From Tabrizicola sp. (GTDB lineage Bacteria; Pseudomonadota; Alphaproteobacteria; Rhodobacterales; Rhodobacteraceae): a DNA stretch of 64,000 bases. Of this stretch, positions 1-64,000 are shown piece after piece (the first letter of the stretch is position 1; every line of letters starts with the position of its first letter). The translations under genes and the position numbers were made by a program. The notes under the pieces are model-generated. The model did not search any database and had not been told where the DNA came from. It saw only the letters and a program-made list of their open reading frames with translations. The stretch covers positions 1 through 64,000 of the forward strand of contig JAEULQ010000060.1 of assembly GCA_016792685.1 (NCBI GenBank). Direction: 5' to 3'.

Positions 1-1
1 G

Positions 2-424
2 AGCCGCGCGCCCGAGGGCAAACATGTCCTCTGGCTTCAGGTCCGCATGGCCCCGGGCACGATCCACGGCGACGCCAAGGGCGAGATCACCGCGACCGAC
101 TGGACCGCGGCGGCCGAACCCTTCGCCGAACGCGCGCTCGACATCCTTGACCGCTATGCCCCGGGCATCCGCGCCCGCATCCTTGGCCGCCGCATCGTCA
201 CGCCCGCAGAGCTTGAGGCCGAGAACCCCAACCTGGTGGGCGGCGACCAGCTTTGCGGCAGCCACCACCTGTCGCAGCATTTCCTCTTCCGTCCGGCGCG
301 CGGACACGCCGACGGCTCGACCCCGCTTGCCAACCTTCACCTCACCGGCGCCGCTGTCTGGCCCGGCGCGGGGACCGGGGCGGGGTCGGGATACCTGCTT
401 GCCCGAAAACTGGTCGGCAACTGA
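2..424 (+). CDS. NAD(P)/FAD-dependent oxidoreductase, phytoene dehydrogenase-like (C-terminal part)
   Basis: This is the last 140 codons of a gene that begins outside the window; the reading frame is open from base 2. The segment around PEGKHVLWLQVR, the GGDQLCGSHHLSQ stretch and the glycine-rich end near AAVWPGAGTGAGSGY resemble the C-terminal FAD-binding region of phytoene dehydrogenase-related flavoproteins. The substrate cannot be told. It ends 38 bases before the binding protein of an ABC importer on the same strand, so the two may share a transcript and the transporter might feed this enzyme (inference). The N-terminal dinucleotide-binding motif is missing only because of the window edge. 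Confidence 0.7.
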   Translation, partial: SRAPEGKHVLWLQVRMAPGTIHGDAKGEITATDWTAAAEPFAERALDILDRYAPGIRARILGRRIVTPAELEAENPNLVGGDQLCGSHHLSQHFLFRPARGHADGSTPLANLHLTGAAVWPGAGTGAGSGYLLARKLVGN

Positions 425-462
425 CCGGCCTTTGACCCGAACGCAACCAACAGGGACCGAAC

Positions 463-1983
463 ATGCAACTGAACCGCCGCTCACTCCTGAAGCTTACCGC
501 CGCCTCCGCCGCCGCTGGGGCCATCGGCCTTCCGGCCAGCGCCCAGGCGATTGACGAGCTGGTCATCGCCTACAACGTCAACCTGCCCTCCTGGGATCCG
601 ACCACCGGCCCCTCGGCCGTGAACCCGACGATTCAGGGCCTCTACCAGTCGGTCTTCGACCAGTTCATCCTGCAGCAGCCCGACCTGAAACCCGCCCCCG
701 GCCTTCTGACCGAATGGGGCTGGAACGACGACCGGACCCAGGTCTGGATGACAGTGCGCGAGGGCGTCACCTGGCACGACGGGTCGCCCTTCACTGCCGA
801 TGACGTGGCCTGGTCGCTGGCCCGCGCAGCCGATCCGGCGACGGGGAACCCGATCAACTTCATCTGGGGGACGCTGGCCAACCACCGGGTCGAGGGCAAC
901 AAGGTGATCGCGGATGTGAAGTCCTTCGATCCCACGATCTTCAAGTGGATGTACTTCCTGACCGGCTATGTCCTGCCCAAGGCCTATTACGAAAAGGTCG
1001 GGGCCGAGGGCTTCGAGGCCGCGCCGATCGGCACCGGCCCCTACATGGTCGAGAAATTCGAGCGCAACGCCTTCGTGCGCCTGAAGGCGAACGAGTCCTA
1101 CTGGGGCGGCGCGCCCGAGTTCAAGACCGTGACGATCAAGTTCGTGACCGACGCCGCCGCCCGCGTGGCCGAGGTGGAATCGGGCTCGTCCCATGTCACA
1201 CTGGAAATGCCCTATGAGGAATACGACCGGCTGAAGGGCACGCTGAACGGTGCCGCGGCACCGATCTCGGATATCGGGATGATCTTCCTCAACGACATCG
1301 AGGTGATGACCGACCCGAATGTGAGGAAGGCCGCAGCCCTTGCCATCGACAAACAGGCGATCATCGACCGGCTCCTGTCAGGCTACGGCGTCAAGATAGA
1401 CACGCTGCAGACGCCTGAGTACGACGCCTACGACGCTTCGATCACCGTGCCTTACGACGAAGCCGGGGCCATCGCGGCGCTGGCGGCCTCGGGCTTCGGG
1501 CCGGACAATCCGGTCAAATTCAAGATCCAGACCACCAAGGGCTTCAAGCCGAAGGATTACGAGATGGTCCAGGCCATCGTCGGCCTCTGGCGCAAGGTAG
1601 GGATCGAAGCGGAAATCGAGGTCTACGAGATCGCCAAGCACTACGAGCTGCGCGCCGCCGACACGCTGGCCCCGGCCGCCTTCTACAACTGGGGCAATTC
1701 GGTCGGCGATCCGACCACCTCGACCGGTTTCGCCATGTTCGGCCCCTCGCCGCATTCGGTCTGGGATGGCGAGGATCTGATCGGCATGATCGGCCCCCTG
1801 TGGGGCGAGGCGGATGAGGCGAAACGGATCGAGGGCTGGAAGGCCGTCGACAAGTACATCGCCGAAAACGCGCTGGTCATCCCGCTTTTGCAATATGTCC
1901 AGCCGATCCTGTCGGCCAAGGGCGTCACGGTGACCCCGCACGCATCCGGCGCGCTGCTGCCGCATCTGATGAAACGGGCATAA
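463..1983 (+). CDS. ABC transporter substrate-binding protein, family 5 (peptide/nickel/opine type)
   Basis: A periplasmic binding protein of 506 residues, the usual length for the SBP_bac_5 family that delivers peptides, opines or similar solutes to Dpp/Opp-type importers. The N-terminus has a twin-arginine style signal (NRRSLLKL at residues 4-11, an alanine-rich core, cleavage probably after SAQA), so export by Tat is likely. Motifs typical of the family follow, such as VTWHDGSPFTADDV and the GTGPY-containing segment. It is followed by two permeases and two ATPases in the same direction, which completes an importer. The ligand cannot be read from the sequence. Confidence 0.9.
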   Translation: MQLNRRSLLKLTAASAAAGAIGLPASAQAIDELVIAYNVNLPSWDPTTGPSAVNPTIQGLYQSVFDQFILQQPDLKPAPGLLTEWGWNDDRTQVWMTVREGVTWHDGSPFTADDVAWSLARAADPATGNPINFIWGTLANHRVEGNKVIADVKSFDPTIFKWMYFLTGYVLPKAYYEKVGAEGFEAAPIGTGPYMVEKFERNAFVRLKANESYWGGAPEFKTVTIKFVTDAAARVAEVESGSSHVTLEMPYEEYDRLKGTLNGAAAPISDIGMIFLNDIEVMTDPNVRKAAALAIDKQAIIDRLLSGYGVKIDTLQTPEYDAYDASITVPYDEAGAIAALAASGFGPDNPVKFKIQTTKGFKPKDYEMVQAIVGLWRKVGIEAEIEVYEIAKHYELRAADTLAPAAFYNWGNSVGDPTTSTGFAMFGPSPHSVWDGEDLIGMIGPLWGEADEAKRIEGWKAVDKYIAENALVIPLLQYVQPILSAKGVTVTPHASGALLPHLMKRA

Positions 1984-2025
1984 GGACAGATCGGGCCGCC
2001 CGTCCGCGGAGCGGCCCGTCCCATC

Positions 2026-3036
2026 ATGCAGCTTCTTAGAACCTTCCTTCTGCGGCTACTGACCACCGCCATCACCCTGATCGGGGTCGCGGTGATCGTC
2101 TTCGTCGTGATCCGCGTCGTGCCCGGCAACCCGATCGCGATGATGCTGCCCCCCGGCGCGACCGATGAGGATATCGCCCGGCTCACCGCGCAATACGGGC
2201 TCGACAAGCCGATCCCCGAGCAGTTCCTGATCTGGGCTTCGGGCGTTCTGCAGGGCGATTTCGGCACCTCGATCACCGCACGCCAGCCGGTCCTTGACCT
2301 CGTCCTCGGCCGTCTGCCCGCCACGCTGGAGCTTTCCATCATGGCGCTGGTCATCGCCGTGATCCTTGGCGGCGTCATGGCCCTGACCGGCACCCGCGCC
2401 CGTGGCACCAAGGTCGAGGCCGGGATCGACGTCGCCAACGGAATGGCGCTGTCCGTGCCGGATTTCCTCTGGGGCCTGGTCCTCATCCTGCTTTTCGGCG
2501 TGCTGGTCCCGGTCTTTCACATCTCTGGCCGGGTGACGCCCAGCCTGGATCTGCCCTTCACCACCAACTTCTACCTTTTCGAAAGCGTGCTGCGCCTGCG
2601 CTTCGATCTCTGGGCCGATATCGTCAGCCACATGTTCATGCCCGCGCTCGCCCTGGCGATCCCCTTGGCCGCGATCATCGGCCAGCTTCTGAAGCAGTCG
2701 CTCAAGGAAACCATGCACCTCGACTATGTCACCCTCTCGCGCACCAAGGGTTATGGCGAGAACCACGTCATCACCCGCGAGGCCCTGCCGAACGCCATCC
2801 TGCCAACGCTGACCCTTGTCGGCGTCCAGTTTACCTTCCTGATCGGCGGCACGGTGATCATCGAGCGGCTCTTCAGCTACGAAGGCCTTGGCAACATGGC
2901 GATCGACGCGGTGATCAACCGCGACCTGCCGCTGATCCAGGGGATCGTCATCCTGTTCGCGGTGATCTTCACCGCCGTTAACCTGGTGGTCGACCTGTCC
3001 TATGCGCTGCTGAACCCAAGGCTCCGCCATGGCTGA
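2026..3036 (+). CDS. ABC transporter permease, DppB type
   Basis: An inner-membrane permease of 336 residues with the DppB/OppB layout: an N-terminal helix (residues 8-30), a periplasmic stretch containing YGLDKPIPEQF, and five further hydrophobic segments. The cytoplasmic EAA-like loop that docks on the ATPase is seen as RTKGYGENHVITREALPNA. It lies 42 bases after the binding-protein gene and overlaps the next permease by 8 bases, so it is part of one operon. Its partner in the translocation pore is the DppC-type protein that follows. Confidence 0.92.
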   Translation: MQLLRTFLLRLLTTAITLIGVAVIVFVVIRVVPGNPIAMMLPPGATDEDIARLTAQYGLDKPIPEQFLIWASGVLQGDFGTSITARQPVLDLVLGRLPATLELSIMALVIAVILGGVMALTGTRARGTKVEAGIDVANGMALSVPDFLWGLVLILLFGVLVPVFHISGRVTPSLDLPFTTNFYLFESVLRLRFDLWADIVSHMFMPALALAIPLAAIIGQLLKQSLKETMHLDYVTLSRTKGYGENHVITREALPNAILPTLTLVGVQFTFLIGGTVIIERLFSYEGLGNMAIDAVINRDLPLIQGIVILFAVIFTAVNLVVDLSYALLNPRLRHG

Positions 3037-3880
3037 CGGTCGTGCCCAGATCCGCCGACGCGCCGGGCCGAGGCTCTGGCTTTCCGCCCTCTGGCTGGGT
3101 CTCCTTGCCCTAGCCGCGCTCCTCGCCCCCTGGATCGCGCCGAAAGACCCTCTGGCACAGGACCTTTTCCTTGGACGTCTGCCGCCCTTCTGGGCCGCGG
3201 GCGCCGAACCCGGCTACTGGCTTGGCACCGACAGCCTCGGCCGGGACGTACTCAGCCGCCTGATCCACGGTGCCCGTCTTGCGCTGACCGTGGCGCTGGT
3301 TGCGGGGTCGATCACCTGCCTGATCGGTGCCACGCTTGGCCTTCTGGCCGGCTACCTCCGAGGCTGGGTCGATATCGTGATCTCGCGCGCCATCGACATC
3401 TGGATGGCCTTCCCGCCCGTCCTCTTCTCGATCCTCCTGATCGCCGTCCTCGGCCCCGGCCTTTCCTCGATTATAATCGCCATCGTCGTCATCGACTGGA
3501 CCCGCTTTGCCCGCGTCGTTAGGGCCGAGGCCATGGCCCAGGGCGCGATGGATTACGTCGCCTCGGCCCAGGTCGCCGGGCGAAGCCGCCTGTCGACCAT
3601 GGTCACCGAAATCCTGCCCAATGTCCTGCCGACCATTGTCGTTCTTCTCACCCTCGAAATGGGCATCGCCGTAATCGTCGAGGCAATCCTCTCCTTCGTG
3701 AACCTCTCGATTTCCACCGACGATCCCACCTGGGGCGGCATGATCGCCGAGGGGCGGACCTCGATCCACCAGGCCTGGTGGGTGCTGATCTTCCCGCTGA
3801 TCGCGCTCTTCCTCACTGTCCTTTCCTTCAGCCAGCTCGGCGAGGGGCTGAAGGACCGCTACGACCCGGTGCTGCGATGA
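3029..3880 (+). CDS. ABC transporter permease, DppC type
   Basis: The second membrane subunit of the importer, 283 residues, with the DppC features: an N-terminal helix, the LGTDSLGRDVLSRL segment found just before the transmembrane core in this family, five core helices, and an EAA-like loop near SAQVAGRSRLSTMVTEILPN. The start overlaps the end of the DppB gene by 8 bases and the stop overlaps the start of the next ATPase gene (ATGA at 3877-3880), which points to translational coupling. The transported compound is not known. Confidence 0.92.
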   Translation: MADGRAQIRRRAGPRLWLSALWLGLLALAALLAPWIAPKDPLAQDLFLGRLPPFWAAGAEPGYWLGTDSLGRDVLSRLIHGARLALTVALVAGSITCLIGATLGLLAGYLRGWVDIVISRAIDIWMAFPPVLFSILLIAVLGPGLSSIIIAIVVIDWTRFARVVRAEAMAQGAMDYVASAQVAGRSRLSTMVTEILPNVLPTIVVLLTLEMGIAVIVEAILSFVNLSISTDDPTWGGMIAEGRTSIHQAWWVLIFPLIALFLTVLSFSQLGEGLKDRYDPVLR

Positions 3881-4749
3881 GCTTCCTGACTGTCACCAAC
3901 CTCTCCGCCCGGCTGAAAGGCACCGGCTTTCCGATCCTGCGCCGGGTGTCGCTGTCGGTCGCGGCAGGCCAGGTGCATGGGCTGGTCGGCGAAAGCGGCG
4001 CGGGCAAGTCGATGATCGGCAAGGCGGTGCTGGGCATCCTGCCCAGTTCGGTCGAAATCACCGAAGGCCGGATCGAGCTGGACGGCGTGGACCTCCTCTC
4101 CCTGCCCCTGAAGGAACGCCGCCGCCGGATCGGCGCCACGGCCGCGCTGATCCCGCAGGATCCGCTGACCGCGCTCAACCCCTCGCGCCGGATCGCGCCG
4201 CAGGTGACCGACCGGCTGGTCGACATCCTCGGCTGGGCGCGCGCCCGCGCCAATGCCCGCGCGCTGGAGCTCTTGCACGAGGTCCAGATCCCCGACCCCG
4301 AGCGTGTCCTGCGCAGTTACCCGCATGAGCTTTCCGGCGGCATGCGCCAGCGCATCCTGATCGCCTCGGCCTTCGCGGCGGAACCGAAACTGATCGTCGC
4401 GGACGAGCCCACCACGGCCCTCGACGTGACCGTCCAGAAACAGATCCTGAAGCTCATCGCCGAGATGCAGGCCCGCCACGGCACGGCGCTGCTCTTCGTC
4501 ACCCATGACCTTGGGGTCGTCTCCAAGGTCTGCCAGTCGCTCTCCGTCCTCTATGGCGGCATGGTGGTCGAGGATACGCCCGTGCGCGACTTCTTCCGTG
4601 CGCCCGCCCATGCCTATTCCCGCGCGCTTCTGGCCGCGACGCCGAAGTACACCGACCCGATGGCCAGCCTTGTCCCGGTCCCCGAAGCGGTGATCGCCGG
4701 GGTCCAGGCCGAGCTTGCCGCCTTCGACCGGGGGGCCCGCCATGGCTGA
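3877..4749 (+). CDS. ABC transporter ATP-binding protein, DppD type
   Basis: An importer ATPase of 290 residues from the ATG in the ATGA overlap with the DppC gene; an in-frame upstream extension exists but lies inside the permease gene. Walker A is GESGAGKS, the signature is LSGGMRQR and Walker B is LIVADEPTTALD, followed by a switch histidine in VTHDLG. It is somewhat shorter than typical DppD/OppD proteins of about 320-330 residues, the C-terminal oligopeptide-transporter extension being abbreviated. It probably works as a heterodimer with the next gene, which it overlaps by 8 bases. Confidence 0.92.
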   Translation: MSFLTVTNLSARLKGTGFPILRRVSLSVAAGQVHGLVGESGAGKSMIGKAVLGILPSSVEITEGRIELDGVDLLSLPLKERRRRIGATAALIPQDPLTALNPSRRIAPQVTDRLVDILGWARARANARALELLHEVQIPDPERVLRSYPHELSGGMRQRILIASAFAAEPKLIVADEPTTALDVTVQKQILKLIAEMQARHGTALLFVTHDLGVVSKVCQSLSVLYGGMVVEDTPVRDFFRAPAHAYSRALLAATPKYTDPMASLVPVPEAVIAGVQAELAAFDRGARHG

Positions 4750-5542
4750 CCTTTACGCCGTCCAGGACCTCCGCCTGTCGCTTCCCGACATGACGCGGAA
4801 GCCGCTTCTCGGCCCCGCGCCGCGCATCGAAATCCTGAAAGGGATCAGCTTCACCCTGCCCAAGGGGGAAATCCTTGGCATCGTCGGCGGCTCCGGCTCG
4901 GGCAAGTCGACACTGGGTTGCGCCATGGTCCGGCTTCTGGAACCGACCGGGGGCCACATCCGCTTTGACGGCCACGACATCACCCACCTCGACGAGCCCA
5001 CGCTCCGCCCCCTTCGCCGCCGCTTCCAGATGATCTTCCAGGACCCGATGTCGAGCCTCAATCCCCGCCACCGCGTGGGCCAGATCATCGCCGCCCCCCT
5101 GAGGCTGCACGGCTTCACCGACATCCAAGCCAAGGTCGCCGACGCGCTTGACCATGTCGGCCTCGCCCGCCCCTTTGCCGACCGCTATCCGCACGAACTG
5201 TCCGGCGGCCAGCGCCAGCGCGTCGGCATCGCCCGCGCCATCGCCCTACGGCCCGAATTCATCCTGGCCGACGAGATCGTCTCCGGCCTCGACGTGTCGT
5301 CGCAGGCGCAGGTGCTGAACCTGCTCGAACGGCTGGTCCGCGAGCTTGGCCTGACGCTGGCCTTCATCAGCCACGACCTCTCGGTCATCCGTCGGCTCTG
5401 CAGCCGGGTTCTGGTCCTTCACCGGGGCGAGATCGTCGAGAATGCCCCCGTGACGGACCTCTTCGCCGCCCCGAAAGCCGCCTATACCCGCGAGCTTCTC
5501 GACGCGATCCCGCTGCCCGATCCCGACCAGGTCTGGGCCTGA
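4742..5542 (+). CDS. ABC transporter ATP-binding protein, DppF type
   Basis: The second ATPase of the importer, 266 residues, starting at the ATG inside the end of the preceding ATPase gene. It carries Walker A GGSGSGKS, Q-loop MIFQDPMSSLNP, signature LSGGQRQR and Walker B FILADEIVSGLD. The usual proline after the Walker B glutamate (ADEPVS) is isoleucine here. The protein stops soon after the ABC domain and lacks the cysteine-bearing C-terminal region often found in OppF/DppF. It is the last gene of the operon and converges on ycjF. Confidence 0.92.
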   Translation: MADLYAVQDLRLSLPDMTRKPLLGPAPRIEILKGISFTLPKGEILGIVGGSGSGKSTLGCAMVRLLEPTGGHIRFDGHDITHLDEPTLRPLRRRFQMIFQDPMSSLNPRHRVGQIIAAPLRLHGFTDIQAKVADALDHVGLARPFADRYPHELSGGQRQRVGIARAIALRPEFILADEIVSGLDVSSQAQVLNLLERLVRELGLTLAFISHDLSVIRRLCSRVLVLHRGEIVENAPVTDLFAAPKAAYTRELLDAIPLPDPDQVWA

Positions 5543-5584
5543 GCCCGCGGTCCGGGCAATCTGCCTTCGTGCAGGCCCGCTGCC

Positions 5585-6568
5585 CTAGGCGCGCGACACA
5601 AGGCCCGCCAAAGCGCGTGAAACCAGGGCCGTCACCCCCGGCTTTTCCAGGGCCACAAAGGGCAAGGGACGGCAAAGCTCCATCGCGGCAAGCCCCACCC
5701 GCGCGGTCAGGGCACCGTTAACCACGCCCTCGCCAAACCGGCGCGAAACCTTTGACAGCACGCCGCCGCCCGCGACCGACCCGATCATGTCATCCGTCAG
5801 GGCCAGCGCCCCCGCTGCAACCAGTGCGCCGAAGACCCGCCGCAACAGGCGTAGACTGCCAAAACTGCCAGACCGCCCGCCATAGATCTCGGCAATCCGC
5901 CGGATCATCCGCAGATTGGCGACCAGGGCCGTCGCGACATCGGCCAGCGCCAGCGGCACCAGCGCCGTGACCGTTGCCACCTGCCGGGCTGCGGCCTCGA
6001 TTACGGCCCTTGCTTCCGCATCAAGCGGCATCAGAAGCTCACGCTCGGCCAGCGCCAGAAGCGCATCGGCGTCCATCACCTCGGCCTCGCGCTCGGCCAG
6101 CCGCGACCGGCCCCAGGCGGTCTCGGCCCGCGCGCCGTAAAGCCGGGTCAAGGCTCCGACCACGCGGCGCGCTTCGGCCAGGTCCGCGGTCCTGCGGGCG
6201 GCCTCGGCCCGGGTCCGGAAACTGTCAAGCCGCTGCAGACGGATGAAAGCCGCCCATTCGCGCAAGGCAAGGATCAGCCCGGCGAAGACGGCCAGTGCGA
6301 CAAGGGCAAGCGCAGCCCAGCCCAGGATCAGGTTTCGCGCCAGAAGGCTGGCCACGAAATCATAGGCCGCGACCGAAATCGCAAAGCTGAAGAGCGCGCC
6401 GAATGCCCAGAGCGCAAGGCGCCCGATGGCCGATCCCCTCCGCTGGGTCAGCGCGGCGACGGCTTGCATGGCCTGGCCTTCGGGCAGGGCATCCGGCACG
6501 GGCGGCGCGGCAGCCGGATCTGCCGCTTCCGCGATCTCTTCCAGAACGGGTTTGGGCGGGCGGCTCAC
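5585..6568 (-). CDS. ycjF: YcjF family membrane protein (TIGR01620/DUF697)
   Basis: A 327-residue protein with two central hydrophobic helices (around RLALWAFGALFSFAISVAA and LGWAALALVALAVFAGLIL) and a C-terminal DUF697-like helical domain. It follows the ycjX gene with a 4-base overlap, the same pairing seen in many proteobacteria, where the two are often linked to envelope stress. The biochemical role is not established. Assignment rests on the domain layout and on the partner gene. Confidence 0.85.
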   Translation of the reverse strand: MSRPPKPVLEEIAEAADPAAAPPVPDALPEGQAMQAVAALTQRRGSAIGRLALWAFGALFSFAISVAAYDFVASLLARNLILGWAALALVALAVFAGLILALREWAAFIRLQRLDSFRTRAEAARRTADLAEARRVVGALTRLYGARAETAWGRSRLAEREAEVMDADALLALAERELLMPLDAEARAVIEAAARQVATVTALVPLALADVATALVANLRMIRRIAEIYGGRSGSFGSLRLLRRVFGALVAAGALALTDDMIGSVAGGGVLSKVSRRFGEGVVNGALTARVGLAAMELCRPLPFVALEKPGVTALVSRALAGLVSRA

Positions 6569-7980
6569 AACTGGTCTCCGATCAGGAATTCCACCGCCCG
6601 GTCCAGCCGGATATGCGGTGGTCCCTCGCCGGGCTTCAGGTTCAGCCGCGCCGGGGCAAAGGCCATCAGGTGGTAGTCCGCCTCCAGCCAGCGCTCAGCC
6701 CCCTCGCGCGCAGGCGCAAGCAGCCGCGCCGGGTCCAGGGGCAAGGCACCCGGATACATCAGCGCAGGCTTTCCCGTCGCAAGCAGCGTACCCCGGACCG
6801 CCGGAAAGGTCTCGCCGTCGCGGGTGACGCTTTCCTCGACGGTCGCGCGGAGGCTGGCAAGCGACAGCGCCTCGGTTCGTGCGCCCGAAAAATCGGCGCG
6901 GGACCTGGCCTCGGCCAGCAGACCGGCCGTGATCGCCGTCAGCGCGGGATGCTGTTCGTGGTGCAGATGGTCGGCCTTGGTGGCCGCGAAAAGGATGCGC
7001 TCCACCCGACGACCGCCGAAAAGCGCACTCAGCCAGCCGTTTCGCCCCGGTCGGAACGCCCCCAGGACCTCGGCCATCGTCCGCCGCAGGTCCTCGACCG
7101 CCCGCGGCCCCTGATGGATCGCGCCCAGGACATCGGCCAGCACCACCTGCCGGTCGATCTTCGAAAAATGGTCGCGGAAGAAGGGCCGCACGACCCTGGC
7201 CTTGTAGGCCTCGAACCGCCGCTCCATCTCGCGCCAGAGGCTGGCGCGCGGGGTCAGCGCTGGTTTCGGCAGGGGCGCAAAGGTCAGGACCGGCGACCCC
7301 GCAAGATCGCCCGGCAACAGGAACCGACCGGGGGTGACATCGACCCGGCCCTTGTCGCGGGCGGCAGTCAGATAGGCTGTGAAGCTCTCGGCCAACTGCC
7401 GGGCCTTGGCCTCTTCCAGCCGCAGGGCCCCGTCTTCGGCGCGGGCCAGCGCAAGATAGGCAGCCGCTTCCGCGCGCTTCTCCAGCCGCACCAGGGTCGC
7501 CTCGGACCAGGCCTCATAGCTCTGATCCAGCAGCGCAAGGTCCAGAAGCCATTCACCGGGATAGTCGACGATGTCGAGATGCAGCGTCCGCGGTCCCCTC
7601 CAGGAGGAGAAGAGCCCGCCCGGCTGGACCCGGAACGACAGCCTGAGCTCGGAAATTGCGCGGGTAGACGCAGGCCAGCGCGGCTGGTCCCCGGTCAGGG
7701 CGGCAAGGTGGGTCTCATAGTCGAACCGGGGAAGCGTCACGTCTGGCTGAGGCTGCAGATAGACGGCCTGGATGCGGCCCTGGGCCTCGGCCTTCAGTTG
7801 CGGCATCCGGCCCCGGTTGAGAAGGTTCGCAACCAGGGCGGTGATGAAGACGGTCTTGCCCGCCCGCGACAACCCGGTCACGCCCAAGCGCAGCGTCGTG
7901 TCGAGAAAGGTCTCCGAAAGCGTGGCCCCGGCCCCCTCGATCCCGCGGGTGATCCCGTCCGTCAATCCGGAAAGCGCCAA
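6565..7980 (-). CDS. ycjX: YcjX family P-loop GTPase/ATPase (DUF463)
   Basis: A 471-residue cytoplasmic nucleotide-binding protein of the YcjX/DUF463 family. The P-loop is GLSRAGKT near residues 35-42, followed by VFITALVANLLNRGRMP, which is typical of the family. The only start that keeps the usual N-terminus (LSGLTDGI...) is a TTG at 7980, preceded by purine-rich bases; no ATG or GTG is available close by. The gene overlaps ycjF by 4 bases, indicating translational coupling. Its cellular substrate is unknown. Confidence 0.87.
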   Translation of the reverse strand: MALSGLTDGITRGIEGAGATLSETFLDTTLRLGVTGLSRAGKTVFITALVANLLNRGRMPQLKAEAQGRIQAVYLQPQPDVTLPRFDYETHLAALTGDQPRWPASTRAISELRLSFRVQPGGLFSSWRGPRTLHLDIVDYPGEWLLDLALLDQSYEAWSEATLVRLEKRAEAAAYLALARAEDGALRLEEAKARQLAESFTAYLTAARDKGRVDVTPGRFLLPGDLAGSPVLTFAPLPKPALTPRASLWREMERRFEAYKARVVRPFFRDHFSKIDRQVVLADVLGAIHQGPRAVEDLRRTMAEVLGAFRPGRNGWLSALFGGRRVERILFAATKADHLHHEQHPALTAITAGLLAEARSRADFSGARTEALSLASLRATVEESVTRDGETFPAVRGTLLATGKPALMYPGALPLDPARLLAPAREGAERWLEADYHLMAFAPARLNLKPGEGPPHIRLDRAVEFLIGDQL

Positions 7981-8133
7981 GACCTGCCCCTTTTGATGTC
8001 CAGGCCAAGATAGGAGGGGAAGGCAGGGAATGGTAGGGGGAAGGTCAGCTTGGGCAATTTGCCCACGCTGTCAGGCACCCGGCAAAAGGCAAGGTGCATT
8101 CACAAGTCCGCCGATCCGCGCTAGGGACGCTTC

Positions 8134-8907
8134 ATGCCACGCTACGCCCTTCGCATCGATTATCACGGCGGCCCCTTCGCGGGCTGGCAGCGCCAGGCGG
8201 GCGGGTTGCCCTCGGTGCAAGAGACGGTCGAGAGGGCCCTGGGCAAGCTTGAACCCGGGCCCCACACGATCGCCGCCGCAGGTCGGACCGACGCCGGGGT
8301 TCATGCCACAGCGCAGGTCGCCCATGCCGATCTGTCGCGCGACTGGGATCCGTTCCGCCTTTCGGAAGCGCTGAACGCGCATCTGCGCCCCGACCCGGTG
8401 GCAATCACCGCCTGCGCCCGGGTGTCGGACGCATTCCACGCCCGCTTCTCGGCCACGGGGCGGCGGTATCTCTACCGTCTGGTCGCCCGCCGCGCGCCGG
8501 TCACGCATGACCGGGGCCTCGTGTGGCAAGTGCTGAACCCGCTTGATCTGGAGGCACTGCGGGCGGGGGCGGCGGAGCTGGTGGGCCATCACGACTTCAC
8601 CACCTTCCGCTCTACCCTTTGCCAGGCGAAAAGCCCGGTCAAGACGCTGGACCGGATCGACATCAGCACCGAGCCCTATCCCGGCGGCATCGAATACCGT
8701 TTCGAGCTGGCCGCACGCAGCTTCCTGCACAACCAGGTCCGCTCGATCGTCGGCACGCTGGAACGCGTCGGCGCCGGTTCCTGGACCCCGGACGATGTGC
8801 GAACCGCACTTGACGCGCGGGACCGCGCCGCCTGCGGACCCGTCGCGCCTCCGCAGGGGCTCTACCTGACTGGCGTCGGCTACCCGGACGATCCCTTCGC
8901 AAGCTGA
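8134..8907 (+). CDS. truA: tRNA pseudouridine(38-40) synthase TruA
   Basis: TruA converts uridines 38-40 of the tRNA anticodon arm to pseudouridine. The 257-residue protein has the family start ([18 protein letters not shown]) and the catalytic aspartate D53 in GRTDAGVHA, followed by the conserved RYLYRL and [11 protein letters not shown] segments. Length agrees with the family (about 245-270). It is transcribed alone, divergent from ycjX, and is followed by a strong hairpin at 8934-8966. Confidence 0.96.
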
Positions 8908-8933
8908 CGCAGGGAGCCTTTCCCGAAAGGAAA

Positions 8934-8966
8934 GCCGCCCTCGGGGCATCGAGCCCCTCGGGCGGC
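8934..8966. terminator. Hairpin, probable bidirectional terminator
   Basis: An inverted repeat lies between the converging truA and response-regulator genes. The outer stem is GCCGCCC/GGGCGGC, followed by a 2-base internal mismatch, an inner stem GGGGC/GCCCC and a 5-base loop. On the minus strand the stem is followed by the T-rich run TTTCCTTTC, which fits a terminator for the regulator; on the plus strand there is no T-run. Confidence 0.55.
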
Positions 8967-9041
8967 ACTGCCGGGGACAAACCCCAAACTCTGTGGAGTG
9001 GCGCAGACAGTGCAGTCGGCGAGACCAGCAGGAGAATGCGG

Positions 9042-9431
9042 CTATGGGAAAAGAAGGCGGCGCACTTCGGCGCGCAGGTCCTTCAGCTCGAAGGGCTTCG
9101 AGATGAAACCGTCCGCCCCAAGCTCGAGCCCGCGCTTTCGCTCGATGGCCGAGCCGCGTGCTGTCATCATCAGGACCTTCACATCGGCCAACGTCGGGTC
9201 AGTGCGGATGCGCTTGCAGATCTCGTAGCCCGATATCTCTGGCAGCATCACATCCAGCAAGACCAGATCGGGATGCGTGTCCCGGATTCGCCCCATCGCA
9301 TCGGCACCCGAGGCGACCCGGTCATGGCCATAGCCCTCGCGCGTGATCAGGAACTCAAGCGCCGCCGCGATATTGTCCTCGTCCTCGACCACAAGCACGC
9401 GATGGGGTGAAATTGCCTCGCTCAGGCGCAT
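9042..9431 (-). CDS. Single-domain response regulator (CheY-like receiver)
   Basis: A stand-alone receiver of 129 residues with no output domain. Acidic residues VVEDED (residues 14-19), the phospho-accepting aspartate D60 in PDLVLLDVMLP, the MMTARG switch and the KPF lysine are all present. The ATG at 9431 was chosen because AGGAGGG sits just upstream; a longer open frame exists but has no such site. Its kinase and output partner are not in the window. It may act by protein-protein contact or as a phosphorelay shuttle (inference). Confidence 0.88.
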   Translation of the reverse strand: MRLSEAISPHRVLVVEDEDNIAAALEFLITREGYGHDRVASGADAMGRIRDTHPDLVLLDVMLPEISGYEICKRIRTDPTLADVKVLMMTARGSAIERKRGLELGADGFISKPFELKDLRAEVRRLLFP

Positions 9432-9506
9432 CTTGCCCTCCTGTTCCCACAGGGGGTTGTGCGCCAAAGGCGGATCGGGAAAGGTTGCGAAAACGGAGGA
9501 TCACCG

Positions 9507-9779
9507 GTGATCGAACTCATCCAGTCGCAGCTTATGGACCCATTCCGCATCGGCCTGATCGTGGCCCTTGTCTTCACCATGTACCGCACCCGGGCAGCCA
9601 CCGGAACGCTGGTGCCGCTGGCGCTTGGCGTGGTCTTTGTCGCGGTCATCCTGCCGTCGACGCAAGGCACGGGCTCAGCCGACCTGACCCAGTCAGTGCT
9701 GGCGGGACTGGTCTCGAAGGGTATCAGCCTGGGCATCGTGCTCGCCCGGGCGGTGATCTTCCGGCGTCTTCGGGGCTGA
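9507..9779 (+). CDS. Small membrane protein of unknown function
   Basis: A 90-residue protein with three hydrophobic segments (around FRIGLIVALVFTM, VPLALGVVFVAVI and VLAGLVSKGISLGIVLA), so probably an inner-membrane protein. The GTG at 9507 is taken as the start because CGGAGGA ends 6 bases upstream; the frame opens earlier but without such a site. It is divergent from the response regulator. I do not recognise a family. Confidence 0.6.
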   Translation: MIELIQSQLMDPFRIGLIVALVFTMYRTRAATGTLVPLALGVVFVAVILPSTQGTGSADLTQSVLAGLVSKGISLGIVLARAVIFRRLRG

Positions 9780-9835
9780 CCCTGCGGGGTCAGCCGCGCC
9801 TGCAGAGGCCGTACGGCCAGGCAGGCAGGGGGCAG

Positions 9836-9865
9836 AAAAAAGCGGCGGGCCTGGGGAAGCCCGCC
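9836..9865 (-). terminator. Rho-independent terminator (downstream of the MFS gene)
   Basis: Read on the minus strand, a GGCGGGC/GCCCGCC stem with an 8-base loop is followed by GC and then six T residues. It lies about 100 bases beyond the stop of the MFS gene. A second GC-rich stem at about 9924-9953 lies in between. Confidence 0.6.
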
Positions 9866-9962
9866 AGTCTGCGCCCAGAAAAGCCCGTGACCGGCTTGTC
9901 AGGAAGCAGTCGGGGAGGACCGGGCCGAGGCGTCCTTGCGCCCCGGCCCGACCCGGTGACCC

Positions 9963-11843
9963 TTAGCGCGACGAGTCGTCGGCGAAGATGTCTTTCTTAT
10001 GGGTGCCACCCGGCACGAAGATCAGGCCGATGACCACGGTCATCAGGGCGATCACGATCGGGTACCACAGGCCGCCGTACACCGAACCGGTCTGCGCCGA
10101 GATGGCGAAGGCGGTTGCAGGCATCAGGCCACCGAACCAGCCGTTGCCGATGTGATAGGGCAGCGACAGGCCGGAGTAGCGGATGCGGGTCGGGAACAGT
10201 TCGACCAGCATGGCCGCGATCGGGCCGTAGACCATCGTCACCAGGATGATGAGATAGGTCAGGATGGCGATGATCGTCAGTTTCTGCGCCGTGAAGATGT
10301 CGACGAAGTTCTGCGCCACGGCGACGGTGGTGTTGTCCTTCGCAACCAGCGGATATCCCGCAGCGGCGACGGCATCGTTCACCGCCTTGGTGAAGGCGGC
10401 AGGCTTGCCCTTCTCGGCATCAAGCGCAGTCTGGGCCGCGTCGATGGCTGCCTGGTCGGTGCCAGCCTTGGCGGTTTCCAGCGCTGCGGTCAGTTCGGCC
10501 ACCTTGGCGGTGTTCTCCGCGCCCGAATAGGACGGGATCTCGGTATCGCCGATCTTGACGGTGGCGACGCTGCCAGCCGGGGCATCGACGGTTTCATAGT
10601 TCACCGAAGCACGCGACAGGAGAGCCTTGGTGATGTCGCAGGAGTTGGTGAACTTTGCGGTTCCGACCGGGTTGAACTGGAACGAGCAGTCTTCCGGGTC
10701 AGCCGTAACCACGACCGAAGTCTGGTGTGCGGCGTGCAGCATCGGGTTCGCGGTTTCGGTCAGCATCGGGAAGACGAACTTGTAGGTCAGGGCCGCGATC
10801 AGGCAGCCCGCGAGGATGATCGGCTTGCGGCCGATGCGGTCCGAGAGCGCCCCGAAGAACAGGAAGCCGCCGGTGCCAAGGATCAGCGACCAGGCCACGA
10901 AAACGTTGGCCGAGAAGGCGTCAACCTTGATCACGTTCTGCATGAAGAACAGAGCGTAGAACTGGCCCGAATACCAGACCACGGCTTGACCGGCGACAAG
11001 GCCGAACAGCGCGATCAGGGCGATCTTGCCGTTCTTCCAGGTGCCAAAGGCTTCGCGCAGCGGAGCTTTCGAGGCCGCACCCTCTTCCTTCATTTTCTTG
11101 AAGGCCGGGGATTCGTTCATCTGCAGACGGATATAGAGCGAGATGAGCAGCAGGAAGATCGAACCCAGGAACGGGATCCGCCAGCCCCAGGCGTTGAAGG
11201 CCTTCTGCATCGAGGGCGAGCCATCGGCGTTCATGACCGCCGCACCGGCAGCGTCAAGCACCGGCTGGTCAGGATAGGCGCCGTTCACATAGCCCTGCAC
11301 CGAGAGGATCACGATGAGCGAGAGCAGGAGGCCCAGCGTCGCCGTGGTCTGGATGAAGGCGGTGAAGTAGCCACGCTGGTTGGCCGGCGCGTGTTCGGCC
11401 ACATAGACCGCAGCACCGCCGTATTCGCCACCAAGGGCCAGGCCCTGCAGCATGCGCAAGCCGATCAGGATGACCGGCGCCGCGACGCCCCAGGAGTAGT
11501 AGTTGGGCAGCAGGCCGACCAGGAAGGTCGAGAAGCCCATGATCAGGATGGTCATGAGGAAGGTGTATTTGCGGCCGATCAGGTCGCCCAGCATCCCGAA
11601 GACCAGCGCGCCGAACGGACGCACGATGAAGCCTGCCGCAAAGGCCAGCAGCGCAAAGACGTTCCGCGTGGCTTCCGGGAAGGGCGTGAAGAACTGCGCG
11701 CCGATGATCGCGGCGAGCGAACCGTAGAGATAGAAGTCATACCATTCGAAGATGGTCCCGGCCGAAGAGGCGAGAATGACTTTCTTCTCCTCCCCGGTCA
11801 TGGGACGCGAGCGATCGCGCACGTCCGTTGATGCAGTAGCCAT
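9963..11843 (-). CDS. MFS transporter, metabolite:H+ symporter (MHS) type, with a large periplasmic insert
   Basis: A 626-residue major facilitator transporter, well above the usual 430-450. The N-terminal half has the MHS hallmarks: GTIFEWYDFYLYG, GDLIGRKY after helix 2, and GLALGGEYGGAAVYVAEHAP near helix 4. GALSDRIGRKP marks the loop after helix 8. Extra residues sit in two predicted periplasmic loops: about 40 residues between helices 5 and 6, and about 155 (roughly 362-519) between helices 9 and 10, the latter with Cys386 and Cys402. The ATG at 11843 follows a perfect AAGGAGGT. Position after acs and adk suggests carriage of acetate or another organic acid (inference). Confidence 0.88.
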   Translation of the reverse strand: MATASTDVRDRSRPMTGEEKKVILASSAGTIFEWYDFYLYGSLAAIIGAQFFTPFPEATRNVFALLAFAAGFIVRPFGALVFGMLGDLIGRKYTFLMTILIMGFSTFLVGLLPNYYSWGVAAPVILIGLRMLQGLALGGEYGGAAVYVAEHAPANQRGYFTAFIQTTATLGLLLSLIVILSVQGYVNGAYPDQPVLDAAGAAVMNADGSPSMQKAFNAWGWRIPFLGSIFLLLISLYIRLQMNESPAFKKMKEEGAASKAPLREAFGTWKNGKIALIALFGLVAGQAVVWYSGQFYALFFMQNVIKVDAFSANVFVAWSLILGTGGFLFFGALSDRIGRKPIILAGCLIAALTYKFVFPMLTETANPMLHAAHQTSVVVTADPEDCSFQFNPVGTAKFTNSCDITKALLSRASVNYETVDAPAGSVATVKIGDTEIPSYSGAENTAKVAELTAALETAKAGTDQAAIDAAQTALDAEKGKPAAFTKAVNDAVAAAGYPLVAKDNTTVAVAQNFVDIFTAQKLTIIAILTYLIILVTMVYGPIAAMLVELFPTRIRYSGLSLPYHIGNGWFGGLMPATAFAISAQTGSVYGGLWYPIVIALMTVVIGLIFVPGGTHKKDIFADDSSR

Positions 11844-11859
11844 GCAATACCTCCTTGTG

Positions 11860-11880
11860 GCCCGGACTCGCAGTCCGGGC
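11860..11880 (-). promoter_or_regulatory. Perfect hairpin in the leader of the MFS gene
   Basis: A GCCCGGACT/AGTCCGGGC stem (9 pairs) with a 3-base loop ends only a few bases before the AAGGAGGT ribosome-binding site of the MFS gene. It could influence translation or protect the 5' end of the message, or simply end upstream transcription. A second hairpin at 11905-11924 (GCCCACC/GGTGGGC) is followed by TTTT on the plus strand only. Confidence 0.35.
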
Positions 11881-12041
11881 GTCCCCATTAAGTCTTGGCC
11901 TCATGCCCACCCGTCCCGGTGGGCTTTTGCTGTCGTCCGCCCCGTCAGGGGCAGACCATCCGAAGGATCACGCCGGTCCCGGCCTGCCCCTCCCCTTCCG
12001 GACCCCGCCCGCCCTCCTCCAGACCGGGCGGGACCCCGAAT

Positions 12042-12704
12042 TCATGCCGCCACGCGCCCTACGATCTCGGCCAGCCGGGCCCGGATGCCGGTGATGGAGC
12101 CCATCGCCGGAACCCGTTCCAGAACCGAAAGCCGGTCGTAATGCGCAATCAGCGGGGCCGTCTCGGCGTGGTAGGCCTGCAGCCGTGCCCGCACCGTTTC
12201 GGCATTGTCGTCGGCCCGGCGCTTGAAGCCCGTGCCGCCGCATTTGTCGCAGGTCCCCGCCTTGGCGGGCTGCTTGAACTGGTCATGATACCCCTCGCCA
12301 CATGACGCGCAGGTGTAGCGGCCCGAGACCCGCTCAACCATCGCCTCGTCCTCGACCTCAAGACTGATCGCGGCAGTGACCTTCCCGCCGCTTTCCGCCA
12401 GAAGCCCATCCAGCGCTGCCGCCTGGCCGGCAGTGCGCGGGAAACCGTCGAGAATGATGCCCTTGGCCACGTCAGGCTCGGCCATCCGGTCCTTCAGGAC
12501 CGCCAGAACGATGGCGTCGCTGACAAGCTGCCCTGCTTCCATCACGGCCTTGGCTTTCACCCCGGCCTCGGTCCCCGCTGCAACGGCGGCGCGCAGAAGG
12601 TCGCCGGTCGAAAGCTGGATCAGACCGAAGTCTTCCTCCAGCATCCGGGCCTGCGTGCCCTTGCCAGCGCCGGGGGGACCAAGAAGGATCAGGACAGGAC
12701 CCAT
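12042..12704 (-). CDS. adk: Adenylate kinase with four-cysteine lid
   Basis: Adenylate kinase interconverts ATP + AMP and 2 ADP in the cytoplasm. The 220-residue protein has the P-loop GPPGAGKGTQ, the AMP-site LSTGDLLR, and DGFPRT. The lid carries two CxxC pairs (CASC and CDKC), the zinc-binding version common in alphaproteobacteria. It starts 4 bases after the acs stop on the same strand. That pairing is sensible, because acetyl-CoA synthetase yields AMP, which adenylate kinase recycles. Confidence 0.95.
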   Translation of the reverse strand: MGPVLILLGPPGAGKGTQARMLEEDFGLIQLSTGDLLRAAVAAGTEAGVKAKAVMEAGQLVSDAIVLAVLKDRMAEPDVAKGIILDGFPRTAGQAAALDGLLAESGGKVTAAISLEVEDEAMVERVSGRYTCASCGEGYHDQFKQPAKAGTCDKCGGTGFKRRADDNAETVRARLQAYHAETAPLIAHYDRLSVLERVPAMGSITGIRARLAEIVGRVAA

Positions 12705-12708
12705 CCGC

Positions 12709-14667
12709 TCAGCCCCGGTTCATGCGGTTGTTGATCAGGTCATCGACCACCGACGGATCGGCCAGCGTCGAGGTATCGCCCAGCGAGCCAAAGTCGTTCT
12801 CGGCGATCTTGCGCAGGATGCGGCGCATGATCTTGCCGGACCGGGTCTTCGGCAGGCCCGGCGCCCACTGGATCAGGTCGGGCTTGGCGATCGGGCCGAT
12901 CTCGGTCCGCACCCAGGCCTCCAGCTCCTTGCGCAGCGCGTCGGTGGCCTCCACCCCCTTCATCAGGGTGACATAGGCATAGATGCCCTGCCCCTTGATG
13001 TCATGCGGGTAGCCCACGACCGCCGCCTCGGCCACCGCCTCATGCGCGACCAGCGCCGATTCAACCTCGGCCGTGCCCATCCGGTGGCCCGAGACGTTGA
13101 TCACGTCATCGACGCGGCCCGTGATCCAGTAATATCCATCCGCATCGCGGCGGCAGCCGTCGCCAGTGAAGTAATAGCCCTTGTACTGGCTGAAATAGGC
13201 CTCTTCGAACCGGGCATGATCGCCCCAAAGGGTGCGCATCTGGCCCGGCCAGCTGTCGGCAAAGCACAGGACACCTTCGGTTTCGGTGGCTTCCTGAACC
13301 TTTCCGCTTGCCGCATCCAGCACCACCGGCTTGACCCCGAAGAACGGCTTGGTCGCCGAGCCAGGCTTGGTCGGGATCGCGCCCGGCAGCGGCGTCAGCA
13401 TGTGTCCACCGGTTTCGGTCTGCCAGAACGTGTCGACGATCGGCAGTTTTCCCTTGCCGACATGGGTATTGTACCAGGCCCAGGCTTCCGGGTTGATCGG
13501 TTCGCCGACCGAACCCAGCACCTTCAGGCTGGAAAGGTCGTGCTTTTCCACCCATTCCGGGCCAAGGCCCATCAGGCTGCGGATCGCGGTCGGCGCGGTG
13601 TAGAACTGGTTGACCTTGTGCTTGGCGCAGACTTCCCAGAAGCGGCCCGCATCCGGGAAGGTCGGCACGCCTTCGAACATCAGCGTCGTGGCGCCGTTGG
13701 AAAGCGGCCCATAGACGATGTAGCTGTGCCCGGTGACCCAGCCCACATCCGCCGTGCACCAGAAGACGTCGCCGTCATGGTAGTCGAAAGTCAGCTGCTG
13801 CGTCATCGAGGCATAGACGAGGTAGCCGCCCGTGGTATGCACCACGCCCTTGGGCTTGCCGGTCGAACCCGAGGTGTAAAGGATGAACATCGGGTCTTCC
13901 GCACCAACCTCGACATAGGGGCAATAGGGCTTCGCAGCCGCCATTTCCGCCGTCAGGTCAAAGTCGCGCCCTTCGGTCCACGAGGTCTGGTCCCCCGTGC
14001 GCTTGGCCACCAGCACCTTGACCTTGTCCGAGCAGTGCAGCAGGGCCTTGTCGGTGTTGTCCTTCAGGCCGGTCTTCTTCCCTGCCCGCGGCGCCCAGTC
14101 GGCGGTGATGACCAGTTTCGCGTCGCAGTCGTTGATCCGGTTCGCCAGCGCGTCCGGAGAGAAGCCGCCAAAGACGATGGAATGAATGGCCCCGATCCGG
14201 GTGCAGGCGAGCATCGCATAGGCCGCCTCGGGGATCATCGGCATGTAAAGGATCACGCGGTCGCCCTTGGTCACCCCATGCGCCTTCAGCACATTGGCCA
14301 GGCGGCAGGTCTGTTCCAGAAGCTCGCGGTAGGTGATGTGCTTGGCCGCTGTCTTCGGATCATCCGGCTCCCAGATGATGGCCGTCTGGTCGGCGCGGGT
14401 CAGCATGTGGCGGTCGATGCAGTTGGCGCTGACGTTCAGCGCGCCATCCTCGAACCATTTGATCGAGACACTGCCCTGCGCGAACGAGCTGTTCTTCACC
14501 TTGGTATAAGGCTTGATCCAGTCCAGCCGCAAACCTTCCGCCCCCCAGAAGGCATCCGGATCCCGCACCGAATCCGCATAGCGCGCGGCATAGGCTTTCG
14601 CGTCGACATGCGCAGAAGCGGCAAAGGCGGCGGACGGCGGATAGACGGATTTGGCAGCTTCGCTCAT
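12709..14667 (-). CDS. acs: Acetate--CoA ligase (AMP-forming)
   Basis: Acs makes acetyl-CoA from acetate, ATP and CoA through an acetyl-adenylate. The 652 residues match the family length. Visible motifs are [11 protein letters not shown] (ATP-binding), the [17 protein letters not shown] hinge region, and TRSGKIMRR near the C-terminus, whose lysine is the residue acetylated to silence Acs in other bacteria. The ATG at 14667 follows GGAGGAG. An AT-rich promoter region with an inverted repeat lies upstream. The gene heads an acs-adk-MFS cluster. Confidence 0.96.
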
Positions 14668-14739
14668 TCTCTTCTCCTCCCAAGGGCATGCGGCCGGCAT
14701 CCCTTGACATTGACAGTGACTGGCCAGGACCCCTCTTCC

Positions 14740-14850
14740 CAAGGGCAGATTATCACTTCGTAAATATTTTCGTAACCCCCTATTTTTCATGCATAATTCT
14801 GTAAATTCATTGACTGATCTAAAGTCAATCTTGCAAATGTGTGAAAATTG
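14740..14850 (-). promoter_or_regulatory. AT-rich promoter region upstream of acs, with inverted repeat
   Basis: In an otherwise GC-rich gap this stretch is strongly AT-rich. It contains a perfect 7-base inverted repeat ATTGACT/AGTCAAT at 14809-14829 with a 7-base spacer and, on the minus strand, two direct TTACGAA units near 14755-14775. It is the probable promoter/operator of acs. No known regulator site was recognised with confidence. Confidence 0.45.
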
Positions 14851-14940
14851 TGGCGCTCAAGTCCTTGCTTTCGCGTGCCGTTACCGCTCACGCTGGCGTG
14901 ATCCGCGCCAAGGCGGCCCGCGGGCAGGCAAGTCCGGCCT

Positions 14941-16623
14941 TCAGGATTGCGCCAGCCGTGATTCGCCGCCGGGTTGCGTCGCGTCGAGGCTGGCATCCAC
15001 CTCGGCCACATCCGCCGCAAAGCGCACATCGGGAGCCCCGATCCCCTGCGCTTCCAGCTGACGGCGCAGGGTCGGCCGAAGTCCGACCAGATACAGCCGC
15101 CCGCCCCGCCGCACCGCACGCCGCGCCAGACCCTGGAAACTCCGAGCGCCGGAACTGTCGATCAAGGGCACCTCGGACATGTCCAGGACCAAGGCCCTCG
15201 GCGCTTCGGCGATCCGCTCAAGCACGCCCCCCATCTGCGCCGCCGCACCAAAGAAATACGGCCCGCGCAGGTAATAGACCACGCGATCCGCCCGCACGCT
15301 GTCCTCGCCCAGCCGTTCGGCCGCTTCGGACATCTCGACCGTCTCGGTCATCCGTCGCAGGAAGACGATGCCCGCCAGCGCAAAACCCACGATGATGCCT
15401 TCGGTCAGATCCCGGAACACGACCAGAAGAAACGTGACACTGACCACCAGGGCATCGCCGCGCGACGACCGCAGAAGGGATGCGAACTCGTGACGTTCTG
15501 CCATGCCCCAGGCGACGACGGCCAGAACGCCCGCCAGTGCCGCCAGCGGGATATATCCGGCCAAGGGGGCCGCGATCAGCATGAAGCCCAGCAGGAACAC
15601 GGCGTGCAGCATGCCAGAGACCGGCCCGCGGCTGCCCGCCCGGACATTGGTCGCTGTCCGCGCTATCGTTCCGGTCACGCAGAACCCGCCGAACAGCGCC
15701 GAGCCGATATTGGCCAGTCCTTGCGCCACCAGCTCGGCGTTCGACCGGTGCCGCGCGCCGCTCATCCCGTCGGCGACCACAGCCGACAAGAGCGACTCGA
15801 TGGCCCCAAGCAGCGCAAAGCTCAGCGCCCAGGGCAGGGCCGCCTGCAGCGCCGACAGGCTGATGTCCGGCAGGGCTGGCCTTGGCAACAGGTGAGGCAA
15901 ATCCCCGAACCGGCTGCCGATCGTCGCCACCTCCAGCCCCAAGACCGCCACCAGGGTCGAGGCCGCGGTCACCGCAACCAGCATGCCCGGCCAATGCGGG
16001 CGCCATCGACGCAGGGCCAGGATGGCCGCCGCCGTAAAGCCGGCCACCGCCACAGCCGCAGGCGTGACCGTGCCCTTCGCTGCGTAAAGGGCCGCAAGCT
16101 TGTGCAGGATCTCGGCGGGCTCGGCACCCGGCAAGGTCAACCCGAACATCTCGCGCAGCTGGCTGGCAAAGATGATGACGGCAATTCCGGCGGTAAAGCC
16201 CACCGTGACCGGATAGGGAATGTAGCGGATATAGGTCCCCAGTCGCAGCGCCCCGGCCGCGATCAGGACAAATCCCGACAGGAAGGTGGCAAGGATCAGC
16301 CCCTCAAGCCCCACGGCCATCATGCAGGCCGAGACGAGCACGATGAAAGCTCCCGCAGGTCCTCCGACCTGATAGCGCGATCCGCCCAGCGCGCTGACCA
16401 GGAACCCCCCGACAATCGCCGTGTAAAGCCCACGCTCGGGTCCGACCCCGCTCGCGATGGCGATGGCCATCGACAGGGGCAGGGCCACAACAGCAACCGT
16501 CAGGCCCGCCATCACATCGGCGCGCAGATCGGCCGTCCCATAGCCCTCTCGCCAGACGGTCACCAGCTTCGGCAGGAACTCCGTCCGGTCATTGCGGCCC
16601 GTCGCGCTGTCGGTCATGATCAT
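14941..16623 (-). CDS. SulP family anion transporter with STAS domain
   Basis: A 560-residue inner-membrane SLC26/SulP carrier: a hydrophobic core with the N-terminal signature GLYTAIVGGFLVSALGGS, and a C-terminal cytoplasmic STAS domain beginning near DRVVYYLRGPYFFGA, with VLDMSEVPLIDSSGARSF in its nucleotide-loop region. Family members carry sulfate, bicarbonate or C4-dicarboxylates; the substrate is not readable here. Two ATGs (16623, 16617) are close together without a clear ribosome-binding site. The gene diverges from the FMN-binding protein gene. Confidence 0.9.
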   Translation of the reverse strand: MIMTDSATGRNDRTEFLPKLVTVWREGYGTADLRADVMAGLTVAVVALPLSMAIAIASGVGPERGLYTAIVGGFLVSALGGSRYQVGGPAGAFIVLVSACMMAVGLEGLILATFLSGFVLIAAGALRLGTYIRYIPYPVTVGFTAGIAVIIFASQLREMFGLTLPGAEPAEILHKLAALYAAKGTVTPAAVAVAGFTAAAILALRRWRPHWPGMLVAVTAASTLVAVLGLEVATIGSRFGDLPHLLPRPALPDISLSALQAALPWALSFALLGAIESLLSAVVADGMSGARHRSNAELVAQGLANIGSALFGGFCVTGTIARTATNVRAGSRGPVSGMLHAVFLLGFMLIAAPLAGYIPLAALAGVLAVVAWGMAERHEFASLLRSSRGDALVVSVTFLLVVFRDLTEGIIVGFALAGIVFLRRMTETVEMSEAAERLGEDSVRADRVVYYLRGPYFFGAAAQMGGVLERIAEAPRALVLDMSEVPLIDSSGARSFQGLARRAVRRGGRLYLVGLRPTLRRQLEAQGIGAPDVRFAADVAEVDASLDATQPGGESRLAQS

Positions 16624-16720
16624 ATCCGAGCCAGGGGAACCGCCAGTAATCGCTGGCCTCTCGTTAGCAAATGCCGACAGAAGACTCCCGCGCCCCGGCC
16701 CTGTCAACCCGTGAAGCCCG

Positions 16721-17203
16721 ATGTCCAAACGACCTGACCCTGTCCAGCCCGCCAATGACGATGCCCATGCTCTGGTCCGCCAGCTGCTGAGGCTTGGTCA
16801 CGCCGCCCTGGCATGGTCCGACCCCGATACTGGCACGCCCGGGATCAGCCGCATCGCCTTTGCCCGCGATCCCGAGGCGGGCCTCCTGACGCTTGTGTCT
16901 GGACTAGCCCCCCACTTCCGCGCGCTGCGGGACCGGCCCGATTGCGCGCTCATGCTGGGCGAGGTCGGCGACAAGGGCGACCCCCTGACCCATCCCCGCC
17001 TGATGATCCGGGCGCGCGCGCGTTTCATCGCCCCGGACGATCCCGCCCGCCCCGCGATCCGCGACCGCTGGCTTGAGAGGAACCCCAAGGCCCGGGTCTA
17101 CATCGACCTGCCCGATTTTGCCTTCGTCCACCTGACACCGGTCTCGGCGCTCCTCAACGGCGGCTTCGCCCGGGCATTCCACGTCGCGCCCGCGGACCTG
17201 TAA
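16721..17203 (+). CDS. Pyridoxamine 5'-phosphate oxidase-like FMN-binding protein (HugZ-like)
   Basis: A 160-residue split-barrel protein. The N-terminal half (LLRLGHAALAWSDPDTGTP, SRIAFA) and the LMLGEVGDKGDPLTHPRL segment resemble HugZ-like/pyridoxamine oxidase-related proteins, some of which take part in haem breakdown. The C-terminal haem-utilisation domain of full HugZ proteins is absent, so haem turnover is only a possibility. It is transcribed alone. Confidence 0.8.
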   Translation: MSKRPDPVQPANDDAHALVRQLLRLGHAALAWSDPDTGTPGISRIAFARDPEAGLLTLVSGLAPHFRALRDRPDCALMLGEVGDKGDPLTHPRLMIRARARFIAPDDPARPAIRDRWLERNPKARVYIDLPDFAFVHLTPVSALLNGGFARAFHVAPADL

Positions 17204-17256
17204 GACGAAACGGGCGGCCCCGAAGGACCGCCCGCCGATCAGCCTCCCGCCCTCGA

Positions 17257-19545
17257 TCAGGCCGGCACGTCCATCCGCATCGTGACCAGAGCCTTGCCCC
17301 GCACCGCCTCGCCCCACTTCAGCTGCGCCTCGTTGAACAGGACCCCGGTGCCCGGCAGCGCATGCGGGAAGACATAACGCGCAGCACTCGCCGCCGTGGT
17401 GATCGGCCCCTCGGGCGAAACGGCCGTGACCGTCCGGATCCGCCCGCCGAACGGAACGAAGCCGCCCGCGCTCACGTTCCAGGTATCGGCGGCCGTGTTC
17501 TGAGTATGGGTCACCAGCACCGGGTTCATGATCCATTGCCCGACGTTGTTGAAGCTGTTGCCCTCGACCCGGACATTGCGCGACTGGGTAAAGTCCAGCG
17601 ACGCAATCGACGTGTCGACCATGTCCACCCGGTCGATGATCGTGCCGAAGACGCGGAAGCTGTTCGACAGCAGCGAGAAGCCGCTGATGAAATGGCCCGC
17701 GCCATAGGGCTTGATCACGACCCAACGGAACGCCGATGTCGTCCCCGAAGCGATGAAAACGTTGCCGACGATGTTCAACCCGCCGAACGAGAACTCGCCA
17801 TTCTCTTCCGGCGCCGAGTCATGCTCGTTGCCCCATTCGATGAAGCAGTTGTCGACATAGTTGCCGGTCAGGATGGTCGAGACGTTGGTCTGAGTGAAGA
17901 CGATCCCGGCCCGCCGGATGCCCGCTGTCTCGTCATCGCCCTGGAAGAAATGGTTCGCATGGATCAGATGGCTGGTGCCATGAATGATCGCGAAATGGGC
18001 AAAGCGGACAATCCGGTTGTTGCGCAGCTTGGTGTCGTTGCCGTTGATGTTGAGCGCAATCGTCGTGCGATCCCCGACCGCCAGCTGCTGCTCGTTCGAC
18101 AGGAACTGGCACATGTCGACGAACATGCCCTGGCAGCCGGTCCCGATCGAGGTGACCCCGCGGTCCAGCGGACGGTTAAACGAACACGAGACGAAACGGT
18201 GCGTCGAGCCCGTCACCGGCAGCATGACCCCGGAGGCGATGCCAAGGCAGTTGAACTCGATGTCCTCCAGCTCGAAACGCGACAGAAGATCGAAGCCCGA
18301 AAAATCCAGCATGTATTTGAACCGCTTGAACGTATAGGGCCGGGTACCCGCCGCGCCCCACAGCGGCTGGCTCAGCTCCAGCGTCCCCGCCGCCACGTTC
18401 TTCGACCTGACATAGACCTCGCGCCCGACCCCGGTCCCCACCACCAGCGATCCCACCGGGATATTGGCCACGTTGGCCACGCCGGTCAGCGTCAGGTTGT
18501 TCGAGGTGGAATAGGTCGCGACCGAACTGAACTCCTCGGTGGCCCAGGCAGGTCCTGCCACCGCATTCAGCGACCCGTTCCGCACCACCCTGCGCGTCGC
18601 GAAGCTGGACAGGCCGGCCAATGCCGCCACGTCGATCGGGCCCGTCAGATCAACCCGGCGACCGGACAGGTCCAGCGTCACATAATCGGTGAAGTAGAAC
18701 AGCGACTGCAGCGCGCGCCGGAAACCCTCCAGCTCGCTGCCGAAGGCCTGACCATAGGTATCAAGGTCAAAGTTGCGCGTCAGCGTCAGCTTGCGGTTCG
18801 ACGGCATCGAGACCGTGCCCTCGAACCGGATCCGGCTGTTGATCGTCACATCGCTCGTCAACCGGAAGACACCCGAGGGCACCAGGATCTCGCGCCCCTG
18901 CGCGGCCGCGTCCGCCGCCAGGAACGCCGGCGCATCGTTGGTCGTCCCGTTGCCCAATGCCCCGAAGTCGCGCACATCGACCCAATCCATCAGCTTGCGG
19001 ATGAAGATGTTGGTCACATCCTCGACCACGATGTCGTCGATGCGCACCACCCCGCCCGTCGGCCCGGTCAGGTCAAGCCCGACATGGGCGTAAGTGACCT
19101 GCGTCGTCCAGGGCAGGTCCACCCCCATCCGGTTCGCGGGCGAGATGATCGCGCTGACCGTCACCACCTGGCCGTATGAGGTCAGCGTCACCGAAGGGCC
19201 GGTCTGCGGCACACCCGCGACGTTCGCCCCGCCCACATCCCCCGCCCAGGCCGCAATCCGGACCGAGGGCAGGTTCCCCGACACCGCCTTCACCCGCGCC
19301 GTCACCCGCAGGTAGAGGCCCGGCTGGATCGGCGTCTGGGCATAGGACCGCAGCTTCTGCGTGGCGTCGGTCTTCTGCAGCTCCAGACAGCCCGCGAAAT
19401 CCTGGTCATTGGTCACCAGCGCCGCATTCGGCTGCCCCTGGTACGACGGCGAGCCGGGCGTGCCGTCCTCGCGCGACCACAGGTTCAAGCCAGCCGAAAA
19501 CGGCGGCGGCATCAGGACCAGCCCGTCGGTGATAGCCTTGTTCAT
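17257..19545 (-). CDS. Right-handed beta-helix / GH28-related protein
   Basis: A 762-residue protein whose middle part is a pectate-lyase-like parallel beta-helix. The opening motif VDVRDFGALGNGTTNDAPAF (about residues 188-207) is the usual entry to such helices in phage tail spikes and polysaccharide lyases, and NN/GN-rich repeats follow (for example LRNNRIVRF, LTGNYVDNC, LNIVGNVFI). The first 180 residues look like a separate beta-sandwich. There is no clear signal peptide. The ATG at 19545 (MNKAITDG) is preferred over the upstream frame. No other phage gene is nearby. A role in binding or cleaving surface polysaccharide is an inference. Confidence 0.75.
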   Translation of the reverse strand: MNKAITDGLVLMPPPFSAGLNLWSREDGTPGSPSYQGQPNAALVTNDQDFAGCLELQKTDATQKLRSYAQTPIQPGLYLRVTARVKAVSGNLPSVRIAAWAGDVGGANVAGVPQTGPSVTLTSYGQVVTVSAIISPANRMGVDLPWTTQVTYAHVGLDLTGPTGGVVRIDDIVVEDVTNIFIRKLMDWVDVRDFGALGNGTTNDAPAFLAADAAAQGREILVPSGVFRLTSDVTINSRIRFEGTVSMPSNRKLTLTRNFDLDTYGQAFGSELEGFRRALQSLFYFTDYVTLDLSGRRVDLTGPIDVAALAGLSSFATRRVVRNGSLNAVAGPAWATEEFSSVATYSTSNNLTLTGVANVANIPVGSLVVGTGVGREVYVRSKNVAAGTLELSQPLWGAAGTRPYTFKRFKYMLDFSGFDLLSRFELEDIEFNCLGIASGVMLPVTGSTHRFVSCSFNRPLDRGVTSIGTGCQGMFVDMCQFLSNEQQLAVGDRTTIALNINGNDTKLRNNRIVRFAHFAIIHGTSHLIHANHFFQGDDETAGIRRAGIVFTQTNVSTILTGNYVDNCFIEWGNEHDSAPEENGEFSFGGLNIVGNVFIASGTTSAFRWVVIKPYGAGHFISGFSLLSNSFRVFGTIIDRVDMVDTSIASLDFTQSRNVRVEGNSFNNVGQWIMNPVLVTHTQNTAADTWNVSAGGFVPFGGRIRTVTAVSPEGPITTAASAARYVFPHALPGTGVLFNEAQLKWGEAVRGKALVTMRMDVPA

Positions 19546-19720
19546 CTGAGATTTCCCTCGCCTCGCTTCGCGCCAATGCCATGGGCGATGCAGGCCCGGT
19601 CGCATGCCGGGGTCCACGCCGCCTTGGGACAATGAGGTAGCAAGGAAGGTTTAACCGGCTCTCAGACCCCCGCGCGCCAGGCTGCGCTACGGCGCAACAC
19701 CCAGCCGGGGGGGATTTGCC

Positions 19721-20128
19721 TCAGACCCCGATGTCGGGGGCAGGCAGGATCTGGACCGCGTTGATCTGCCAGCCTTCGGGCGTCTCGACCATCATGTAGT
19801 CAAGAAACCAGCCCGCGCCCGCCTGATCGGTGATCCGCACGCGCTGCCACAGGTTTCCCGCCACTTCGCGCAGCTCACCCATTTCAACTTCGGCCGGCCG
19901 ATAGACCATTGGATAGCCGTTCTTCACCATGGCCCCGAAATTCTCGGGCGTACCGAAAAGCTCCTTGATCGTGGGGCTGGCAAAGGTGAAGGCCCTGGCA
20001 AAATCGTCAGCCTGAAAGGCCTCGATCTGGCTCTGGATCGTCTTGCGGATCGGGTCTTCCTGCGCTGCGACCGGCTGGGCAAGTCCCAACGCAAGGCTCA
20101 GCGCAACAAGGATCATGGACAGGCGCAT
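19721..20128 (-). CDS. Exported DUF4864-like protein
   Basis: A 135-residue protein with a Sec signal peptide (MRLSMILVALSLALGL, cleavage near PVAAQ) and one compact domain that looks like DUF4864: PIRKTIQSQIEAFQADDFARAF, then FGTPENFGAMVKNGYPMVYRP. The fold is probably NTF2-like, and the function is not known. It is followed at a distance by the large beta-helix gene on the same strand. Confidence 0.7.
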   Translation of the reverse strand: MRLSMILVALSLALGLAQPVAAQEDPIRKTIQSQIEAFQADDFARAFTFASPTIKELFGTPENFGAMVKNGYPMVYRPAEVEMGELREVAGNLWQRVRITDQAGAGWFLDYMMVETPEGWQINAVQILPAPDIGV

Positions 20129-20191
20129 GGGCAGCGTTCCTTTTGGCAGACGTCCCCTCTGGGCAAAAGGCTAGGCCGACCCGGCCTTTCG

Positions 20192-20785
20192 TCAAGCCTT
20201 GGCAGGCCGGTAAAGCGTTGCGGTAAAGGCGTCGGATACTGCCGAGGTCTTGATGTCCATCCAGCCCGCGCCCCGGAAGGCCGTTCGGACCGCACTGTCA
20301 CTCACCGCAGCACCCCTGCCCTTGCCGTGAATGCACCAGACCCGCAGCCCATGTGCCAGCCCCATGGCCAATGCCGCTTGCAGATCGTCGGGCCCGGTCA
20401 GGATGGCCACGATCATTGCCGCATCCCCGGGCCCTGCGACCTCAACCCCGGCCAGGGCGACGGCGATCTCCTCGGGCGGCGGGCCACCGATCCGCCAGGC
20501 CCGGGCGGCCGGGGAAACCCCCAGCTTCGCGGCCAGGGACGGGACGGGCTTGTCCAGCGCCCTGACCCAGGCCGCGGCCTCCTTCGCGCCAAGCGTCAGA
20601 ACCAGCGGCTCCCCCTCCGCTTTGAGGCAAAGGTCATCGCCCTCTACCCGCCAGTCCATCAGACCGTCACGGCGGAGCTTCGCGCGGATCTCGCCACGCA
20701 GGATCACACCCTCCGTCTCCAGAAGCGCCTTCACCGCGCCCGAGACGCCACGCCACACGGCATGTCCCTCCGCCTCGCGCCCCAT
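20192..20785 (-). CDS. Hypothetical protein
   Basis: A 197-residue soluble protein that I do not recognise with certainty. The C-terminal half (VWCIHGKGRGAAVSDSAVR followed by GAGWMDIKTSAVSDAF) is faintly like DUF3052-type proteins, which look like degenerate methyltransferase-fold domains. The ATG at 20785 follows GGAGGCTGAG. It lies 102 bases beyond lysK on the same strand, with two perfect palindromes in between. Confidence 0.55.
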   Translation of the reverse strand: MGREAEGHAVWRGVSGAVKALLETEGVILRGEIRAKLRRDGLMDWRVEGDDLCLKAEGEPLVLTLGAKEAAAWVRALDKPVPSLAAKLGVSPAARAWRIGGPPPEEIAVALAGVEVAGPGDAAMIVAILTGPDDLQAALAMGLAHGLRVWCIHGKGRGAAVSDSAVRTAFRGAGWMDIKTSAVSDAFTATLYRPAKA

Positions 20786-20830
20786 CTCAGCCTCCGCCTG
20801 TCGCCCGCCCTCAACATATCACCGGGCGCC

Positions 20831-20874
20831 GAAATCCGTACGGATTTCGTGCCGGTTTCCGTACGGAAACCGGC
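20831..20874. repeat. Two adjacent perfect palindromes centred on CCGTACGG
   Basis: GAAATCC-GTAC-GGATTTC (18 bases, 20831-20848) is followed after 2 bases by a 24-base perfect palindrome (20851-20874) with the arm GCCGGTTTCC, the same GTAC centre and the mirror arm. Each can form a stem with a 4-base loop. They lie between lysK and the next gene, so they may end lysK transcription or bind a dimeric protein. Confidence 0.75.
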
Positions 20875-20887
20875 GACGTGCGGGGTG

Positions 20888-22468
20888 TCAGGCGACCAGC
20901 TCGCCCTGCAGCGCGCGCTCCATCAGGGCCACGGTCTCTTCGACCCCGTAAAGCGCGATGAACCCGCCAAAGCGCGGCCCGTCGCTGGCACCCAGAAGCA
21001 CTTCGTAAAGCGCCTTGAACCAGTCGCGCAGCGGCTCGAACCCGTGCTCCTTGCCCACCGCAAAGACCATCGACTGCAAGGCCTCGTCGTCGAGGCCCCC
21101 GTCCCAGACCTTCAGCCTTGCGACCAGATCCTCCATCGCCGCCCGCTCCTTGTCCGTGGGCAGCCGGAAGACCCGCGTCGGCGCGATCCGGTCGGCGAAA
21201 TACCGCACTGCAAATCCCGCCGCCGCGTCCAGGTCGGGGTTCTTCTCCGGGCTTGCCTCCGGCGCATAGCGCTGGATGAACTTCCACAAGGCGCCGGCAT
21301 CCTTCGCCCCTGCCACGCTCGCCAGGTTCAGCAGCATCCCGAAGCTCACAACCATCCGGCTCTCCGGCGGCTTGCCGTTGTGGATGTGCCAGACCGGGTT
21401 GTTGACCTGCTGGTCGATGGGCTGCTCCGGAAACGCCCGCAGCTGCTGGTGATACTCGTCCACCGCCCGCGGGATCACGTCGAAATGCATCCGCTTCGCC
21501 GTCTTGGGCTTTTGGTACATGAAGTACGACAGGCTCTCCGTCGCCGCATAGGTCAGCCATTCGTCGATCGTGAGGCCATTCCCCTTCGACTTCGAGATCT
21601 TCTGCCCCTGGTCATCCAGGAAGAGCTCGTAGGTCATATGGTTCGGAGCCCGCCCGCCCAGCACGTTGCAGATCCCGTCATAGATCGGCGTGTTGGTGGA
21701 ATGGTCCTTCCCATACATCTCGAAGTCCACATCCAGCGCCGCCCAGCGCGCGCCAAAGTCCGGCTTCCACTGCAGCTTCACATGCCCGCCCGTGACCGGC
21801 AGCGTCCACTCCCGCCCGTCCTCGTCATCGAAGGTGATCGTGCCATCCTTGGCATTCACCTCCTTCATCGGCACATACAGCACCCGCCCGGTCTCCGGAT
21901 GGATCGGCAGGAAGCAGCTGTAGGTCTGCTGTCGCTCCTCGCGCAGGGACGCCAGCATGATCGCCATGATCTGGTCATACCGCTCGGCGCACAGGCGCAG
22001 CGTCGCATCGAACCGACCCGACTTGTAGAACTCCGTGGCCGAGATGAACTCATACTCGAAGCCGAACGTGTCCAGGAACCGCCGCAGCATCGCGTTGTTG
22101 TGGTGGCCAAAGCTCTCGTATTCCCCATAGGGGTCCGGCACGCTCGTCAGCGGCTTCTGCATATGCTGACGCAGCATCTCCTGCTGCGGCACGTTCTCCG
22201 GCACCTTCCGCATCCCGTCCACGTCGTCGCTGAAGCAGATCAGCCGCGTCGGAATGTCCGAGATGATCTCGAACGCCCGCCGGATCATCGTCGTCCGCGC
22301 CACTTCGCCAAACGTCCCGATATGCGGCAACCCCGACGGCCCGTAACCCGTCTCGAAGAGCACATAGCCCTTGGCCGGGTCCTTGCCGCCATAGCGTTTC
22401 AGCACCGCGCGGGCCTCTTCAAAGGGCCAGGCCTTCGAATTCATCGCCGCATCGCGCAGGGCACTCAT
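20888..22468 (-). CDS. lysK: Lysine--tRNA ligase, class I
   Basis: Charges tRNA-Lys with lysine. This is the class I (Rossmann-fold) enzyme found in archaea and many alphaproteobacteria, unrelated to the class II LysS. At 526 residues it has the HIGH-type motif [10 protein letters not shown] near residue 45 and the KMSKS-type KISKSKGN near residue 265. The ATG at 22468 follows GGAGAAG; an in-frame extension upstream has no such site. It is divergent from terB. Confidence 0.95.
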
Positions 22469-22578
22469 CGCATCTTCTCCAAGATCCGCCCGCAGACCCC
22501 ATGTCGCAGGCCCCCGTCCTCTATTGCCCCCCGCCCCCCCCGTCAATAATCTGCCGTCAGCCGCAGAAGGAGCCGCCG

Positions 22579-22998
22579 ATGTCCGAATCCTCCCCCATGT
22601 CCCCGCAAGATGCCCTTGTGGCCGTCATGGTGGCCTGCTCCGCCTCGGACGAGAACATGCGCACCGCCGAGCTGGTGGCCATCACCCGCATGGTCAACCA
22701 CATGCCGATCTTCGCCACCTTCGACCCCGACCGCATCCAGCGCGTCAGCCGCATCGTCTTTGATCTCTTTGAAGAGGAAGACGGGTTGGATGCCCTCTTC
22801 GGCCTGATCCGCGAGGCCCTCCCCGAGCGTCTTTACGAGACCGCCTACGCCCTCGCCTGCGACGTGGTCACGGCCGACGGCAGGCACTCCCAGGTCGAGC
22901 TCCGCATGCTGGAAGAGGTCCGCGAAGAGCTGAAGATCGACCGCCTCCACGCCGCCGCCATCGAGTGGGGCGCGCGGGTGCGGCATATGGGCGTATAA
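22579..22998 (+). CDS. TerB-family (TerB-like) protein
   Basis: A 139-residue all-helical protein of the TerB superfamily: the first helices carry [15 protein letters not shown] and the second repeat carries [21 protein letters not shown], the acidic pattern expected for metal binding. The ATG at 22579 follows AGAAGGAG. Related proteins are linked to tellurite or envelope stress, but a role in resistance is not shown by this gene alone. Its last 80 or so bases are duplicated about 525 bases downstream. Confidence 0.85.
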
Positions 22999-23002
22999 CC
23001 CC

Positions 23003-23164
23003 GTAGGTCGGGCTTCAGCCCGACTCCCGTAGGGTGGGGTTCCACCCCACCACCGTAGGGTGTGCATTCATGCGCACCAAATCCCCAACACCCACCACTT
23101 GGCCCCTCCCTCCCCCGCGTGGGGAGGGCCGGAAGGCAATCGTAGGGTGGGTTTCCAACCCACC
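23003..23164 (+). repeat. Cluster of four GTAG-headed REP hairpins
   Basis: Four short palindromes each begin with GTAG and fold on a TTC-type loop: 23003-23024 (GTCGGGC/GCCCGAC), 23029-23051 (GGTGGGGT/ACCCCACC), 23055-23078 (GGTGTGCA/TGCGCACC, one G-U pair) and 23142-23164 (GGTGGGTT/AACCCACC). The stems differ but stay complementary. The layout matches REP elements linked in other bacteria to RAYT (REP-associated tyrosine transposase) enzymes; no such gene lies in this window. Confidence 0.75.
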
Positions 23165-23213
23165 ACCCGCCCCCACCACCCGCCCCCACCGCCCACCCCC
23201 ACACCCCACACCA

Positions 23214-23438
23214 GGCCCGCGCCCTCCCTCGGGCGGGCGCCCCAACGGCGGGCGTAGGCCCTTTATGGCGCCACCCCTCCTCCCGCAGTTCGGGTGACCA
23301 CCGCTACAGAGCGCCCTCCCGGGGGGTGATGAGCGAAGAGACAATCCTCCAGTGGAGGATTTCCGCGAAGAACGCCCGGCCCGTGGCCGGGCAGTGGGGA
23401 GGGCGCGGCCCGGCGGGCTTCGCCCTTGATTCCGGGCC
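23214..23438 (+). repeat. Dispersed structured element, copy 1 (with internal insertion)
   Basis: First of three copies of a long inverted-repeat element (others at 31141-31297 and 60265-60424). The left arm contains CGCGCCCTCCC and the right arm GGGAGGGCGCG. The core words CTTTATGG and CAGTTCGGGTGAC and the end GGCGGGCTTCGCCC...CCGGGCC are shared with copy 2. Between GCGCCCTCCCGGGGGG and the right arm there is an extra stretch of about 65-70 bases (about 23327-23395) absent from the other copies, which itself contains hairpins (ATCCTCCAGTGGAGGAT and CCCGGCCCGTGGCCGGGC). Confidence 0.75.
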
Positions 23439-23439
23439 A

Positions 23440-23522
23440 AGAAGGTCCACGAGAAGCTGAAGATCGACCGCCTCCACGCCGCCGCCATCGAGTGGGGGGC
23501 AAGAGCTCGGCATATGGGGTGT
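23440..23522 (+). pseudogene. Duplicated 3' fragment of terB
   Basis: Bases 23455-23498 are identical to 22927-22970 of terB (44 bases), and similarity extends some 15 bases to the left and 20 to the right. Translated in the matching frame it gives [22 protein letters not shown], close to the TerB C-terminus, then runs on into unrelated sequence. It has no start and no upstream coding part. It lies between dispersed-element copy 1 and the end of the GHKL gene. Confidence 0.85.
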
Positions 23523-23540
23523 GATTGCCTACCTTACTCT

Positions 23541-25505
23541 CTAAGGCGAAAGACCAAGACGCTCAAAGAAGGCAGCATGTCGTGCCTTAGCGCCAGAAAT
23601 GAGTTCGGCGTAGGAGGTCAATTCCATGAATATCTTGAACCCCTCATCCCAACGATAGTACGAGCCTGAACCTGCCCTCTTATAAAAACCACCCAAATAC
23701 TGCATGACCTCTCGGAGCGACTTTGTATCGTCCGCAACAATCTGGCACAGGAACGGCGTTGATTCTTCAATCGTCCTGATCGTCCCGCCGTCAAACTTCG
23801 TAGCAACTCCCGCCTGCCGAAGTTGGCGGACATAATCCTGCGCCTGCTTAAATGGATTGTCCTCCATCGTATAATCATCGCGTTTCGGACGCTTGAACTC
23901 AATAATCGTTACTGGCTCAGCACCCGCACCTTTCTCAAAGCCAAGACCCAGATCAAAGAACGTGATGTCGGGTCGCCGCGCATCGTCAATTGGCGCCTGC
24001 GCCTTGAGTTGCTTATCTGAGTTGAAATATGAATAGAACGCCAAGCGATCATCAACAATCCAAAGGTTATGATCCTCATAGTCTAGTTCGTCCTTGGTCG
24101 AACGAAGCGGGCACACCAATTCGTGCACTGCTCGCTCGTAATGGGACTTCTCACTCTCAACGTCAGAGTACTTACTACGCTCCTCAAATACGTCCAAGAT
24201 CAGCTTTCTCTTATAAACATACTCTGCCAGGGAAGAGAGTGATTCATCCTTCAACTCTGCCACATACTGTTTAGCCTTTTGCTCTATATCGGGGAGACTC
24301 TTCTTCTTTGCTTCTACGAACTCTCTCTTCGCGCGCTTGTACTGCCTGAGCGACAGGCGAGACATCTCAACAAAAATGTCTTCTTCCTTTTGGGTTGACA
24401 AATGTAGCTTCTCGGCAATTTCCTCCGGGCTCTTTGCGATGTTGTAAAAGCGCAAGTGTTCGTTCCTCACTTCGACAATTGTCTGCAACTGCCGCTCTTT
24501 TACTTTCCCAATTTCTTTCTCTAAGAACAAGTGCATCTTCTGGATGCACTCGCGCTTCAAGTCATCAATCACTGAATCATCAAACGAGAAGTCTGTTCGA
24601 GTGTCGTTCACCACTCCATTTAATGCTTCGCCTTCAAGATAGCCAAAGAATGCGAACTTCTCATCTATCGCCTTTAGGCCGATCACCTCGTCCATGTCGT
24701 AGCGTTTCACAGAGCGTCCGTTTGCGCCAAAGAATAGTCCATTTGTGCCCTTCTCATCATCAGAATACTTCTTGGGCACCAGGAAGCAGTGAAATTTGAA
24801 ATCGCAGGGAGAGCCATCAACCAAATATTCGATTGGATAGGTCTTATCTCTCTCAACGTCTGATGAGAATTTGTCGAAGAGGGTTATACTTGATTTGGAG
24901 TCGAACAATGTGATCTTTGGACACCCAATATTTACGAAATAGTTAATGAAGTGCGCTACAGTTCGAACTGCAATTGTGTCCAGCTTCACAGGGATATGGA
25001 GAGAATAAGCAACGCGAAGGGGCGAAAGATTTACGGTCGTACCTGGGTCTGCTGTATCTAATTCCTGTTTCAGATTTGATATCGGCTCATGAGGGTCAGG
25101 TACAAAGTCAAAACTTATCTTCTGAATTCTCCCGTCCTCGAAGTATCGACTAGTTACGGATACTCTGTCGGCGACCTTTAGCCAAAGCAATCGACCGACG
25201 CCCTTTCCGCCAATCTTCACTTTCTTCATCGAGTCGGATTTTCTGAATGAAGTCATGTTGTCGTGGTTCAATCCAACTCCATTGTCGGTAATGACGAACC
25301 CGGTATATCCGCCCTGCTGATTTTCTGTCACCTCAATGTCGATCTTGCCAGAGGTTAGATGGTCAGCGCCGAATCGCTCTTCGATTGCGTGGATAGAGTT
25401 CATCAGTGCTTCAAACATTGGCTGAAGAGTGTTCTTGGGTGATGGCGCAAGGGAGATGTTTGTAATCCGGCCAATCGGATCGGACAGCCAACTGGTTTCT
25501 TTCAT
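23541..25505 (-). CDS. GHKL-type ATPase fused to a PD-(D/E)XK-like nuclease domain; candidate defence protein
   Basis: A 654-residue protein with two recognisable ends. Residues 1-200 are a GHKL (Hsp90/MutL/MORC-type) ATPase: N-box E32...N36 in MFEALMNSIHA, the DNGVGL box at 74-79, and GGKGVG at 99-104. A helical, charged middle part (about 340-470) may be coiled coil. Near the C-terminus the pattern RPD513ITFFD ... IIE536FK538 fits a PD-(D/E)XK nuclease. Fusions and pairings of this kind are known from MORC-like genes linked to restriction systems. The coding sequence is much poorer in GC than its neighbours (about 42% in one sampled stretch), suggesting recent transfer. The ATG at 25505 lacks a strong ribosome-binding site. 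Confidence 0.75.
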   Translation of the reverse strand: MKETSWLSDPIGRITNISLAPSPKNTLQPMFEALMNSIHAIEERFGADHLTSGKIDIEVTENQQGGYTGFVITDNGVGLNHDNMTSFRKSDSMKKVKIGGKGVGRLLWLKVADRVSVTSRYFEDGRIQKISFDFVPDPHEPISNLKQELDTADPGTTVNLSPLRVAYSLHIPVKLDTIAVRTVAHFINYFVNIGCPKITLFDSKSSITLFDKFSSDVERDKTYPIEYLVDGSPCDFKFHCFLVPKKYSDDEKGTNGLFFGANGRSVKRYDMDEVIGLKAIDEKFAFFGYLEGEALNGVVNDTRTDFSFDDSVIDDLKRECIQKMHLFLEKEIGKVKERQLQTIVEVRNEHLRFYNIAKSPEEIAEKLHLSTQKEEDIFVEMSRLSLRQYKRAKREFVEAKKKSLPDIEQKAKQYVAELKDESLSSLAEYVYKRKLILDVFEERSKYSDVESEKSHYERAVHELVCPLRSTKDELDYEDHNLWIVDDRLAFYSYFNSDKQLKAQAPIDDARRPDITFFDLGLGFEKGAGAEPVTIIEFKRPKRDDYTMEDNPFKQAQDYVRQLRQAGVATKFDGGTIRTIEESTPFLCQIVADDTKSLREVMQYLGGFYKRAGSGSYYRWDEGFKIFMELTSYAELISGAKARHAAFFERLGLSP

Positions 25506-25589
25506 TGCGCACTCGTTCTAATGGTGTGATCTTCAGCAATCCTGAGTTAGTTGTAGTAAGCTATGAGGCGAGTTCCAAGCGCAATCTTT

Positions 25590-25690
25590 GTTAACCACCC
25601 CCTTAACAAACCCTTACCGCCCACACCCCTTCCCCAGCAAAATCAACCCCTTAACCCAATCTGTCCACCGTGGACAGCCGCCCTTGCGGC
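25590..25690 (+). repeat. Dispersed repeat with CTGTCCAC-C-GTGGACAG, copy A
   Basis: This non-coding stretch shares a run of features with 31806-31903: a TTAAC-rich, C-rich left part with CGCCCACACCCC, a CCCCTTaAcC segment, the 17-base inverted repeat CTGTCCACCGTGGACAG (here 25661-25677) and then CCCTTGCGGCCCC. It lies just beyond the dacB stop. The function is unknown; the inverted repeat looks like a protein-binding site or a short hairpin. Confidence 0.55.
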
Positions 25691-25695
25691 CCCCG

Positions 25696-27165
25696 TCAGC
25701 CATATGCCCCCGCCCAGCGGCTCACCAGTTGCCCCTGCAGCCGCCGCGCCCGTTTCGTCCAGGAGGAGGACCCCTCCGGCTCCTCCCGCTCCCCCACCGG
25801 CACCGCATCCCGCCGCGCCGGATCGCCCGAGAAGATCGCGAACACCAGCTCCCTGCCCGAGGGCGGCACGATATGCCCCGCCAGCCCCGAGACGAAGTTC
25901 AGCGTCCCCGACTTGGCCAGCACCTTGACCGGCGACCCCTTGATCACCGCCCCCTTGTCATCCTTCATCCCCACGTCCCGCAGGATCGCCTTCAACCCGC
26001 GCTTCTCCCGCTCCGCCTGGACCAGCACCCGCGCCATCCCGGCCGCCGTCACCCGCGACGCGCCCCCCAGCCCCGAATGATCCCGCAGATCGAACGCCAC
26101 CCCGAAGGTCGCCCGCACCCAGTCCGACATCGCCCGCCCCGACGCCTCCAGCCCCGGCAGCCCGGAAGCCGTCAGCCCCACGCATTCCGCCGTCAGGTTG
26201 GTCGAATACCGCAGCATGTCCCGCAGGACCTCCGGCAGCGGCTCGCTCTCCACCCGGCCCAGCTCGCTCCCCGCAGGCAGGGCCTCCACCCGCTCCCCCA
26301 CGTCCAGCCGGATCCCCTGCGCCCGGGCCAGCGTCCGGAAGACCTCGGCCACATAGCGCCCCGGATCGCGGACCGGCAGCCAACGGCTCCCACCCTTGCC
26401 CAGCGCCGAGGCGGCCACCGTCCATTCCTCCACCCGCCCCGGATCATGGGTGAACAAGGGCGCCTCCCGCGCGGCCACCGCCACCCGGACCATGTCGACC
26501 GCGGGCAGGAACCGCTCCCCCCGCGCATCGACCGCGACCTGCCAGTCGCCATTCGCGCGCTTCCACTCGAAATGCACCCGGTTGAAGTTGAGGCAGAGCC
26601 CCGAGATCGCCGCGTTGTAGCCCACGTGAACCGGCTGATCCCCGGCGATCTCTCTCAGCCGCGGCAGCGCGCCCTCCCAGTAAAGGAACCGCCCCGTCGC
26701 GCCCTTCAGCCCGCCAGAGGCCAGCCGCGCCACCAGATCGCCGAGCTGGTCGGTCTGCAAGGTCGGGTCGCCCCCACCGGCGAGCACGATATCGCCCTGC
26801 ACCATCCCGCCCTGCACCGGCCCCGTCGCCAGCACCCGCGTCGCAAAGCGATACCCGGCCCCAAGCTTCTCCAGCGCATAAAGTGATGTCACGGCCTTCG
26901 CCACGCTCGCGGGCGGCAGTGCGAGGTCCGGTTCGCGCGCTTCCAGCATGGCCCCGCTGACCGGGTCCATCAGCACATAGGCGACCGCCCCGCCCAACTT
27001 CGCCGCCGCAATCAGGTCCGAGGTGTCAAGCGGCCCCGCCGCCGGGCGCGCCGCTGCTTTGCCGCCGCGCGCCACCGGGCGGGGCGATGTTTCCATCACT
27101 TCGGCCATCGCCGGGAAGGTCGCCCCGGCCAGAAGCCCGGCCAGCACCATGCGCCGCGAAATCAT
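25696..27165 (-). CDS. dacB: D-alanyl-D-alanine carboxypeptidase/endopeptidase (PBP4 type, S13 family)
   Basis: A periplasmic peptidoglycan enzyme of 489 residues with the three penicillin-binding motifs in order: SVAK (nucleophile S87), STN near residue 310 in YSTNLTAE, and KSG near 425 in VLAKSGTLNFVSG. The N-terminus is an export signal (ISRRMVLAGLLAGATFPAMA) with a twin-arginine look. The ATG at 27165 follows GGAGGTG with good spacing. It probably trims or cleaves muropeptide cross-links. It is divergent from the MarR-GNAT gene. Confidence 0.92.
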   Translation of the reverse strand: MISRRMVLAGLLAGATFPAMAEVMETSPRPVARGGKAAARPAAGPLDTSDLIAAAKLGGAVAYVLMDPVSGAMLEAREPDLALPPASVAKAVTSLYALEKLGAGYRFATRVLATGPVQGGMVQGDIVLAGGGDPTLQTDQLGDLVARLASGGLKGATGRFLYWEGALPRLREIAGDQPVHVGYNAAISGLCLNFNRVHFEWKRANGDWQVAVDARGERFLPAVDMVRVAVAAREAPLFTHDPGRVEEWTVAASALGKGGSRWLPVRDPGRYVAEVFRTLARAQGIRLDVGERVEALPAGSELGRVESEPLPEVLRDMLRYSTNLTAECVGLTASGLPGLEASGRAMSDWVRATFGVAFDLRDHSGLGGASRVTAAGMARVLVQAEREKRGLKAILRDVGMKDDKGAVIKGSPVKVLAKSGTLNFVSGLAGHIVPPSGRELVFAIFSGDPARRDAVPVGEREEPEGSSSWTKRARRLQGQLVSRWAGAYG

Positions 27166-27262
27166 GCGTCCACACCTCCGTTTCCCGGGTGATAGCCCTT
27201 TCCCGGGCGATTCCGCCAGTCCGCGATGCCACCCCCGCTATCGCGCTTGCGTGGAGGAATTG

Positions 27263-27278
27263 TCTGACTATAGTCAGA
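27263..27278. promoter_or_regulatory. Perfect 16-base palindrome, probable MarR operator
   Basis: TCTGACTATAGTCAGA is a perfect palindrome 24 bases before the start of the MarR-GNAT gene, and a further half-site ATCTGACT follows at about 27285-27292. Size and symmetry suit a winged-helix MarR dimer, so autoregulation of the adjacent gene, and perhaps of divergent dacB, is likely (inference). Confidence 0.6.
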
Positions 27279-27302
27279 TGAAATATCTGACTGAGGTCCG
27301 AC

Positions 27303-28181
27303 ATGTACCTTGACCCAATCTCTCGCCTGCGCCGTTTCAACCGCGCCGTCACGCGCGAGGTTGGCGCGCTCGACACCTCGTTCCTCGGGCGCGGTCGTCC
27401 GCTTGGCATGGCGCGCGTCCTGCAGCTTGTCCGGCCCGAAGGCACGGATGTGGCTGTGATCCGCGACCGGCTGGCGCTGGATTCCGGCCTTACCAGCCGC
27501 TTCCTGCGCAGCCTGGAACGCGAGGGGCTGATCGAGACCGAGACCGATCTCGCCGACCGCCGCCGCCGCATCGCCCGGCTGACAGCGAAGGGACAGGCGG
27601 AAATGGCCGCCTACGAAGCCATCGGCTACGACCGCGCCGCCCGGCTTATAGCCAAGGCCGGGACGCGGGCGGACGAGGTCGTCGCTGCCATGGACCTCAT
27701 CGCCACGCTTCTGAACCGCGACCACCTGGAAATTCGCCCCGCCGACCCCGATGCACCCGAGGCGCTTGCCTGTCTGCAAGCCTATTTCGACGAACTCATC
27801 GACCGAGTCCCGGCTGCCACGCCCCAGATGTTCAGCCTGCCAGACCCCGGCGCCGACCGGTACCGCCCGCCTCATGGCCGCTTTTTCATCGCCTGGTCCG
27901 ACGACCTGCCGGTTGGCTGTGTCTCGCTCCGCCCGCTGGATGCCACGACCGCCGAGGTCAAGCGGCTCTGGGTTCACGCCTCTGCCCGTGGCCAGGGCCT
28001 TGCCCGGCGGCTGATGTCCCTGATCGAGGATGAGGCCCGCGCGATGGGCCACCGCTATCTGAAGCTCGACACCAACTCTGTGCTGACCGAGGCTATCACG
28101 CTCTACCGCAACTCGGGCTGGGTCGACATCGAACCCTATACCGACCCGCCGGGTGACACCTGGATGGGCAAGGCGCTTTGA
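27303..28181 (+). CDS. MarR-type transcriptional regulator fused to GNAT acetyltransferase
   Basis: A 292-residue two-domain protein. Residues 1-145 are a MarR-like winged helix (DTSFLGRGRPLGMARVL, the recognition part LDSGLTSRFLRSLEREGLI, and the wing TDLADRRRRIARLT). Residues 150-292 are a GNAT N-acetyltransferase, with the acetyl-CoA loop in ASARGQGLARRL and the family tail YRNSGWVDIEPY. Such fusions are common in actinobacteria and proteobacteria; the acetylated substrate is unknown. GAGG lies 5 bases before the ATG. Confidence 0.9.
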   Translation: MYLDPISRLRRFNRAVTREVGALDTSFLGRGRPLGMARVLQLVRPEGTDVAVIRDRLALDSGLTSRFLRSLEREGLIETETDLADRRRRIARLTAKGQAEMAAYEAIGYDRAARLIAKAGTRADEVVAAMDLIATLLNRDHLEIRPADPDAPEALACLQAYFDELIDRVPAATPQMFSLPDPGADRYRPPHGRFFIAWSDDLPVGCVSLRPLDATTAEVKRLWVHASARGQGLARRLMSLIEDEARAMGHRYLKLDTNSVLTEAITLYRNSGWVDIEPYTDPPGDTWMGKAL

Positions 28182-28235
28182 CGAACGGGGGGCACGCCTC
28201 CCCGCCGAAAGCAAGGGGTTAGACCCTCCGTCAGG

Positions 28236-28841
28236 TCAACCACGCCCCGACTTCCAGCCCCCACGCGCCCGGATTTCGGTCGACGAAGCCCCGTTCAGCG
28301 GCAGGTTCACGAAACACCAGACCGGAGGCTTCCGCCCCCGCAGGTTCTCGCCCCGGTTCACCCGATGCACCCGAAAGGCCCGTGCGGCCACCGACAGCCG
28401 TGCCTGAACCCCGGCGCCAGGCCGCGCCAGCACACCAACGGCAACCGACCGCAGGATGTCCCGCCAGCGGCCCCAGCGGTGGAACTGCACCAGATTGTCC
28501 GCCCCCATCAGCCAGACGAAGGTCACCCCCGGATAGATCGCCTTCAGCCGGTCGATCGTGTCCGCCGTGGCCCGCGTGCCGAGGCTCTCCTCCAGCGCCG
28601 TGATCCGCACTCTGGGATGCCCCATCACCGCCTTCGCGCGCCGCAGGCGGTCTGCCATCGGCGCGGGCTGCCGGGCCTTCAGCGGATTGGCCGGGGTCAC
28701 CAGCCACCAGACCTGATCCAGCCCCATCCGTTTCAGGGCTTCGCGCGTGATATGCACATGCCCCTCATGCGCCGGATCGAACGATCCGCCGAGCAGCCCC
28801 ACGACCATGCCCCTGGTCGCCACCGGAAACCCCTGCCGCAT
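28236..28841 (-). CDS. nadD: Nicotinate-nucleotide adenylyltransferase
   Basis: NadD adenylylates nicotinate mononucleotide in NAD synthesis. The nucleotidyl-transferase motif [14 protein letters not shown] (HxGH type) is near the N-terminus, [10 protein letters not shown] lies in the middle, and the late SSTEIR motif is present. The second ATG (28841) was chosen because GGAGAGG lies upstream; the first ATG (28853) would add four residues. Length (201) fits the family. A rsfS gene, often next to nadD, is not seen here. Confidence 0.93.
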
Positions 28842-28989
28842 CGGCCTCTCCATCCCTTCGGGCCAATTGACCCGAAGCTGACCGCCATGACAATGCCCGA
28901 CCTCCCACTGCGGCCCGCCGTTGCCCTTGACCGGAACAATCGCTACATAGCCGCCAACACCTCATCCGCCGACCCGTCAGGAGCGCCCC

Positions 28990-30645
28990 ATGGCCAGCTA
29001 TCAATACGTCTATCACATGGAGAACGTCTCCAAGACCTACCCCGGCGGGAAAACCTGCTTTGAGAACATCCACCTGAACTTCCTGCCCGGCGTGAAGATC
29101 GGCGTCGTCGGTGTCAACGGCGCGGGGAAATCCACGCTGCTGAAGATCATGGCCGGGATGGACAAGGACTTCAAAGGCGAGGCCTGGGCTGCCAAGGGTG
29201 CCAAGGTCGGCTACCTCGCGCAGGAACCCTACCTCGACCCCGCGCTGACGGCGAAGGAAAACGTCATGCTGGGCGTTGCCGCGCAGCAGGCGATCCTCGA
29301 CCGCTACAACGAACTTGCCATGAACTACTCGGACGAGACCGCGGACGAGATGGCCCAGCTCCAGGACCAGATCGACGCTGGCAATCTGTGGGAACTGGAA
29401 GCCACCGTCGGGGTCGCGATGGATGCGCTCCGCTGCCCGCCGGACGATGCCGATGTCACCACCCTGTCGGGCGGGGAACGCCGCCGCGTCGCGCTCTGCA
29501 AGCTCCTGCTTGAAAAGCCCGACATGCTGCTTCTCGACGAACCGACCAACCACCTTGACGCGGAATCGATCGCCTGGCTGCAGAAGCACCTGATCGACTA
29601 CAAGGGCACGATCCTGATCGTCACCCACGACCGCTATTTCCTGGACGACATCACCGGCTGGATCCTCGAACTCGACCGCGGCCGCGGCATTCCCTACGAG
29701 GGCAACTACTCCGCCTGGCTTGACCAGAAGGCCAAGCGCATGGCGCAAGAGGCCCGCGAGGACAAGTCCAAGCAGAAAGCGCTGGAAAAGGAACTGGAGT
29801 GGATCCGCTCCGGTGCCAAGGCGCGTCAGGCCAAGGGCAAGGCCCGTCTCAACCGCTATAACGAGATGGCGAGCCAGACCGTCTCCGAACGCGCCTCGAC
29901 CGCCCAGATCATCATCCCGAACGGCGAACGCCTGGGCAACAAGGTGATCGAAGTCGAGGGCCTGAAGAAACACATGGGCGACAAGCTCCTGATCGAGGAC
30001 CTGTCCTTTGTCGTCCCCCCCGGCGCCATCGTCGGCGTCATCGGCCCGAACGGTGCAGGGAAATCCACCCTCTTCCGCATGATCACCGGGCAAGAGCCGC
30101 CCGATGAGGGCACGATCAAACTGGGCGAGACGGTCAAGCTCGCCTATGTCGACCAGTCCCGCGACGCTTTGGATCCGAACAAGAACGTCTGGGAAGAAAT
30201 CACCGGCGGGGCCGAGGTCATCCACCTGGGCGACATGCAGATGAACTCCCGCGTCTATACCGGGGCCTTCAACTTCAAGGGCACCGACCAGCAGAAGAAG
30301 GTCGGGTTGCTCTCCGGCGGTGAGCGCAACCGCGTCCACATGGCCAAGCTACTGAAATCAGGCGGCAATGTCCTCCTCCTCGACGAACCGACCAACGACC
30401 TAGACGTGGAAACGCTACAGGCGCTGGAAGCCGCCATCGAAGACTTCGCCGGCTGCGCGATCATCATCAGCCACGACCGCTTCTTCCTCGACCGGCTCTG
30501 CACCCATATCCTGGCGTTCGAAGGCGACGCGCATGTGGAATGGTTCGAGGGCAACTTCCAGGCCTACGAGGAAGACAAGGTCCGGAGACTGGGTCCGGAT
30601 GCGCTGGAGCCGAAGCGGGTGAAGTACAAGCGGTTTGCGCGGTAG
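28990..30645 (+). CDS. ettA: Energy-dependent translational throttle protein EttA (ABC-F)
   Basis: A 551-residue ribosome-associated ABC-F ATPase that gates the first steps of elongation according to ATP/ADP in other bacteria. It has two ABC domains without membrane segments: Walker A GVNGAGKS, signature LSGGERRR, Walker B LLLDEPTNHLD; then GPNGAGKS, LSGGERNR and LLLDEPTNDLD. The linker between them is the charged, helical P-site tRNA-interaction motif (about residues 240-310). Length and both domain ends match EttA closely. It is transcribed alone. Confidence 0.95.
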   Translation: MASYQYVYHMENVSKTYPGGKTCFENIHLNFLPGVKIGVVGVNGAGKSTLLKIMAGMDKDFKGEAWAAKGAKVGYLAQEPYLDPALTAKENVMLGVAAQQAILDRYNELAMNYSDETADEMAQLQDQIDAGNLWELEATVGVAMDALRCPPDDADVTTLSGGERRRVALCKLLLEKPDMLLLDEPTNHLDAESIAWLQKHLIDYKGTILIVTHDRYFLDDITGWILELDRGRGIPYEGNYSAWLDQKAKRMAQEAREDKSKQKALEKELEWIRSGAKARQAKGKARLNRYNEMASQTVSERASTAQIIIPNGERLGNKVIEVEGLKKHMGDKLLIEDLSFVVPPGAIVGVIGPNGAGKSTLFRMITGQEPPDEGTIKLGETVKLAYVDQSRDALDPNKNVWEEITGGAEVIHLGDMQMNSRVYTGAFNFKGTDQQKKVGLLSGGERNRVHMAKLLKSGGNVLLLDEPTNDLDVETLQALEAAIEDFAGCAIIISHDRFFLDRLCTHILAFEGDAHVEWFEGNFQAYEEDKVRRLGPDALEPKRVKYKRFAR

Positions 30646-30687
30646 GAATACCGCCGCTAGGATCGGGCCGAAATCAGGAGGATCTCC

Positions 30688-31050
30688 ATGAAACTCGGCT
30701 CGGTTCTGACGCTTGTCTCTGGCCTCGCACTCTTAGGGTGTAGCTATCCGCTGGAAGGGGGTTGGGCCGTCACCGCGAACTGCCCCGCCGACAGCGCATT
30801 CGGCGCACTGGTGATCCGGGCCAAAGCAACGGCGACAGAGGTGCAGACGAACGAGTTCGTCGGCGAGATCACCAATGACCTTGGACAGCGCGGGCAGTTC
30901 CGGGCATCGCTACAGAACAACCTGCTTCTGACCGAGACAAACTGGGACGGTCTGCCGCCGACGACCTCTCGACTGACGCTCGACCGCAGTTCTGGCTCGT
31001 TCACGGGTGTCGACTCCATGGGCTGCTCACTGATTGTTGTCCGCCCCTGA
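30688..31050 (+). CDS. Small putative lipoprotein of unknown function
   Basis: A 120-residue protein with a lipoprotein signal peptide: a short basic start, a hydrophobic core and a lipobox LALLGC, making Cys18 the probable lipidated residue. The mature part has two further cysteines that could pair, and a beta-rich pattern. AGGAGG lies upstream of the ATG. It follows ettA by 42 bases but is probably not functionally related. No family recognised. Confidence 0.75.
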   Translation: MKLGSVLTLVSGLALLGCSYPLEGGWAVTANCPADSAFGALVIRAKATATEVQTNEFVGEITNDLGQRGQFRASLQNNLLLTETNWDGLPPTTSRLTLDRSSGSFTGVDSMGCSLIVVRP

Positions 31051-31103
31051 TCCTGACGCCCCTTGAGAGCAGGTCTACTGCCACCAACATGGCTCCCGCT
31101 ACC

Positions 31104-31128
31104 GTAGGTTGGGCAATCTGCCCACAAC
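31104..31128 (+). repeat. Single GTAG-headed REP-like hairpin
   Basis: GTAG followed by GTTGGGC, a 5-base loop and GCCCACAAC forms an imperfect hairpin of the same layout as the four REPs at 23003-23164. It lies just left of dispersed-element copy 2, as those four lie just left of copy 1. Confidence 0.55.
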
Positions 31129-31140
31129 CCGTCGCAACAA

Positions 31141-31297
31141 GGGCCGCGCCCTCCATCGGGCGGGCGCAACAACGGTCGGTGGAGGCGCTTTATGGTGCAA
31201 CCCCTCCCACCGCAGTTCGGGTGACTGACGCGGCAAAGCGCCCTCCCGGGGGGAGGGAGGGCGCGGCCCGGCGGGCTTACGCCCTTGATCCCGGGCC
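31141..31297 (+). repeat. Dispersed structured element, copy 2
   Basis: The most regular copy. The left arm GGGCCGCGCCCTCC (31141-31154) is exactly complementary to GGAGGGCGCGGCCC (31256-31269). Inside, GGCGCTTT (31184-31191) is complementary to AAAGCGCC (31235-31242). The right end is a small hairpin GGGC-TTAC-GCCC enclosed by GGCCCGG/CCGGGCC, and the latter shares bases with the right arm of the long stem, so the two pairings exclude each other. It is not coding. Confidence 0.75.
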
Positions 31298-31383
31298 ACA
31301 GTGCCAATAGCTTCAACCTGCGGCTTAAGATCAACTTCCGCGAGATCGCACATCAGTTGTCGTTGTATGAATTGGAAACCCTG

Positions 31384-31761
31384 ATGAAGGTTAGCTGCCT
31401 TGTTGCGTTTTTGTTGGCTGCCCCGTCATCAGCGCAAGCATTCTGCTCGCAGGGGTTCGGAGTTGATTTTGCACAAAAGGTTTCTGGCTACATCGATTAT
31501 CTAATCTGCCTGCACAACGAGCAAACCGATACGCTGAACGAACACGCACGCCTTATCAACCAGCATGCAGATTTGCTGAACGAGTTAAATGACGGCGGTC
31601 GTAAGCAGTGGGACGCTCTTCAGGGTCTATCATCTGCCCTTGACGATCTTGTGCAGGAGAACCGAAGGACAATGAAAAGAAATGAGGAGCTGGAGAGTGA
31701 ACTAGAAAACCTTACGCGTCGGCTAGATGAACTCAACTATCGAATAACGCAGCTCGAATAG
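31384..31761 (+). CDS. Small exported coiled-coil protein of unknown function
   Basis: A 125-residue protein with a Sec signal peptide (MKVSCLVAFLLAAPSSAQA, residues 1-19) and a mature part dominated by a heptad-patterned helix (about residues 50-125, ending LTRRLDELNYRITQLE), hence probably a coiled coil. Two cysteines follow the signal. The base composition is clearly lower in GC than the neighbours, suggesting acquisition from elsewhere. The ATG at 31384 has only a weak ribosome-binding site. No family recognised. Confidence 0.6.
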   Translation: MKVSCLVAFLLAAPSSAQAFCSQGFGVDFAQKVSGYIDYLICLHNEQTDTLNEHARLINQHADLLNELNDGGRKQWDALQGLSSALDDLVQENRRTMKRNEELESELENLTRRLDELNYRITQLE

Positions 31762-31805
31762 GAATGCCAAGCTTGTCGCAGATGCAATAGCATCTGCCTC
31801 CACTC

Positions 31806-31903
31806 CCCCATACTTAACACCCCCCTAACGCCCACACCCAACCCCTTGATTTTCTTGACCCCGAAATCCTGTCCACCGTGGACAGCCCCCCTTGCGGCCC
31901 CTA
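31806..31903 (+). repeat. Dispersed repeat with CTGTCCAC-C-GTGGACAG, copy B
   Basis: Second copy of the repeat described at 25590-25690, with the identical 17-base inverted repeat at 31869-31885 and the flanking CGCCCACACCC and CCTTGCGGCCCC words. Here it lies 45 bases upstream of an esterase gene, so it could hold part of its promoter or operator. Confidence 0.55.
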
Positions 31904-31929
31904 CACTCCTCTGCGAACCGGAGGCCGCC

Positions 31930-32841
31930 ATGCCCGACTACCAGACCCTCATCGACGCCCCCACCTGGGCCTTCATCGACCGGACCAACGCCTCCTACCC
32001 GGAGAACACCGCCACCCTCTCCATCGCCGAGCAGCGGGCGATCTACGACCGGATGTGCGCCGCCTTCGACACCCCCTACCCGCCCGGAGTGACCTCCCAC
32101 GACCAACCCATCGCCGGCGTCCCCTGCCGGGTTTACCCGGGCAAGCAACCCACCGTCCTCTACCTCCACGGCGGGGGGTATGTGGTGGGCGGCCTTCACT
32201 CCCACGACGGGGTCTGCGCCGACATCCGCGCTGCAACCGGCCTCACCGTGGTCTCCGCCGACTACCGCCTCTCCCCCGAACACCTCCACCCCGCCGCCTT
32301 CGACGACGCCTGCGCCGTCGCCCGCCATCTCGCCGCGCAAGGCCCCCTGATCCTGGTCGGCGACAGCGCCGGAGCCAACCTCGCCGCCGCCGCCTGCCAT
32401 GCCCTGCGGAAAGAGAACCTCCCGATCAAAGGCCAGATCCTGATCTACCCCGGCCTCGGCGGCGACCTGAACAAAGGCAGTTACCTGACCCATGCCGAGG
32501 CGCCGATGCTGACCCGCGCCGACGTCCTCTTCTACAAGGACATCCGTCACGGAGGCCCCGCCCCCGAGGGCGACCCGACCGTCAGCCCGCTGCAGGACAC
32601 CGACTTCTCCAACCTGCCCCCGACCCTCGCCATCGCTGCCGAATGCGACCCGCTTGCCGACGACGCGCCCGCCTACGCCCGGAAGATCACCGAGGCCGGG
32701 GGGCGAGCGCATGCAATCACCGAGCCCGGCCTCGTCCACGGCTACCTCCGCGCCCGCACCAGCGTGCCCCGCGCGGCCGAAAGTTTTGCCCGCATCACTG
32801 CAGCGATCACCGCCTTCGCCGAGGATCGCTGGCCGTACTGA
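31930..32841 (+). CDS. Alpha/beta hydrolase, HSL-like (family IV) esterase
   Basis: A 303-residue cytoplasmic esterase-type hydrolase. The oxyanion-hole motif HGGGYVVGG and the nucleophile elbow GDSAG mark the hormone-sensitive-lipase family, and the catalytic acid and histidine are probably in AECDPLADDA and EPGLVHGYL. The ATG at 31930 follows GGAGG; a longer open frame upstream runs through the repeat. The natural substrate is unknown. It sits alone between the repeat and a decayed small gene. Confidence 0.87.
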   Translation: MPDYQTLIDAPTWAFIDRTNASYPENTATLSIAEQRAIYDRMCAAFDTPYPPGVTSHDQPIAGVPCRVYPGKQPTVLYLHGGGYVVGGLHSHDGVCADIRAATGLTVVSADYRLSPEHLHPAAFDDACAVARHLAAQGPLILVGDSAGANLAAAACHALRKENLPIKGQILIYPGLGGDLNKGSYLTHAEAPMLTRADVLFYKDIRHGGPAPEGDPTVSPLQDTDFSNLPPTLAIAAECDPLADDAPAYARKITEAGGRAHAITEPGLVHGYLRARTSVPRAAESFARITAAITAFAEDRWPY

Positions 32842-32963
32842 GACCGGTGGCTCGGGCCGACAGAATGTCCGAGCCGGTGCCAGGCACCCCGGAACCATCC
32901 CCACCCATCCGCGTTTGATCGCCAGCAGGGGCCACCACGGCCCCCTTGCGAAAGGCGCAGTCC

Positions 32964-33120
32964 ATGTCTTTCGGCTATCCTTGTCTTCATCCTTGTTCTG
33001 ATCCTGATCGGCGCCCTGCCGAACTGGGGCTACTCCAGAGGCTGAGGCGACGGCCCCTCGGGCGCGGTCGGTGTGATCGTCGTCGTCCTGCTGATCCTGA
33101 TCCTGACGGGTCGCGTCTAG
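32964..33120 (+). pseudogene. DUF3309-type small membrane protein, disrupted
   Basis: Read from about 32965, the frame gives a DUF3309-like peptide (ILVFILVLILIGALPNWGYS, then RG, then GDGPSGAVGVIVVVLLILIL and a normal stop TAG at 33118). Two lesions break it: the only ATG (32964) is in a different frame, so a small indel must lie near 32970-32978, and a TGA at 33043 stands where the family has tryptophan. An intact copy would be about 52 residues with two hydrophobic stretches. Confidence 0.65.
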
Positions 33121-33188
33121 GTCGGGTACAAGGGAACCACCCTGCCCCCTCCGCGTTGCCCCTTCGACCAACCAACCGGAGTTTCCCA

Positions 33189-33266
33189 ATGAAAGGTGCA
33201 TTTGCCTGGCTGATCGGCATCCCGATCCCCATCATCATTATCCTGTATCTGCTGGACGTCTTCTGA
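33189..33266 (+). CDS. Very small hydrophobic membrane peptide
   Basis: A 25-residue open frame beginning MKGAFAWLIGIPIPI and continuing as one long hydrophobic helix to a final acidic DVF. GGAG lies about 8 bases before the ATG. It follows the disrupted DUF3309 gene by 68 bases. Similar tiny IPIPIIIIL peptides are, from memory, seen in related bacteria, but this is not verified. A single-span membrane peptide is the only safe statement. Confidence 0.5.
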   Translation: MKGAFAWLIGIPIPIIIILYLLDVF

Positions 33267-33535
33267 CGACCAGGCGCGCCCCGCCCGGATTCCAACCCGG
33301 TCAGGGGCGCGTAGTTTCCAAGCCCGATTAACCCATTGAAATCAGGCGGTGAGATGGCCCTGTCCCCGGTGGACACCTGCCCTCTTCCCTTTCCGCCGCA
33401 ACTGTGCCACCCTTTGCGCTGCGACGTTATCTTCTCGACCACTGTCTCCGACCATCGGCCACAGCAATCGACTTCAAGCTGACGGGGCCGGGCCGCCGCA
33501 ATCTCGCGGGCGGCAGACAGACAGGAGACATCACG
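33267..33535 (+). promoter_or_regulatory. Long leader region of the cold-shock gene
   Basis: About 270 bases without a gene precede cspA, in line with the long structured leaders of cold-shock messages. A variant of the CTGTCC...GGTGGACA word occurs near 33355-33372, resembling the inverted repeat of the dispersed repeats at 25661 and 31869. No firm promoter was identified. Confidence 0.35.
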
Positions 33536-33742
33536 ATGGCCAAGGGCACCGTGAAGTGGTTCAACGAAACCAAAGGCTACGGTTTCATCGCGCCGGAAGG
33601 CGGCAAGAAGGACGTGTTCGTCCACATCACCGCGCTTGAGCGCGCAGGCCTGCGCAGCCTGAAGGACGGCCAGCCGGTCACCTTCGACCTCGAAGCCGGC
33701 CGTGACGGCCGCGAAAGCGCGACCAACCTGGCGCTGGCCTGA
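33536..33742 (+). CDS. Cold-shock protein, CspA family
   Basis: A 68-residue single cold-shock domain that binds single-stranded nucleic acid. It has the RNP1 motif KGYGFI and RNP2 VFVHI, and begins with the usual GTVKWFN. The ATG at 33536 is preceded by AGGAG; the frame extends upstream but without family similarity. It probably acts as an RNA chaperone. A stable hairpin follows the stop codon. Confidence 0.95.
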   Translation: MAKGTVKWFNETKGYGFIAPEGGKKDVFVHITALERAGLRSLKDGQPVTFDLEAGRDGRESATNLALA

Positions 33743-33760
33743 TCCGGGTCAGCCAACCTC

Positions 33761-33783
33761 TCGGGGGCGGGTTCCGCCCCCGA
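33761..33783. terminator. Perfect hairpin between cspA and the converging gene
   Basis: TCGGGGGCGG / CCGCCCCCGA forms a 10-pair stem with a GTT loop 18 bases after the cspA stop. There is no T-run, but its place between two converging genes suggests a shared terminator. Confidence 0.55.
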
Positions 33784-33794
33784 TCCAAAGCTTG

Positions 33795-34232
33795 TTAGTT
33801 GAGCGTGAGCGTCGCGCGATCGCGCAGGACGTGGTCAAAGCCGATGCGGAAGCTTTCCTCTTCGACATCTTCGGGCAGGCAGACAGCCGTGCGGCGGCCC
33901 AGCGGATAGGCTGGCACGTCAAAGTCGCTGCTGATCAGCATGATCCGCATGCGTGCCCCGCCGGAAATCAGGGACGAGATCGCCAGTTCGGCCGCAGGAA
34001 TGCCGCCAAACCCGTCGCAGTCCATCACGAAAAGGTCGTAGCCCAGCGGGTCTTCAAGGACGGCGGCAACCGCATCCTCTAGATCATCGACCGGATCAAC
34101 CAGGCTGCCGTAAGCCTGCAACCGGCGTCCGGTGCTGCCTTCGGGCTGGTCGGTCAGAAGCATCACGCGCACGCCACGGGCATGCGTCGCAACTTGCTGG
34201 CGGCCGGTCTGAATGAATGTCTGCACGCGCAC
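33795..34232 (-). CDS. Receiver-like protein of unknown function
   Basis: A 145-residue protein whose core (VRVMLLTDQPEG, then GYDLFVMDCDGFGG, then MRIMLISSDFDVPA) follows the alternating pattern of a response-regulator receiver, with Asp in VMDCDGFGG at the place of the phospho-acceptor. The acidic pair near the N-terminus and the usual lysine are not clear, so it may be an atypical receiver. It starts with GTG at 34232 or 34226; AGGAGGT and GGAG lie just upstream. No output domain is present. Confidence 0.6.
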   Translation of the reverse strand: MRVQTFIQTGRQQVATHARGVRVMLLTDQPEGSTGRRLQAYGSLVDPVDDLEDAVAAVLEDPLGYDLFVMDCDGFGGIPAAELAISSLISGGARMRIMLISSDFDVPAYPLGRRTAVCLPEDVEEESFRIGFDHVLRDRATLTLN

Positions 34233-34489
34233 TCCTCCACTACCTCCTGCCAGTGTTCCTCAACAATGCGGAGAGCATTCGCCAGAAAGAAGGAAACTTA
34301 CAGGAAAAACCGCTCGGTTCTTGCCACATTCAAGCGCGGGTTGCAGATTGGAAGGTGGCATCCAGTACGCAAGTTGCAAGATCCGGTCTTCGCGTTGCAA
34401 TGGTACCCAATCCCCAGTTGTTAACCTATTCTACGTGAAATTGCAGCCGTCTTACCGGTCTCATGCATGATTCGCTATTGGAGCTCTGT

Positions 34490-35236
34490 ATGAATCGTCA
34501 CACCAATATGACCTTTCTTGACCTGCGTCAGGATCTTGCCGCCGCGTTCCGATGGACCGCGCGGCTGAAGATGCACGAGGCGGTCGGAAACCACTTCTCG
34601 CTGGCGGTGAACCCCGAGGGTACACGCTTCCTGATCAATCCGAACGGGCGGCATTTCTCGCGCATCACCGCCTCATCGCTGGTCGAGATAGATGCCAACG
34701 ACCCGGACACGATGGCCCGTCCAGATGCGCCAGACCCTACCGCCTGGGGCCTGCATGGCAGCATTCACCGTGCCTGCCCCCATGCGATCTGTGTCATGCA
34801 TGTCCATTCGGTCCATGCCACGGTTCTTGCCAGCCTTGCCGACAGCCGCCTGCCCGCGATCGACCAGAACACCGCGATGTTCCACAACCGGCATGTCGTC
34901 GACGAACACTACGGGGGCATGGCCTTTGGCGACGAAGGCGCACGGTGTGCGGCCATGCTGACGGATCCGAAGGTCACGGCCATGGTCATGGGCAACCACG
35001 GTGTCCTGATCATCGGCCGCACTGTCGCCGAAACGTTCAATCGTCTCTACTATTTCGAACGCGCAGCCGAGACCTATATCCGCGCACTGCAGACCGGCCG
35101 CCCGCTGCGCGTCCTGCCGGAAGCCGTCGCTGAAAAGACCGCACAGGAATGGGAAAGCTATCCAGGGTTTGCCGAAGCCCACCTGCGCGAGTTGCGCGCG
35201 ATCCTTGACGCCGAAGACCCGGGCTACGCCGCCTGA
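34490..35236 (+). CDS. Class II aldolase/adducin family protein
   Basis: A 248-residue member of the fuculose-aldolase/adducin fold, probably zinc-dependent. The metal-binding histidines are expected in MHVHSVHATV and a later one in MGNHGVLIIG; GNHFSLAV near the N-terminus is also typical. The ATG at 34490 follows GGAG at good spacing. Substrates in this family are sugar phosphates or related carbonyl compounds; which one applies here cannot be told. It converges on the DUF533 gene. Confidence 0.88.
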   Translation: MNRHTNMTFLDLRQDLAAAFRWTARLKMHEAVGNHFSLAVNPEGTRFLINPNGRHFSRITASSLVEIDANDPDTMARPDAPDPTAWGLHGSIHRACPHAICVMHVHSVHATVLASLADSRLPAIDQNTAMFHNRHVVDEHYGGMAFGDEGARCAAMLTDPKVTAMVMGNHGVLIIGRTVAETFNRLYYFERAAETYIRALQTGRPLRVLPEAVAEKTAQEWESYPGFAEAHLRELRAILDAEDPGYAA

Positions 35237-35261
35237 TCCATCGTCACCCAAGTCTTGCCGG

Positions 35262-35951
35262 TCAGGCCCGCATGGCCTCGGCATGCAGATGGTCGACCAA
35301 CCCTTGCTGCAGGTTCATCCGCGCGGCCAGCATGGCGAGATAGCCCTTCTCGGCCGGGGCGCTTTCGTCGACAACCAGAAGCGAGGCGGCATAAAGCTGC
35401 ACGGCCTCGGCCTCGCTGCGGGCAAGGCCGGCAATCCGGCCCACGTCCAGCGGCGCATCGAGTTCGGCCGTGATCAGAGCCGTCGCTTCATCCCCAAGGC
35501 CAAGGTTTGCAATCTGCCCGTCGATGGCCGCGCGTTCCTCGGGGGTCACATGGCCATCAGCCTTCGCCGCCGCGATCATCGCCTGCAGGATACGCGTGGC
35601 CAGATCGTCTGCCGCCTCGGCCGAGCCCGGGTTGAACTCCGACCCTTGCGGCGCGGGCAAGGCCGTGGCGCCATCAGAGGCGCGGCCGTTCTTCCAGTCC
35701 TCATAGGCCTTGTAGGCCAGCCCGCCGATCGCCGCCATGCCGCCGATCTTGATCCCGGTGCCCAGAATCCGCCGACCGCCCTGGGTCAGAAGGATACCCA
35801 GAAGCCCGCCCGCAATCGCGCCCTTGCCAAGTGCCGACTGGTTGTTCCAGGCCCCTTTCGCCTTTTCAGTCAGACCCTTGGCCCCCTGACCACCAGTCAT
35901 CTGGTTCACGCCGCCCAAGAGGTTGTCCAGCAGGGATTTCGCGTTCAGCAT
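35262..35951 (-). CDS. DUF533 (YebE-like) membrane-associated protein
   Basis: A 229-residue protein. A glycine-rich N-terminal part contains hydrophobic stretches (KGAIAGGLLGILL and IGGMAAIGGLA), followed by a TerB-like helical domain (LATRILQAMIAAAKADGHVTPEER). This is the DUF533/YebE layout, linked in other bacteria to envelope stress without a known mechanism. Two ATGs adjoin (35954 and 35951); the second has better spacing from AGGAGA. Confidence 0.82.
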   Translation of the reverse strand: MLNAKSLLDNLLGGVNQMTGGQGAKGLTEKAKGAWNNQSALGKGAIAGGLLGILLTQGGRRILGTGIKIGGMAAIGGLAYKAYEDWKNGRASDGATALPAPQGSEFNPGSAEAADDLATRILQAMIAAAKADGHVTPEERAAIDGQIANLGLGDEATALITAELDAPLDVGRIAGLARSEAEAVQLYAASLLVVDESAPAEKGYLAMLAARMNLQQGLVDHLHAEAMRA

Positions 35952-36036
35952 CATGGTCTCCTATGGCTCTTGGCCGGAATATGGGGGCCGCCCTGCATCG
36001 CCGCAACGGGGACCGGACAGCCCAGCCAATCGCCGC

Positions 36037-39000
36037 CTACGGCTTTCCCCAGCCGCCTCCGCCCGGTGTCCGCATCTCGAAGACCGCACCCTCGGGCAGG
36101 TCGCGTTCGTCATTGCCCTGCAGGTGTTCCACCCGCCCGTCCGGCCAATGTACACGGTTCTCGCCCACCGCCCCGGCCTCGCCTCCCGCGCCGCCAAAGG
36201 GCGCCACCTTCCGGCTGCCGCACAGCGTCGTGACCGTCACCGGAGCCAGGAACCGCAGGCGCCGCACCGCGCCGTCGCCGCCGCGCCACCGCCCTTTCCC
36301 GCCCGAGCCCCTGCGGATCGAGAACTCCTCAAGCCGCACCGGAAAGCGTTTCTCCAGCACTTCAGGATCGGTCATGCGCGTGTTGGTCATGTGGCTTTGC
36401 ACCGCGTCGCAACCGTCAAACCCTTCGCCAGCCCCCGTGCCACCTGCGATCGTCTCATAATTCTGGAACTGGTAATTGCCCCAGATGAAGTTGTTCATCG
36501 TGCCCTGCGCCGCAGCGACGACCCCCAGCGCCCCGTAAAGCGCGTTGCAGGCCGACTGGCTGACCTCGGTATTGCCCGCAATCACCGCTGCCGGAGCCAC
36601 CGGGCTCAGAAGCGTGCCTTCCGGCACGATGATCGTCAGCGGCTTGAGGCAGCCCTCGTTCAGGGGGATCGCCTTGCCGACCAGCGTGCGGAAGACATAC
36701 AGCACTACCGCCCGTGTCACCGCCTGCGGGGCGTTGTAGTTGCCGGAATGCTGAGCCGACGTGCCGGTAAATTCGATGGTCGCGGCCCGCGCCTTGTGGT
36801 CGACTGTCACCCGTACATGAATGGTCGTTCCGATATCCATCGGATAGCTGAACGCTCCATCCTGCAACCTGTCGATCACGGCGCGCACGCATTCCTCTGC
36901 ATTGCGCTGGACATGCCCCATATAGGCCGCGACCACCTCTGCCCCGTGCCGCGCCACCACCCGCAGCAGTTCGCGGCGCCCGGTCTCGTTCGCGGCAATC
37001 TGCGCCTTCAGGTCGGCCATGTTCTGGTCGGGCGACCGACAGGGCCAGCGCCCCGAGCCCAGCAGGGCCCGCGTCTCGGCCTCGCGCAACACTCCCCGCA
37101 CCACCAGCGGGAAGAGGTCGATCACCACCCCTTCTTCCTCGATAGTCCGGCTGTCCGGCGGGGCCGAACCCGGCGTCCGCCCCCCGATATCGGCATGGTG
37201 ACCGCGCGAGCCCAGCCAGAAGGCGGCCTTGTCTTCGACAAAAACCGGCGTGATCACCGTCACGTCCGGCAGATGCGTTCCGCCGTTCCAGGGCGCGTTC
37301 AGCATCCAGGCATCACCTTCCCGCGCTGTCGAGCCGACCGCCGCAATCACTGTCTTTACGGCATGCGACATCGAACCCAGATGCACCGGCACATGCGGGG
37401 CATTGGCCACCAGGTCACCCGCCGCATCAAAGATGGCACAGGAAAAATCCAGACGTTCCTTGATGTTGACCGACCAGGCCGTGTTGGCCAGCGTCGCCCC
37501 CATCTGGTCAGCAACCGACATGAAGAGGTTGTTGAACACCTCCAAGAGCACCGGGTCAGCCTCGGTCCCCGCTGCGGGGGGCCGCGCCATCGCCGCCACG
37601 CGCCGCAGGATCAGGTTCGCCTGGGCATCAACCGTCGCCTCCCAGCCCGGCTCAACCACCGTCGTCGCCGTCGCCTCGGTGATCACCGCCGGACCAAGGA
37701 TCCGCGTGGCGGTCCCGCAGTCCGCGCGGCGGAAGAGCGGCACCTCGCGCCAGCCCTCGGCCCAGACCGCCAACCGCTCCACCGGCTGGCCCGCTGCCGC
37801 GCCCGGGGCCATGTCTGGCAGCTCAGCCCCGCCGCCTTCCGCCTCGACCGCAAGCATCTCGAAGAGGACCGCCCGCTCGGGTGAGGTGAAGCCGAACCGG
37901 GCCTGATGCGCAGCGGCAAAGGCCTCGGCCATGGTCTCGGCCGCCCCGAACGGCACGGCCAGCGACTGATGCTGCCCCTCATAGCGCAGGTGCGCCGTCT
38001 GCGTGACCCGGGGCGCAGCAATCCCCTGCGCGCGCAATTCCTCCGCCGATTCCGCCGCCAGCGTCTCGATCCGTGCCGCCGCCTGATCCACCGCCGCTAG
38101 CGGTGCATCGAATTGCGCTTCGCGCAGTGCCCGCAGATGCGCAAGGCCCATGCCAAAGGCCGACAACACCCCGGCCTGCGGATGGATGAAAACCGTTTTC
38201 ATCCCGAGGGCATCCGCCACGCCGCAAGCATGTTGCCCGCCTGCGCCGCCAAAGCATTGCAGGGCATAGGTTGTCACATCATGCCCGCGCTGTACGCTTA
38301 TCTTCTTGATTGCATTGGCCATATTGTCGATAGCGATCCGAAGGAACCCCTCGGCGATCACCTCCGGTGGGTCAAGCCGCCCGGTCACAGCCGCGACCTC
38401 GGCCGCCAGCGCCGCGAACTTCTTCCTTACCACCTCGCCGTCCAGCGGCTGGTCCCCGCCTGGCCCGAATACCGCCGGGAAATGAGCGGGCGAAAGTCTC
38501 CCCAGCATCACGTTGCAGTCGGTGATCGTCAGCGGTCCACCGCGTCTGTAACTCGCGGGCCCGGGATTGGCCCCCGCGCTTTCCGGCCCAACCTGGAAGC
38601 GCCCGTCCCGGAACGCGCAGATCGAACCACCCCCCGCCGCCACCGTGTGGATATCCATCATCGGCGCCCGCATCCGGACACCTGCAACCTCGGTTTCGAA
38701 CGACCGTTCATAAATACCTGCATAGTGGCTGACATCGGTCGAGGTTCCGCCCATGTCGAAACCGATCAGCCGGTCGAACCCCGCCGCTTCTCCGGTCCGG
38801 ACCATGCCGACAATGCCGCCGGCTGGACCCGAGAGGATTGCATCTTTGCCCTGGAACCGCCCTGCCTCGGTCAGTCCACCATTAGACTGCATGAAGAGAA
38901 GCCGTCCGGTTGCCCGCCCCATGTCAAGCGCCCCCTCGACCTGCGCCACATAGCGCCGCAGGATCGGCGAGAGATAGGCGTCGACCACGGTCGTATCCCC

Positions 39001-39609
39001 CCGCGGCACCAGCTTCGCCAATCGCGAGACCTGATGCGACAGGGAGATCTGGCTGAACCCCGCCGCAACCGCCATCGCGCCGACCCGCGCCTCATGCACC
39101 GGATTGACATGTCCATGCATCAGCGCGATCGCCACGGCCGAGATCCCCGCCGCCCGCGCCTTCGTCAGCGCCGCAGCCACGGCGGCTTCGTCCAGTGGTC
39201 GGACTTCCTCTCCCTCGGCATCCAGTCGACCGGGAATCTCGAACACCTGTTCATATAGAAGATCCGGCCGCCGGATATTCAGATCGAACAGCGAGGGTCG
39301 CGCCTGGGTCCCGATCCGCAAGAGATCGCCAAAACCCTCGGTGATGAGCAAAGCAACCCGCTCCCCCTTCCGCTCCAGAAGCGCGTTGGTGGCGACTGTC
39401 GTTCCCATCTTCACTGCAGCAATCGCGGCGTCCGGGATCGGCTTACCGGCCTTGAGCCCCAGACAGTCACGGATCCCCTGCACCGCTGCATCCGGATAAC
39501 GCTCAGGATTTTCCGACAGAAGCTTGGCCGTGACCAGCCGCCCGTCCGGCGCCCGACCGACCACGTCGGTGAAAGTCCCGCCCCTGTCGATCCAGAATTC
39601 CCAAGCCAT
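36037..39609 (-). CDS. 5-oxoprolinase / hydantoinase A-B fusion
   Basis: A 1190-residue ATP-dependent amidohydrolase joining the HyuA and HyuB parts in one chain, as in 5-oxoprolinases. The HyuA part begins [14 protein letters not shown] and contains the actin-like [11 protein letters not shown] motif. The HyuB part starts near [20 protein letters not shown] and holds [13 protein letters not shown] and [11 protein letters not shown]. The likely reaction is ATP-driven ring opening of 5-oxoproline to glutamate, though hydantoin-type substrates are possible. Of three possible ATGs, 39609 has GGAGG at the best spacing. It is divergent from the M24-like gene by 86 bases. Confidence 0.93.
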
Positions 39610-39695
39610 TTGCGCCTCCATCCCCTCCTTCGTGGCCCGCCTCGGAGCCAGATGCAACACTTGACCGAAGCCGCGCACCGGGCTTTCTTGAAGTC

Positions 39696-40844
39696 ATGCC
39701 CCTGCACTTCACCCCGGCCGAATACACCGCCCGCCAAGCCAAGGCCCGTGCCGCCCTGCAGGCCCAGGGCCTAGACGCGCTGCTGATGTTCGCGCCCGAA
39801 AGCCATTTCTGGATTTCCGGTTACGACACGTTCGGCTTTGCGATGTTCCAGTGCATGGTCCTGACCGCGAAGGGCGACCTTCACCTCCTGACCCGCACCC
39901 CGGACCTGCGTCAAGCACAGTACACCTCGACCCTTGCGACCGAGGAAATCCACATATGGCAGGACATCGAGGGCGCTAATCCGGCCCGTGACCTGGCCAA
40001 TCTGCTTGCGGACCTCGGGGTCAAGGGTCCCATTGGGTATGAATCCGACACTGTCGGCCTTACCGACCGCACCGGCCGCGCCCTTCACGCCGCGATCCCG
40101 GGTCTGATCGACGCCTCGGACCTGATCCGTGCCCTCCGCCGCGTCAAATCCCCGGCCGAGATCGAGATGCACCGCCGCGCCGCCGCGCTTTCAGACGACG
40201 CGCTGGACCAGGCCATTGCCTTAGCGCACCCGGGGGCCTTCGAAGGCGACATCCTTGCCGCCATGCAAGGGGCGGTCTTCAAGGGAGGCGGTGACTATGC
40301 GGGCAACGAATTCATCCTTGGCTCCGGCCCCGGGGCGCTGCTGTGCCGCTACTATTCCGGTCGCCGCCACCTGTCTCAGACCGACCAGCTGACCCTGGAA
40401 TGGTCGGGCACCTATGCCCGCTATCATGCCGCCATGATGCGGACCGTTCTTGTCGGCCGTGCGTCCGAGCATCATCGCCGGATGCATGCGGCGGCGGTCG
40501 AGGCGCTGGAAGCCTGCGAAGCGGCCATCCGGCCCGGTGCTCCGATGGGCGACGTCTATGACGCCCACGCCAGAGTTTTCGACGCCCGCGGCCTGTCGCA
40601 TGCACGGCTGAGGGCCTGCGGCTACGGCATGGGCGCAGTCTACAACCCGATCTGGGTCGATTTCCCGATGTTCTACGAAGGCAATCCCCTGATCATGCAG
40701 GAAGGTCAGGTCTTCTTCCTGCACATGATCCTGATGGACAGCGAAGCGGGTGAAGCGATGACGCTGGGCCATTCCGTGCTGGTAAAGGCAGACGGCATCG
40801 AACGCCTTTCGCGCCATGCGCTTGATCTGATCCTGAACGCCTGA
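39696..40844 (+). CDS. M24 (Xaa-Pro peptidase/creatinase-like) family protein lacking the usual metal ligands
   Basis: A 382-residue pita-bread-fold protein with the creatinase N-terminal domain (residues 1-130) and a C-terminal M24 domain. The metallopeptidase ligands are not visible at the expected places: LEWSGTYARYHAAMMRT stands where D-x(10)-D is expected, GYGMGAVYN in place of a GHGxG motif, and QVFFLHMILMD where a glutamate should be. A creatinase- or ectoine-hydrolase-like, metal-independent hydrolase is therefore more likely than a peptidase. Its place opposite the oxoprolinase gene suggests a shared amide-degrading pathway (inference). Confidence 0.82.
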   Translation: MPLHFTPAEYTARQAKARAALQAQGLDALLMFAPESHFWISGYDTFGFAMFQCMVLTAKGDLHLLTRTPDLRQAQYTSTLATEEIHIWQDIEGANPARDLANLLADLGVKGPIGYESDTVGLTDRTGRALHAAIPGLIDASDLIRALRRVKSPAEIEMHRRAAALSDDALDQAIALAHPGAFEGDILAAMQGAVFKGGGDYAGNEFILGSGPGALLCRYYSGRRHLSQTDQLTLEWSGTYARYHAAMMRTVLVGRASEHHRRMHAAAVEALEACEAAIRPGAPMGDVYDAHARVFDARGLSHARLRACGYGMGAVYNPIWVDFPMFYEGNPLIMQEGQVFFLHMILMDSEAGEAMTLGHSVLVKADGIERLSRHALDLILNA

Positions 40845-40898
40845 CCTGCGGCGCAGGGCCGCCTTGCGTTTCCCACCGCGGCGCACCACGTTTCGGTT

Positions 40899-41348
40899 AT
40901 GGCCGTGCCCTATTCCTATCGCGACGACCCTGCCGTCCCCGTCTTCGATGACAGTGCCCCAGTCGCCGTCATGGATGCGGAATGCGCGGTTTGCTCCTGG
41001 GGCGCGCGGATGATCCATCGTCTCGACCGCGCGGGCACCACCCGGATCTGCCCGATCCAGACCCCGCTTGGCGCGGCTCTTCTGGCGCATTACGGCCTTG
41101 ATCCCAAGGACCCGACCAGCTGGCTTTTCCTGGACCGGGGCATCGCTTATGAAGGCTTCGAGGCCGTCCTTCACGCCGGTCGCCGCTACGGTGGGTTCGG
41201 GAGCCTGACGCAGGTACTGCGCATCGTCCCAAGGGCGCTTCGCGACTGGCTTTACCGTCGCCTTGCCCGCAACCGCTATGCGCTGTTCGGGCGGGCCGAC
41301 CTCTGCGCGCTGCCCGATCCGGCCTTCCAGCGTCGCCTTCTCGGCTGA
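40899..41348 (+). CDS. DUF393 thiol-disulfide oxidoreductase-like protein
   Basis: A 149-residue protein of the DCC/DUF393 family. The hallmark Dx(2)CxxC motif is present as DAECAVC near residues 26-32, in a context like thioredoxin-type active sites, and the family tail (LTQVLRIVPRALRDWLYRRLARNRYALFG) is recognisable in pieces. It may exchange thiols and disulfides. It follows the M24-like gene by 54 bases and could be co-transcribed. Confidence 0.85.
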   Translation: MAVPYSYRDDPAVPVFDDSAPVAVMDAECAVCSWGARMIHRLDRAGTTRICPIQTPLGAALLAHYGLDPKDPTSWLFLDRGIAYEGFEAVLHAGRRYGGFGSLTQVLRIVPRALRDWLYRRLARNRYALFGRADLCALPDPAFQRRLLG

Positions 41349-41369
41349 CCCCCGGAATTTTCCTGCCCT

Positions 41370-42029
41370 CTAGGGCGCAGGCGCAACCTTCGCCAGCAAT
41401 TCCTCGACCTTCGGCCCTAGCCCCGCAACGATCAGCTTCACTCCCTCCGGGCTCGGATGAATCCCATCGGCCTGCATATAGGCTGCCATCGAGGCCGGAT
41501 CGGACGGATCCGCCCCCGCCGCCACAAGCCCGGCGAAGAAGTCGTCGGCCAGAACGGCGCCATACTGGCTGGCCAGCTCGGCATACATTCCGTCGAACGC
41601 CACTTTGTAATCGGCCCCGAAGTTCCCCGGCGCTTTCATCGCCACCAGCAGCACCGGAAGTTGGCGGGCCGCTGCCTCTTTCAGGATGCCGTCGAGGTTC
41701 TTCTTTGCCTCGGCCGGGTCGATCCCGCGCATCATGTCATTGCCGCCCAGGATCACCATCAGCGCATCCGCATCGGGCCCGATTGCCCAGGCCACCCGTG
41801 CCAGGCCACCCGCTGTGGTATCGCCCGACACTCCTGCGTTCTGGATCGCCACCTCGTGGCCCTTGGCCGTCAGCCAGCGTTCCAGCTCTGGCACCAGACC
41901 CTCGGCCTGATCCTCGAGCCCATAGCCCGCCGTCAGACTGTCGCCGAGCGCCACAATGGCCACCGGCTCGGCCTGAGCCGTACCCACCAGCAGTAACAGA
42001 GCCGTGAGCCCATTGCAGAGCCCCCGCAT
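41370..42029 (-). CDS. Exported SGNH-hydrolase esterase (TesA-like arylesterase)
   Basis: A 219-residue periplasmic lipase/esterase of the SGNH family: block I ALGDSLTAGYG, glycine in NAGVSGDT, block III LGGNDMMRG, and the catalytic pair in DGIHPS. A signal peptide is visible when the ATG at 42029 is used (MRGLCNGLTALLLLVGTAQA). ATGs at 42053 or 42074 are possible, and the last would overlap the start of the divergent ABC gene. It lies head-to-head with an FtsX-type exporter, the same arrangement as E. coli tesA and ybbAP. Confidence 0.88.
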   Translation of the reverse strand: MRGLCNGLTALLLLVGTAQAEPVAIVALGDSLTAGYGLEDQAEGLVPELERWLTAKGHEVAIQNAGVSGDTTAGGLARVAWAIGPDADALMVILGGNDMMRGIDPAEAKKNLDGILKEAAARQLPVLLVAMKAPGNFGADYKVAFDGMYAELASQYGAVLADDFFAGLVAAGADPSDPASMAAYMQADGIHPSPEGVKLIVAGLGPKVEELLAKVAPAP

Positions 42030-42072
42030 CAGGCCATATCCCTTTGCAGGCATTGCCCCAAGGAAAGACTTC

Positions 42073-42768
42073 ATGACCGATCCCATCCTCGCGCTGACCG
42101 ATGCGCGCCTGACCCTTGCCGGCAATGCCGGTCCGGTCGAGATCCTGCGGGGCATCACGCTCTCGATCGACAAAGGCGAGACAGTCGGGCTCGTCGGGCC
42201 ATCGGGGTCGGGCAAGTCGTCGCTCCTCATGCTCATGGGCGGGCTGGAACGTGCCACCTCGGGCCGGGTGCTTGCCCTGGGGCAAGACCTGACCACGATG
42301 AACGAGGACGCGCTCGCCCGCTTCCGCAGGGGGAATATGGGGGTTGTCTTCCAAAGCTTCCACCTTATTCCCACGATGACCGCCCTGGAAAACGTGGCGC
42401 TGCCGCTGGAACTGGCAGGCGTTGCCGATGCTTTCCCCCGGGCCGAGGCGGAACTGACCGCCGTGGGTCTCGGCCCCCGGCTGCACCACTACCCCAGCCA
42501 GATGTCCGGCGGCGAACAGCAGCGCGTGGCCCTTGCCCGCGCAGCCGCCCCACGCCCGGCGCTGCTTCTTGCGGATGAGCCCACCGGCAATCTCGACGGC
42601 GCCAATGGCCAGGCGATCATGGACCTCCTCTTCGGGCTGCGCGACCGCCATGGCGCGACGCTGGTCCTTGTCACCCATGCGCCGGAACTGGCGGCACGAT
42701 GCGACCGGGTGATCCGTCTTGCCGATGGGCAGCTTGCCCCGGACACGCTCGCGAAAGCTGCCGAATGA
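42073..42768 (+). CDS. ABC transporter ATP-binding protein, YbbA type
   Basis: A 231-residue ATPase of the LolD/MacB-type class, which drives FtsX-like permeases. Walker A GPSGSGKS, Q-loop VVFQSFHLIPTMTALENV, signature MSGGEQQR and Walker B LLLADEPTGNLDG are present. The ATG at 42073 follows AAGGAAAG. It overlaps the permease gene by 4 bases (ATGA) and is divergent from the TesA-like esterase. The YbbA-YbbP-TesA grouping is known from other proteobacteria; its transported substrate is not established here. Confidence 0.93.
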   Translation: MTDPILALTDARLTLAGNAGPVEILRGITLSIDKGETVGLVGPSGSGKSSLLMLMGGLERATSGRVLALGQDLTTMNEDALARFRRGNMGVVFQSFHLIPTMTALENVALPLELAGVADAFPRAEAELTAVGLGPRLHHYPSQMSGGEQQRVALARAAAPRPALLLADEPTGNLDGANGQAIMDLLFGLRDRHGATLVLVTHAPELAARCDRVIRLADGQLAPDTLAKAAE

Positions 42769-45278
42769 GCCTTTCTCTGACCATCGCCCGCCGGGAACTC
42801 CGCGGCGGCCTCCGGGGCTTCCGCGTCTTTCTCGCCTGCCTTGCCCTGGGCGTCGCCGCCATCGCCTCTGTGGGCACCTTGCGCACCGGCATCCAGCAGG
42901 GCCTGACCGACCAAGGCGCCGTGATCCTTGGCGGCGACGCCGAGATGCGCTTCACCTACCGCCCCGCCGATGCCGAAGAACGCGCCTATATGGCCGGGAT
43001 CGCGTCTCAGGTGTCCGAGGTCTACGACTTCCGCTCCATGGTCATCCTCGACAGTGACCAGGCCCTGACCCAGGTGAAGGCCGTCGACAGTGCCTGGCCC
43101 CTGACAGGCGCTGCCCTGCTTGACCCGCCAATACCGGTTGCCGAGGCCCTGACCCCGAAAGACGGCTTGCCCGGCGCGCTGATGGATCCGGTGCTGATCG
43201 AAAGGCTTGGCCTCAGGATCGGCGACAGCTTCCGTCTTGGCAGCAAGAGCTTCCGCCTCTCCGCCGCCCTGACCCGCGAACCCGACAGCGCTTCGACCGG
43301 CTTTACCCTTGGGCCCCGCACTGTGGTGCTTTCCAGCGACCTTGCCGGCTCGGGCCTCCTCGAATCCGGCTCGATGTACGAGACCCGCTACCGTCTGCTC
43401 CTTCCTCCCGAGTCTGACCTGCAAGCCCTTGAGGATGCCTCGGAAACCACCTTCCGGGACAAAGGCATGCGCTGGACCGACAGCCGCAACGCCGCGCCGG
43501 GGATCGAGGCATTCGTCGACCGGATCGGCAGCTTCCTCGTCCTCGTGGGCCTGGCCGGACTGGCTGTCGGGGGCGTCGGCATTTCCGCCGCGATCCGCAG
43601 CTATCTGGACGGCAAGGTGGAAACCATCGCCACCCTGAAGACCCTGGGCGCCGAAGGTGGCCTGATCTTCCGCAGCTACCTCTGGCAGGTCGCGATCCTT
43701 GCCGCCTTGGGGATCGTGATCGGCCTCGCGCTTGGCGCTGTGGTCCCCTTGCTCGCCTCCCCCTTGATCGAGGCCTCGCTGCCCTTCCCGGCCGAAATCA
43801 GGCTTTCCCCCGGCGCGCTTCTGGAAGCCGGGTTCTATGGTGCGCTTTCGGCGCTCATCTTCACGCTTCTGCCCCTGGCCCGGACCGAACGGATCCGCCC
43901 CGCAGCGCTTTACCGCGGTGGCACCGGCACCCGCGCCTGGCCCAGGAAGCGCCATCTCGCCTCACTCATCCTTTTGGCCCTGACCCTCATCGGCAGCGCC
44001 ACCTGGCTCTCCGGCATTCCGGAGCTTGCCCTTGGCGCTGCGGGCGGCGTCCTTGGCGCGCTCCTCGTGCTGGCGCTGGCAGCGCTTGCGCTGCGCTTCG
44101 CCGCCCGGTGGCTGGCCCGTACCCGGCTGACCCATGGCCGCCCTGCCACCCGCGCCGCCCTTGCGGCCATCGGTGCGCCCAGATCGGATGCGACCTCGGT
44201 CGTGCTTTCACTGGGCCTTGGGCTTTCGGTGCTGGCGGCGGTCGGCCAGATCGACTGGAACCTCCGCCAGGCGATCGCCACCGACCTGCCGACCCGCGCG
44301 CCCGCCTTCTTCTTCATCGACATCCAGCCCGACCAGCTTGACCCGTTCCTTGCCCTGGTCAAAGCCAACCCCGCCGTGACTGAAACCGAAACCGCGCCCA
44401 TGCTGCGTGGTGTGATCACCCAGATCAACGGGCGTCCGGCGCGCGAGGTGGCAGGCGATCACTGGGTTATCCGGGGCGACCGGGGCATCACCTATGCCGC
44501 CGAGCCCGGGCTCAAGACCCGGATCACCGGGGGCACCTACTGGCCCAAGGACTACGCCGGCGACCCCCAGATCAGCTTTGCCGCCGAAGAGGCCGAGGAG
44601 ATGGGCCTTCAGCTTGGTGACACGATGACCGTCAACATCCTGGGCCGCGACCTGACCGCGACGATCACCTCATTCCGCGAGGTCGACTTCTCGAATGCCG
44701 GGATGGGTTTCGTGATGACGCTGAACCCATCGGCCCTTGCTGGCGCTCCGCACACCCATATTGCCACCGTCTATGCCCCGCCCGAAGCCGAGGCCGCGAT
44801 CCTGAAGGATGTCACGAAAACCTGGCCCAACATCACCGCGATCCGCATCCGCGAAGCCGTGGACCGCGTTGCCGAAGCACTTTCGGCCATCGCCACTGCC
44901 ACCGCCTGGGCTGCAGCGGGAACCCTTCTGACCGGCTTCATCGTCCTGATCGGCGCGGCGGCGGCGGGCGAACGCGCCCGGATCTACGAATCCGCGATCC
45001 TGAAGACACTCGGCGCCACGCGCGGCAGGATCCTGGCGAGCTTTGCGCTGCGCTCGGCCCTGATGGGGGCGGCGGCCGGTCTGGTGGCCGTCATCGCCGG
45101 GGGCATTTCGGGCTGGGCGGTGATGACCTTCGTGATGGACAGCAGCTACCGGTTCGAACCGCTCTCGGCCCTGGGCATCGTCATCGGCGGTGTGCTTGCG
45201 ACACTGCTCGCCGGTCTTGCCTTCGCACTGCGACCGCTTTCCGCCCGCCCGGCCGGCATCCTGCGCGCACCCGAGTGA
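42765..45278 (+). CDS. FtsX-like ABC permease, YbbP type
   Basis: A large inner-membrane permease (837 residues) with the YbbP/predicted lysophospholipase L1 exporter layout: one N-terminal helix, a long periplasmic part, a first FtsX block of helices (about residues 245-390), a second periplasmic part, and a final FtsX block (about 700-830) carrying ESAILKTLGATRGRIL. Such proteins act as mechanotransmission exporters or extractors from the membrane. Coupling to the ATPase is shown by the ATGA overlap. Confidence 0.9.
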   Translation: MSLSLTIARRELRGGLRGFRVFLACLALGVAAIASVGTLRTGIQQGLTDQGAVILGGDAEMRFTYRPADAEERAYMAGIASQVSEVYDFRSMVILDSDQALTQVKAVDSAWPLTGAALLDPPIPVAEALTPKDGLPGALMDPVLIERLGLRIGDSFRLGSKSFRLSAALTREPDSASTGFTLGPRTVVLSSDLAGSGLLESGSMYETRYRLLLPPESDLQALEDASETTFRDKGMRWTDSRNAAPGIEAFVDRIGSFLVLVGLAGLAVGGVGISAAIRSYLDGKVETIATLKTLGAEGGLIFRSYLWQVAILAALGIVIGLALGAVVPLLASPLIEASLPFPAEIRLSPGALLEAGFYGALSALIFTLLPLARTERIRPAALYRGGTGTRAWPRKRHLASLILLALTLIGSATWLSGIPELALGAAGGVLGALLVLALAALALRFAARWLARTRLTHGRPATRAALAAIGAPRSDATSVVLSLGLGLSVLAAVGQIDWNLRQAIATDLPTRAPAFFFIDIQPDQLDPFLALVKANPAVTETETAPMLRGVITQINGRPAREVAGDHWVIRGDRGITYAAEPGLKTRITGGTYWPKDYAGDPQISFAAEEAEEMGLQLGDTMTVNILGRDLTATITSFREVDFSNAGMGFVMTLNPSALAGAPHTHIATVYAPPEAEAAILKDVTKTWPNITAIRIREAVDRVAEALSAIATATAWAAAGTLLTGFIVLIGAAAAGERARIYESAILKTLGATRGRILASFALRSALMGAAAGLVAVIAGGISGWAVMTFVMDSSYRFEPLSALGIVIGGVLATLLAGLAFALRPLSARPAGILRAPE

Positions 45279-45318
45279 TCCATCGGCCAGATTCCCGAAG
45301 GAAGGAGTCTGGCTTCGC

Positions 45319-46155
45319 TCACAACCGGGTCAGCATCACCCCGGCCACGATGACCAGCGAGGCCACCGCCTTCTCCCCTGTCATCTTCTCGCCAAAGGCC
45401 AGCCAGCCGATGAGCACGGCAAACAGGATCGAGGTCTCGCGCAGCGCCGCCACCACGGCGATGGGGGCGAAGGTCATGGCCCAGATCGACACGGCATAGG
45501 CGCCGTAGCTGGCGGCCGAGGCAAAAGCGCCCATCCGCCAGGCGTGCCAGTTGCGCGGGATCACGTCCCAGCCGCGCAGGGCCAGCATTCCCAGCGTAAA
45601 GAACGTCCCGTCCGCCACGAAGACCCAGGCCACATAGGCCGCAGGCGAACCCGAGACCCGGGCGCCCATCCCGTCGATCAGCGTATAGGTTGCGGTGGCA
45701 CAGGCTGAACCAATCGCAAAAGGCAGCAGGCGGCGGTCCTCGCCACTGGCAAAGACCCCCCGAGCCATCAGCAGGATCCCGGCCGCCAGCACGGCGATGG
45801 CGACATATTCCTTGCCCGAGACCGCATCAGCCAGAAAGGCCGCCCCGAAAAGCGCCACGATCATCGGCGCCGCCCCCCTTGCGATAGGGTAGACACGGGA
45901 CAAATCGCCCCGGTCATAGGCATAGGTCAGGAAGAACTTGTAAGCGAAATGCGTGCATCCCGCCGCGATGACCCATGGCACCGCCGCCGGGTCGATGGCC
46001 GGGGTCAGCATCACGACCGCGAGGCCAATCGGCACCTCGACGATCGACAGGATCACCATCCCGCCGACTTTCGAGGTCCCAAGCTTGATCAGCGCATTCC
46101 ACAGCGCATGCAGGAAAGCCGCGCCGAGGACGGCCAGAAACACACCAAGGGTCAA
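45319..46155 (-). CDS. EamA/DMT family transporter
   Basis: A 278-residue inner-membrane protein with ten hydrophobic segments in two repeats, the EamA (drug/metabolite transporter) layout. The second-half signature ALRETSILFAVLIGWLAFGEKM is characteristic. The start appears to be TTG at 46155 (an in-frame GTG follows 12 bases later), as no ATG is available before the first helix. The exported metabolite is unknown. It converges on the YbbP-type gene. Confidence 0.87.
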   Translation of the reverse strand: MTLGVFLAVLGAAFLHALWNALIKLGTSKVGGMVILSIVEVPIGLAVVMLTPAIDPAAVPWVIAAGCTHFAYKFFLTYAYDRGDLSRVYPIARGAAPMIVALFGAAFLADAVSGKEYVAIAVLAAGILLMARGVFASGEDRRLLPFAIGSACATATYTLIDGMGARVSGSPAAYVAWVFVADGTFFTLGMLALRGWDVIPRNWHAWRMGAFASAASYGAYAVSIWAMTFAPIAVVAALRETSILFAVLIGWLAFGEKMTGEKAVASLVIVAGVMLTRL

Positions 46156-46335
46156 GATGCACCCGTCATGAAACCGTTACACCAAGGCCTAAGCCCCCGC
46201 ACGGGCTGATACAAGCTGAGCGATAGGTCCAGCCATCCGGTTTCGATAGGTTCAGATCGCACGCGCCATGTCGGAAGCGGCTTTCCACTGGCACAGGGCC
46301 TTTGCTCCGGCGTTCGGCCGCAACGTCCAGTCAGG

Positions 46336-46782
46336 TCAAAGCAGCAGCGCCCCTTCATGCCGCAGCAGTGCGGCCTTTGTCTCCACCCCGCCGGGGGCCG
46401 AGAAACCGCCGAACCAGTCTGTTCCGGTGACCCGATGGCAAGGAATGATGATCGGCAGCGGGTTCGCGCCACAAGCCTGCCCCACCGCCTGCGGCGCGGC
46501 ACCTACCGCCTTGGCAATCTGACCATAGGTCCGCGTTTCGCCGAATGGGATGTCCGCCATCGCTCGGCGCACAGCGGCATTCAGGCCGCTCCCCCATGCG
46601 ACTGGCAAGTCAAACCGCACTAGCCGCTTGTCAAAATAGGCCTGCAACTGGCGAAGACCCTCGGTCAGAAGCGGACTCTCCCCCGGTTCCTCCGGCGCCT
46701 GCCATGAAAGGCCTACCAGGCAGTCATCCCGCTCGACCAGGCTGACCCAGCCGAAAGGCCCCTTGATCCCGGCACTGATCAA
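46336..46782 (-). CDS. ogt: Methylated-DNA--protein-cysteine methyltransferase
   Basis: A DNA-repair protein of 148 residues that removes O6-alkyl groups from guanine to its own cysteine. The active site is PCHRV in PIIIPCHRVTG, and the helix-turn-helix region FGETRTYGQIAKAVG precedes it. No ATG is available: the likely start is TTG at 46782, which overlaps the LysR stop codon (TTGA) and lies 6 bases after GGGAGGG. The longer frame upstream runs through the LysR gene. Confidence 0.88.
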   Translation of the reverse strand: MISAGIKGPFGWVSLVERDDCLVGLSWQAPEEPGESPLLTEGLRQLQAYFDKRLVRFDLPVAWGSGLNAAVRRAMADIPFGETRTYGQIAKAVGAAPQAVGQACGANPLPIIIPCHRVTGTDWFGGFSAPGGVETKAALLRHEGALLL

Positions 46783-47669
46783 CCGCTTCCCTCCCGCCCC
46801 GCGCTGGCCTGCCTGAGCGGCTGGAACGCCTCGCGCAGCATGGCCGCCATGCCCTCGACCGCAGGCGACGTGCCGCGCGGATTGCGTCGCAGGATCACCC
46901 TTGCGCTGTCGACAATCGGAAAGCCGTCGCTTGAGGTCAGCTCGCGGCACCCCGCCGGGATCGTGCTGCGCGACAGGGGCGCAATCGCCATCCCGTTCAT
47001 CACCGCCACCCGAAAGCCCCCGGCCATGTCGCAGGACCAGGCCGGACGCCAGTCGATCCCCTGCAGGTCAAGCCCCGCTTCGGCGTAGTCCCGGCTCCAC
47101 TGCGACCGGAAATAGACTGCCACCGGCACCGGACGCCGCAGGTGCTGCGCATGGGTGACCGAGCTCACCCAGACCGTCGGGTCGATGCACAGGACCTCGC
47201 CGTCCTGCACATAGGCCCAGTCATAGATCACGCCCACGTCGATCTCGTCCGCCTCAAGCGCTGCGATCAGCGCCGTGCTGTGATCAACCCGGACCGAGAC
47301 CTGCACCCCCTCGTGCCGCTCATCGAAGGCCGCAAGCGCCCGGGGCAGGATGCTGCCGGAATATTCATCCGGAATCCCGACCCTGACCGGCCCAACCAGC
47401 GGCTTTTCCCGCAGCGCCACCGCCGCCTCTTCCAAAAGTGCCACCACCCGCCGGGCATAGGGGATCAGCTGCTCGCCGCGCGGGGTCAGCGAAACCCCCC
47501 GCGCCTGACGGTCGAAAAGCGGCTGGCCCAGACTGTCCTCCAGCCGCTTCACCTGCAGGCTGACCGCCGATTGCGTGCGAAACAGCCGCCCCGCCGCTGC
47601 CGTCACCGACCCGCAGTCCGCCACCGCCAGAAAGCTGCGCAGAAGGTCGCTTTCGAGTGCCGGCTGCAT
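46779..47669 (-). CDS. LysR-type transcriptional regulator
   Basis: A 296-residue LysR regulator. The N-terminal winged helix (LLRSFLAVADCGSVTAAAGRLF, RTQSAVSLQVKRLEDSLGQPLF) is followed by a periplasmic-binding-like effector domain from about residue 90. It is divergent from a DUF1127 gene and translationally coupled to ogt. The effector is unknown. It may regulate itself and the divergent gene through the AT-richer 100-base gap at 47670-47769, where I could not fix a specific operator. Confidence 0.92.
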   Translation of the reverse strand: MQPALESDLLRSFLAVADCGSVTAAAGRLFRTQSAVSLQVKRLEDSLGQPLFDRQARGVSLTPRGEQLIPYARRVVALLEEAAVALREKPLVGPVRVGIPDEYSGSILPRALAAFDERHEGVQVSVRVDHSTALIAALEADEIDVGVIYDWAYVQDGEVLCIDPTVWVSSVTHAQHLRRPVPVAVYFRSQWSRDYAEAGLDLQGIDWRPAWSCDMAGGFRVAVMNGMAIAPLSRSTIPAGCRELTSSDGFPIVDSARVILRRNPRGTSPAVEGMAAMLREAFQPLRQASAGREGSG

Positions 47670-47769
47670 TCCTTATCCATGAGTCAGACTTATGTCACCC
47701 ATGAAACCTATTCGTTTGTGAAATGTCAACCAAGGCCCTAACTTTACCCTGTAACAAAGGAGACCGATC

Positions 47770-47985
47770 ATGTTTGCCCGCCTCATCGCCCTTCTGCAGC
47801 TGCGCCGCTCGACTGCGTTCCTGCTGGAACGCGACGATGATCATTTGCTGGACGACATCGGTCTGACCCGCAGCCAGCTTGAAGCGATGCGCCTCGGTCT
47901 CGATCTGACCGAAGCCCGCGCCAAGATCTCGCGCTACCATTCTCTGCCGGCGCCCCGCGGTCTCCCCGTAGGCGCATTGGCTTGA
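47770..47985 (+). CDS. DUF1127 small protein
   Basis: A 71-residue protein with the DUF1127 core: LLERDDDHLLDDIGLTRSQLEAMR. Small arginine-rich members of this group in alphaproteobacteria affect phosphate and carbon metabolism or RNA turnover, but this one is moderately acidic and its role is open. AAGGAG lies just upstream of the ATG. A terminator follows at once. Confidence 0.85.
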   Translation: MFARLIALLQLRRSTAFLLERDDDHLLDDIGLTRSQLEAMRLGLDLTEARAKISRYHSLPAPRGLPVGALA

Positions 47986-47987
47986 CT

Positions 47988-48030
47988 CTTCGCCGGGGGT
48001 GCACTGCACCTCCGGCGAAGTCTTTCCTTC
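47988..48030. terminator. Terminator hairpin between DUF1127 gene and ileS
   Basis: CTTCGCCGG ... CCGGCGAAG with an inner GGTGC/GCACC stem and a 3-base loop, followed on the plus strand by TCTTTCCTTC. It probably ends the DUF1127 message and perhaps also the converging ileS message. Confidence 0.65.
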
Positions 48031-48038
48031 ACACCCCG

Positions 48039-51000
48039 TCAGCCCAGGGCGTCGGAACACCGCTGACAGGTGCCCGGGTGCTTGTGCGTGCCCACATCCG
48101 GCAGCACCTTCCAGCAGCGTTCGCATTTCTGGCCCGTGGCGGCGTGGAACTGGACCGCGACATCCGGGACGTCCGGCAAGGCAAAGGCGCCTTCCGGTGC
48201 CGCCCCATCCCGCAGGATCAGGCCCGAGGTGATGCAAAGCTCGGCAAAATCGACGCTGCCCAGCAGGCTGGCCATCGCCGGGCTCACAAAGACCTCCGGC
48301 GCGGCCTCAAGACTTGCCCCGATGACTTTCGCTGTCCGCTGCACTTCCAGGGCACCGGTCACCACCTTGCGGGCCTCGCGCAGGTCGTCCCACTTGGCCG
48401 CCAGCGCCTCATCCCGCCAGGCCGCTGGCGTCTCGGGGAAATCCACCAGATGGACCGATGAGTCCTCACCCGGGAACCGTTCCAGCCAGACCTCCTCCAT
48501 CGTGAAGACCAGGACCGGGGCCAGCCAGGTCGTCAGGCGATGGAACAGGATATCCATCACCGTCCGGCAGGCCCTGCGGCGCAGGCTATCGGCCCGGTCG
48601 CAGTAAAGCGCGTCCTTGCGGATGTCGAAATAGACCGCCGACAGATCCGAAGTGCAGAAGGTAAAGAGCTTCTGGAACACCCCCTGGAAGTCGTACTTCG
48701 CATAGCCCTCGCGCACCTCGGCATCAAGCTCCGCCAGCCGGTGCAGCACCCAGCGCTCCAGCTCGGGCATTTGTGCGTGATCCACCCGCTCTGCCTCACT
48801 GAACCCGCTCAGGGCTCCAAGCATGTAGCGCATGGTGTTCCGAAGCCGGCGATAGCTGTCGGCGACCCCTTTCAGGATCTCCTTCCCGATCCGCAGGTCG
48901 ACCGTATAGTCCGACTGCGCCACCCAAAGCCGCAGGATATCGGCGCCGTATTCGCCGATGACTTCCTGAGGGGCGACCGTATTGCCAAGCGATTTGGACA
49001 TCTTCATGCCCTTCTCGTCCAGCGTGAAGCCGTGGGTCAGCACGCCGCGATAGGGCGCCCGCCCCTTGGTGCCACAGGCCTGCAGCATCGAGGAATGGAA
49101 CCAGCCGCGATGCTGGTCGGTGCCTTCGAGGTAGAGATCAGCAAGACCATCCGGCGACCCGTCCTCCCGGTCGCGCAGCACGAAGGCATGGGTCGAGCCA
49201 GAGTCGAACCACACGTCCAGCACGTCATAGACCTGTTCATAATCCTGCGGATTCACGATGCCGGACAGCACCTTCTCCTTAAATCCTTGCACATACCAGA
49301 CATCGGCACCATCGGCCTCGAACGCGGCCTTGATCCGCGCGTTGACCTCGGCGTTGCGAAGGAGGAAGTCCGGCGCATCCGGCCGCGCCCCTTTCTTCAC
49401 GAAACAGGTCAGCGGCACGCCCCAGGCACGCTGCCGCGACAGCACCCAATCCGGCCGCGCCTCGATCATCGAATGGAGGCGATTGCGGCCCGTGGAGGGC
49501 GTCCATTCCACCAGCTGATTGATCGAATTCAGCGCCCGCTTGCGGATCGTGTCGCCATAGGTCGACATGCCATCGTCCAGCGCCCGGTCGATCGCCACGA
49601 ACCACTGCGGCGTGTTGCGGTAGATGACCGGGGCCTTCGACCGCCAGGAATGCGGATAGGAATGCTTGAGCTTCGCCTTGGCAAAAAGCGCGCCCGAATA
49701 GGCAAGCTGCTTGATGACGCTGACGTTGGCCGGGCCTTCCTTGCCATCCGGCAGGATGATGTGCTGGCCACCGAAGAGCGGCAGGTCAGGGCGGTAGGAG
49801 CCATCTGCCTCGACGTTGTAGGTCATCGGCAGGCCGAACTTCACGCCCAGCTGATAGTCGTCGTCGCCGTGGCTGGGGGCGGTATGCACGAACCCCGTTC
49901 CCGCGTCGTCAGTGACGTGATCGCCGGGAAGCATGGGGACGTCATAGTCCCATTCGCCGTTGCCACCGTCGATGCCCCGGAAGGGGTGAGCGAGAGTGAG
50001 ATTGCGTAGACTTGGCCCGTTCGCAGCGCGTTGCGCTGCCTGAGCAGCTTTCGTCGCTTCGTAATCGGAGTAGCTTGGCCCGATGCGAACTGGCTCCGAT
50101 GCGTCGGCAGCAAACAACCGGCGATACTCCGCGACTTTGCCTTGCGTGAATACAGCCCCCGCAAGCTTGTCAGCCAGCAATAGCTTTTCACCTACAATTG
50201 CACTTGAGCCCTCGGCGACCGCAACAACCTCATAGACGCCGTAGGCAACATCTGGATTGAACGCGACGGCCCGATTTTGCGGGATCGTCCAAGGAGTCGT
50301 GGTCCAGATCAGGACCGAAACGTTGTCAAAGTCGGTAGATTTGACCGTCCATGTCGTCGTTTGGTTCTGCTCGAAGGTCTTTGATGCAATCGGAAACCGC
50401 ACCCAAACCTGATGGCTGGTATGGTCGTGATACTCGACCTCCGCCTCCGCCAGAGCGGTCTTCTCGACCGGCGACCACATCACCGGCTTGGACCCCTGGT
50501 AAAGCGTCCCGTTCATCAGGAAGGTCATGAACTCGTCCGCGATCACCGCCTCGGCATGATAGTCCATCGTCAGATACGGTCGGTCCCACTTCCCGGTCAC
50601 GCCAAGCCGTTTGAACTCCTCACGCTGGACGTCGATCCAGCCCTCGGCAAACTTCCGGCACTCCTGGCGGAAGGCGACCGTATCCACGTCGTCCTTGTTC
50701 AGCCCTTTGGCGCGGTACTGCTCCTCGATCTTCCACTCGATCGGCAGACCGTGACAGTCCCAGCCCGGCACATAGCGCGCATCGCGGCCCATCATCTGCT
50801 GGCTGCGCACCACCATGTCCTTCAAGACCTTGTTCAGCGCATGGCCGATGTGCAGGTGCCCGTTGGCATAGGGAGGCCCGTCATGCAGCACGAAGGGCGC
50901 CCGCCCCGAGGCCTGTGACCGCAGCCGGTCATAGACCCCGATCCGCTCCCACCGCGCCAGCCACTCCGGCTCGCGCTGGGGCAGGCCCGCCCGCATCGGG

Positions 51001-51062
51001 AAGGCGGTCTCGGGCAGGAAAACGGTGTCGCGATAGTCAGGGGCAGCGGTGTCGGCGCACAT
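48039..51062 (-). CDS. ileS: Isoleucine--tRNA ligase with a mosaic editing-domain region
   Basis: A class I synthetase of 1007 residues that charges tRNA-Ile. The HIGH motif is at residues 71-74, KMSKS lies in DEKGMKMSKSLGN, and a C-terminal zinc site is formed by CERC and CQRC. The WTTTPWTIPQNRA motif of the editing domain is present. Residues about 226-362 (bases about 49,975-50,390) look different from the rest: lower GC, different codon use and two apparent insertions (around TFEQNQTTTWTVKS and SEPVRIGPSYSDYEATKAA). The frame is intact, so the enzyme is probably functional. Confidence 0.95.
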   Translation of the reverse strand: MCADTAAPDYRDTVFLPETAFPMRAGLPQREPEWLARWERIGVYDRLRSQASGRAPFVLHDGPPYANGHLHIGHALNKVLKDMVVRSQQMMGRDARYVPGWDCHGLPIEWKIEEQYRAKGLNKDDVDTVAFRQECRKFAEGWIDVQREEFKRLGVTGKWDRPYLTMDYHAEAVIADEFMTFLMNGTLYQGSKPVMWSPVEKTALAEAEVEYHDHTSHQVWVRFPIASKTFEQNQTTTWTVKSTDFDNVSVLIWTTTPWTIPQNRAVAFNPDVAYGVYEVVAVAEGSSAIVGEKLLLADKLAGAVFTQGKVAEYRRLFAADASEPVRIGPSYSDYEATKAAQAAQRAANGPSLRNLTLAHPFRGIDGGNGEWDYDVPMLPGDHVTDDAGTGFVHTAPSHGDDDYQLGVKFGLPMTYNVEADGSYRPDLPLFGGQHIILPDGKEGPANVSVIKQLAYSGALFAKAKLKHSYPHSWRSKAPVIYRNTPQWFVAIDRALDDGMSTYGDTIRKRALNSINQLVEWTPSTGRNRLHSMIEARPDWVLSRQRAWGVPLTCFVKKGARPDAPDFLLRNAEVNARIKAAFEADGADVWYVQGFKEKVLSGIVNPQDYEQVYDVLDVWFDSGSTHAFVLRDREDGSPDGLADLYLEGTDQHRGWFHSSMLQACGTKGRAPYRGVLTHGFTLDEKGMKMSKSLGNTVAPQEVIGEYGADILRLWVAQSDYTVDLRIGKEILKGVADSYRRLRNTMRYMLGALSGFSEAERVDHAQMPELERWVLHRLAELDAEVREGYAKYDFQGVFQKLFTFCTSDLSAVYFDIRKDALYCDRADSLRRRACRTVMDILFHRLTTWLAPVLVFTMEEVWLERFPGEDSSVHLVDFPETPAAWRDEALAAKWDDLREARKVVTGALEVQRTAKVIGASLEAAPEVFVSPAMASLLGSVDFAELCITSGLILRDGAAPEGAFALPDVPDVAVQFHAATGQKCERCWKVLPDVGTHKHPGTCQRCSDALG

Positions 51063-51394
51063 CGGAAAGCGTCCTAAGGATCAGGGGCAGGTCGGTCCGG
51101 AAATCCTGGACCAGCGGCAAGACAACAAACCCGGCCGGGCCTCAGCCCGCCGGGCCGGTAATTCGCGAAGGAATGACCCAGCCTGTCAGCATGGCGGCCT
51201 TATAGACAAAGGCCTCTCAAGGGTCCAGCCCGCGCCAATGCCTTTCACCTGGCACACAAATTTCCCCGCCGGAGGCCACCCGAGGAGGAGGGCGTCAGCC
51301 CCGACGACGAGACAGGAAACTTGCGCGTCAGCGCTCAATCTGAAACCCGCCCCAACCTCTTGAACCGACGGCAAAGACCTGCCACCCCTTGCCC
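51063..51394. other. Intergenic region with dispersed repeat near 51258
   Basis: This gap of about 330 bases lies between the divergent ileS and FAD-monooxygenase genes and must hold both promoters. The only structure found is the repeat copy at 51258-51327. No gene-like frame with a ribosome-binding site was found. Confidence 0.5.
51258..51327 (+). repeat. Dispersed repeat with CCCCGCCGGAGGC core, copy 1
   Basis: AAATTTCCCCGCCGGAGGC, then CCCGAGGAGG, then GACGAGACA and CTTGCG occur in the same order as in 56687-56760. The shared length is about 70 bases. It is non-coding in both places. Confidence 0.55.
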
Positions 51395-52570
51395 ATGACC
51401 CGATACCAGATCGCCATCACCGGGGCCGGGATCGGCGGCCTCGCTGCCGCTGCCCTCCTGTCGCATGAGGGCCACGAGGTCACCCTCTTCGAACGCTTCA
51501 CGACCCCAAGGCCGCTCGGCTCCGGCCTCGTCGTCCAGCCCGTGGGCCTTGCCGTCCTCGACCGGCTCGGTGCGGGGGACGAAGCTCGGGCGCTTGGCGC
51601 TCCGATCCGCCGCATGCTCGGCCATGCCGGAGAAAGAACCATCCTCGATGCCCGCTATCCCAGCGGCCAGTCAGGTCTCGCCCTCCACCGCGCGAGCCTC
51701 TTCCACTGCCTTTGGCACGCCGCGCTGAAGGCCGGAGTCACGCCCCTCACCGGCCACACGGCGACCGGCACGACCCAGGACCGGGATGCCATCCACCTTC
51801 TCACCGACCGCGGCCAATACGGCCGCTTCGACCTTGTGATCGACGCTTCCGGCGCAGGCTCCCTCCTCTCGCCGCTGAAGGCCAGACCGCTTCCCTTCGG
51901 TGCGATCTGGGCCCAGGTCCCCTGGCCCACAACCGATCTGCCCAGAGACGAACTGCGCCAGCGCTACCGGCGCGCCTCCCGCATGGCGGGCATCCTGCCG
52001 ATCGGCCACCTGCCCGATGACCCAAAACCCCGGGCCGCCGTCTTCTGGTCCCTCGCAGCGGCAGAACTGGACGACTGGCCTGGCCGAGATCTCAACGACT
52101 GGAAAGCCGAGGTCACCGCCTTCTGGCCCGCGATGGAACCTTTCCTCTACCAGATCACCGACAAGGCCCAACTCACTCCCGCCCGCTACAGCCACGGCAG
52201 CCTCCGCCAGCCCCACAACTCCCGCCTGATCCACATCGGCGATGCTGCCCACCGCACCAGCCCCCAACTCGGCCAGGGTGCCAACATGGCTCTGCTCGAC
52301 GCGCTGTCGCTCGCCCTCGCCCTACGCAACCCGCTGGACGAGGCGCTTCACCTGCATCGGCAGGCCCGCCGTGCTCATCTCGCCTTCTACCAGTTCGCCA
52401 GCGCCGCCTTCACCCCGCAGTACCAGTCCCACAGCCGTGTGTTGCCCCTCCTCCGCGACCACATCCTCTCGCCCCTCACCCGGCTCTGGCCCCTCCCAAG
52501 CCTCATCTCGCACCTCGTCGCGGGAACAATCATCCCACCGATCTCCGGAACCCGCCTCCCGAGGACCTGA
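51395..52570 (+). CDS. FAD-dependent monooxygenase-like protein
   Basis: A 391-residue flavoprotein of the PHBH/UbiH-like type. The FAD dinucleotide motif GAGIGGLAAAALL is at the N-terminus, VIDASGAGS lies in the middle, and the late FAD-ribityl motif GDAAHRTSPQLGQGANMAL is clear. Hydroxylation of an aromatic or related compound is expected, but the substrate is unknown. The ATG at 51395 is used; a TTG two codons earlier is possible. No strong ribosome-binding site is seen. Confidence 0.87.
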   Translation: MTRYQIAITGAGIGGLAAAALLSHEGHEVTLFERFTTPRPLGSGLVVQPVGLAVLDRLGAGDEARALGAPIRRMLGHAGERTILDARYPSGQSGLALHRASLFHCLWHAALKAGVTPLTGHTATGTTQDRDAIHLLTDRGQYGRFDLVIDASGAGSLLSPLKARPLPFGAIWAQVPWPTTDLPRDELRQRYRRASRMAGILPIGHLPDDPKPRAAVFWSLAAAELDDWPGRDLNDWKAEVTAFWPAMEPFLYQITDKAQLTPARYSHGSLRQPHNSRLIHIGDAAHRTSPQLGQGANMALLDALSLALALRNPLDEALHLHRQARRAHLAFYQFASAAFTPQYQSHSRVLPLLRDHILSPLTRLWPLPSLISHLVAGTIIPPISGTRLPRT

Positions 52571-52647
52571 GGCACCGGGTCGCCCCCGGGGTGCCTCTTC
52601 ACTGGCCACGCCTCGACAACCGCCCCCCGGCCTGCCATGCTGTCGCC

Positions 52648-53016
52648 ATGAAACTCCCGTCCCTCAACGTTCTTGGCCAGACGCTGGAGCCCTGCTCGAC
52701 CGATCCGGTCACCGGCTTCTTCCGCGACGGCTGCTGCAACACCGGCCCGATGGACCGGGGCCTGCACACCGTTTGCGCCCTGATGACTGCCGAGTTTCTG
52801 GCGCTGTCGAAATACCTCGGGAACGATTTGTCTACCCCGCGCCCGGAATACGGCTTTCAGGGTCTGAAGCCCGGCGATCAGTGGTGCCTTTGTGCTTCCC
52901 GCTTCCTGCAGGCCCATGACGAGGGCGCAGCGCCTAAGGTCCGCCTGGCCGCCACCCATCAGGCCACGCTCGCCATCGTGCCCCTCGACGTGCTGCGGCA
53001 ATACGCCACCGACTGA
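52648..53016 (+). CDS. DUF2237 family protein
   Basis: A 122-residue protein matching the DUF2237 pattern: NVLGQTLEPCSTDPVTGFFRDGCC near the N-terminus, then HTVCALMTAEFLALSKYLGNDL and the C-terminal GDQWCLCASRFLQA. The cysteines suggest metal binding, but no activity is known. It follows the FAD monooxygenase by 77 bases in the same direction. Confidence 0.87.
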   Translation: MKLPSLNVLGQTLEPCSTDPVTGFFRDGCCNTGPMDRGLHTVCALMTAEFLALSKYLGNDLSTPRPEYGFQGLKPGDQWCLCASRFLQAHDEGAAPKVRLAATHQATLAIVPLDVLRQYATD

Positions 53017-53072
53017 CCGACGGCTCATCGATGGACTTCGTCCACGCCTCGCAGGATCATCGCGGGAGGCGC

Positions 53073-53489
53073 ATGCAATGCGACGACGAGCATCCGATGA
53101 ACCCGCCCCGCTTCGACATCACCGAAAGTCAGATCGCCGCTGTCGTGGCAACCTTTTACGGCTGTATCCGCGAACATCCCGGCCTCGGACCCGTCTTCGC
53201 CGCCCATGTCACCGACTGGCCTGCGCACGAAGAAAAGATCGCCCGCTTCTGGCGCAATGCGATCCTGCACGAGCGGAGTTATGACGGAAACCCCATGGCC
53301 GTCCACCGCGCGGCAGCCAATGTGAAGCCACCGATGTTCGCCGTCTGGCTCGGGCTTTTCGACAGCGTTCTCAGGCTGGAATTGCCGCCCGAGACTGCGA
53401 CCCAGTGGTCGGCCCTTGCCCATCGTATCGGGCGCGGCCTGATGTTCGGGCTGCTAGGGGCGGACGGCGCGCCGCCCTCACTTCGCTGA
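53073..53489 (+). CDS. Group III truncated haemoglobin
   Basis: A short globin of 138 residues that binds haem in the cytoplasm. Group III features are VVATFYGCIREHPGLGPVFAAH and W-x(4)-KIARFWRNAIL with the proximal-side region MAVHRAAANVKPPMFAVWLGLF (histidine in VHRA). ATG 53073 was chosen because GGGAGG lies just upstream; ATG 53097 (MNPPRFDI) would match the usual domain start. Its last 12 bases overlap the converging LuxR-type gene. Likely roles are O2/NO binding (family knowledge). Confidence 0.88.
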   Translation: MQCDDEHPMNPPRFDITESQIAAVVATFYGCIREHPGLGPVFAAHVTDWPAHEEKIARFWRNAILHERSYDGNPMAVHRAAANVKPPMFAVWLGLFDSVLRLELPPETATQWSALAHRIGRGLMFGLLGADGAPPSLR

Positions 53490-54035
53490 GACGGCCGACT
53501 GCGTCACCTGATCCGGCATCGGCCGCACCGCCCCGTCATCCCGCATTAGGTCCTCGATGAAGAGGCTCAGTAGCTGCGACCGTCCGCTCACACCCGCCTT
53601 GCGATAGATCGCATTGGTCTGGGCCTTGACCGTCCCCTCGCTGGTCGAACGCAGAACCGCAATCTCGGCCGTCGACATGCCCTTGATCGCGAATAGCGCC
53701 ACATCCTTTTCCGAAGGCGTCAGCCCCCATTCCGCAAACCGCTCCTGCAAGAGGTCGGCAAAGGCCCCCGAGGCCCGGCGCAGCTGTTCTTCCGCGCGAT
53801 GCCGTTCCTTGAGAGCCCGCCGCAGCATGAAGCCGCCGACCACCACGCCAAGGACCAGACCGAGCGAGGCGCCGATCTCGATCATCTCGCGCATTTCCCA
53901 GCTGATCGGCGTTGTCCGGATTCCCAGCACCGACGACAGGACATCGGACACGAAAAAGACGGCGCACAGCGCTTGGATCACGAAGATCGCAAGAAAGGGT
54001 AGCGCGCGTTTCAAACCAGGCCCCGACGGCGACAC
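53478..54035 (-). CDS. Membrane-anchored LuxR-type transcriptional regulator
   Basis: A 185-residue protein with two N-terminal transmembrane helices (about residues 11-37 and 52-72), a short charged helix, and a C-terminal LuxR helix-turn-helix (about 105-165) with LTPSEKDVALFAIKGMSTAEIA and the recognition part SEGTVKAQTNAIYRKAGVS. There is no receiver or autoinducer domain, so it would have to bind DNA from the membrane, perhaps sensing through its short periplasmic loop. It starts 6 bases after a polyaspartate protein gene and is the third gene of that operon. Confidence 0.85.
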   Translation of the reverse strand: MSPSGPGLKRALPFLAIFVIQALCAVFFVSDVLSSVLGIRTTPISWEMREMIEIGASLGLVLGVVVGGFMLRRALKERHRAEEQLRRASGAFADLLQERFAEWGLTPSEKDVALFAIKGMSTAEIAVLRSTSEGTVKAQTNAIYRKAGVSGRSQLLSLFIEDLMRDDGAVRPMPDQVTQSAVSAK

Positions 54036-54041
54036 TTCCGG

Positions 54042-54485
<444 letters not shown>

Positions 54486-54573
54486 TGGGACACCCCGACC
54501 CTTACCCAAGGAACTATGTTCCATGCCGAAGGCCCCGGCAAGACCGGGGCCCCTCTGTCTTCATAGCGTGCGT

Positions 54574-55035
<462 letters not shown>

Positions 55036-55247
55036 CAGAAGGTCTCCTACAGGTTGCGGTTCCGGTTCACCCCGGGGCATCCGGACCCCTGTGGCGAAAC
55101 ATGGGACAATGAAGCTGCACTCCTCCCGACCTGGCCATTGCACTGCAGTTTACCCCCGGCCACCTATGCCCTCGGTTGGCAGCACTAAACCCCAGTTTAC
55201 GGCCCTGCTGCAGTTGGGATGCCAAATGGCGGCCCGTCTGGCAAAGC

Positions 55248-55277
55248 AAAAAGGCCCGCAGCTTGGCGCTGCGGGCC
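55248..55277 (-). terminator. Rho-independent terminator of trpB
   Basis: On the minus strand a perfect 10-pair stem GGCCCGCAGC/GCTGCGGGCC with a 5-base loop is followed directly by TTTTT. It begins 28 bases after the trpB stop codon and is the clearest terminator in the window. Confidence 0.9.
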
Positions 55278-55304
55278 CCGTTTCGATCAAAGGTTTATGC
55301 CGTT

Positions 55305-56537
55305 TCAGACCTTCATCTGTACGCCAAGGTGTTTGGCGACCGTGAAGATGTCCTTGTCGCCCCGTCCGCACATGTTCATCACGATGATCTTGTCGCGCCC
55401 CATGGTCGGCGCCAGCTTCATCACATGGGCCAAAGCATGGCTCGGTTCGAGCGCGGGGATGATTCCCTCCAGCCGGCAGCACAGCTGGAAGGCCTCCAGC
55501 GCCTCGGCATCGGTGATCGAGACATATTCCGCCCGGCCCACGTCATGCAGCCAGGAATGTTCAGGCCCGATCCCGGGGTAATCCAGGCCCGCGCTGATCG
55601 AGAAGCCTTCCAGGATCTGCCCGTCCGCGTCCTGCAGAAGGTAGGTCCGGTTCCCATGCAGCACGCCAGGACGCCCGCCGGTGAGGGAGGCGCAATGCTC
55701 CATCCGCTCGTCCACGCCCTTGCCGCCCGCTTCCACACCCACGATCCGCACCGAAGGATCGTCGAGGAAGGGGAAGAAAAGCCCCATCGCGTTCGACCCG
55801 CCCCCGATCGCTGCCACCACGGCATCGGGAAGACGGCCTTCGCCCTCCTGCTCGGCCAGCTGCCAGCGTACTTCCTTGCCGATGATCGACTGGAAATCGC
55901 GGACCATCGCCGGATAGGGATGCGGCCCGGCCACCGTTCCGATGCAATAGAACGTGTCACGGACATTGGTCACCCAATCCCGCAGCGCGTCGTTCATCGC
56001 ATCCTTCAGCGTGCCGCGACCGCTGGTCACGGGGATCACCTCAGCCCCCAGAAGCTTCATCCGGAAAACGTTCGGCGCCTGACGTTCCACGTCATGCGCG
56101 CCCATGTAAACCACGCATTTCAGCCCGAACTTGGCACAGACCGTGGCCGTGGCCACCCCATGCTGGCCCGCACCGGTCTCGGCAATGATCCGGGTCTTGC
56201 CCATGCGGCGGGCTAGGATGATCTGTCCCAGCACGTTGTTGATCTTGTGCGCGCCGGTATGGTTCAGCTCGTCGCGCTTCATATAGACCTTGGCGCCGCC
56301 CAGATGCTCGGTCAGCCGGGGCGCGAAATAGAGGGGCGAGGGACGCCCGACATAGTGCTTCCACAGGTCGTCCATCTCGGCCCAGAATGTCGGGTCGGTC
56401 TTGGCGTGGTTGTAGCGCTCTTCCAGCTCCAGGATCAGCGGCATCAGCGTCTCGGAGACAAACCGCCCGCCGAATAGCCCGAACCGGCCCTGCTCGTCCG
56501 GCCCCGTCATGAAGCTGTTCAACCCGTCTTCGGCCAT
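55305..56537 (-). CDS. trpB: Tryptophan synthase beta chain
   Basis: TrpB joins indole and serine to tryptophan in a complex with TrpA. The 410-residue protein has the start [17 protein letters not shown], the pyridoxal-phosphate lysine in GAHKINN, the E of ETGAGQHG, and the phosphate-binding GGGSNAMG. The ATG at 56537 gives the standard N-terminus; a longer frame runs upstream through a repeat. It lies 261 bases after trpF, a gap filled by repeats. The trpA gene is not in the window. Confidence 0.96.
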
Positions 56538-56607
56538 GGCATACCCCCGTTGTTCCTCTTGGGATGTAGCGCCAATGCCCGCCCGGGGAAAGGGGGGCGC
56601 TGCCCCC

Positions 56608-56760
56608 GTCTCCGCATGGGCGGAGACTCCCCCGGGATATTTCCGCAAAGATGAAAGCGCTGTCCGATTGTCTTTCATCTTTGTCCAAATATCCCCGCCG
56701 GAGGCTAGCCCGAGGAGGCGCGCTCTTCGCGCGCTGACGAGACAAAGTGCTTGCGGCGCA
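56608..56760. repeat. Inverted and dispersed repeats between trpF and trpB
   Basis: Three structures follow one another: a perfect hairpin GTCTCCGC-ATGG-GCGGAGAC (56608-56627); an inverted repeat of about 24 bases, GGGATATTT...AAAGATGAAAG at 56634-56657 against CTTTCATCTTT...AAATATCCCC at 56672-56696; and copy 2 of the CCCCGCCGGAGGC repeat (56687-56760; first copy at 51258-51327). All lie in the leader of trpB. Confidence 0.65.
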
Positions 56761-56798
56761 AGCCGCTCCATTCAATAGCCGCCCCGAGCCCCCGGGCG

Positions 56799-57467
56799 CT
56801 ACCGCAGGATCGGCACCCCGCCCTTCACACCCTTCGCCGCCTCGACAAAGGCCGCGATCTTCGCCGCATCCTTCACACCGGGCGCGCTTTCAACGCCGCT
56901 CGCGACATCGACCTGCCGCGCCCCGGTGCGCTGGATGGCCTGTCCCACATTCTCGGGGGTCAGCCCTCCGGCCAGCATCCAGGGTTTCAGCCACTTGCGC
57001 CCGACCAGAAGTCTCCAGTCGAAGGTCAGCCCGTTGCCGCCGGGCAGGACGGCACCCTTCGGCGCCTTGGCATCGACCAGGATCTGATCCGCCACCAGCT
57101 GGTAATCGAGGAGTGGCGCCAGGTCTGCTTCCTCTGCCACGCCAATAACTTTCATCACCGGCAGCCCGTAGCGCGCCTTCACTTCAGCCACCCGGGCCGG
57201 GGTTTCGTGGCCGTGAAGCTGCAGCATGTCGAGCGGTACCCCGCCCACGATCGCATCCAGCGTCCCGTCATCGGCATCGACCACCAGCGCTACCTTGCAA
57301 AGGCCTTCCGGCGCGGACAGGGCCAGTGCGTGGGCAGCTTCGGGGGGCACATAGCGCGGGGATTTCGGAAAGAAGTTGAACCCGGCATAGGCGGCCCCCG
57401 CCTGGGCCACCGCCGCGACATCGTCGGGCGTCTTCAGCCCGCAGATCTTGACCCGGACCTCGCGCAT
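56799..57467 (-). CDS. trpF: Phosphoribosylanthranilate isomerase
   Basis: TrpF performs the Amadori rearrangement in tryptophan synthesis. The 222-residue TIM barrel has the N-terminal VKICGLK with the catalytic cysteine, [12 protein letters not shown], the LQLHGHE strand, DAKAPKG, and the phosphate loop AGGLTPENV. The start at 57467 overlaps the stop of the lapA-like gene by one base (TGATG). The frame continues upstream but outside the family. The operon order rpsA-ihfB-lapA-trpF-trpB is usual for this bacterial group. Confidence 0.95.
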
Positions 57468-57820
57468 CAACGCTTGTCCAAAAGCGCCAGAACCTCGTCC
57501 TTCGGCGGGACCGAAGTCGAATCCCGCAGCACGGCCAGCTCCCGCTCCAGCCGCGCAACTTCCCGCGATTTCCGGCTGGCCGTCGCGCGGTGCCCGTGCT
57601 CGCGGAACCATTCCCAGACAAAGCCGATCAGCACCCCCGCGATGATCCCGCCGAAGATGATCAGGAACAGCGGCAGTTCCATCGCCCAGGTCAGCCCGGT
57701 CAGCGCGGCCAGGTCCTCGGGCAAAAGCCGGACGACGACAGGCGCGCGGTTGGCCAAAGCAACCGTCAGCAGGCCAATGCCCACAAGGCCCAGGAATATC
57801 AGTCTCAGATATCGGATCAT
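57467..57820 (-). CDS. LapA domain protein (DUF1049)
   Basis: A small inner-membrane protein of 117 residues with two hairpin helices ([18 protein letters not shown] and [18 protein letters not shown]) and a cytoplasmic helix ([18 protein letters not shown]), the LapA layout. In E. coli LapA works with LapB in control of lipopolysaccharide synthesis; here only the domain is seen. The ATG at 57820 is preferred over a GTG four codons earlier. It is coupled to trpF. Confidence 0.85.
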
Positions 57821-57890
57821 TCGCGTCGGCACCCCAGGGTTCAGGGGCCAATATCGGCCCGATCCGGGCCGGGCGCAAGGCGAAGCGCGG

Positions 57891-58172
57891 TTACTTGCCG
57901 TTCAGCCGGTCGCGCAGAAGCTTGCCGGTCTTGAAGAACGGCACCTTCTTGTCGTCCACCTTGACCGACTCGCCCGTCCGGGGATTGCGGCCAACCCGCG
58001 CATCCCGGGCCTTTACCGAGAAGGCGCCGAAGCCCCTCAGCTCCACCCGGTCGCCCTTGGCCAGGGCTTCGATGATCTCTTCGAAGACCGTGTTCACGAT
58101 CCGCTCGACATGTCTCTGCGTCAAATGCGGGTTTTCATCCGCGATCTTCTGGATCAGTTCCGACCGGATCAT
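57891..58172 (-). CDS. ihfB: Integration host factor subunit beta
   Basis: A 93-residue HU/IHF-fold DNA-bending protein. The DNA-intercalating arm has GRNPRTGE, and the body starts [17 protein letters not shown]. The IHF-beta form is supported by its place after rpsA. It probably pairs with an alpha subunit coded elsewhere. The ATG at 58172 follows GGGGGGAT. Confidence 0.93.
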
Positions 58173-58281
58173 CAAATCCCCCCTGTGGTTCAGCCCCTGG
58201 CAGGCGACCGCCACGCTATTGTTCTGCCACGACTATAGCGGCAGGATTTGTGTTCGGGCAAACAAAAACCGGGACTTGCCC

Positions 58282-58312
58282 AAAAGGAAAAGGCCCCGCT
58301 TGTGGCGGGGCC
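58282..58312 (-). terminator. Rho-independent terminator downstream of rpsA
   Basis: On the minus strand GGCCCCGC/GCGGGGCC (8 pairs, 5-base loop) is followed by TTTTCCTTTT. It starts 35 bases after the rpsA stop, so ihfB probably has its own promoter or receives read-through. Confidence 0.8.
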
Positions 58313-58346
58313 TCTCCGTTCAATCGCTGGTAAGCGAGCCGCTGGC

Positions 58347-60026
58347 TTAGCTGCGGTCCTTCAGGGCCGCGCCAAGGATGTCGCCCAGCGAGGCGCCCGA
58401 ATCGGACGAGCCATACTGCTCGACCGCTTCCTTCTCTTCGGCGATCTCGCGCGCCTTGATCGACAGGCCCAGCTTGCGGGTCTTCGGGTCGATGTTGGTC
58501 ACGCGGACGTCGACGTGGTCGCCCACCTGGAAGCGCTCGGGACGCTGGTCGGCGCGGTCGCGCGACAGGTCCGAACGGCGGATGAAGGACTTCTGGTTGT
58601 TGTACTCAACCTCGATCCCGCCTTCCTCGATCGCAGTCACGGTGACGGTGATGATCCCGCCCCGCTTCACGCCATCAACGGCATCGGTGAAGGTGTCGTC
58701 GCCCAGAGCCTTGATCGAGAGCGAGATACGCTCCTTCTCAACATCCACTTCGGTGACGGCGGCCTTGACCGTGTCGCCCTTGCGGTAGTTCTGGATGGCT
58801 TCTTCGCCGCGCTGGTCCCACGACAGGTCGGACAGGTGAACCATCCCGTCGATGTCGTTGTCGAGGCCGACGAACAGACCGAATTCGGTGATGTTCTTGA
58901 CTTCGCCCTCGATCGCCGAGCCCACCGGATGGGTTTCGGCAAAGACTTCCCACGGGTTGCGCTGGGTCTGCTTCAGGCCAAGCGAAACACGACGCTTGGC
59001 GCTGTCGATTTCCAGCACCATGACGTCCACTTCCTGCGAGGTGGAGACGATCTTGCCGGGGTGCACGTTCTTCTTGGTCCAGGACATTTCCGAGACGTGA
59101 ACCAGGCCCTCAACCCCCGCTTCCAGCTCCACGAAGGCGCCGTAATCGGTGATGTTGGTGACGCGGCCTTTGTGGACCGTGCCGATCGCATACATCTTCT
59201 CGACCGCATCCCACGGATCGGACTGGAGCTGCTTCATGCCCAGGCTGATGCGGTGGGTGTCCTTGTTGATCTTGATGACCTGGACCTTGACGGTCTCGCC
59301 GATCGACAGGATCTCCGACGGATGGTTGACGCGGCGCCAGGCCATGTCGGTAACGTGCAGCAGGCCGTCAACGCCGCCCAGGTCAACGAACGCACCGTAT
59401 TCGGTGATGTTCTTGACCACGCCGTCGACGACTTGACCTTCGGTCAGGTTGCCGATGACTTCGGCGCGCTGTTCGGCGCGGCTTTCTTCCAGGATCGCGC
59501 GACGCGAGACAACGATGTTGCCGCGACGACGGTCCATCTTCAGGATCTGGAACGGCTGCTTCATGCCCATCAGCGGGCCAGCGTCGCGCACGGGGCGCAC
59601 GTCAACCTGCGAACCAGGAAGGAACGCCACAGCGCCCCCGAGGTCGACCGTGAAGCCGCCCTTGACCCGACCGAAGATCGCGCCATCGACGCGCTGCTCG
59701 GCGGCATAGGCCTTCTCGAGCCGGTCCCAAGCCTCTTCGCGGCGGGCCTTCTCGCGGCTGATCTGAGCTTCGCCGCGGGCATTTTCCACGCGGTCCAGAT
59801 AGACCTCGACAGTGTCGCCCACGTTGATGTTGGGCTGCTCGCCGGGGTTCGCGAATTCCTTAAGGTCGATGCGGCCTTCCATCTTGTAGCCGACATCGAT
59901 GATGGCCTGGCCCGCCTCGATGGCGATGACCTTGCCTTTGACGACAGTGCCCTCTTCGGGGGTGTCGATCTCGAAGCTTTCCTTCAGAAGGGCTTCGAAG
60001 TCTTCCATGGTTGCTTTAGCGCACAT
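58347..60026 (-). CDS. rpsA: 30S ribosomal protein S1
   Basis: S1 brings messages to the ribosome. The 559-residue protein shows six S1-type RNA-binding repeats; the best preserved carry GRVTNITDYGAFVEL, GEVKNITEFGLFVGL and GVVKNITEYGAFVDL. Length matches alphaproteobacterial S1. The ATG at 60026 (MCAKATMEDFE) follows AAGGAAA; the next ATG would be 60008. In many proteobacteria cmk is its direct upstream neighbour; here a KAP NTPase and an M19 dipeptidase lie between. Confidence 0.96.
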   Translation of the reverse strand: MCAKATMEDFEALLKESFEIDTPEEGTVVKGKVIAIEAGQAIIDVGYKMEGRIDLKEFANPGEQPNINVGDTVEVYLDRVENARGEAQISREKARREEAWDRLEKAYAAEQRVDGAIFGRVKGGFTVDLGGAVAFLPGSQVDVRPVRDAGPLMGMKQPFQILKMDRRRGNIVVSRRAILEESRAEQRAEVIGNLTEGQVVDGVVKNITEYGAFVDLGGVDGLLHVTDMAWRRVNHPSEILSIGETVKVQVIKINKDTHRISLGMKQLQSDPWDAVEKMYAIGTVHKGRVTNITDYGAFVELEAGVEGLVHVSEMSWTKKNVHPGKIVSTSQEVDVMVLEIDSAKRRVSLGLKQTQRNPWEVFAETHPVGSAIEGEVKNITEFGLFVGLDNDIDGMVHLSDLSWDQRGEEAIQNYRKGDTVKAAVTEVDVEKERISLSIKALGDDTFTDAVDGVKRGGIITVTVTAIEEGGIEVEYNNQKSFIRRSDLSRDRADQRPERFQVGDHVDVRVTNIDPKTRKLGLSIKAREIAEEKEAVEQYGSSDSGASLGDILGAALKDRS

Positions 60027-60264
60027 ATAGATCAGTTTCCTTTGCTTGGTTGTCACTGGCCATGCGGTTGGCTCCGCCGGTCTTGCTCGCGTCCTGAACG
60101 AAAAAAAGCGCGGGCCTCCGGAAATCCGGCGCCAGCGAGTCCCTTCAGGATGCGGCGCCTATAGCCGCAATGGCCCAGCGAGGCAAGGGAAAGCCGGTGG
60201 CTGTTGGACCGCGAGACAGAATGCCGCCCCTTGTGACAGAACAGTCCTCCCAAACTTCGACATA

Positions 60265-60424
60265 GGGCAGCGCCCGACCGCCGGGTGGGCGAGCACCGGC
60301 GGGTTTAGGCGCTTTATGGTTCCAGATACTTCCCCCGAAGTTCTGCTGGCGACGTTGCAAAGCGCCCGCCCGAGGGGGCGGTCGGGCGCTGCCCGGCGGC
60401 GCGTTACCGCGCCTTGTTCCGGGC
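60265..60424 (+). repeat. Dispersed structured element, copy 3
   Basis: Third copy of the element. The left arm GGGCAGCGCCCGACCGCC (60265-60282) is exactly complementary to 60377-60394 over 18 bases. Compared with copy 2 the arm sequence differs, but both sides have changed together. The core AGGCGCTTTATGGT and GCAAAGCGCCC are conserved. The right-end hairpin GGCGCG-TTAC-CGCGCC keeps the loop while changing the stem, and CTGCCCGG/CCGGGCAG replaces GGCCCGG/CCGGGCC. It lies between the KAP gene stop and the rpsA start. Confidence 0.75.
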
Positions 60425-60508
60425 AGTGGCTGTCTGGAGTGAATCGAAACGAGTTGAAGCCCACGTCGGCGCAGGGCTCAAACTGAACCAGTCGGGTTCC
60501 CGGTGCCA

Positions 60509-61867
60509 TCAAACCATCAACCGATGCACTGCTTGAAGCATCGCCTCGTGCTCCGGAACGTAGCGAGGGCCGAATCCAACCAAGACCTTATACCAGTCGT
60601 GCCAGATTTTCCCTTCGGGAGCAGGCCCCAAGCCATACCTGTCATCCGGAAGGCCCATCAATTCAGGGCAGTGTTTGCTTACGAACAACTCTCCGCTGAC
60701 CAAGTGCAACCCGCTCAGGGCTACATCGACTTCCGATTTTTGAGCTATCTCGACAGCTCTCTTCGTTAGCTCGGCCCGAGAAAAGGCCACGGCATTTACG
60801 TCGGTAGCCGCCTCAACGAACGCCATATGGACGAGCAGCGAACAATCGATAGGTCGGTCACGGTAGCACCTTAACGCTATCTCCACCCGCTGTAGGGTCC
60901 GCTTGATTTGCCGGAAGGAAAGGCCACCCTTTACGGCCCACTCTCCGGCGAGATCCGCCGCCGCCTCGACCGAAAACGCCTCCCCCTCCCCGAACGGAAT
61001 GGCCAGCGGCAGCTTCATCGCCAAGTCCCGTGTCGCGACCCTGACTGCTTCCTCCGTCACTCTCAGCCTCAGCCGAAGGTCGACAAACTTCTCGAGATAT
61101 TTCTCGCCCGCATCCTTTGTCCCGAACCGATGCTGCGCGATCCCCTCTAGGTAGTCCGCATTCACCATCAGGCAGAACACAAACCCCGGCCGACCGAACA
61201 CCAGCTTCATCGCCTCCAGCAGCGCAATCGCATAATCCGGGTGGCAGCGGTCCAACTCGTCGATCAGGATCACGACCCGCTTCGCTTTCCGCCCTTCGGT
61301 CAGCGCATCGCGGAGGGCGTCGATCTGCTCGGGCAACTCCATTTGCCGGGCATGTTCTGCCGCCAACTGGCTGGCGATCATCTGCCCCGCCAGCTTCGAC
61401 ATCCCGTCTTCGATTTCCTTGACGGACTCCTCCAGCGCCTCGTTGCCCTCGACCTTGCCCGACATCCAGCCCGATGCCGCCTCGATCACCTCTTCCGCCC
61501 CGTTGCGCAGCACGATCCTCAGCGCCGCCTTTGACGCCACACCGGCCAGCTTCCCGCCTTTCGCCGCAAGACTGGCCACCTTTGACCGCTCCTTCACAGG
61601 CGCCGCCGCCAAGAGCGCCCCCAGAAAAGTGACAATCGGCTCGCCCGAATGATCCGACTGTTGCGCGTCGATCTCGACCACGACCTCGCCCGCCTGCCGC
61701 AAATGCGCGGCCCAGGCCTTGCGGAAGAAGGTCTTGCCATGGCCAAACCCGGCCTCGATAGAGATGACCTTGGTGTCGTCGATTGACTGGATCAGGTTGG
61801 TGAAGGTGCTGCCATAGGCCGCAAAGTCCAGCAGGTCGCCATCCCAAGGGTTCACAGCGTCAGCCAA
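60509..61867 (-). CDS. KAP family P-loop NTPase
   Basis: A 452-residue protein of the KAP class of STAND-like P-loop NTPases, some of which take part in phage exclusion. Counted from this start, Walker A GFGHGKTF is at residues 40-47 and Walker B VVILIDELDR at 198-207, followed by CHPDYAIALLEAMK, typical of KAP. The membrane helices often inserted between the two motifs are not evident; that segment is instead a long helical region. The TTG at 61867 was chosen because GGAGG lies 5 bases upstream; a GTG at 61885 would add six residues but has no such site. It interrupts the cmk-rpsA neighbourhood. Confidence 0.85.
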   Translation of the reverse strand: MADAVNPWDGDLLDFAAYGSTFTNLIQSIDDTKVISIEAGFGHGKTFFRKAWAAHLRQAGEVVVEIDAQQSDHSGEPIVTFLGALLAAAPVKERSKVASLAAKGGKLAGVASKAALRIVLRNGAEEVIEAASGWMSGKVEGNEALEESVKEIEDGMSKLAGQMIASQLAAEHARQMELPEQIDALRDALTEGRKAKRVVILIDELDRCHPDYAIALLEAMKLVFGRPGFVFCLMVNADYLEGIAQHRFGTKDAGEKYLEKFVDLRLRLRVTEEAVRVATRDLAMKLPLAIPFGEGEAFSVEAAADLAGEWAVKGGLSFRQIKRTLQRVEIALRCYRDRPIDCSLLVHMAFVEAATDVNAVAFSRAELTKRAVEIAQKSEVDVALSGLHLVSGELFVSKHCPELMGLPDDRYGLGPAPEGKIWHDWYKVLVGFGPRYVPEHEAMLQAVHRLMV

Positions 61868-62143
61868 TTCATCCTCCAAAATCACTTGTCAGCCAATCTA
61901 GAGGGTTTCCCGGTGCTGCGCCAAGGCTCGCCCCCAAACTCTCCTCGAATCGCACCGCTTGGTTAACGGCCTTCGCGTCTTCCGTGCGCAGAGACGAAAG
62001 GAAGACAGAAGGAAGAGGAAAGAAGACAACCAACTTGTCTGAATTCCCCAAGATTAACCCAGCGTTCCCATGTGGTTGGAGCTCCTTGCGGCCCCCACCG
62101 CATCGTCGACCGGCGCCCCTGGGAAGGGACCTACATTCCCACC

Positions 62144-63130
62144 CTACCCGCGCCAGACCTGCCGGGCGACGCGGGCGAAATTGCCACCGAAAAGGGCCGC
62201 GCAGTCCCCGGCGCTCCAGCCGCGGTTCAGAAGCTCGGACTTCAGCGCGACGATGATCGACGGCGAGGCGACCTGCACGCCTTCCGCCCGGCCATAGCCC
62301 TCGGCAGGGGGCCAGAATTCGGGATGCGCAGCCAGGATCGTCGCAACATCTTCGCCGACCTGCGCGCCTTCGGTCGGGAACCAGTCCAGCCCAAGGGCGA
62401 CATGGGCGGGACCCGCCACGCTGGCGACATGGTCGATGTGATCGGCAATCACCCGCGCGTCCGCCGGGCCGCCGAGGAAGAGATCAATGCCGCAAATCCC
62501 CACCACACCACCCTGGGCGGCCACGGCCCGCACCACCGCATCGCTGACATTGCGGCCATGCCCGGCCAGCGCCTTGCAGCCGGCATGGCTGATCACCACC
62601 GGGTCCTGCGACGCCTCCAGAAGGTCCATCACCGTCCGCTCACCCGCATGCGCGCCATCGACGATCATGCCCAGCCGGTTCATTTCGGCCACGACCCTGC
62701 GGCCGAAGGCGGTCAGGCCGTGGTCGTCGTCATGACACCCCCCGGCCGCATCGGTGTTGCGGTTGTAGGCCAAGAGCATCTGCCGCACGCCAAGCTGATG
62801 GAAGACCTCGACATTTCCCGCATCGCCGCCCAGCGCCACCGCGCCCTCGATGTCAAAGGCGACCGACAGTTTCCCCGCCGCCCGCGCGGCCTCGATACCG
62901 GCCAGCGACCCCGCCATCTGCGCCCAATCCGAGGCCGCGATCCGGCGCGACCAGTCCCGGGCGGTAGCCAGCGCATGGGCGCCGTCCAGCAGATCGAATC
63001 CCACGTTCAGCGAAACATGCGAGAACCCGGCGTCGCGATAGGCGCGCAGGGCCTCCCATCCGCGGCCGGGGGCCGGAAAGATTCCGGCATGTGCCTCCCA
63101 GATCAGATCGTACGCGTCCATCACATTCAT
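62144..63130 (-). CDS. M19 family membrane (renal-type) dipeptidase
   Basis: A 328-residue zinc dipeptidase-like TIM barrel. The family motifs are the early WEAHAG (normally DGH-type), DIEG with the metal-bridging glutamate, [19 protein letters not shown], the VDGAHAG histidine and [16 protein letters not shown]. The aspartate usual in the first motif (DGHxD) is not seen in its standard form, so the second zinc site may be altered. The ATG at 63130 overlaps the cmk stop codon (ATGA), which indicates translational coupling. Substrate unknown; D-amino-acid-containing dipeptides are possible. Confidence 0.85.
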
Positions 63131-63720
63131 CCGCCTTGCGAGAAACCGGCTTCTACGATCGCACAGGCCGCCTCGACCGCGTCTCCGATCCCCATGGCAG
63201 AGGTGTCGATCACAACCGCATCCTCCGCCGCCCGCAGCGGCGCATCCGCCCGCCCCATGTCCCGCGCATCCCGCTCGCGCACCTCGGCCAGCACCTGCGC
63301 TTCGTCGCCGCCCACCTCCAGCCAGCGCCGATGCGCGCGGACCTCGGGGCTTGCGGTGACGTAAAGCTTCACCTCGGCCTCCGGACAGATCACCGTGCCG
63401 ATATCCCGCCCGTCCAGCACCGCGCCGCCCTCTCCACGTGCGAAGCGACGCTGAAACTCCACAAGTGCCGCCCGGACCTCCGGGATCACCGCCACCCGGC
63501 TCGCCGCCTGCCCCGCCTCCAGCGTCCGCAGATCGCCGCGCGTCAGATCCTCGGGCGTCAGGCGTCGCGCCGCCTCGACCGGATCGCCCCCCATCGCGCC
63601 CACCGCCCGGTACAGAAGCCCCGTGTCCAGATGCCGGAACCCGAACCGCTCCGCCACCGCGCGGCTGATCGTCCCCTTCCCCGCTGCCGCGGGTCCATCA
63701 ATGGCGACTGTAAAGATCAT
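63127..63720 (-). CDS. cmk: Cytidylate kinase
   Basis: Phosphorylates CMP and dCMP. The 197-residue protein has the P-loop [21 protein letters not shown], the nucleoside-binding [14 protein letters not shown] and the arginine-rich lid [15 protein letters not shown]. It is slightly shorter than the usual 210-230 residues. The ATG at 63720 follows GGAGG; the longer frame upstream is not family-like. It is divergent from the B12-binding radical SAM gene. Confidence 0.94.
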
Positions 63721-63853
63721 ACCCGGCCTCCCTCCCCCGGACCTACCGCGAAGTGCCGTCTCCGGAAAGCCCCTGCACGGGTCCTGCACGACTGCCCGGC
63801 CATTCCTGCACCGAACTCCGGCGAAAATGCCGGCGATCCAACCGGAGCCCCAT

Positions 63854-64000
63854 ATGCGCATCACTCTTCTCAACCCGCCCCACACCGCCATCGGCAGCCG
63901 TATCCCGCGTGAGCACTTGCCGCCCCTCGGCCACCTGATGATCGGCGGTCCCCTGATCGACGCCGGGCATCAGGTCACCCTTCTCAACGCCGACATGGCC
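63854..64000 (+). CDS. B12-binding domain radical SAM protein (N-terminal fragment)
   Basis: The first 49 codons of a gene that runs off the window. [20 protein letters not shown] followed by [20 protein letters not shown] is the opening of the cobalamin-binding Rossmann domain that precedes radical SAM domains in this family. Members include enzymes acting on porphyrins and other substrates; the exact subfamily cannot be decided from 49 residues. GGAG lies just upstream of the ATG. Confidence 0.65.

What the first reader, a model, noticed from the sequence alone, without database searches (positions are those of the whole stretch)
23214..60424. Three-copy dispersed element with stems that covary between copies and two mutually exclusive pairings
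Copies lie at 23214-23438, 31141-31297 and 60265-60424, all in the same orientation. Directly visible: in copy 2 the left arm GGGCCGCGCCCTCC pairs with GGAGGGCGCGGCCC; in copy 3 the arm is GGGCAGCGCCCGACCGCC and its partner has changed to match over 18 bases. The partner segment also pairs with the right end (GGCCCGG/CCGGGCC in copy 2, TGCCCGG/CCGGGCA in copy 3), so one position has changed in all three segments together (C-G-C to A-T-A). A small hairpin keeps its TTAC loop while its stem changes. This supports selection for a structure that can switch between two folds. I do not recognise the family; it may be a non-autonomous mobile element or a structured RNA.
Basis: seen in the sequence. 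Interest (0 to 1): 0.78.

Follow-up and report, generated by a model that had tools for sequence, protein, structure and literature searches.

The report
Hairpin-doublet repeat family of Rhodobacteraceae
The three matching stretches are copies of a roughly 160-letter folded DNA repeat, not found in the RNA-family library or papers searched, that sits between genes in many Rhodobacteraceae bacteria, dozens of times in some, and looks like a small hitch-hiking mobile element with two competing folds.

Summary
Confirmed: three same-orientation copies. They belong to a dispersed ~160-nt family: 6 copies in this draft genome, hits in 28 of 32 genomes of the genus and 174 of 295 of the family; in a class-wide draw of 190 only two genomes hit, both of this family. 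Full searches gave 10-88 hits per genome in 8 selected carriers. No Rfam match. Copies lie between genes, often convergent, rarely divergent. Anatomy: two inverted hairpins (a:b, c:d) around a near-constant-length variable spacer with TTTAT, then a 3' hairpin (B:C around H3). The arms can also form one long stem. Pairs unique to each fold covary, but few beat a tree-based null. Strand evidence is mixed: arms a and b favour the + strand, c:d does not. The closest published layout is the REPIN, with a stable hairpin and a 'clover' fold; but 154 of 174 carriers show no RAYT hit and GTAG/CGTC tags are missing. Best reading: a REPIN/MITE-like non-autonomous element, mobiliser unknown. No clean empty site was found. 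The 'constant TTAC loop' is refuted.

The parts
23214..23439 (+). copy 1 (C-type) of the element, with an extra module at the tip of the c:d hairpin
   Evidence: covariance-model hit, E 4.9e-16
23327..23395 (+). ~69-nt module at the tip of the c:d hairpin (ends approximate); same module in the G000:C68:21153-21379 copy and, 78% alike, at G000:C98:19606-19667
31141..31298 (+). copy 2 (C-type), complete, 158 nt
   Evidence: E 1.6e-30
60265..60426 (+). copy 3 (A-type), complete
   Evidence: E 2.1e-21
31141..31155 (+). copy 2, segment A/a (5' arm): pairs with d/B in fold I, with b in fold II
31162..31167 (+). copy 2, arm b (GGGCGC): pairs with a (fold II) or c (fold I)
31189..31193 (+). copy 2, TTTAT in the spacer, the only conserved spacer motif (120 of 126 copies)
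31238..31247 (+). copy 2, arm c (GCGCCCTCCC)
31256..31264 (+). copy 2, arm d (GGAGGGCGC)
31265..31271 (+). copy 2, segment B (GGCCCGG): pairs with A (fold I) or C (fold II)
31273..31284 (+). copy 2, small hairpin H3 between B and C, best-supported local covariation
31291..31297 (+). copy 2, segment C (CCGGGCC), 3' end

Best explanation
A Rhodobacteraceae family of non-autonomous, REPIN/MITE-like intergenic repeats. Shown: two inverted GC-rich hairpins (a:b, c:d) flank a spacer of nearly constant length and variable sequence with TTTAT; a 3' hairpin (B:C, enclosing H3) follows; the same arms can form one long stem (a:d with b:c); copies resemble others of their own genome most and lie mostly next to gene 3' ends. 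Inferred: a single strand, probably the +, is recognised as DNA in the multi-hairpin fold by an enzyme acting in trans and is copied or inserted, while the more stable long stem is the resting form. The enzyme is unknown and is mostly not a detectable RAYT/Y1 transposase. Copies survive where they spare promoters.
For: 10-88 hits in 8 genomes chosen for many hits; 72 places of the 88-hit genome are listed. Nearest relative lies in the own genome for 68 of 81 labelled copies, 4.0 expected. Five distinct G138 copies at unrelated places are 93-99% identical. 0 of 135 hits overlap a called gene by >80 nt; convergent gaps 28 of 66 with element, 14 of 114 without; divergent 3 of 66 against 54 of 114. 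Covariation unique to fold I (13-120, 12-121), to fold II (106-117) and in H3 (138-147) at E<=0.05. c:d base 98.1%, B:C 97.8% Watson-Crick in 126 copies; 97.5% and 96.4% in the 79 found without a 3' pattern. Arm a: C-to-T opposite G 31.4, G-to-A opposite C 10.0; arms a+b against spacer p=1.6e-4. Same layout in published REPINs (PMC3116915, passages).
Against: No clean empty site or target duplication was found. No mobilising gene was found: 99 of 112 5'-half hits have a 3' half within 200 nt, and no orphan halves clearly enclose a gene. PF01797 has no hit in 8 of 9 selected genomes or in 154 of 174 carriers. The strand signal is absent or reversed elsewhere: C-to-T/G-to-A ratios 0.68 (c), 0.90 (d/B), 0.95 (H3), 1.25 (C), and c:d base plus tip hold 8 G-T but 23 A-C cells. 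Similarity within genomes could come from gene conversion. G-T pairs also fit RNA.
Confidence: 0.5

Rival explanations
1. Transcribed RNA element: the repeat acts in mRNA 3' regions or as a small RNA (terminator, stabiliser or processing site, as proposed for ERIC), folding first into local hairpins that may rearrange into the long stem.
For: Wobble pattern in arms a and b; position at gene 3' ends and between convergent genes; near-perfect local hairpins c:d and B:C.
Against: 24 of 65 copies with two called neighbours have no upstream gene in sense; tandem contexts are 13 sense, 21 antisense. No conserved promoter or T-run was seen by eye in the flanks. No Rfam family.
Confidence: 0.24
2. Classical TIR transposon derivative (MITE): the arms are terminal inverted repeats read as double-stranded DNA by a DDE transposase; a and d co-vary because one protein reads both ends.
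For: Outer inverted repeats flank the core in G138 and G239, different in each; c:d shows no + strand wobble bias.
Against: Outer repeats were not seen in the window genus (by eye); no target duplication seen by eye in seven G138 copies. Does not predict the C-to-T excess in arms a and b nor conserved B:C and H3.
Confidence: 0.15
3. Mutational artefact: quasi-palindrome correction by template switching keeps arms complementary without selection on structure.
For: Four arms change in concert (columns 11, 22, 105, 122), as such correction would give.
Against: Closely spaced a:b is less perfect (89.0% in six core pairs) than c:d base (97.5%) in the copies found without a pattern; transition rates in c and d are about tenfold below the spacer, which suggests purifying selection.
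Confidence: 0.08
4. A regulatory two-state RNA switch controlling adjacent genes.
For: Mutually exclusive pairings, each with unique covariation.
Against: Both orientations and rarely in divergent, promoter-bearing gaps; long stem more stable in 123 of 123 copies by 12.5 kcal/mol on average. Shared neighbour genes were not tested systematically.
Confidence: 0.03

Closest known systems
REPIN / BIME (REP doublets, RAYT-associated)
   Same: Two inverted hairpins around a length-conserved variable spacer; extragenic; many copies; a stable long hairpin versus a less stable 'clover' (PMC3116915, passages; figure S11 known from its legend only).
   Different: About 160 nt with an extra 3' B:C/H3 hairpin; GTAG near the 5' boundary in only 3 of 191 copies; no RAYT hit in 154 of 174 carriers.
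CGTC-tagged REPs of alpha-proteobacteria
   Same: Palindromic repeats, mostly alpha-proteobacterial, without a dedicated transposase (PMC3733652, passages).
   Different: Stems of 8-9 bp and a CGTC tag; here CGTC is near the 5' boundary in 4 of 191 copies and the unit is far longer. The words Rhodobacter, Roseobacter, Paracoccus and Ruegeria do not occur in that paper's main text.
ERIC, Correia/NEMIS, YPAL (100-200 bp MITE-like repeats)
   Same: Size, intergenic place, long stem-loops, many copies (PMC2229807, passages).
   Different: Other hosts; target duplications, reported for Correia, ERIC, RUP and YPAL in that review, were not found here.
CIR repeats of Caulobacter/Brucella
   Same: Alpha-proteobacterial intergenic repeats with stem-loops in both halves and a GANTC motif.
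   Different: GANTC in our 3' loop is kept in 68 of 101 copies found without a 3' pattern and is missing in window copies 2 and 3.

Membership tests
REPIN (RAYT-dependent) | two inverted hairpins around a spacer of conserved length | tested here: met
REPIN (RAYT-dependent) | RAYT (Y1 transposase) gene in the genome | tested here: not met
   PF01797 hits in 20 of 174 carriers and 10 of 121 non-carriers (overlap counted by hand, assuming that both draws are the same 295 genomes)
REPIN (RAYT-dependent) | GTAG tag at the end of the palindrome | tested here: not met
   GTAG in -12..+6 of the 5' boundary in 3 of 191 copies, CTAC in 4; the 3' boundary was not scanned
REPIN (RAYT-dependent) | RAYT gene flanked by the repeat | not tested
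   RAYT loci of carriers were not inspected
CGTC REP | CGTC tag and 8-9 bp stem | tested here: not met
   CGTC in -12..+6 of the 5' boundary in 4 of 191; 10-bp c:d and up to 15-bp a:d stems
MITE with TIR and TSD | target-site duplication | tested here: inconclusive
   none seen by eye in seven G138 copies; no clean empty site
Known structured RNA family (Rfam 15) | score above gathering threshold | tested here: not met
   0 of 4227 families in the window; low-threshold scans of copies 2 and 3 gave 1 and 10 matches, all below their family's cut-off
CIR | conserved GANTC sites | tested here: not met
   68 of 101 copies

The most novel reading that the evidence does not exclude
A family-wide mobile element of which one strand is selected to hold two mutually exclusive folds: the multi-hairpin fold is the substrate of an unidentified single-strand recombinase unrelated to RAYTs, the long stem its self-inhibited state, and the optional modules at the c:d tip are captured cargo.
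Probability: 0.18. Interest if true: 0.75.

Novelty: new variant of a known kind. Interest (0 to 1): 0.5.

Why it matters
Hits occur in 174 of 295 Rhodobacteraceae genomes sampled, yet no Rfam family and no listed paper of ten searches describes it. It would be a REPIN-like population that persists mostly without a recognisable RAYT, which bears on how such repeats spread and survive. High copy numbers and a usable covariance model make the mobiliser and the two-fold question testable in culturable strains. It should also be masked when intergenic regions of this family are mined for RNAs.

Tried and rejected
Rfam at gathering (window) and low threshold (copies 2 and 3): no family. Coding: all six frames contain stops in the set of copies. 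HEARO/IscB RNA, attC, Helitron and hammerhead were considered from memory only; apart from the Rfam scans no call tested them. CcrM/GANTC: rejected, 68 of 101 copies; an earlier count was biased because the named loci had been found with a pattern containing GATTC. RAYT dependence: not supported. Outer flanks as a within-copy covarying stem: own and cross pairing scores are close in all five sets; the named-locus set has a slight excess (own 18.3, cross 16.8; 8 of 78 above the 95% level). Autonomous long form: none clear in 86 loci. The stretch between the paired copies in L070 and L098 holds priA-like and fsa-like genes (names recalled from the translations).

Empty sites: downstream of the gene left of copy 2, 30 loci from 32 matching genomes were fetched; 7 have an element or fragment within the stretch held, three stretches are cut at contig edges, and the others do not align well enough to show a junction. 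The gene right of copy 3 has only short matches in 4 other genomes of the genus. Pseudosulfitobacter plasmids and a genus mate of G138 gave shared, rearranged or replaced sites, none clean. Phages: no match with copy 2. Plasmids: with a Sulfitobacter-type query 129 of 152 records cover 80% or more; the 20 listed are Pseudosulfitobacter.

Limits: the covariation null was my own script modelled on R-scape, 60 simulated alignments. Two couplings that are not clean pairs (117-128, 16-117) reach E 0.03-0.05, so some shared-ancestry signal remains. On the 26-copy genus alignment fold I has 4 and fold II 2 pairs changed on both sides, no more than shuffled controls, though cells changed on both sides exceed all 500 shuffles. 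Of the 126 copies 47 come from loci found with a pattern fixed on parts of d/B, loop and C, which inflates conservation there; one search repeats the pair counts on the other 79, not the null test. Covariance-model hit counts include some places read on both strands (seen). Neighbour genes were called with my own codon-bias script.

Full report
Observation. Copy 1 carries about 69 extra nt at one hairpin tip. The own genome (G000, a draft of 3.58 Mb in 136 contigs, 88.9% complete) holds six copies, three of them in this window.

Distribution. A covariance model (R1) built from 26 copies of the genus has hits in 28 of 32 genomes of the genus and in 174 of 295 genomes of the family, nearly one per genus. 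In a class-wide draw of 190 it hits 2, both of this family; a third listed family member has none, and 168 of the misses are not listed by name. In some searches only 10-15 candidates per genome were scored under strict filters, so misses and copy counts are approximate. Eight genomes chosen for many hits give 88, 71, 48, 37, 36, 21, 10 and 10 hits; for the first, 72 places are listed.

Anatomy. Across 126 non-redundant copies the order is A/a, b, spacer, c, d/B, H3, C. The spacer differs between copies except for TTTAT, present in 120 of 126 and at 48 or 49 nt from the 5' end in 111. Fold I pairs A/a with d/B and b with c. Fold II pairs a with b, c with d, and B with C around H3. In some lineages H3 is replaced by another loop while B:C is kept. 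Fold I is more stable in 123 of 123 copies that could be folded both ways, by 12.5 kcal/mol on average; copy 2 differs by only 3.3.

Covariation. With a tree-aware null (60 simulations, own script), pairs 13-120 and 138-147 exceed every simulated value, 106-117 has E=0.017 and 12-121 E=0.05. 12-121 and 13-120 exist only in fold I, 106-117 only in fold II. The triple 2/131/159 is kept (2-131: 110 G-C, 12 C-G; 131-159: 110 C-G, 13 G-C) but is not significant alone (E=1.4 and 0.37). Couplings that are not clean pairs reach E 0.03-0.05 (117-128, 16-117), so the null is not perfect. On the genus alignment alone, 4 pairs of fold I and 2 of fold II are changed on both sides, no more than in shuffles, although the number of such cells and the covariation score exceed all 500 shuffles. 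In 126 copies c:d base, B:C and the outer four pairs of H3 are about 98% Watson-Crick, A/a:d/B 90.8% and b:c 88.1%. In the 79 copies found without a 3' pattern the values are 97.5, 96.4, 97.4, 91.1 and, without two weak end pairs, 96.6%.

Strand. In arm a, C-to-T opposite G was inferred 31.4 times and G-to-A opposite C 10.0 times (averages of 10 reconstructions). The C-to-T/G-to-A rate ratio is 0.73-0.78 in the spacer and 2.0 and 5.4 in arms a and b; Fisher test of arms a+b against spacer p=1.6e-4 (rounded events on one tree, not independent). Against this, the ratio is 0.68 in c, 0.90 in d/B, 0.95 in H3 and 1.25 in C, and c:d base plus tip hold 8 G-T but 23 A-C cells. So the 5' arms point to pairing of the + strand and the 3' hairpins do not. 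The strand claim is a lead, not a result.

Context. In 80 named loci of up to 8 kb, gaps holding an element are 35 tandem, 28 convergent and 3 divergent; gaps of 150-800 nt without one are 46, 14 and 54 (gene calls by my own script). None of 135 hits (both strands counted) overlaps a called gene by more than 80 nt. Of 88 copies examined 65 have both neighbours called; their tandem contexts are 13 sense and 21 antisense. In the window, neighbours with a Pfam match are a TerB-domain gene (copy 1), a gene with ABC_tran and ABC_tran_Xtn domains (copy 2; EttA-like is recalled), and an S1-domain gene and a KAP NTPase gene (copy 3); three of the seven reading frames scanned had no match.

Dynamics. 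For 81 labelled copies with a sibling in the set, the nearest relative is from the same genome in 68 (4.0 expected); copies of the window genus were not labelled and so not counted. Five distinct G138 copies are 93-99% identical at unrelated sites, within a longer repeated unit bearing outer inverted repeats. On Pseudosulfitobacter plasmids copies differ between strains by internal deletion and by nested or neighbouring second copies, while several others are shared by both strains; no clean empty site was found. A copy pair beside priA-like/fsa-like genes is seen directly in L070 and L098 and suggested by spacing in other species, so some copies are old. Amplification or homogenisation within lineages is well supported; transposition is inferred.

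Comparison. REPINs share the layout, and their authors proposed a stable hairpin and a less stable 'clover' recognised in an IS200-like way (PMC3116915; passages read). Membership fails on RAYT and tag: PF01797 is found in 30 of 295 genomes, 20 of them carriers, against 154 carriers without a hit. CGTC-tagged alpha-proteobacterial REPs likewise lack a dedicated transposase (PMC3733652; passages) but have short stems and a tag missing here. ERIC, NEMIS, YPAL and CIR were compared through passages of a review (PMC2229807). Two structured-RNA papers were checked by word search only (PMC8632094; PMC2864571); the Rhodobacterales motifs in the passages shown are tied to cco genes, cysS or metK. Passages of PMC6006769 on Y1-type nucleases were also seen. 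Ten full-text searches listed no description of this element; three of them listed only part of their matches, and the library lacks most subscription papers, so this is weak evidence of novelty.

Verdict. A real, family-wide and, as far as searched, undescribed repeat that is laid out like a REPIN/MITE and fails two tests of a RAYT-dependent REPIN. The two-fold idea is supported but not proved; the mobiliser, the strand and any RNA are open.

Noticed in passing
A2 copies of the window genus; window regions near 23150 and 31100: 20 of 26 copies have a GTAGG[GT]-type REP-like sequence within 100 nt upstream, only 2 of 26 downstream; other sets 19 and 14 of 165. The own draft genome has no PF01797 hit.
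   Followed up: partly
G000:C98:19606-19667 (L274): The apical module of copy 1 recurs (78% alike) in another GC-rich hairpin context, with its stem changed on both sides.
   Followed up: partly
L060, L053, L087, L104, L054, L081, L098: At least three kinds of optional module occupy the same c:d tip in different lineages; two of them look alike in layout.
   Followed up: no
L195 1501-2010 (G317): Three copies in tandem about 180 nt apart, two matching only model positions 1-129.
   Followed up: no
G000:C68:21153-25155, L070, L098: A pair of outward-pointing copies flanks priA-like/fsa-like genes in L070 and L098; similar spacing in other species of the genus.
   Followed up: partly
G138 copies (L178, L192, L201, L209-L212): A longer repeated unit with outer inverted repeats surrounds the core; in G239 the outer repeats differ.
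   Followed up: partly
L099, L108, L112, L113: Mini-copies of 65-73 nt that lack the spacer, consistent with deletion between the similar arms a and c.
   Followed up: no
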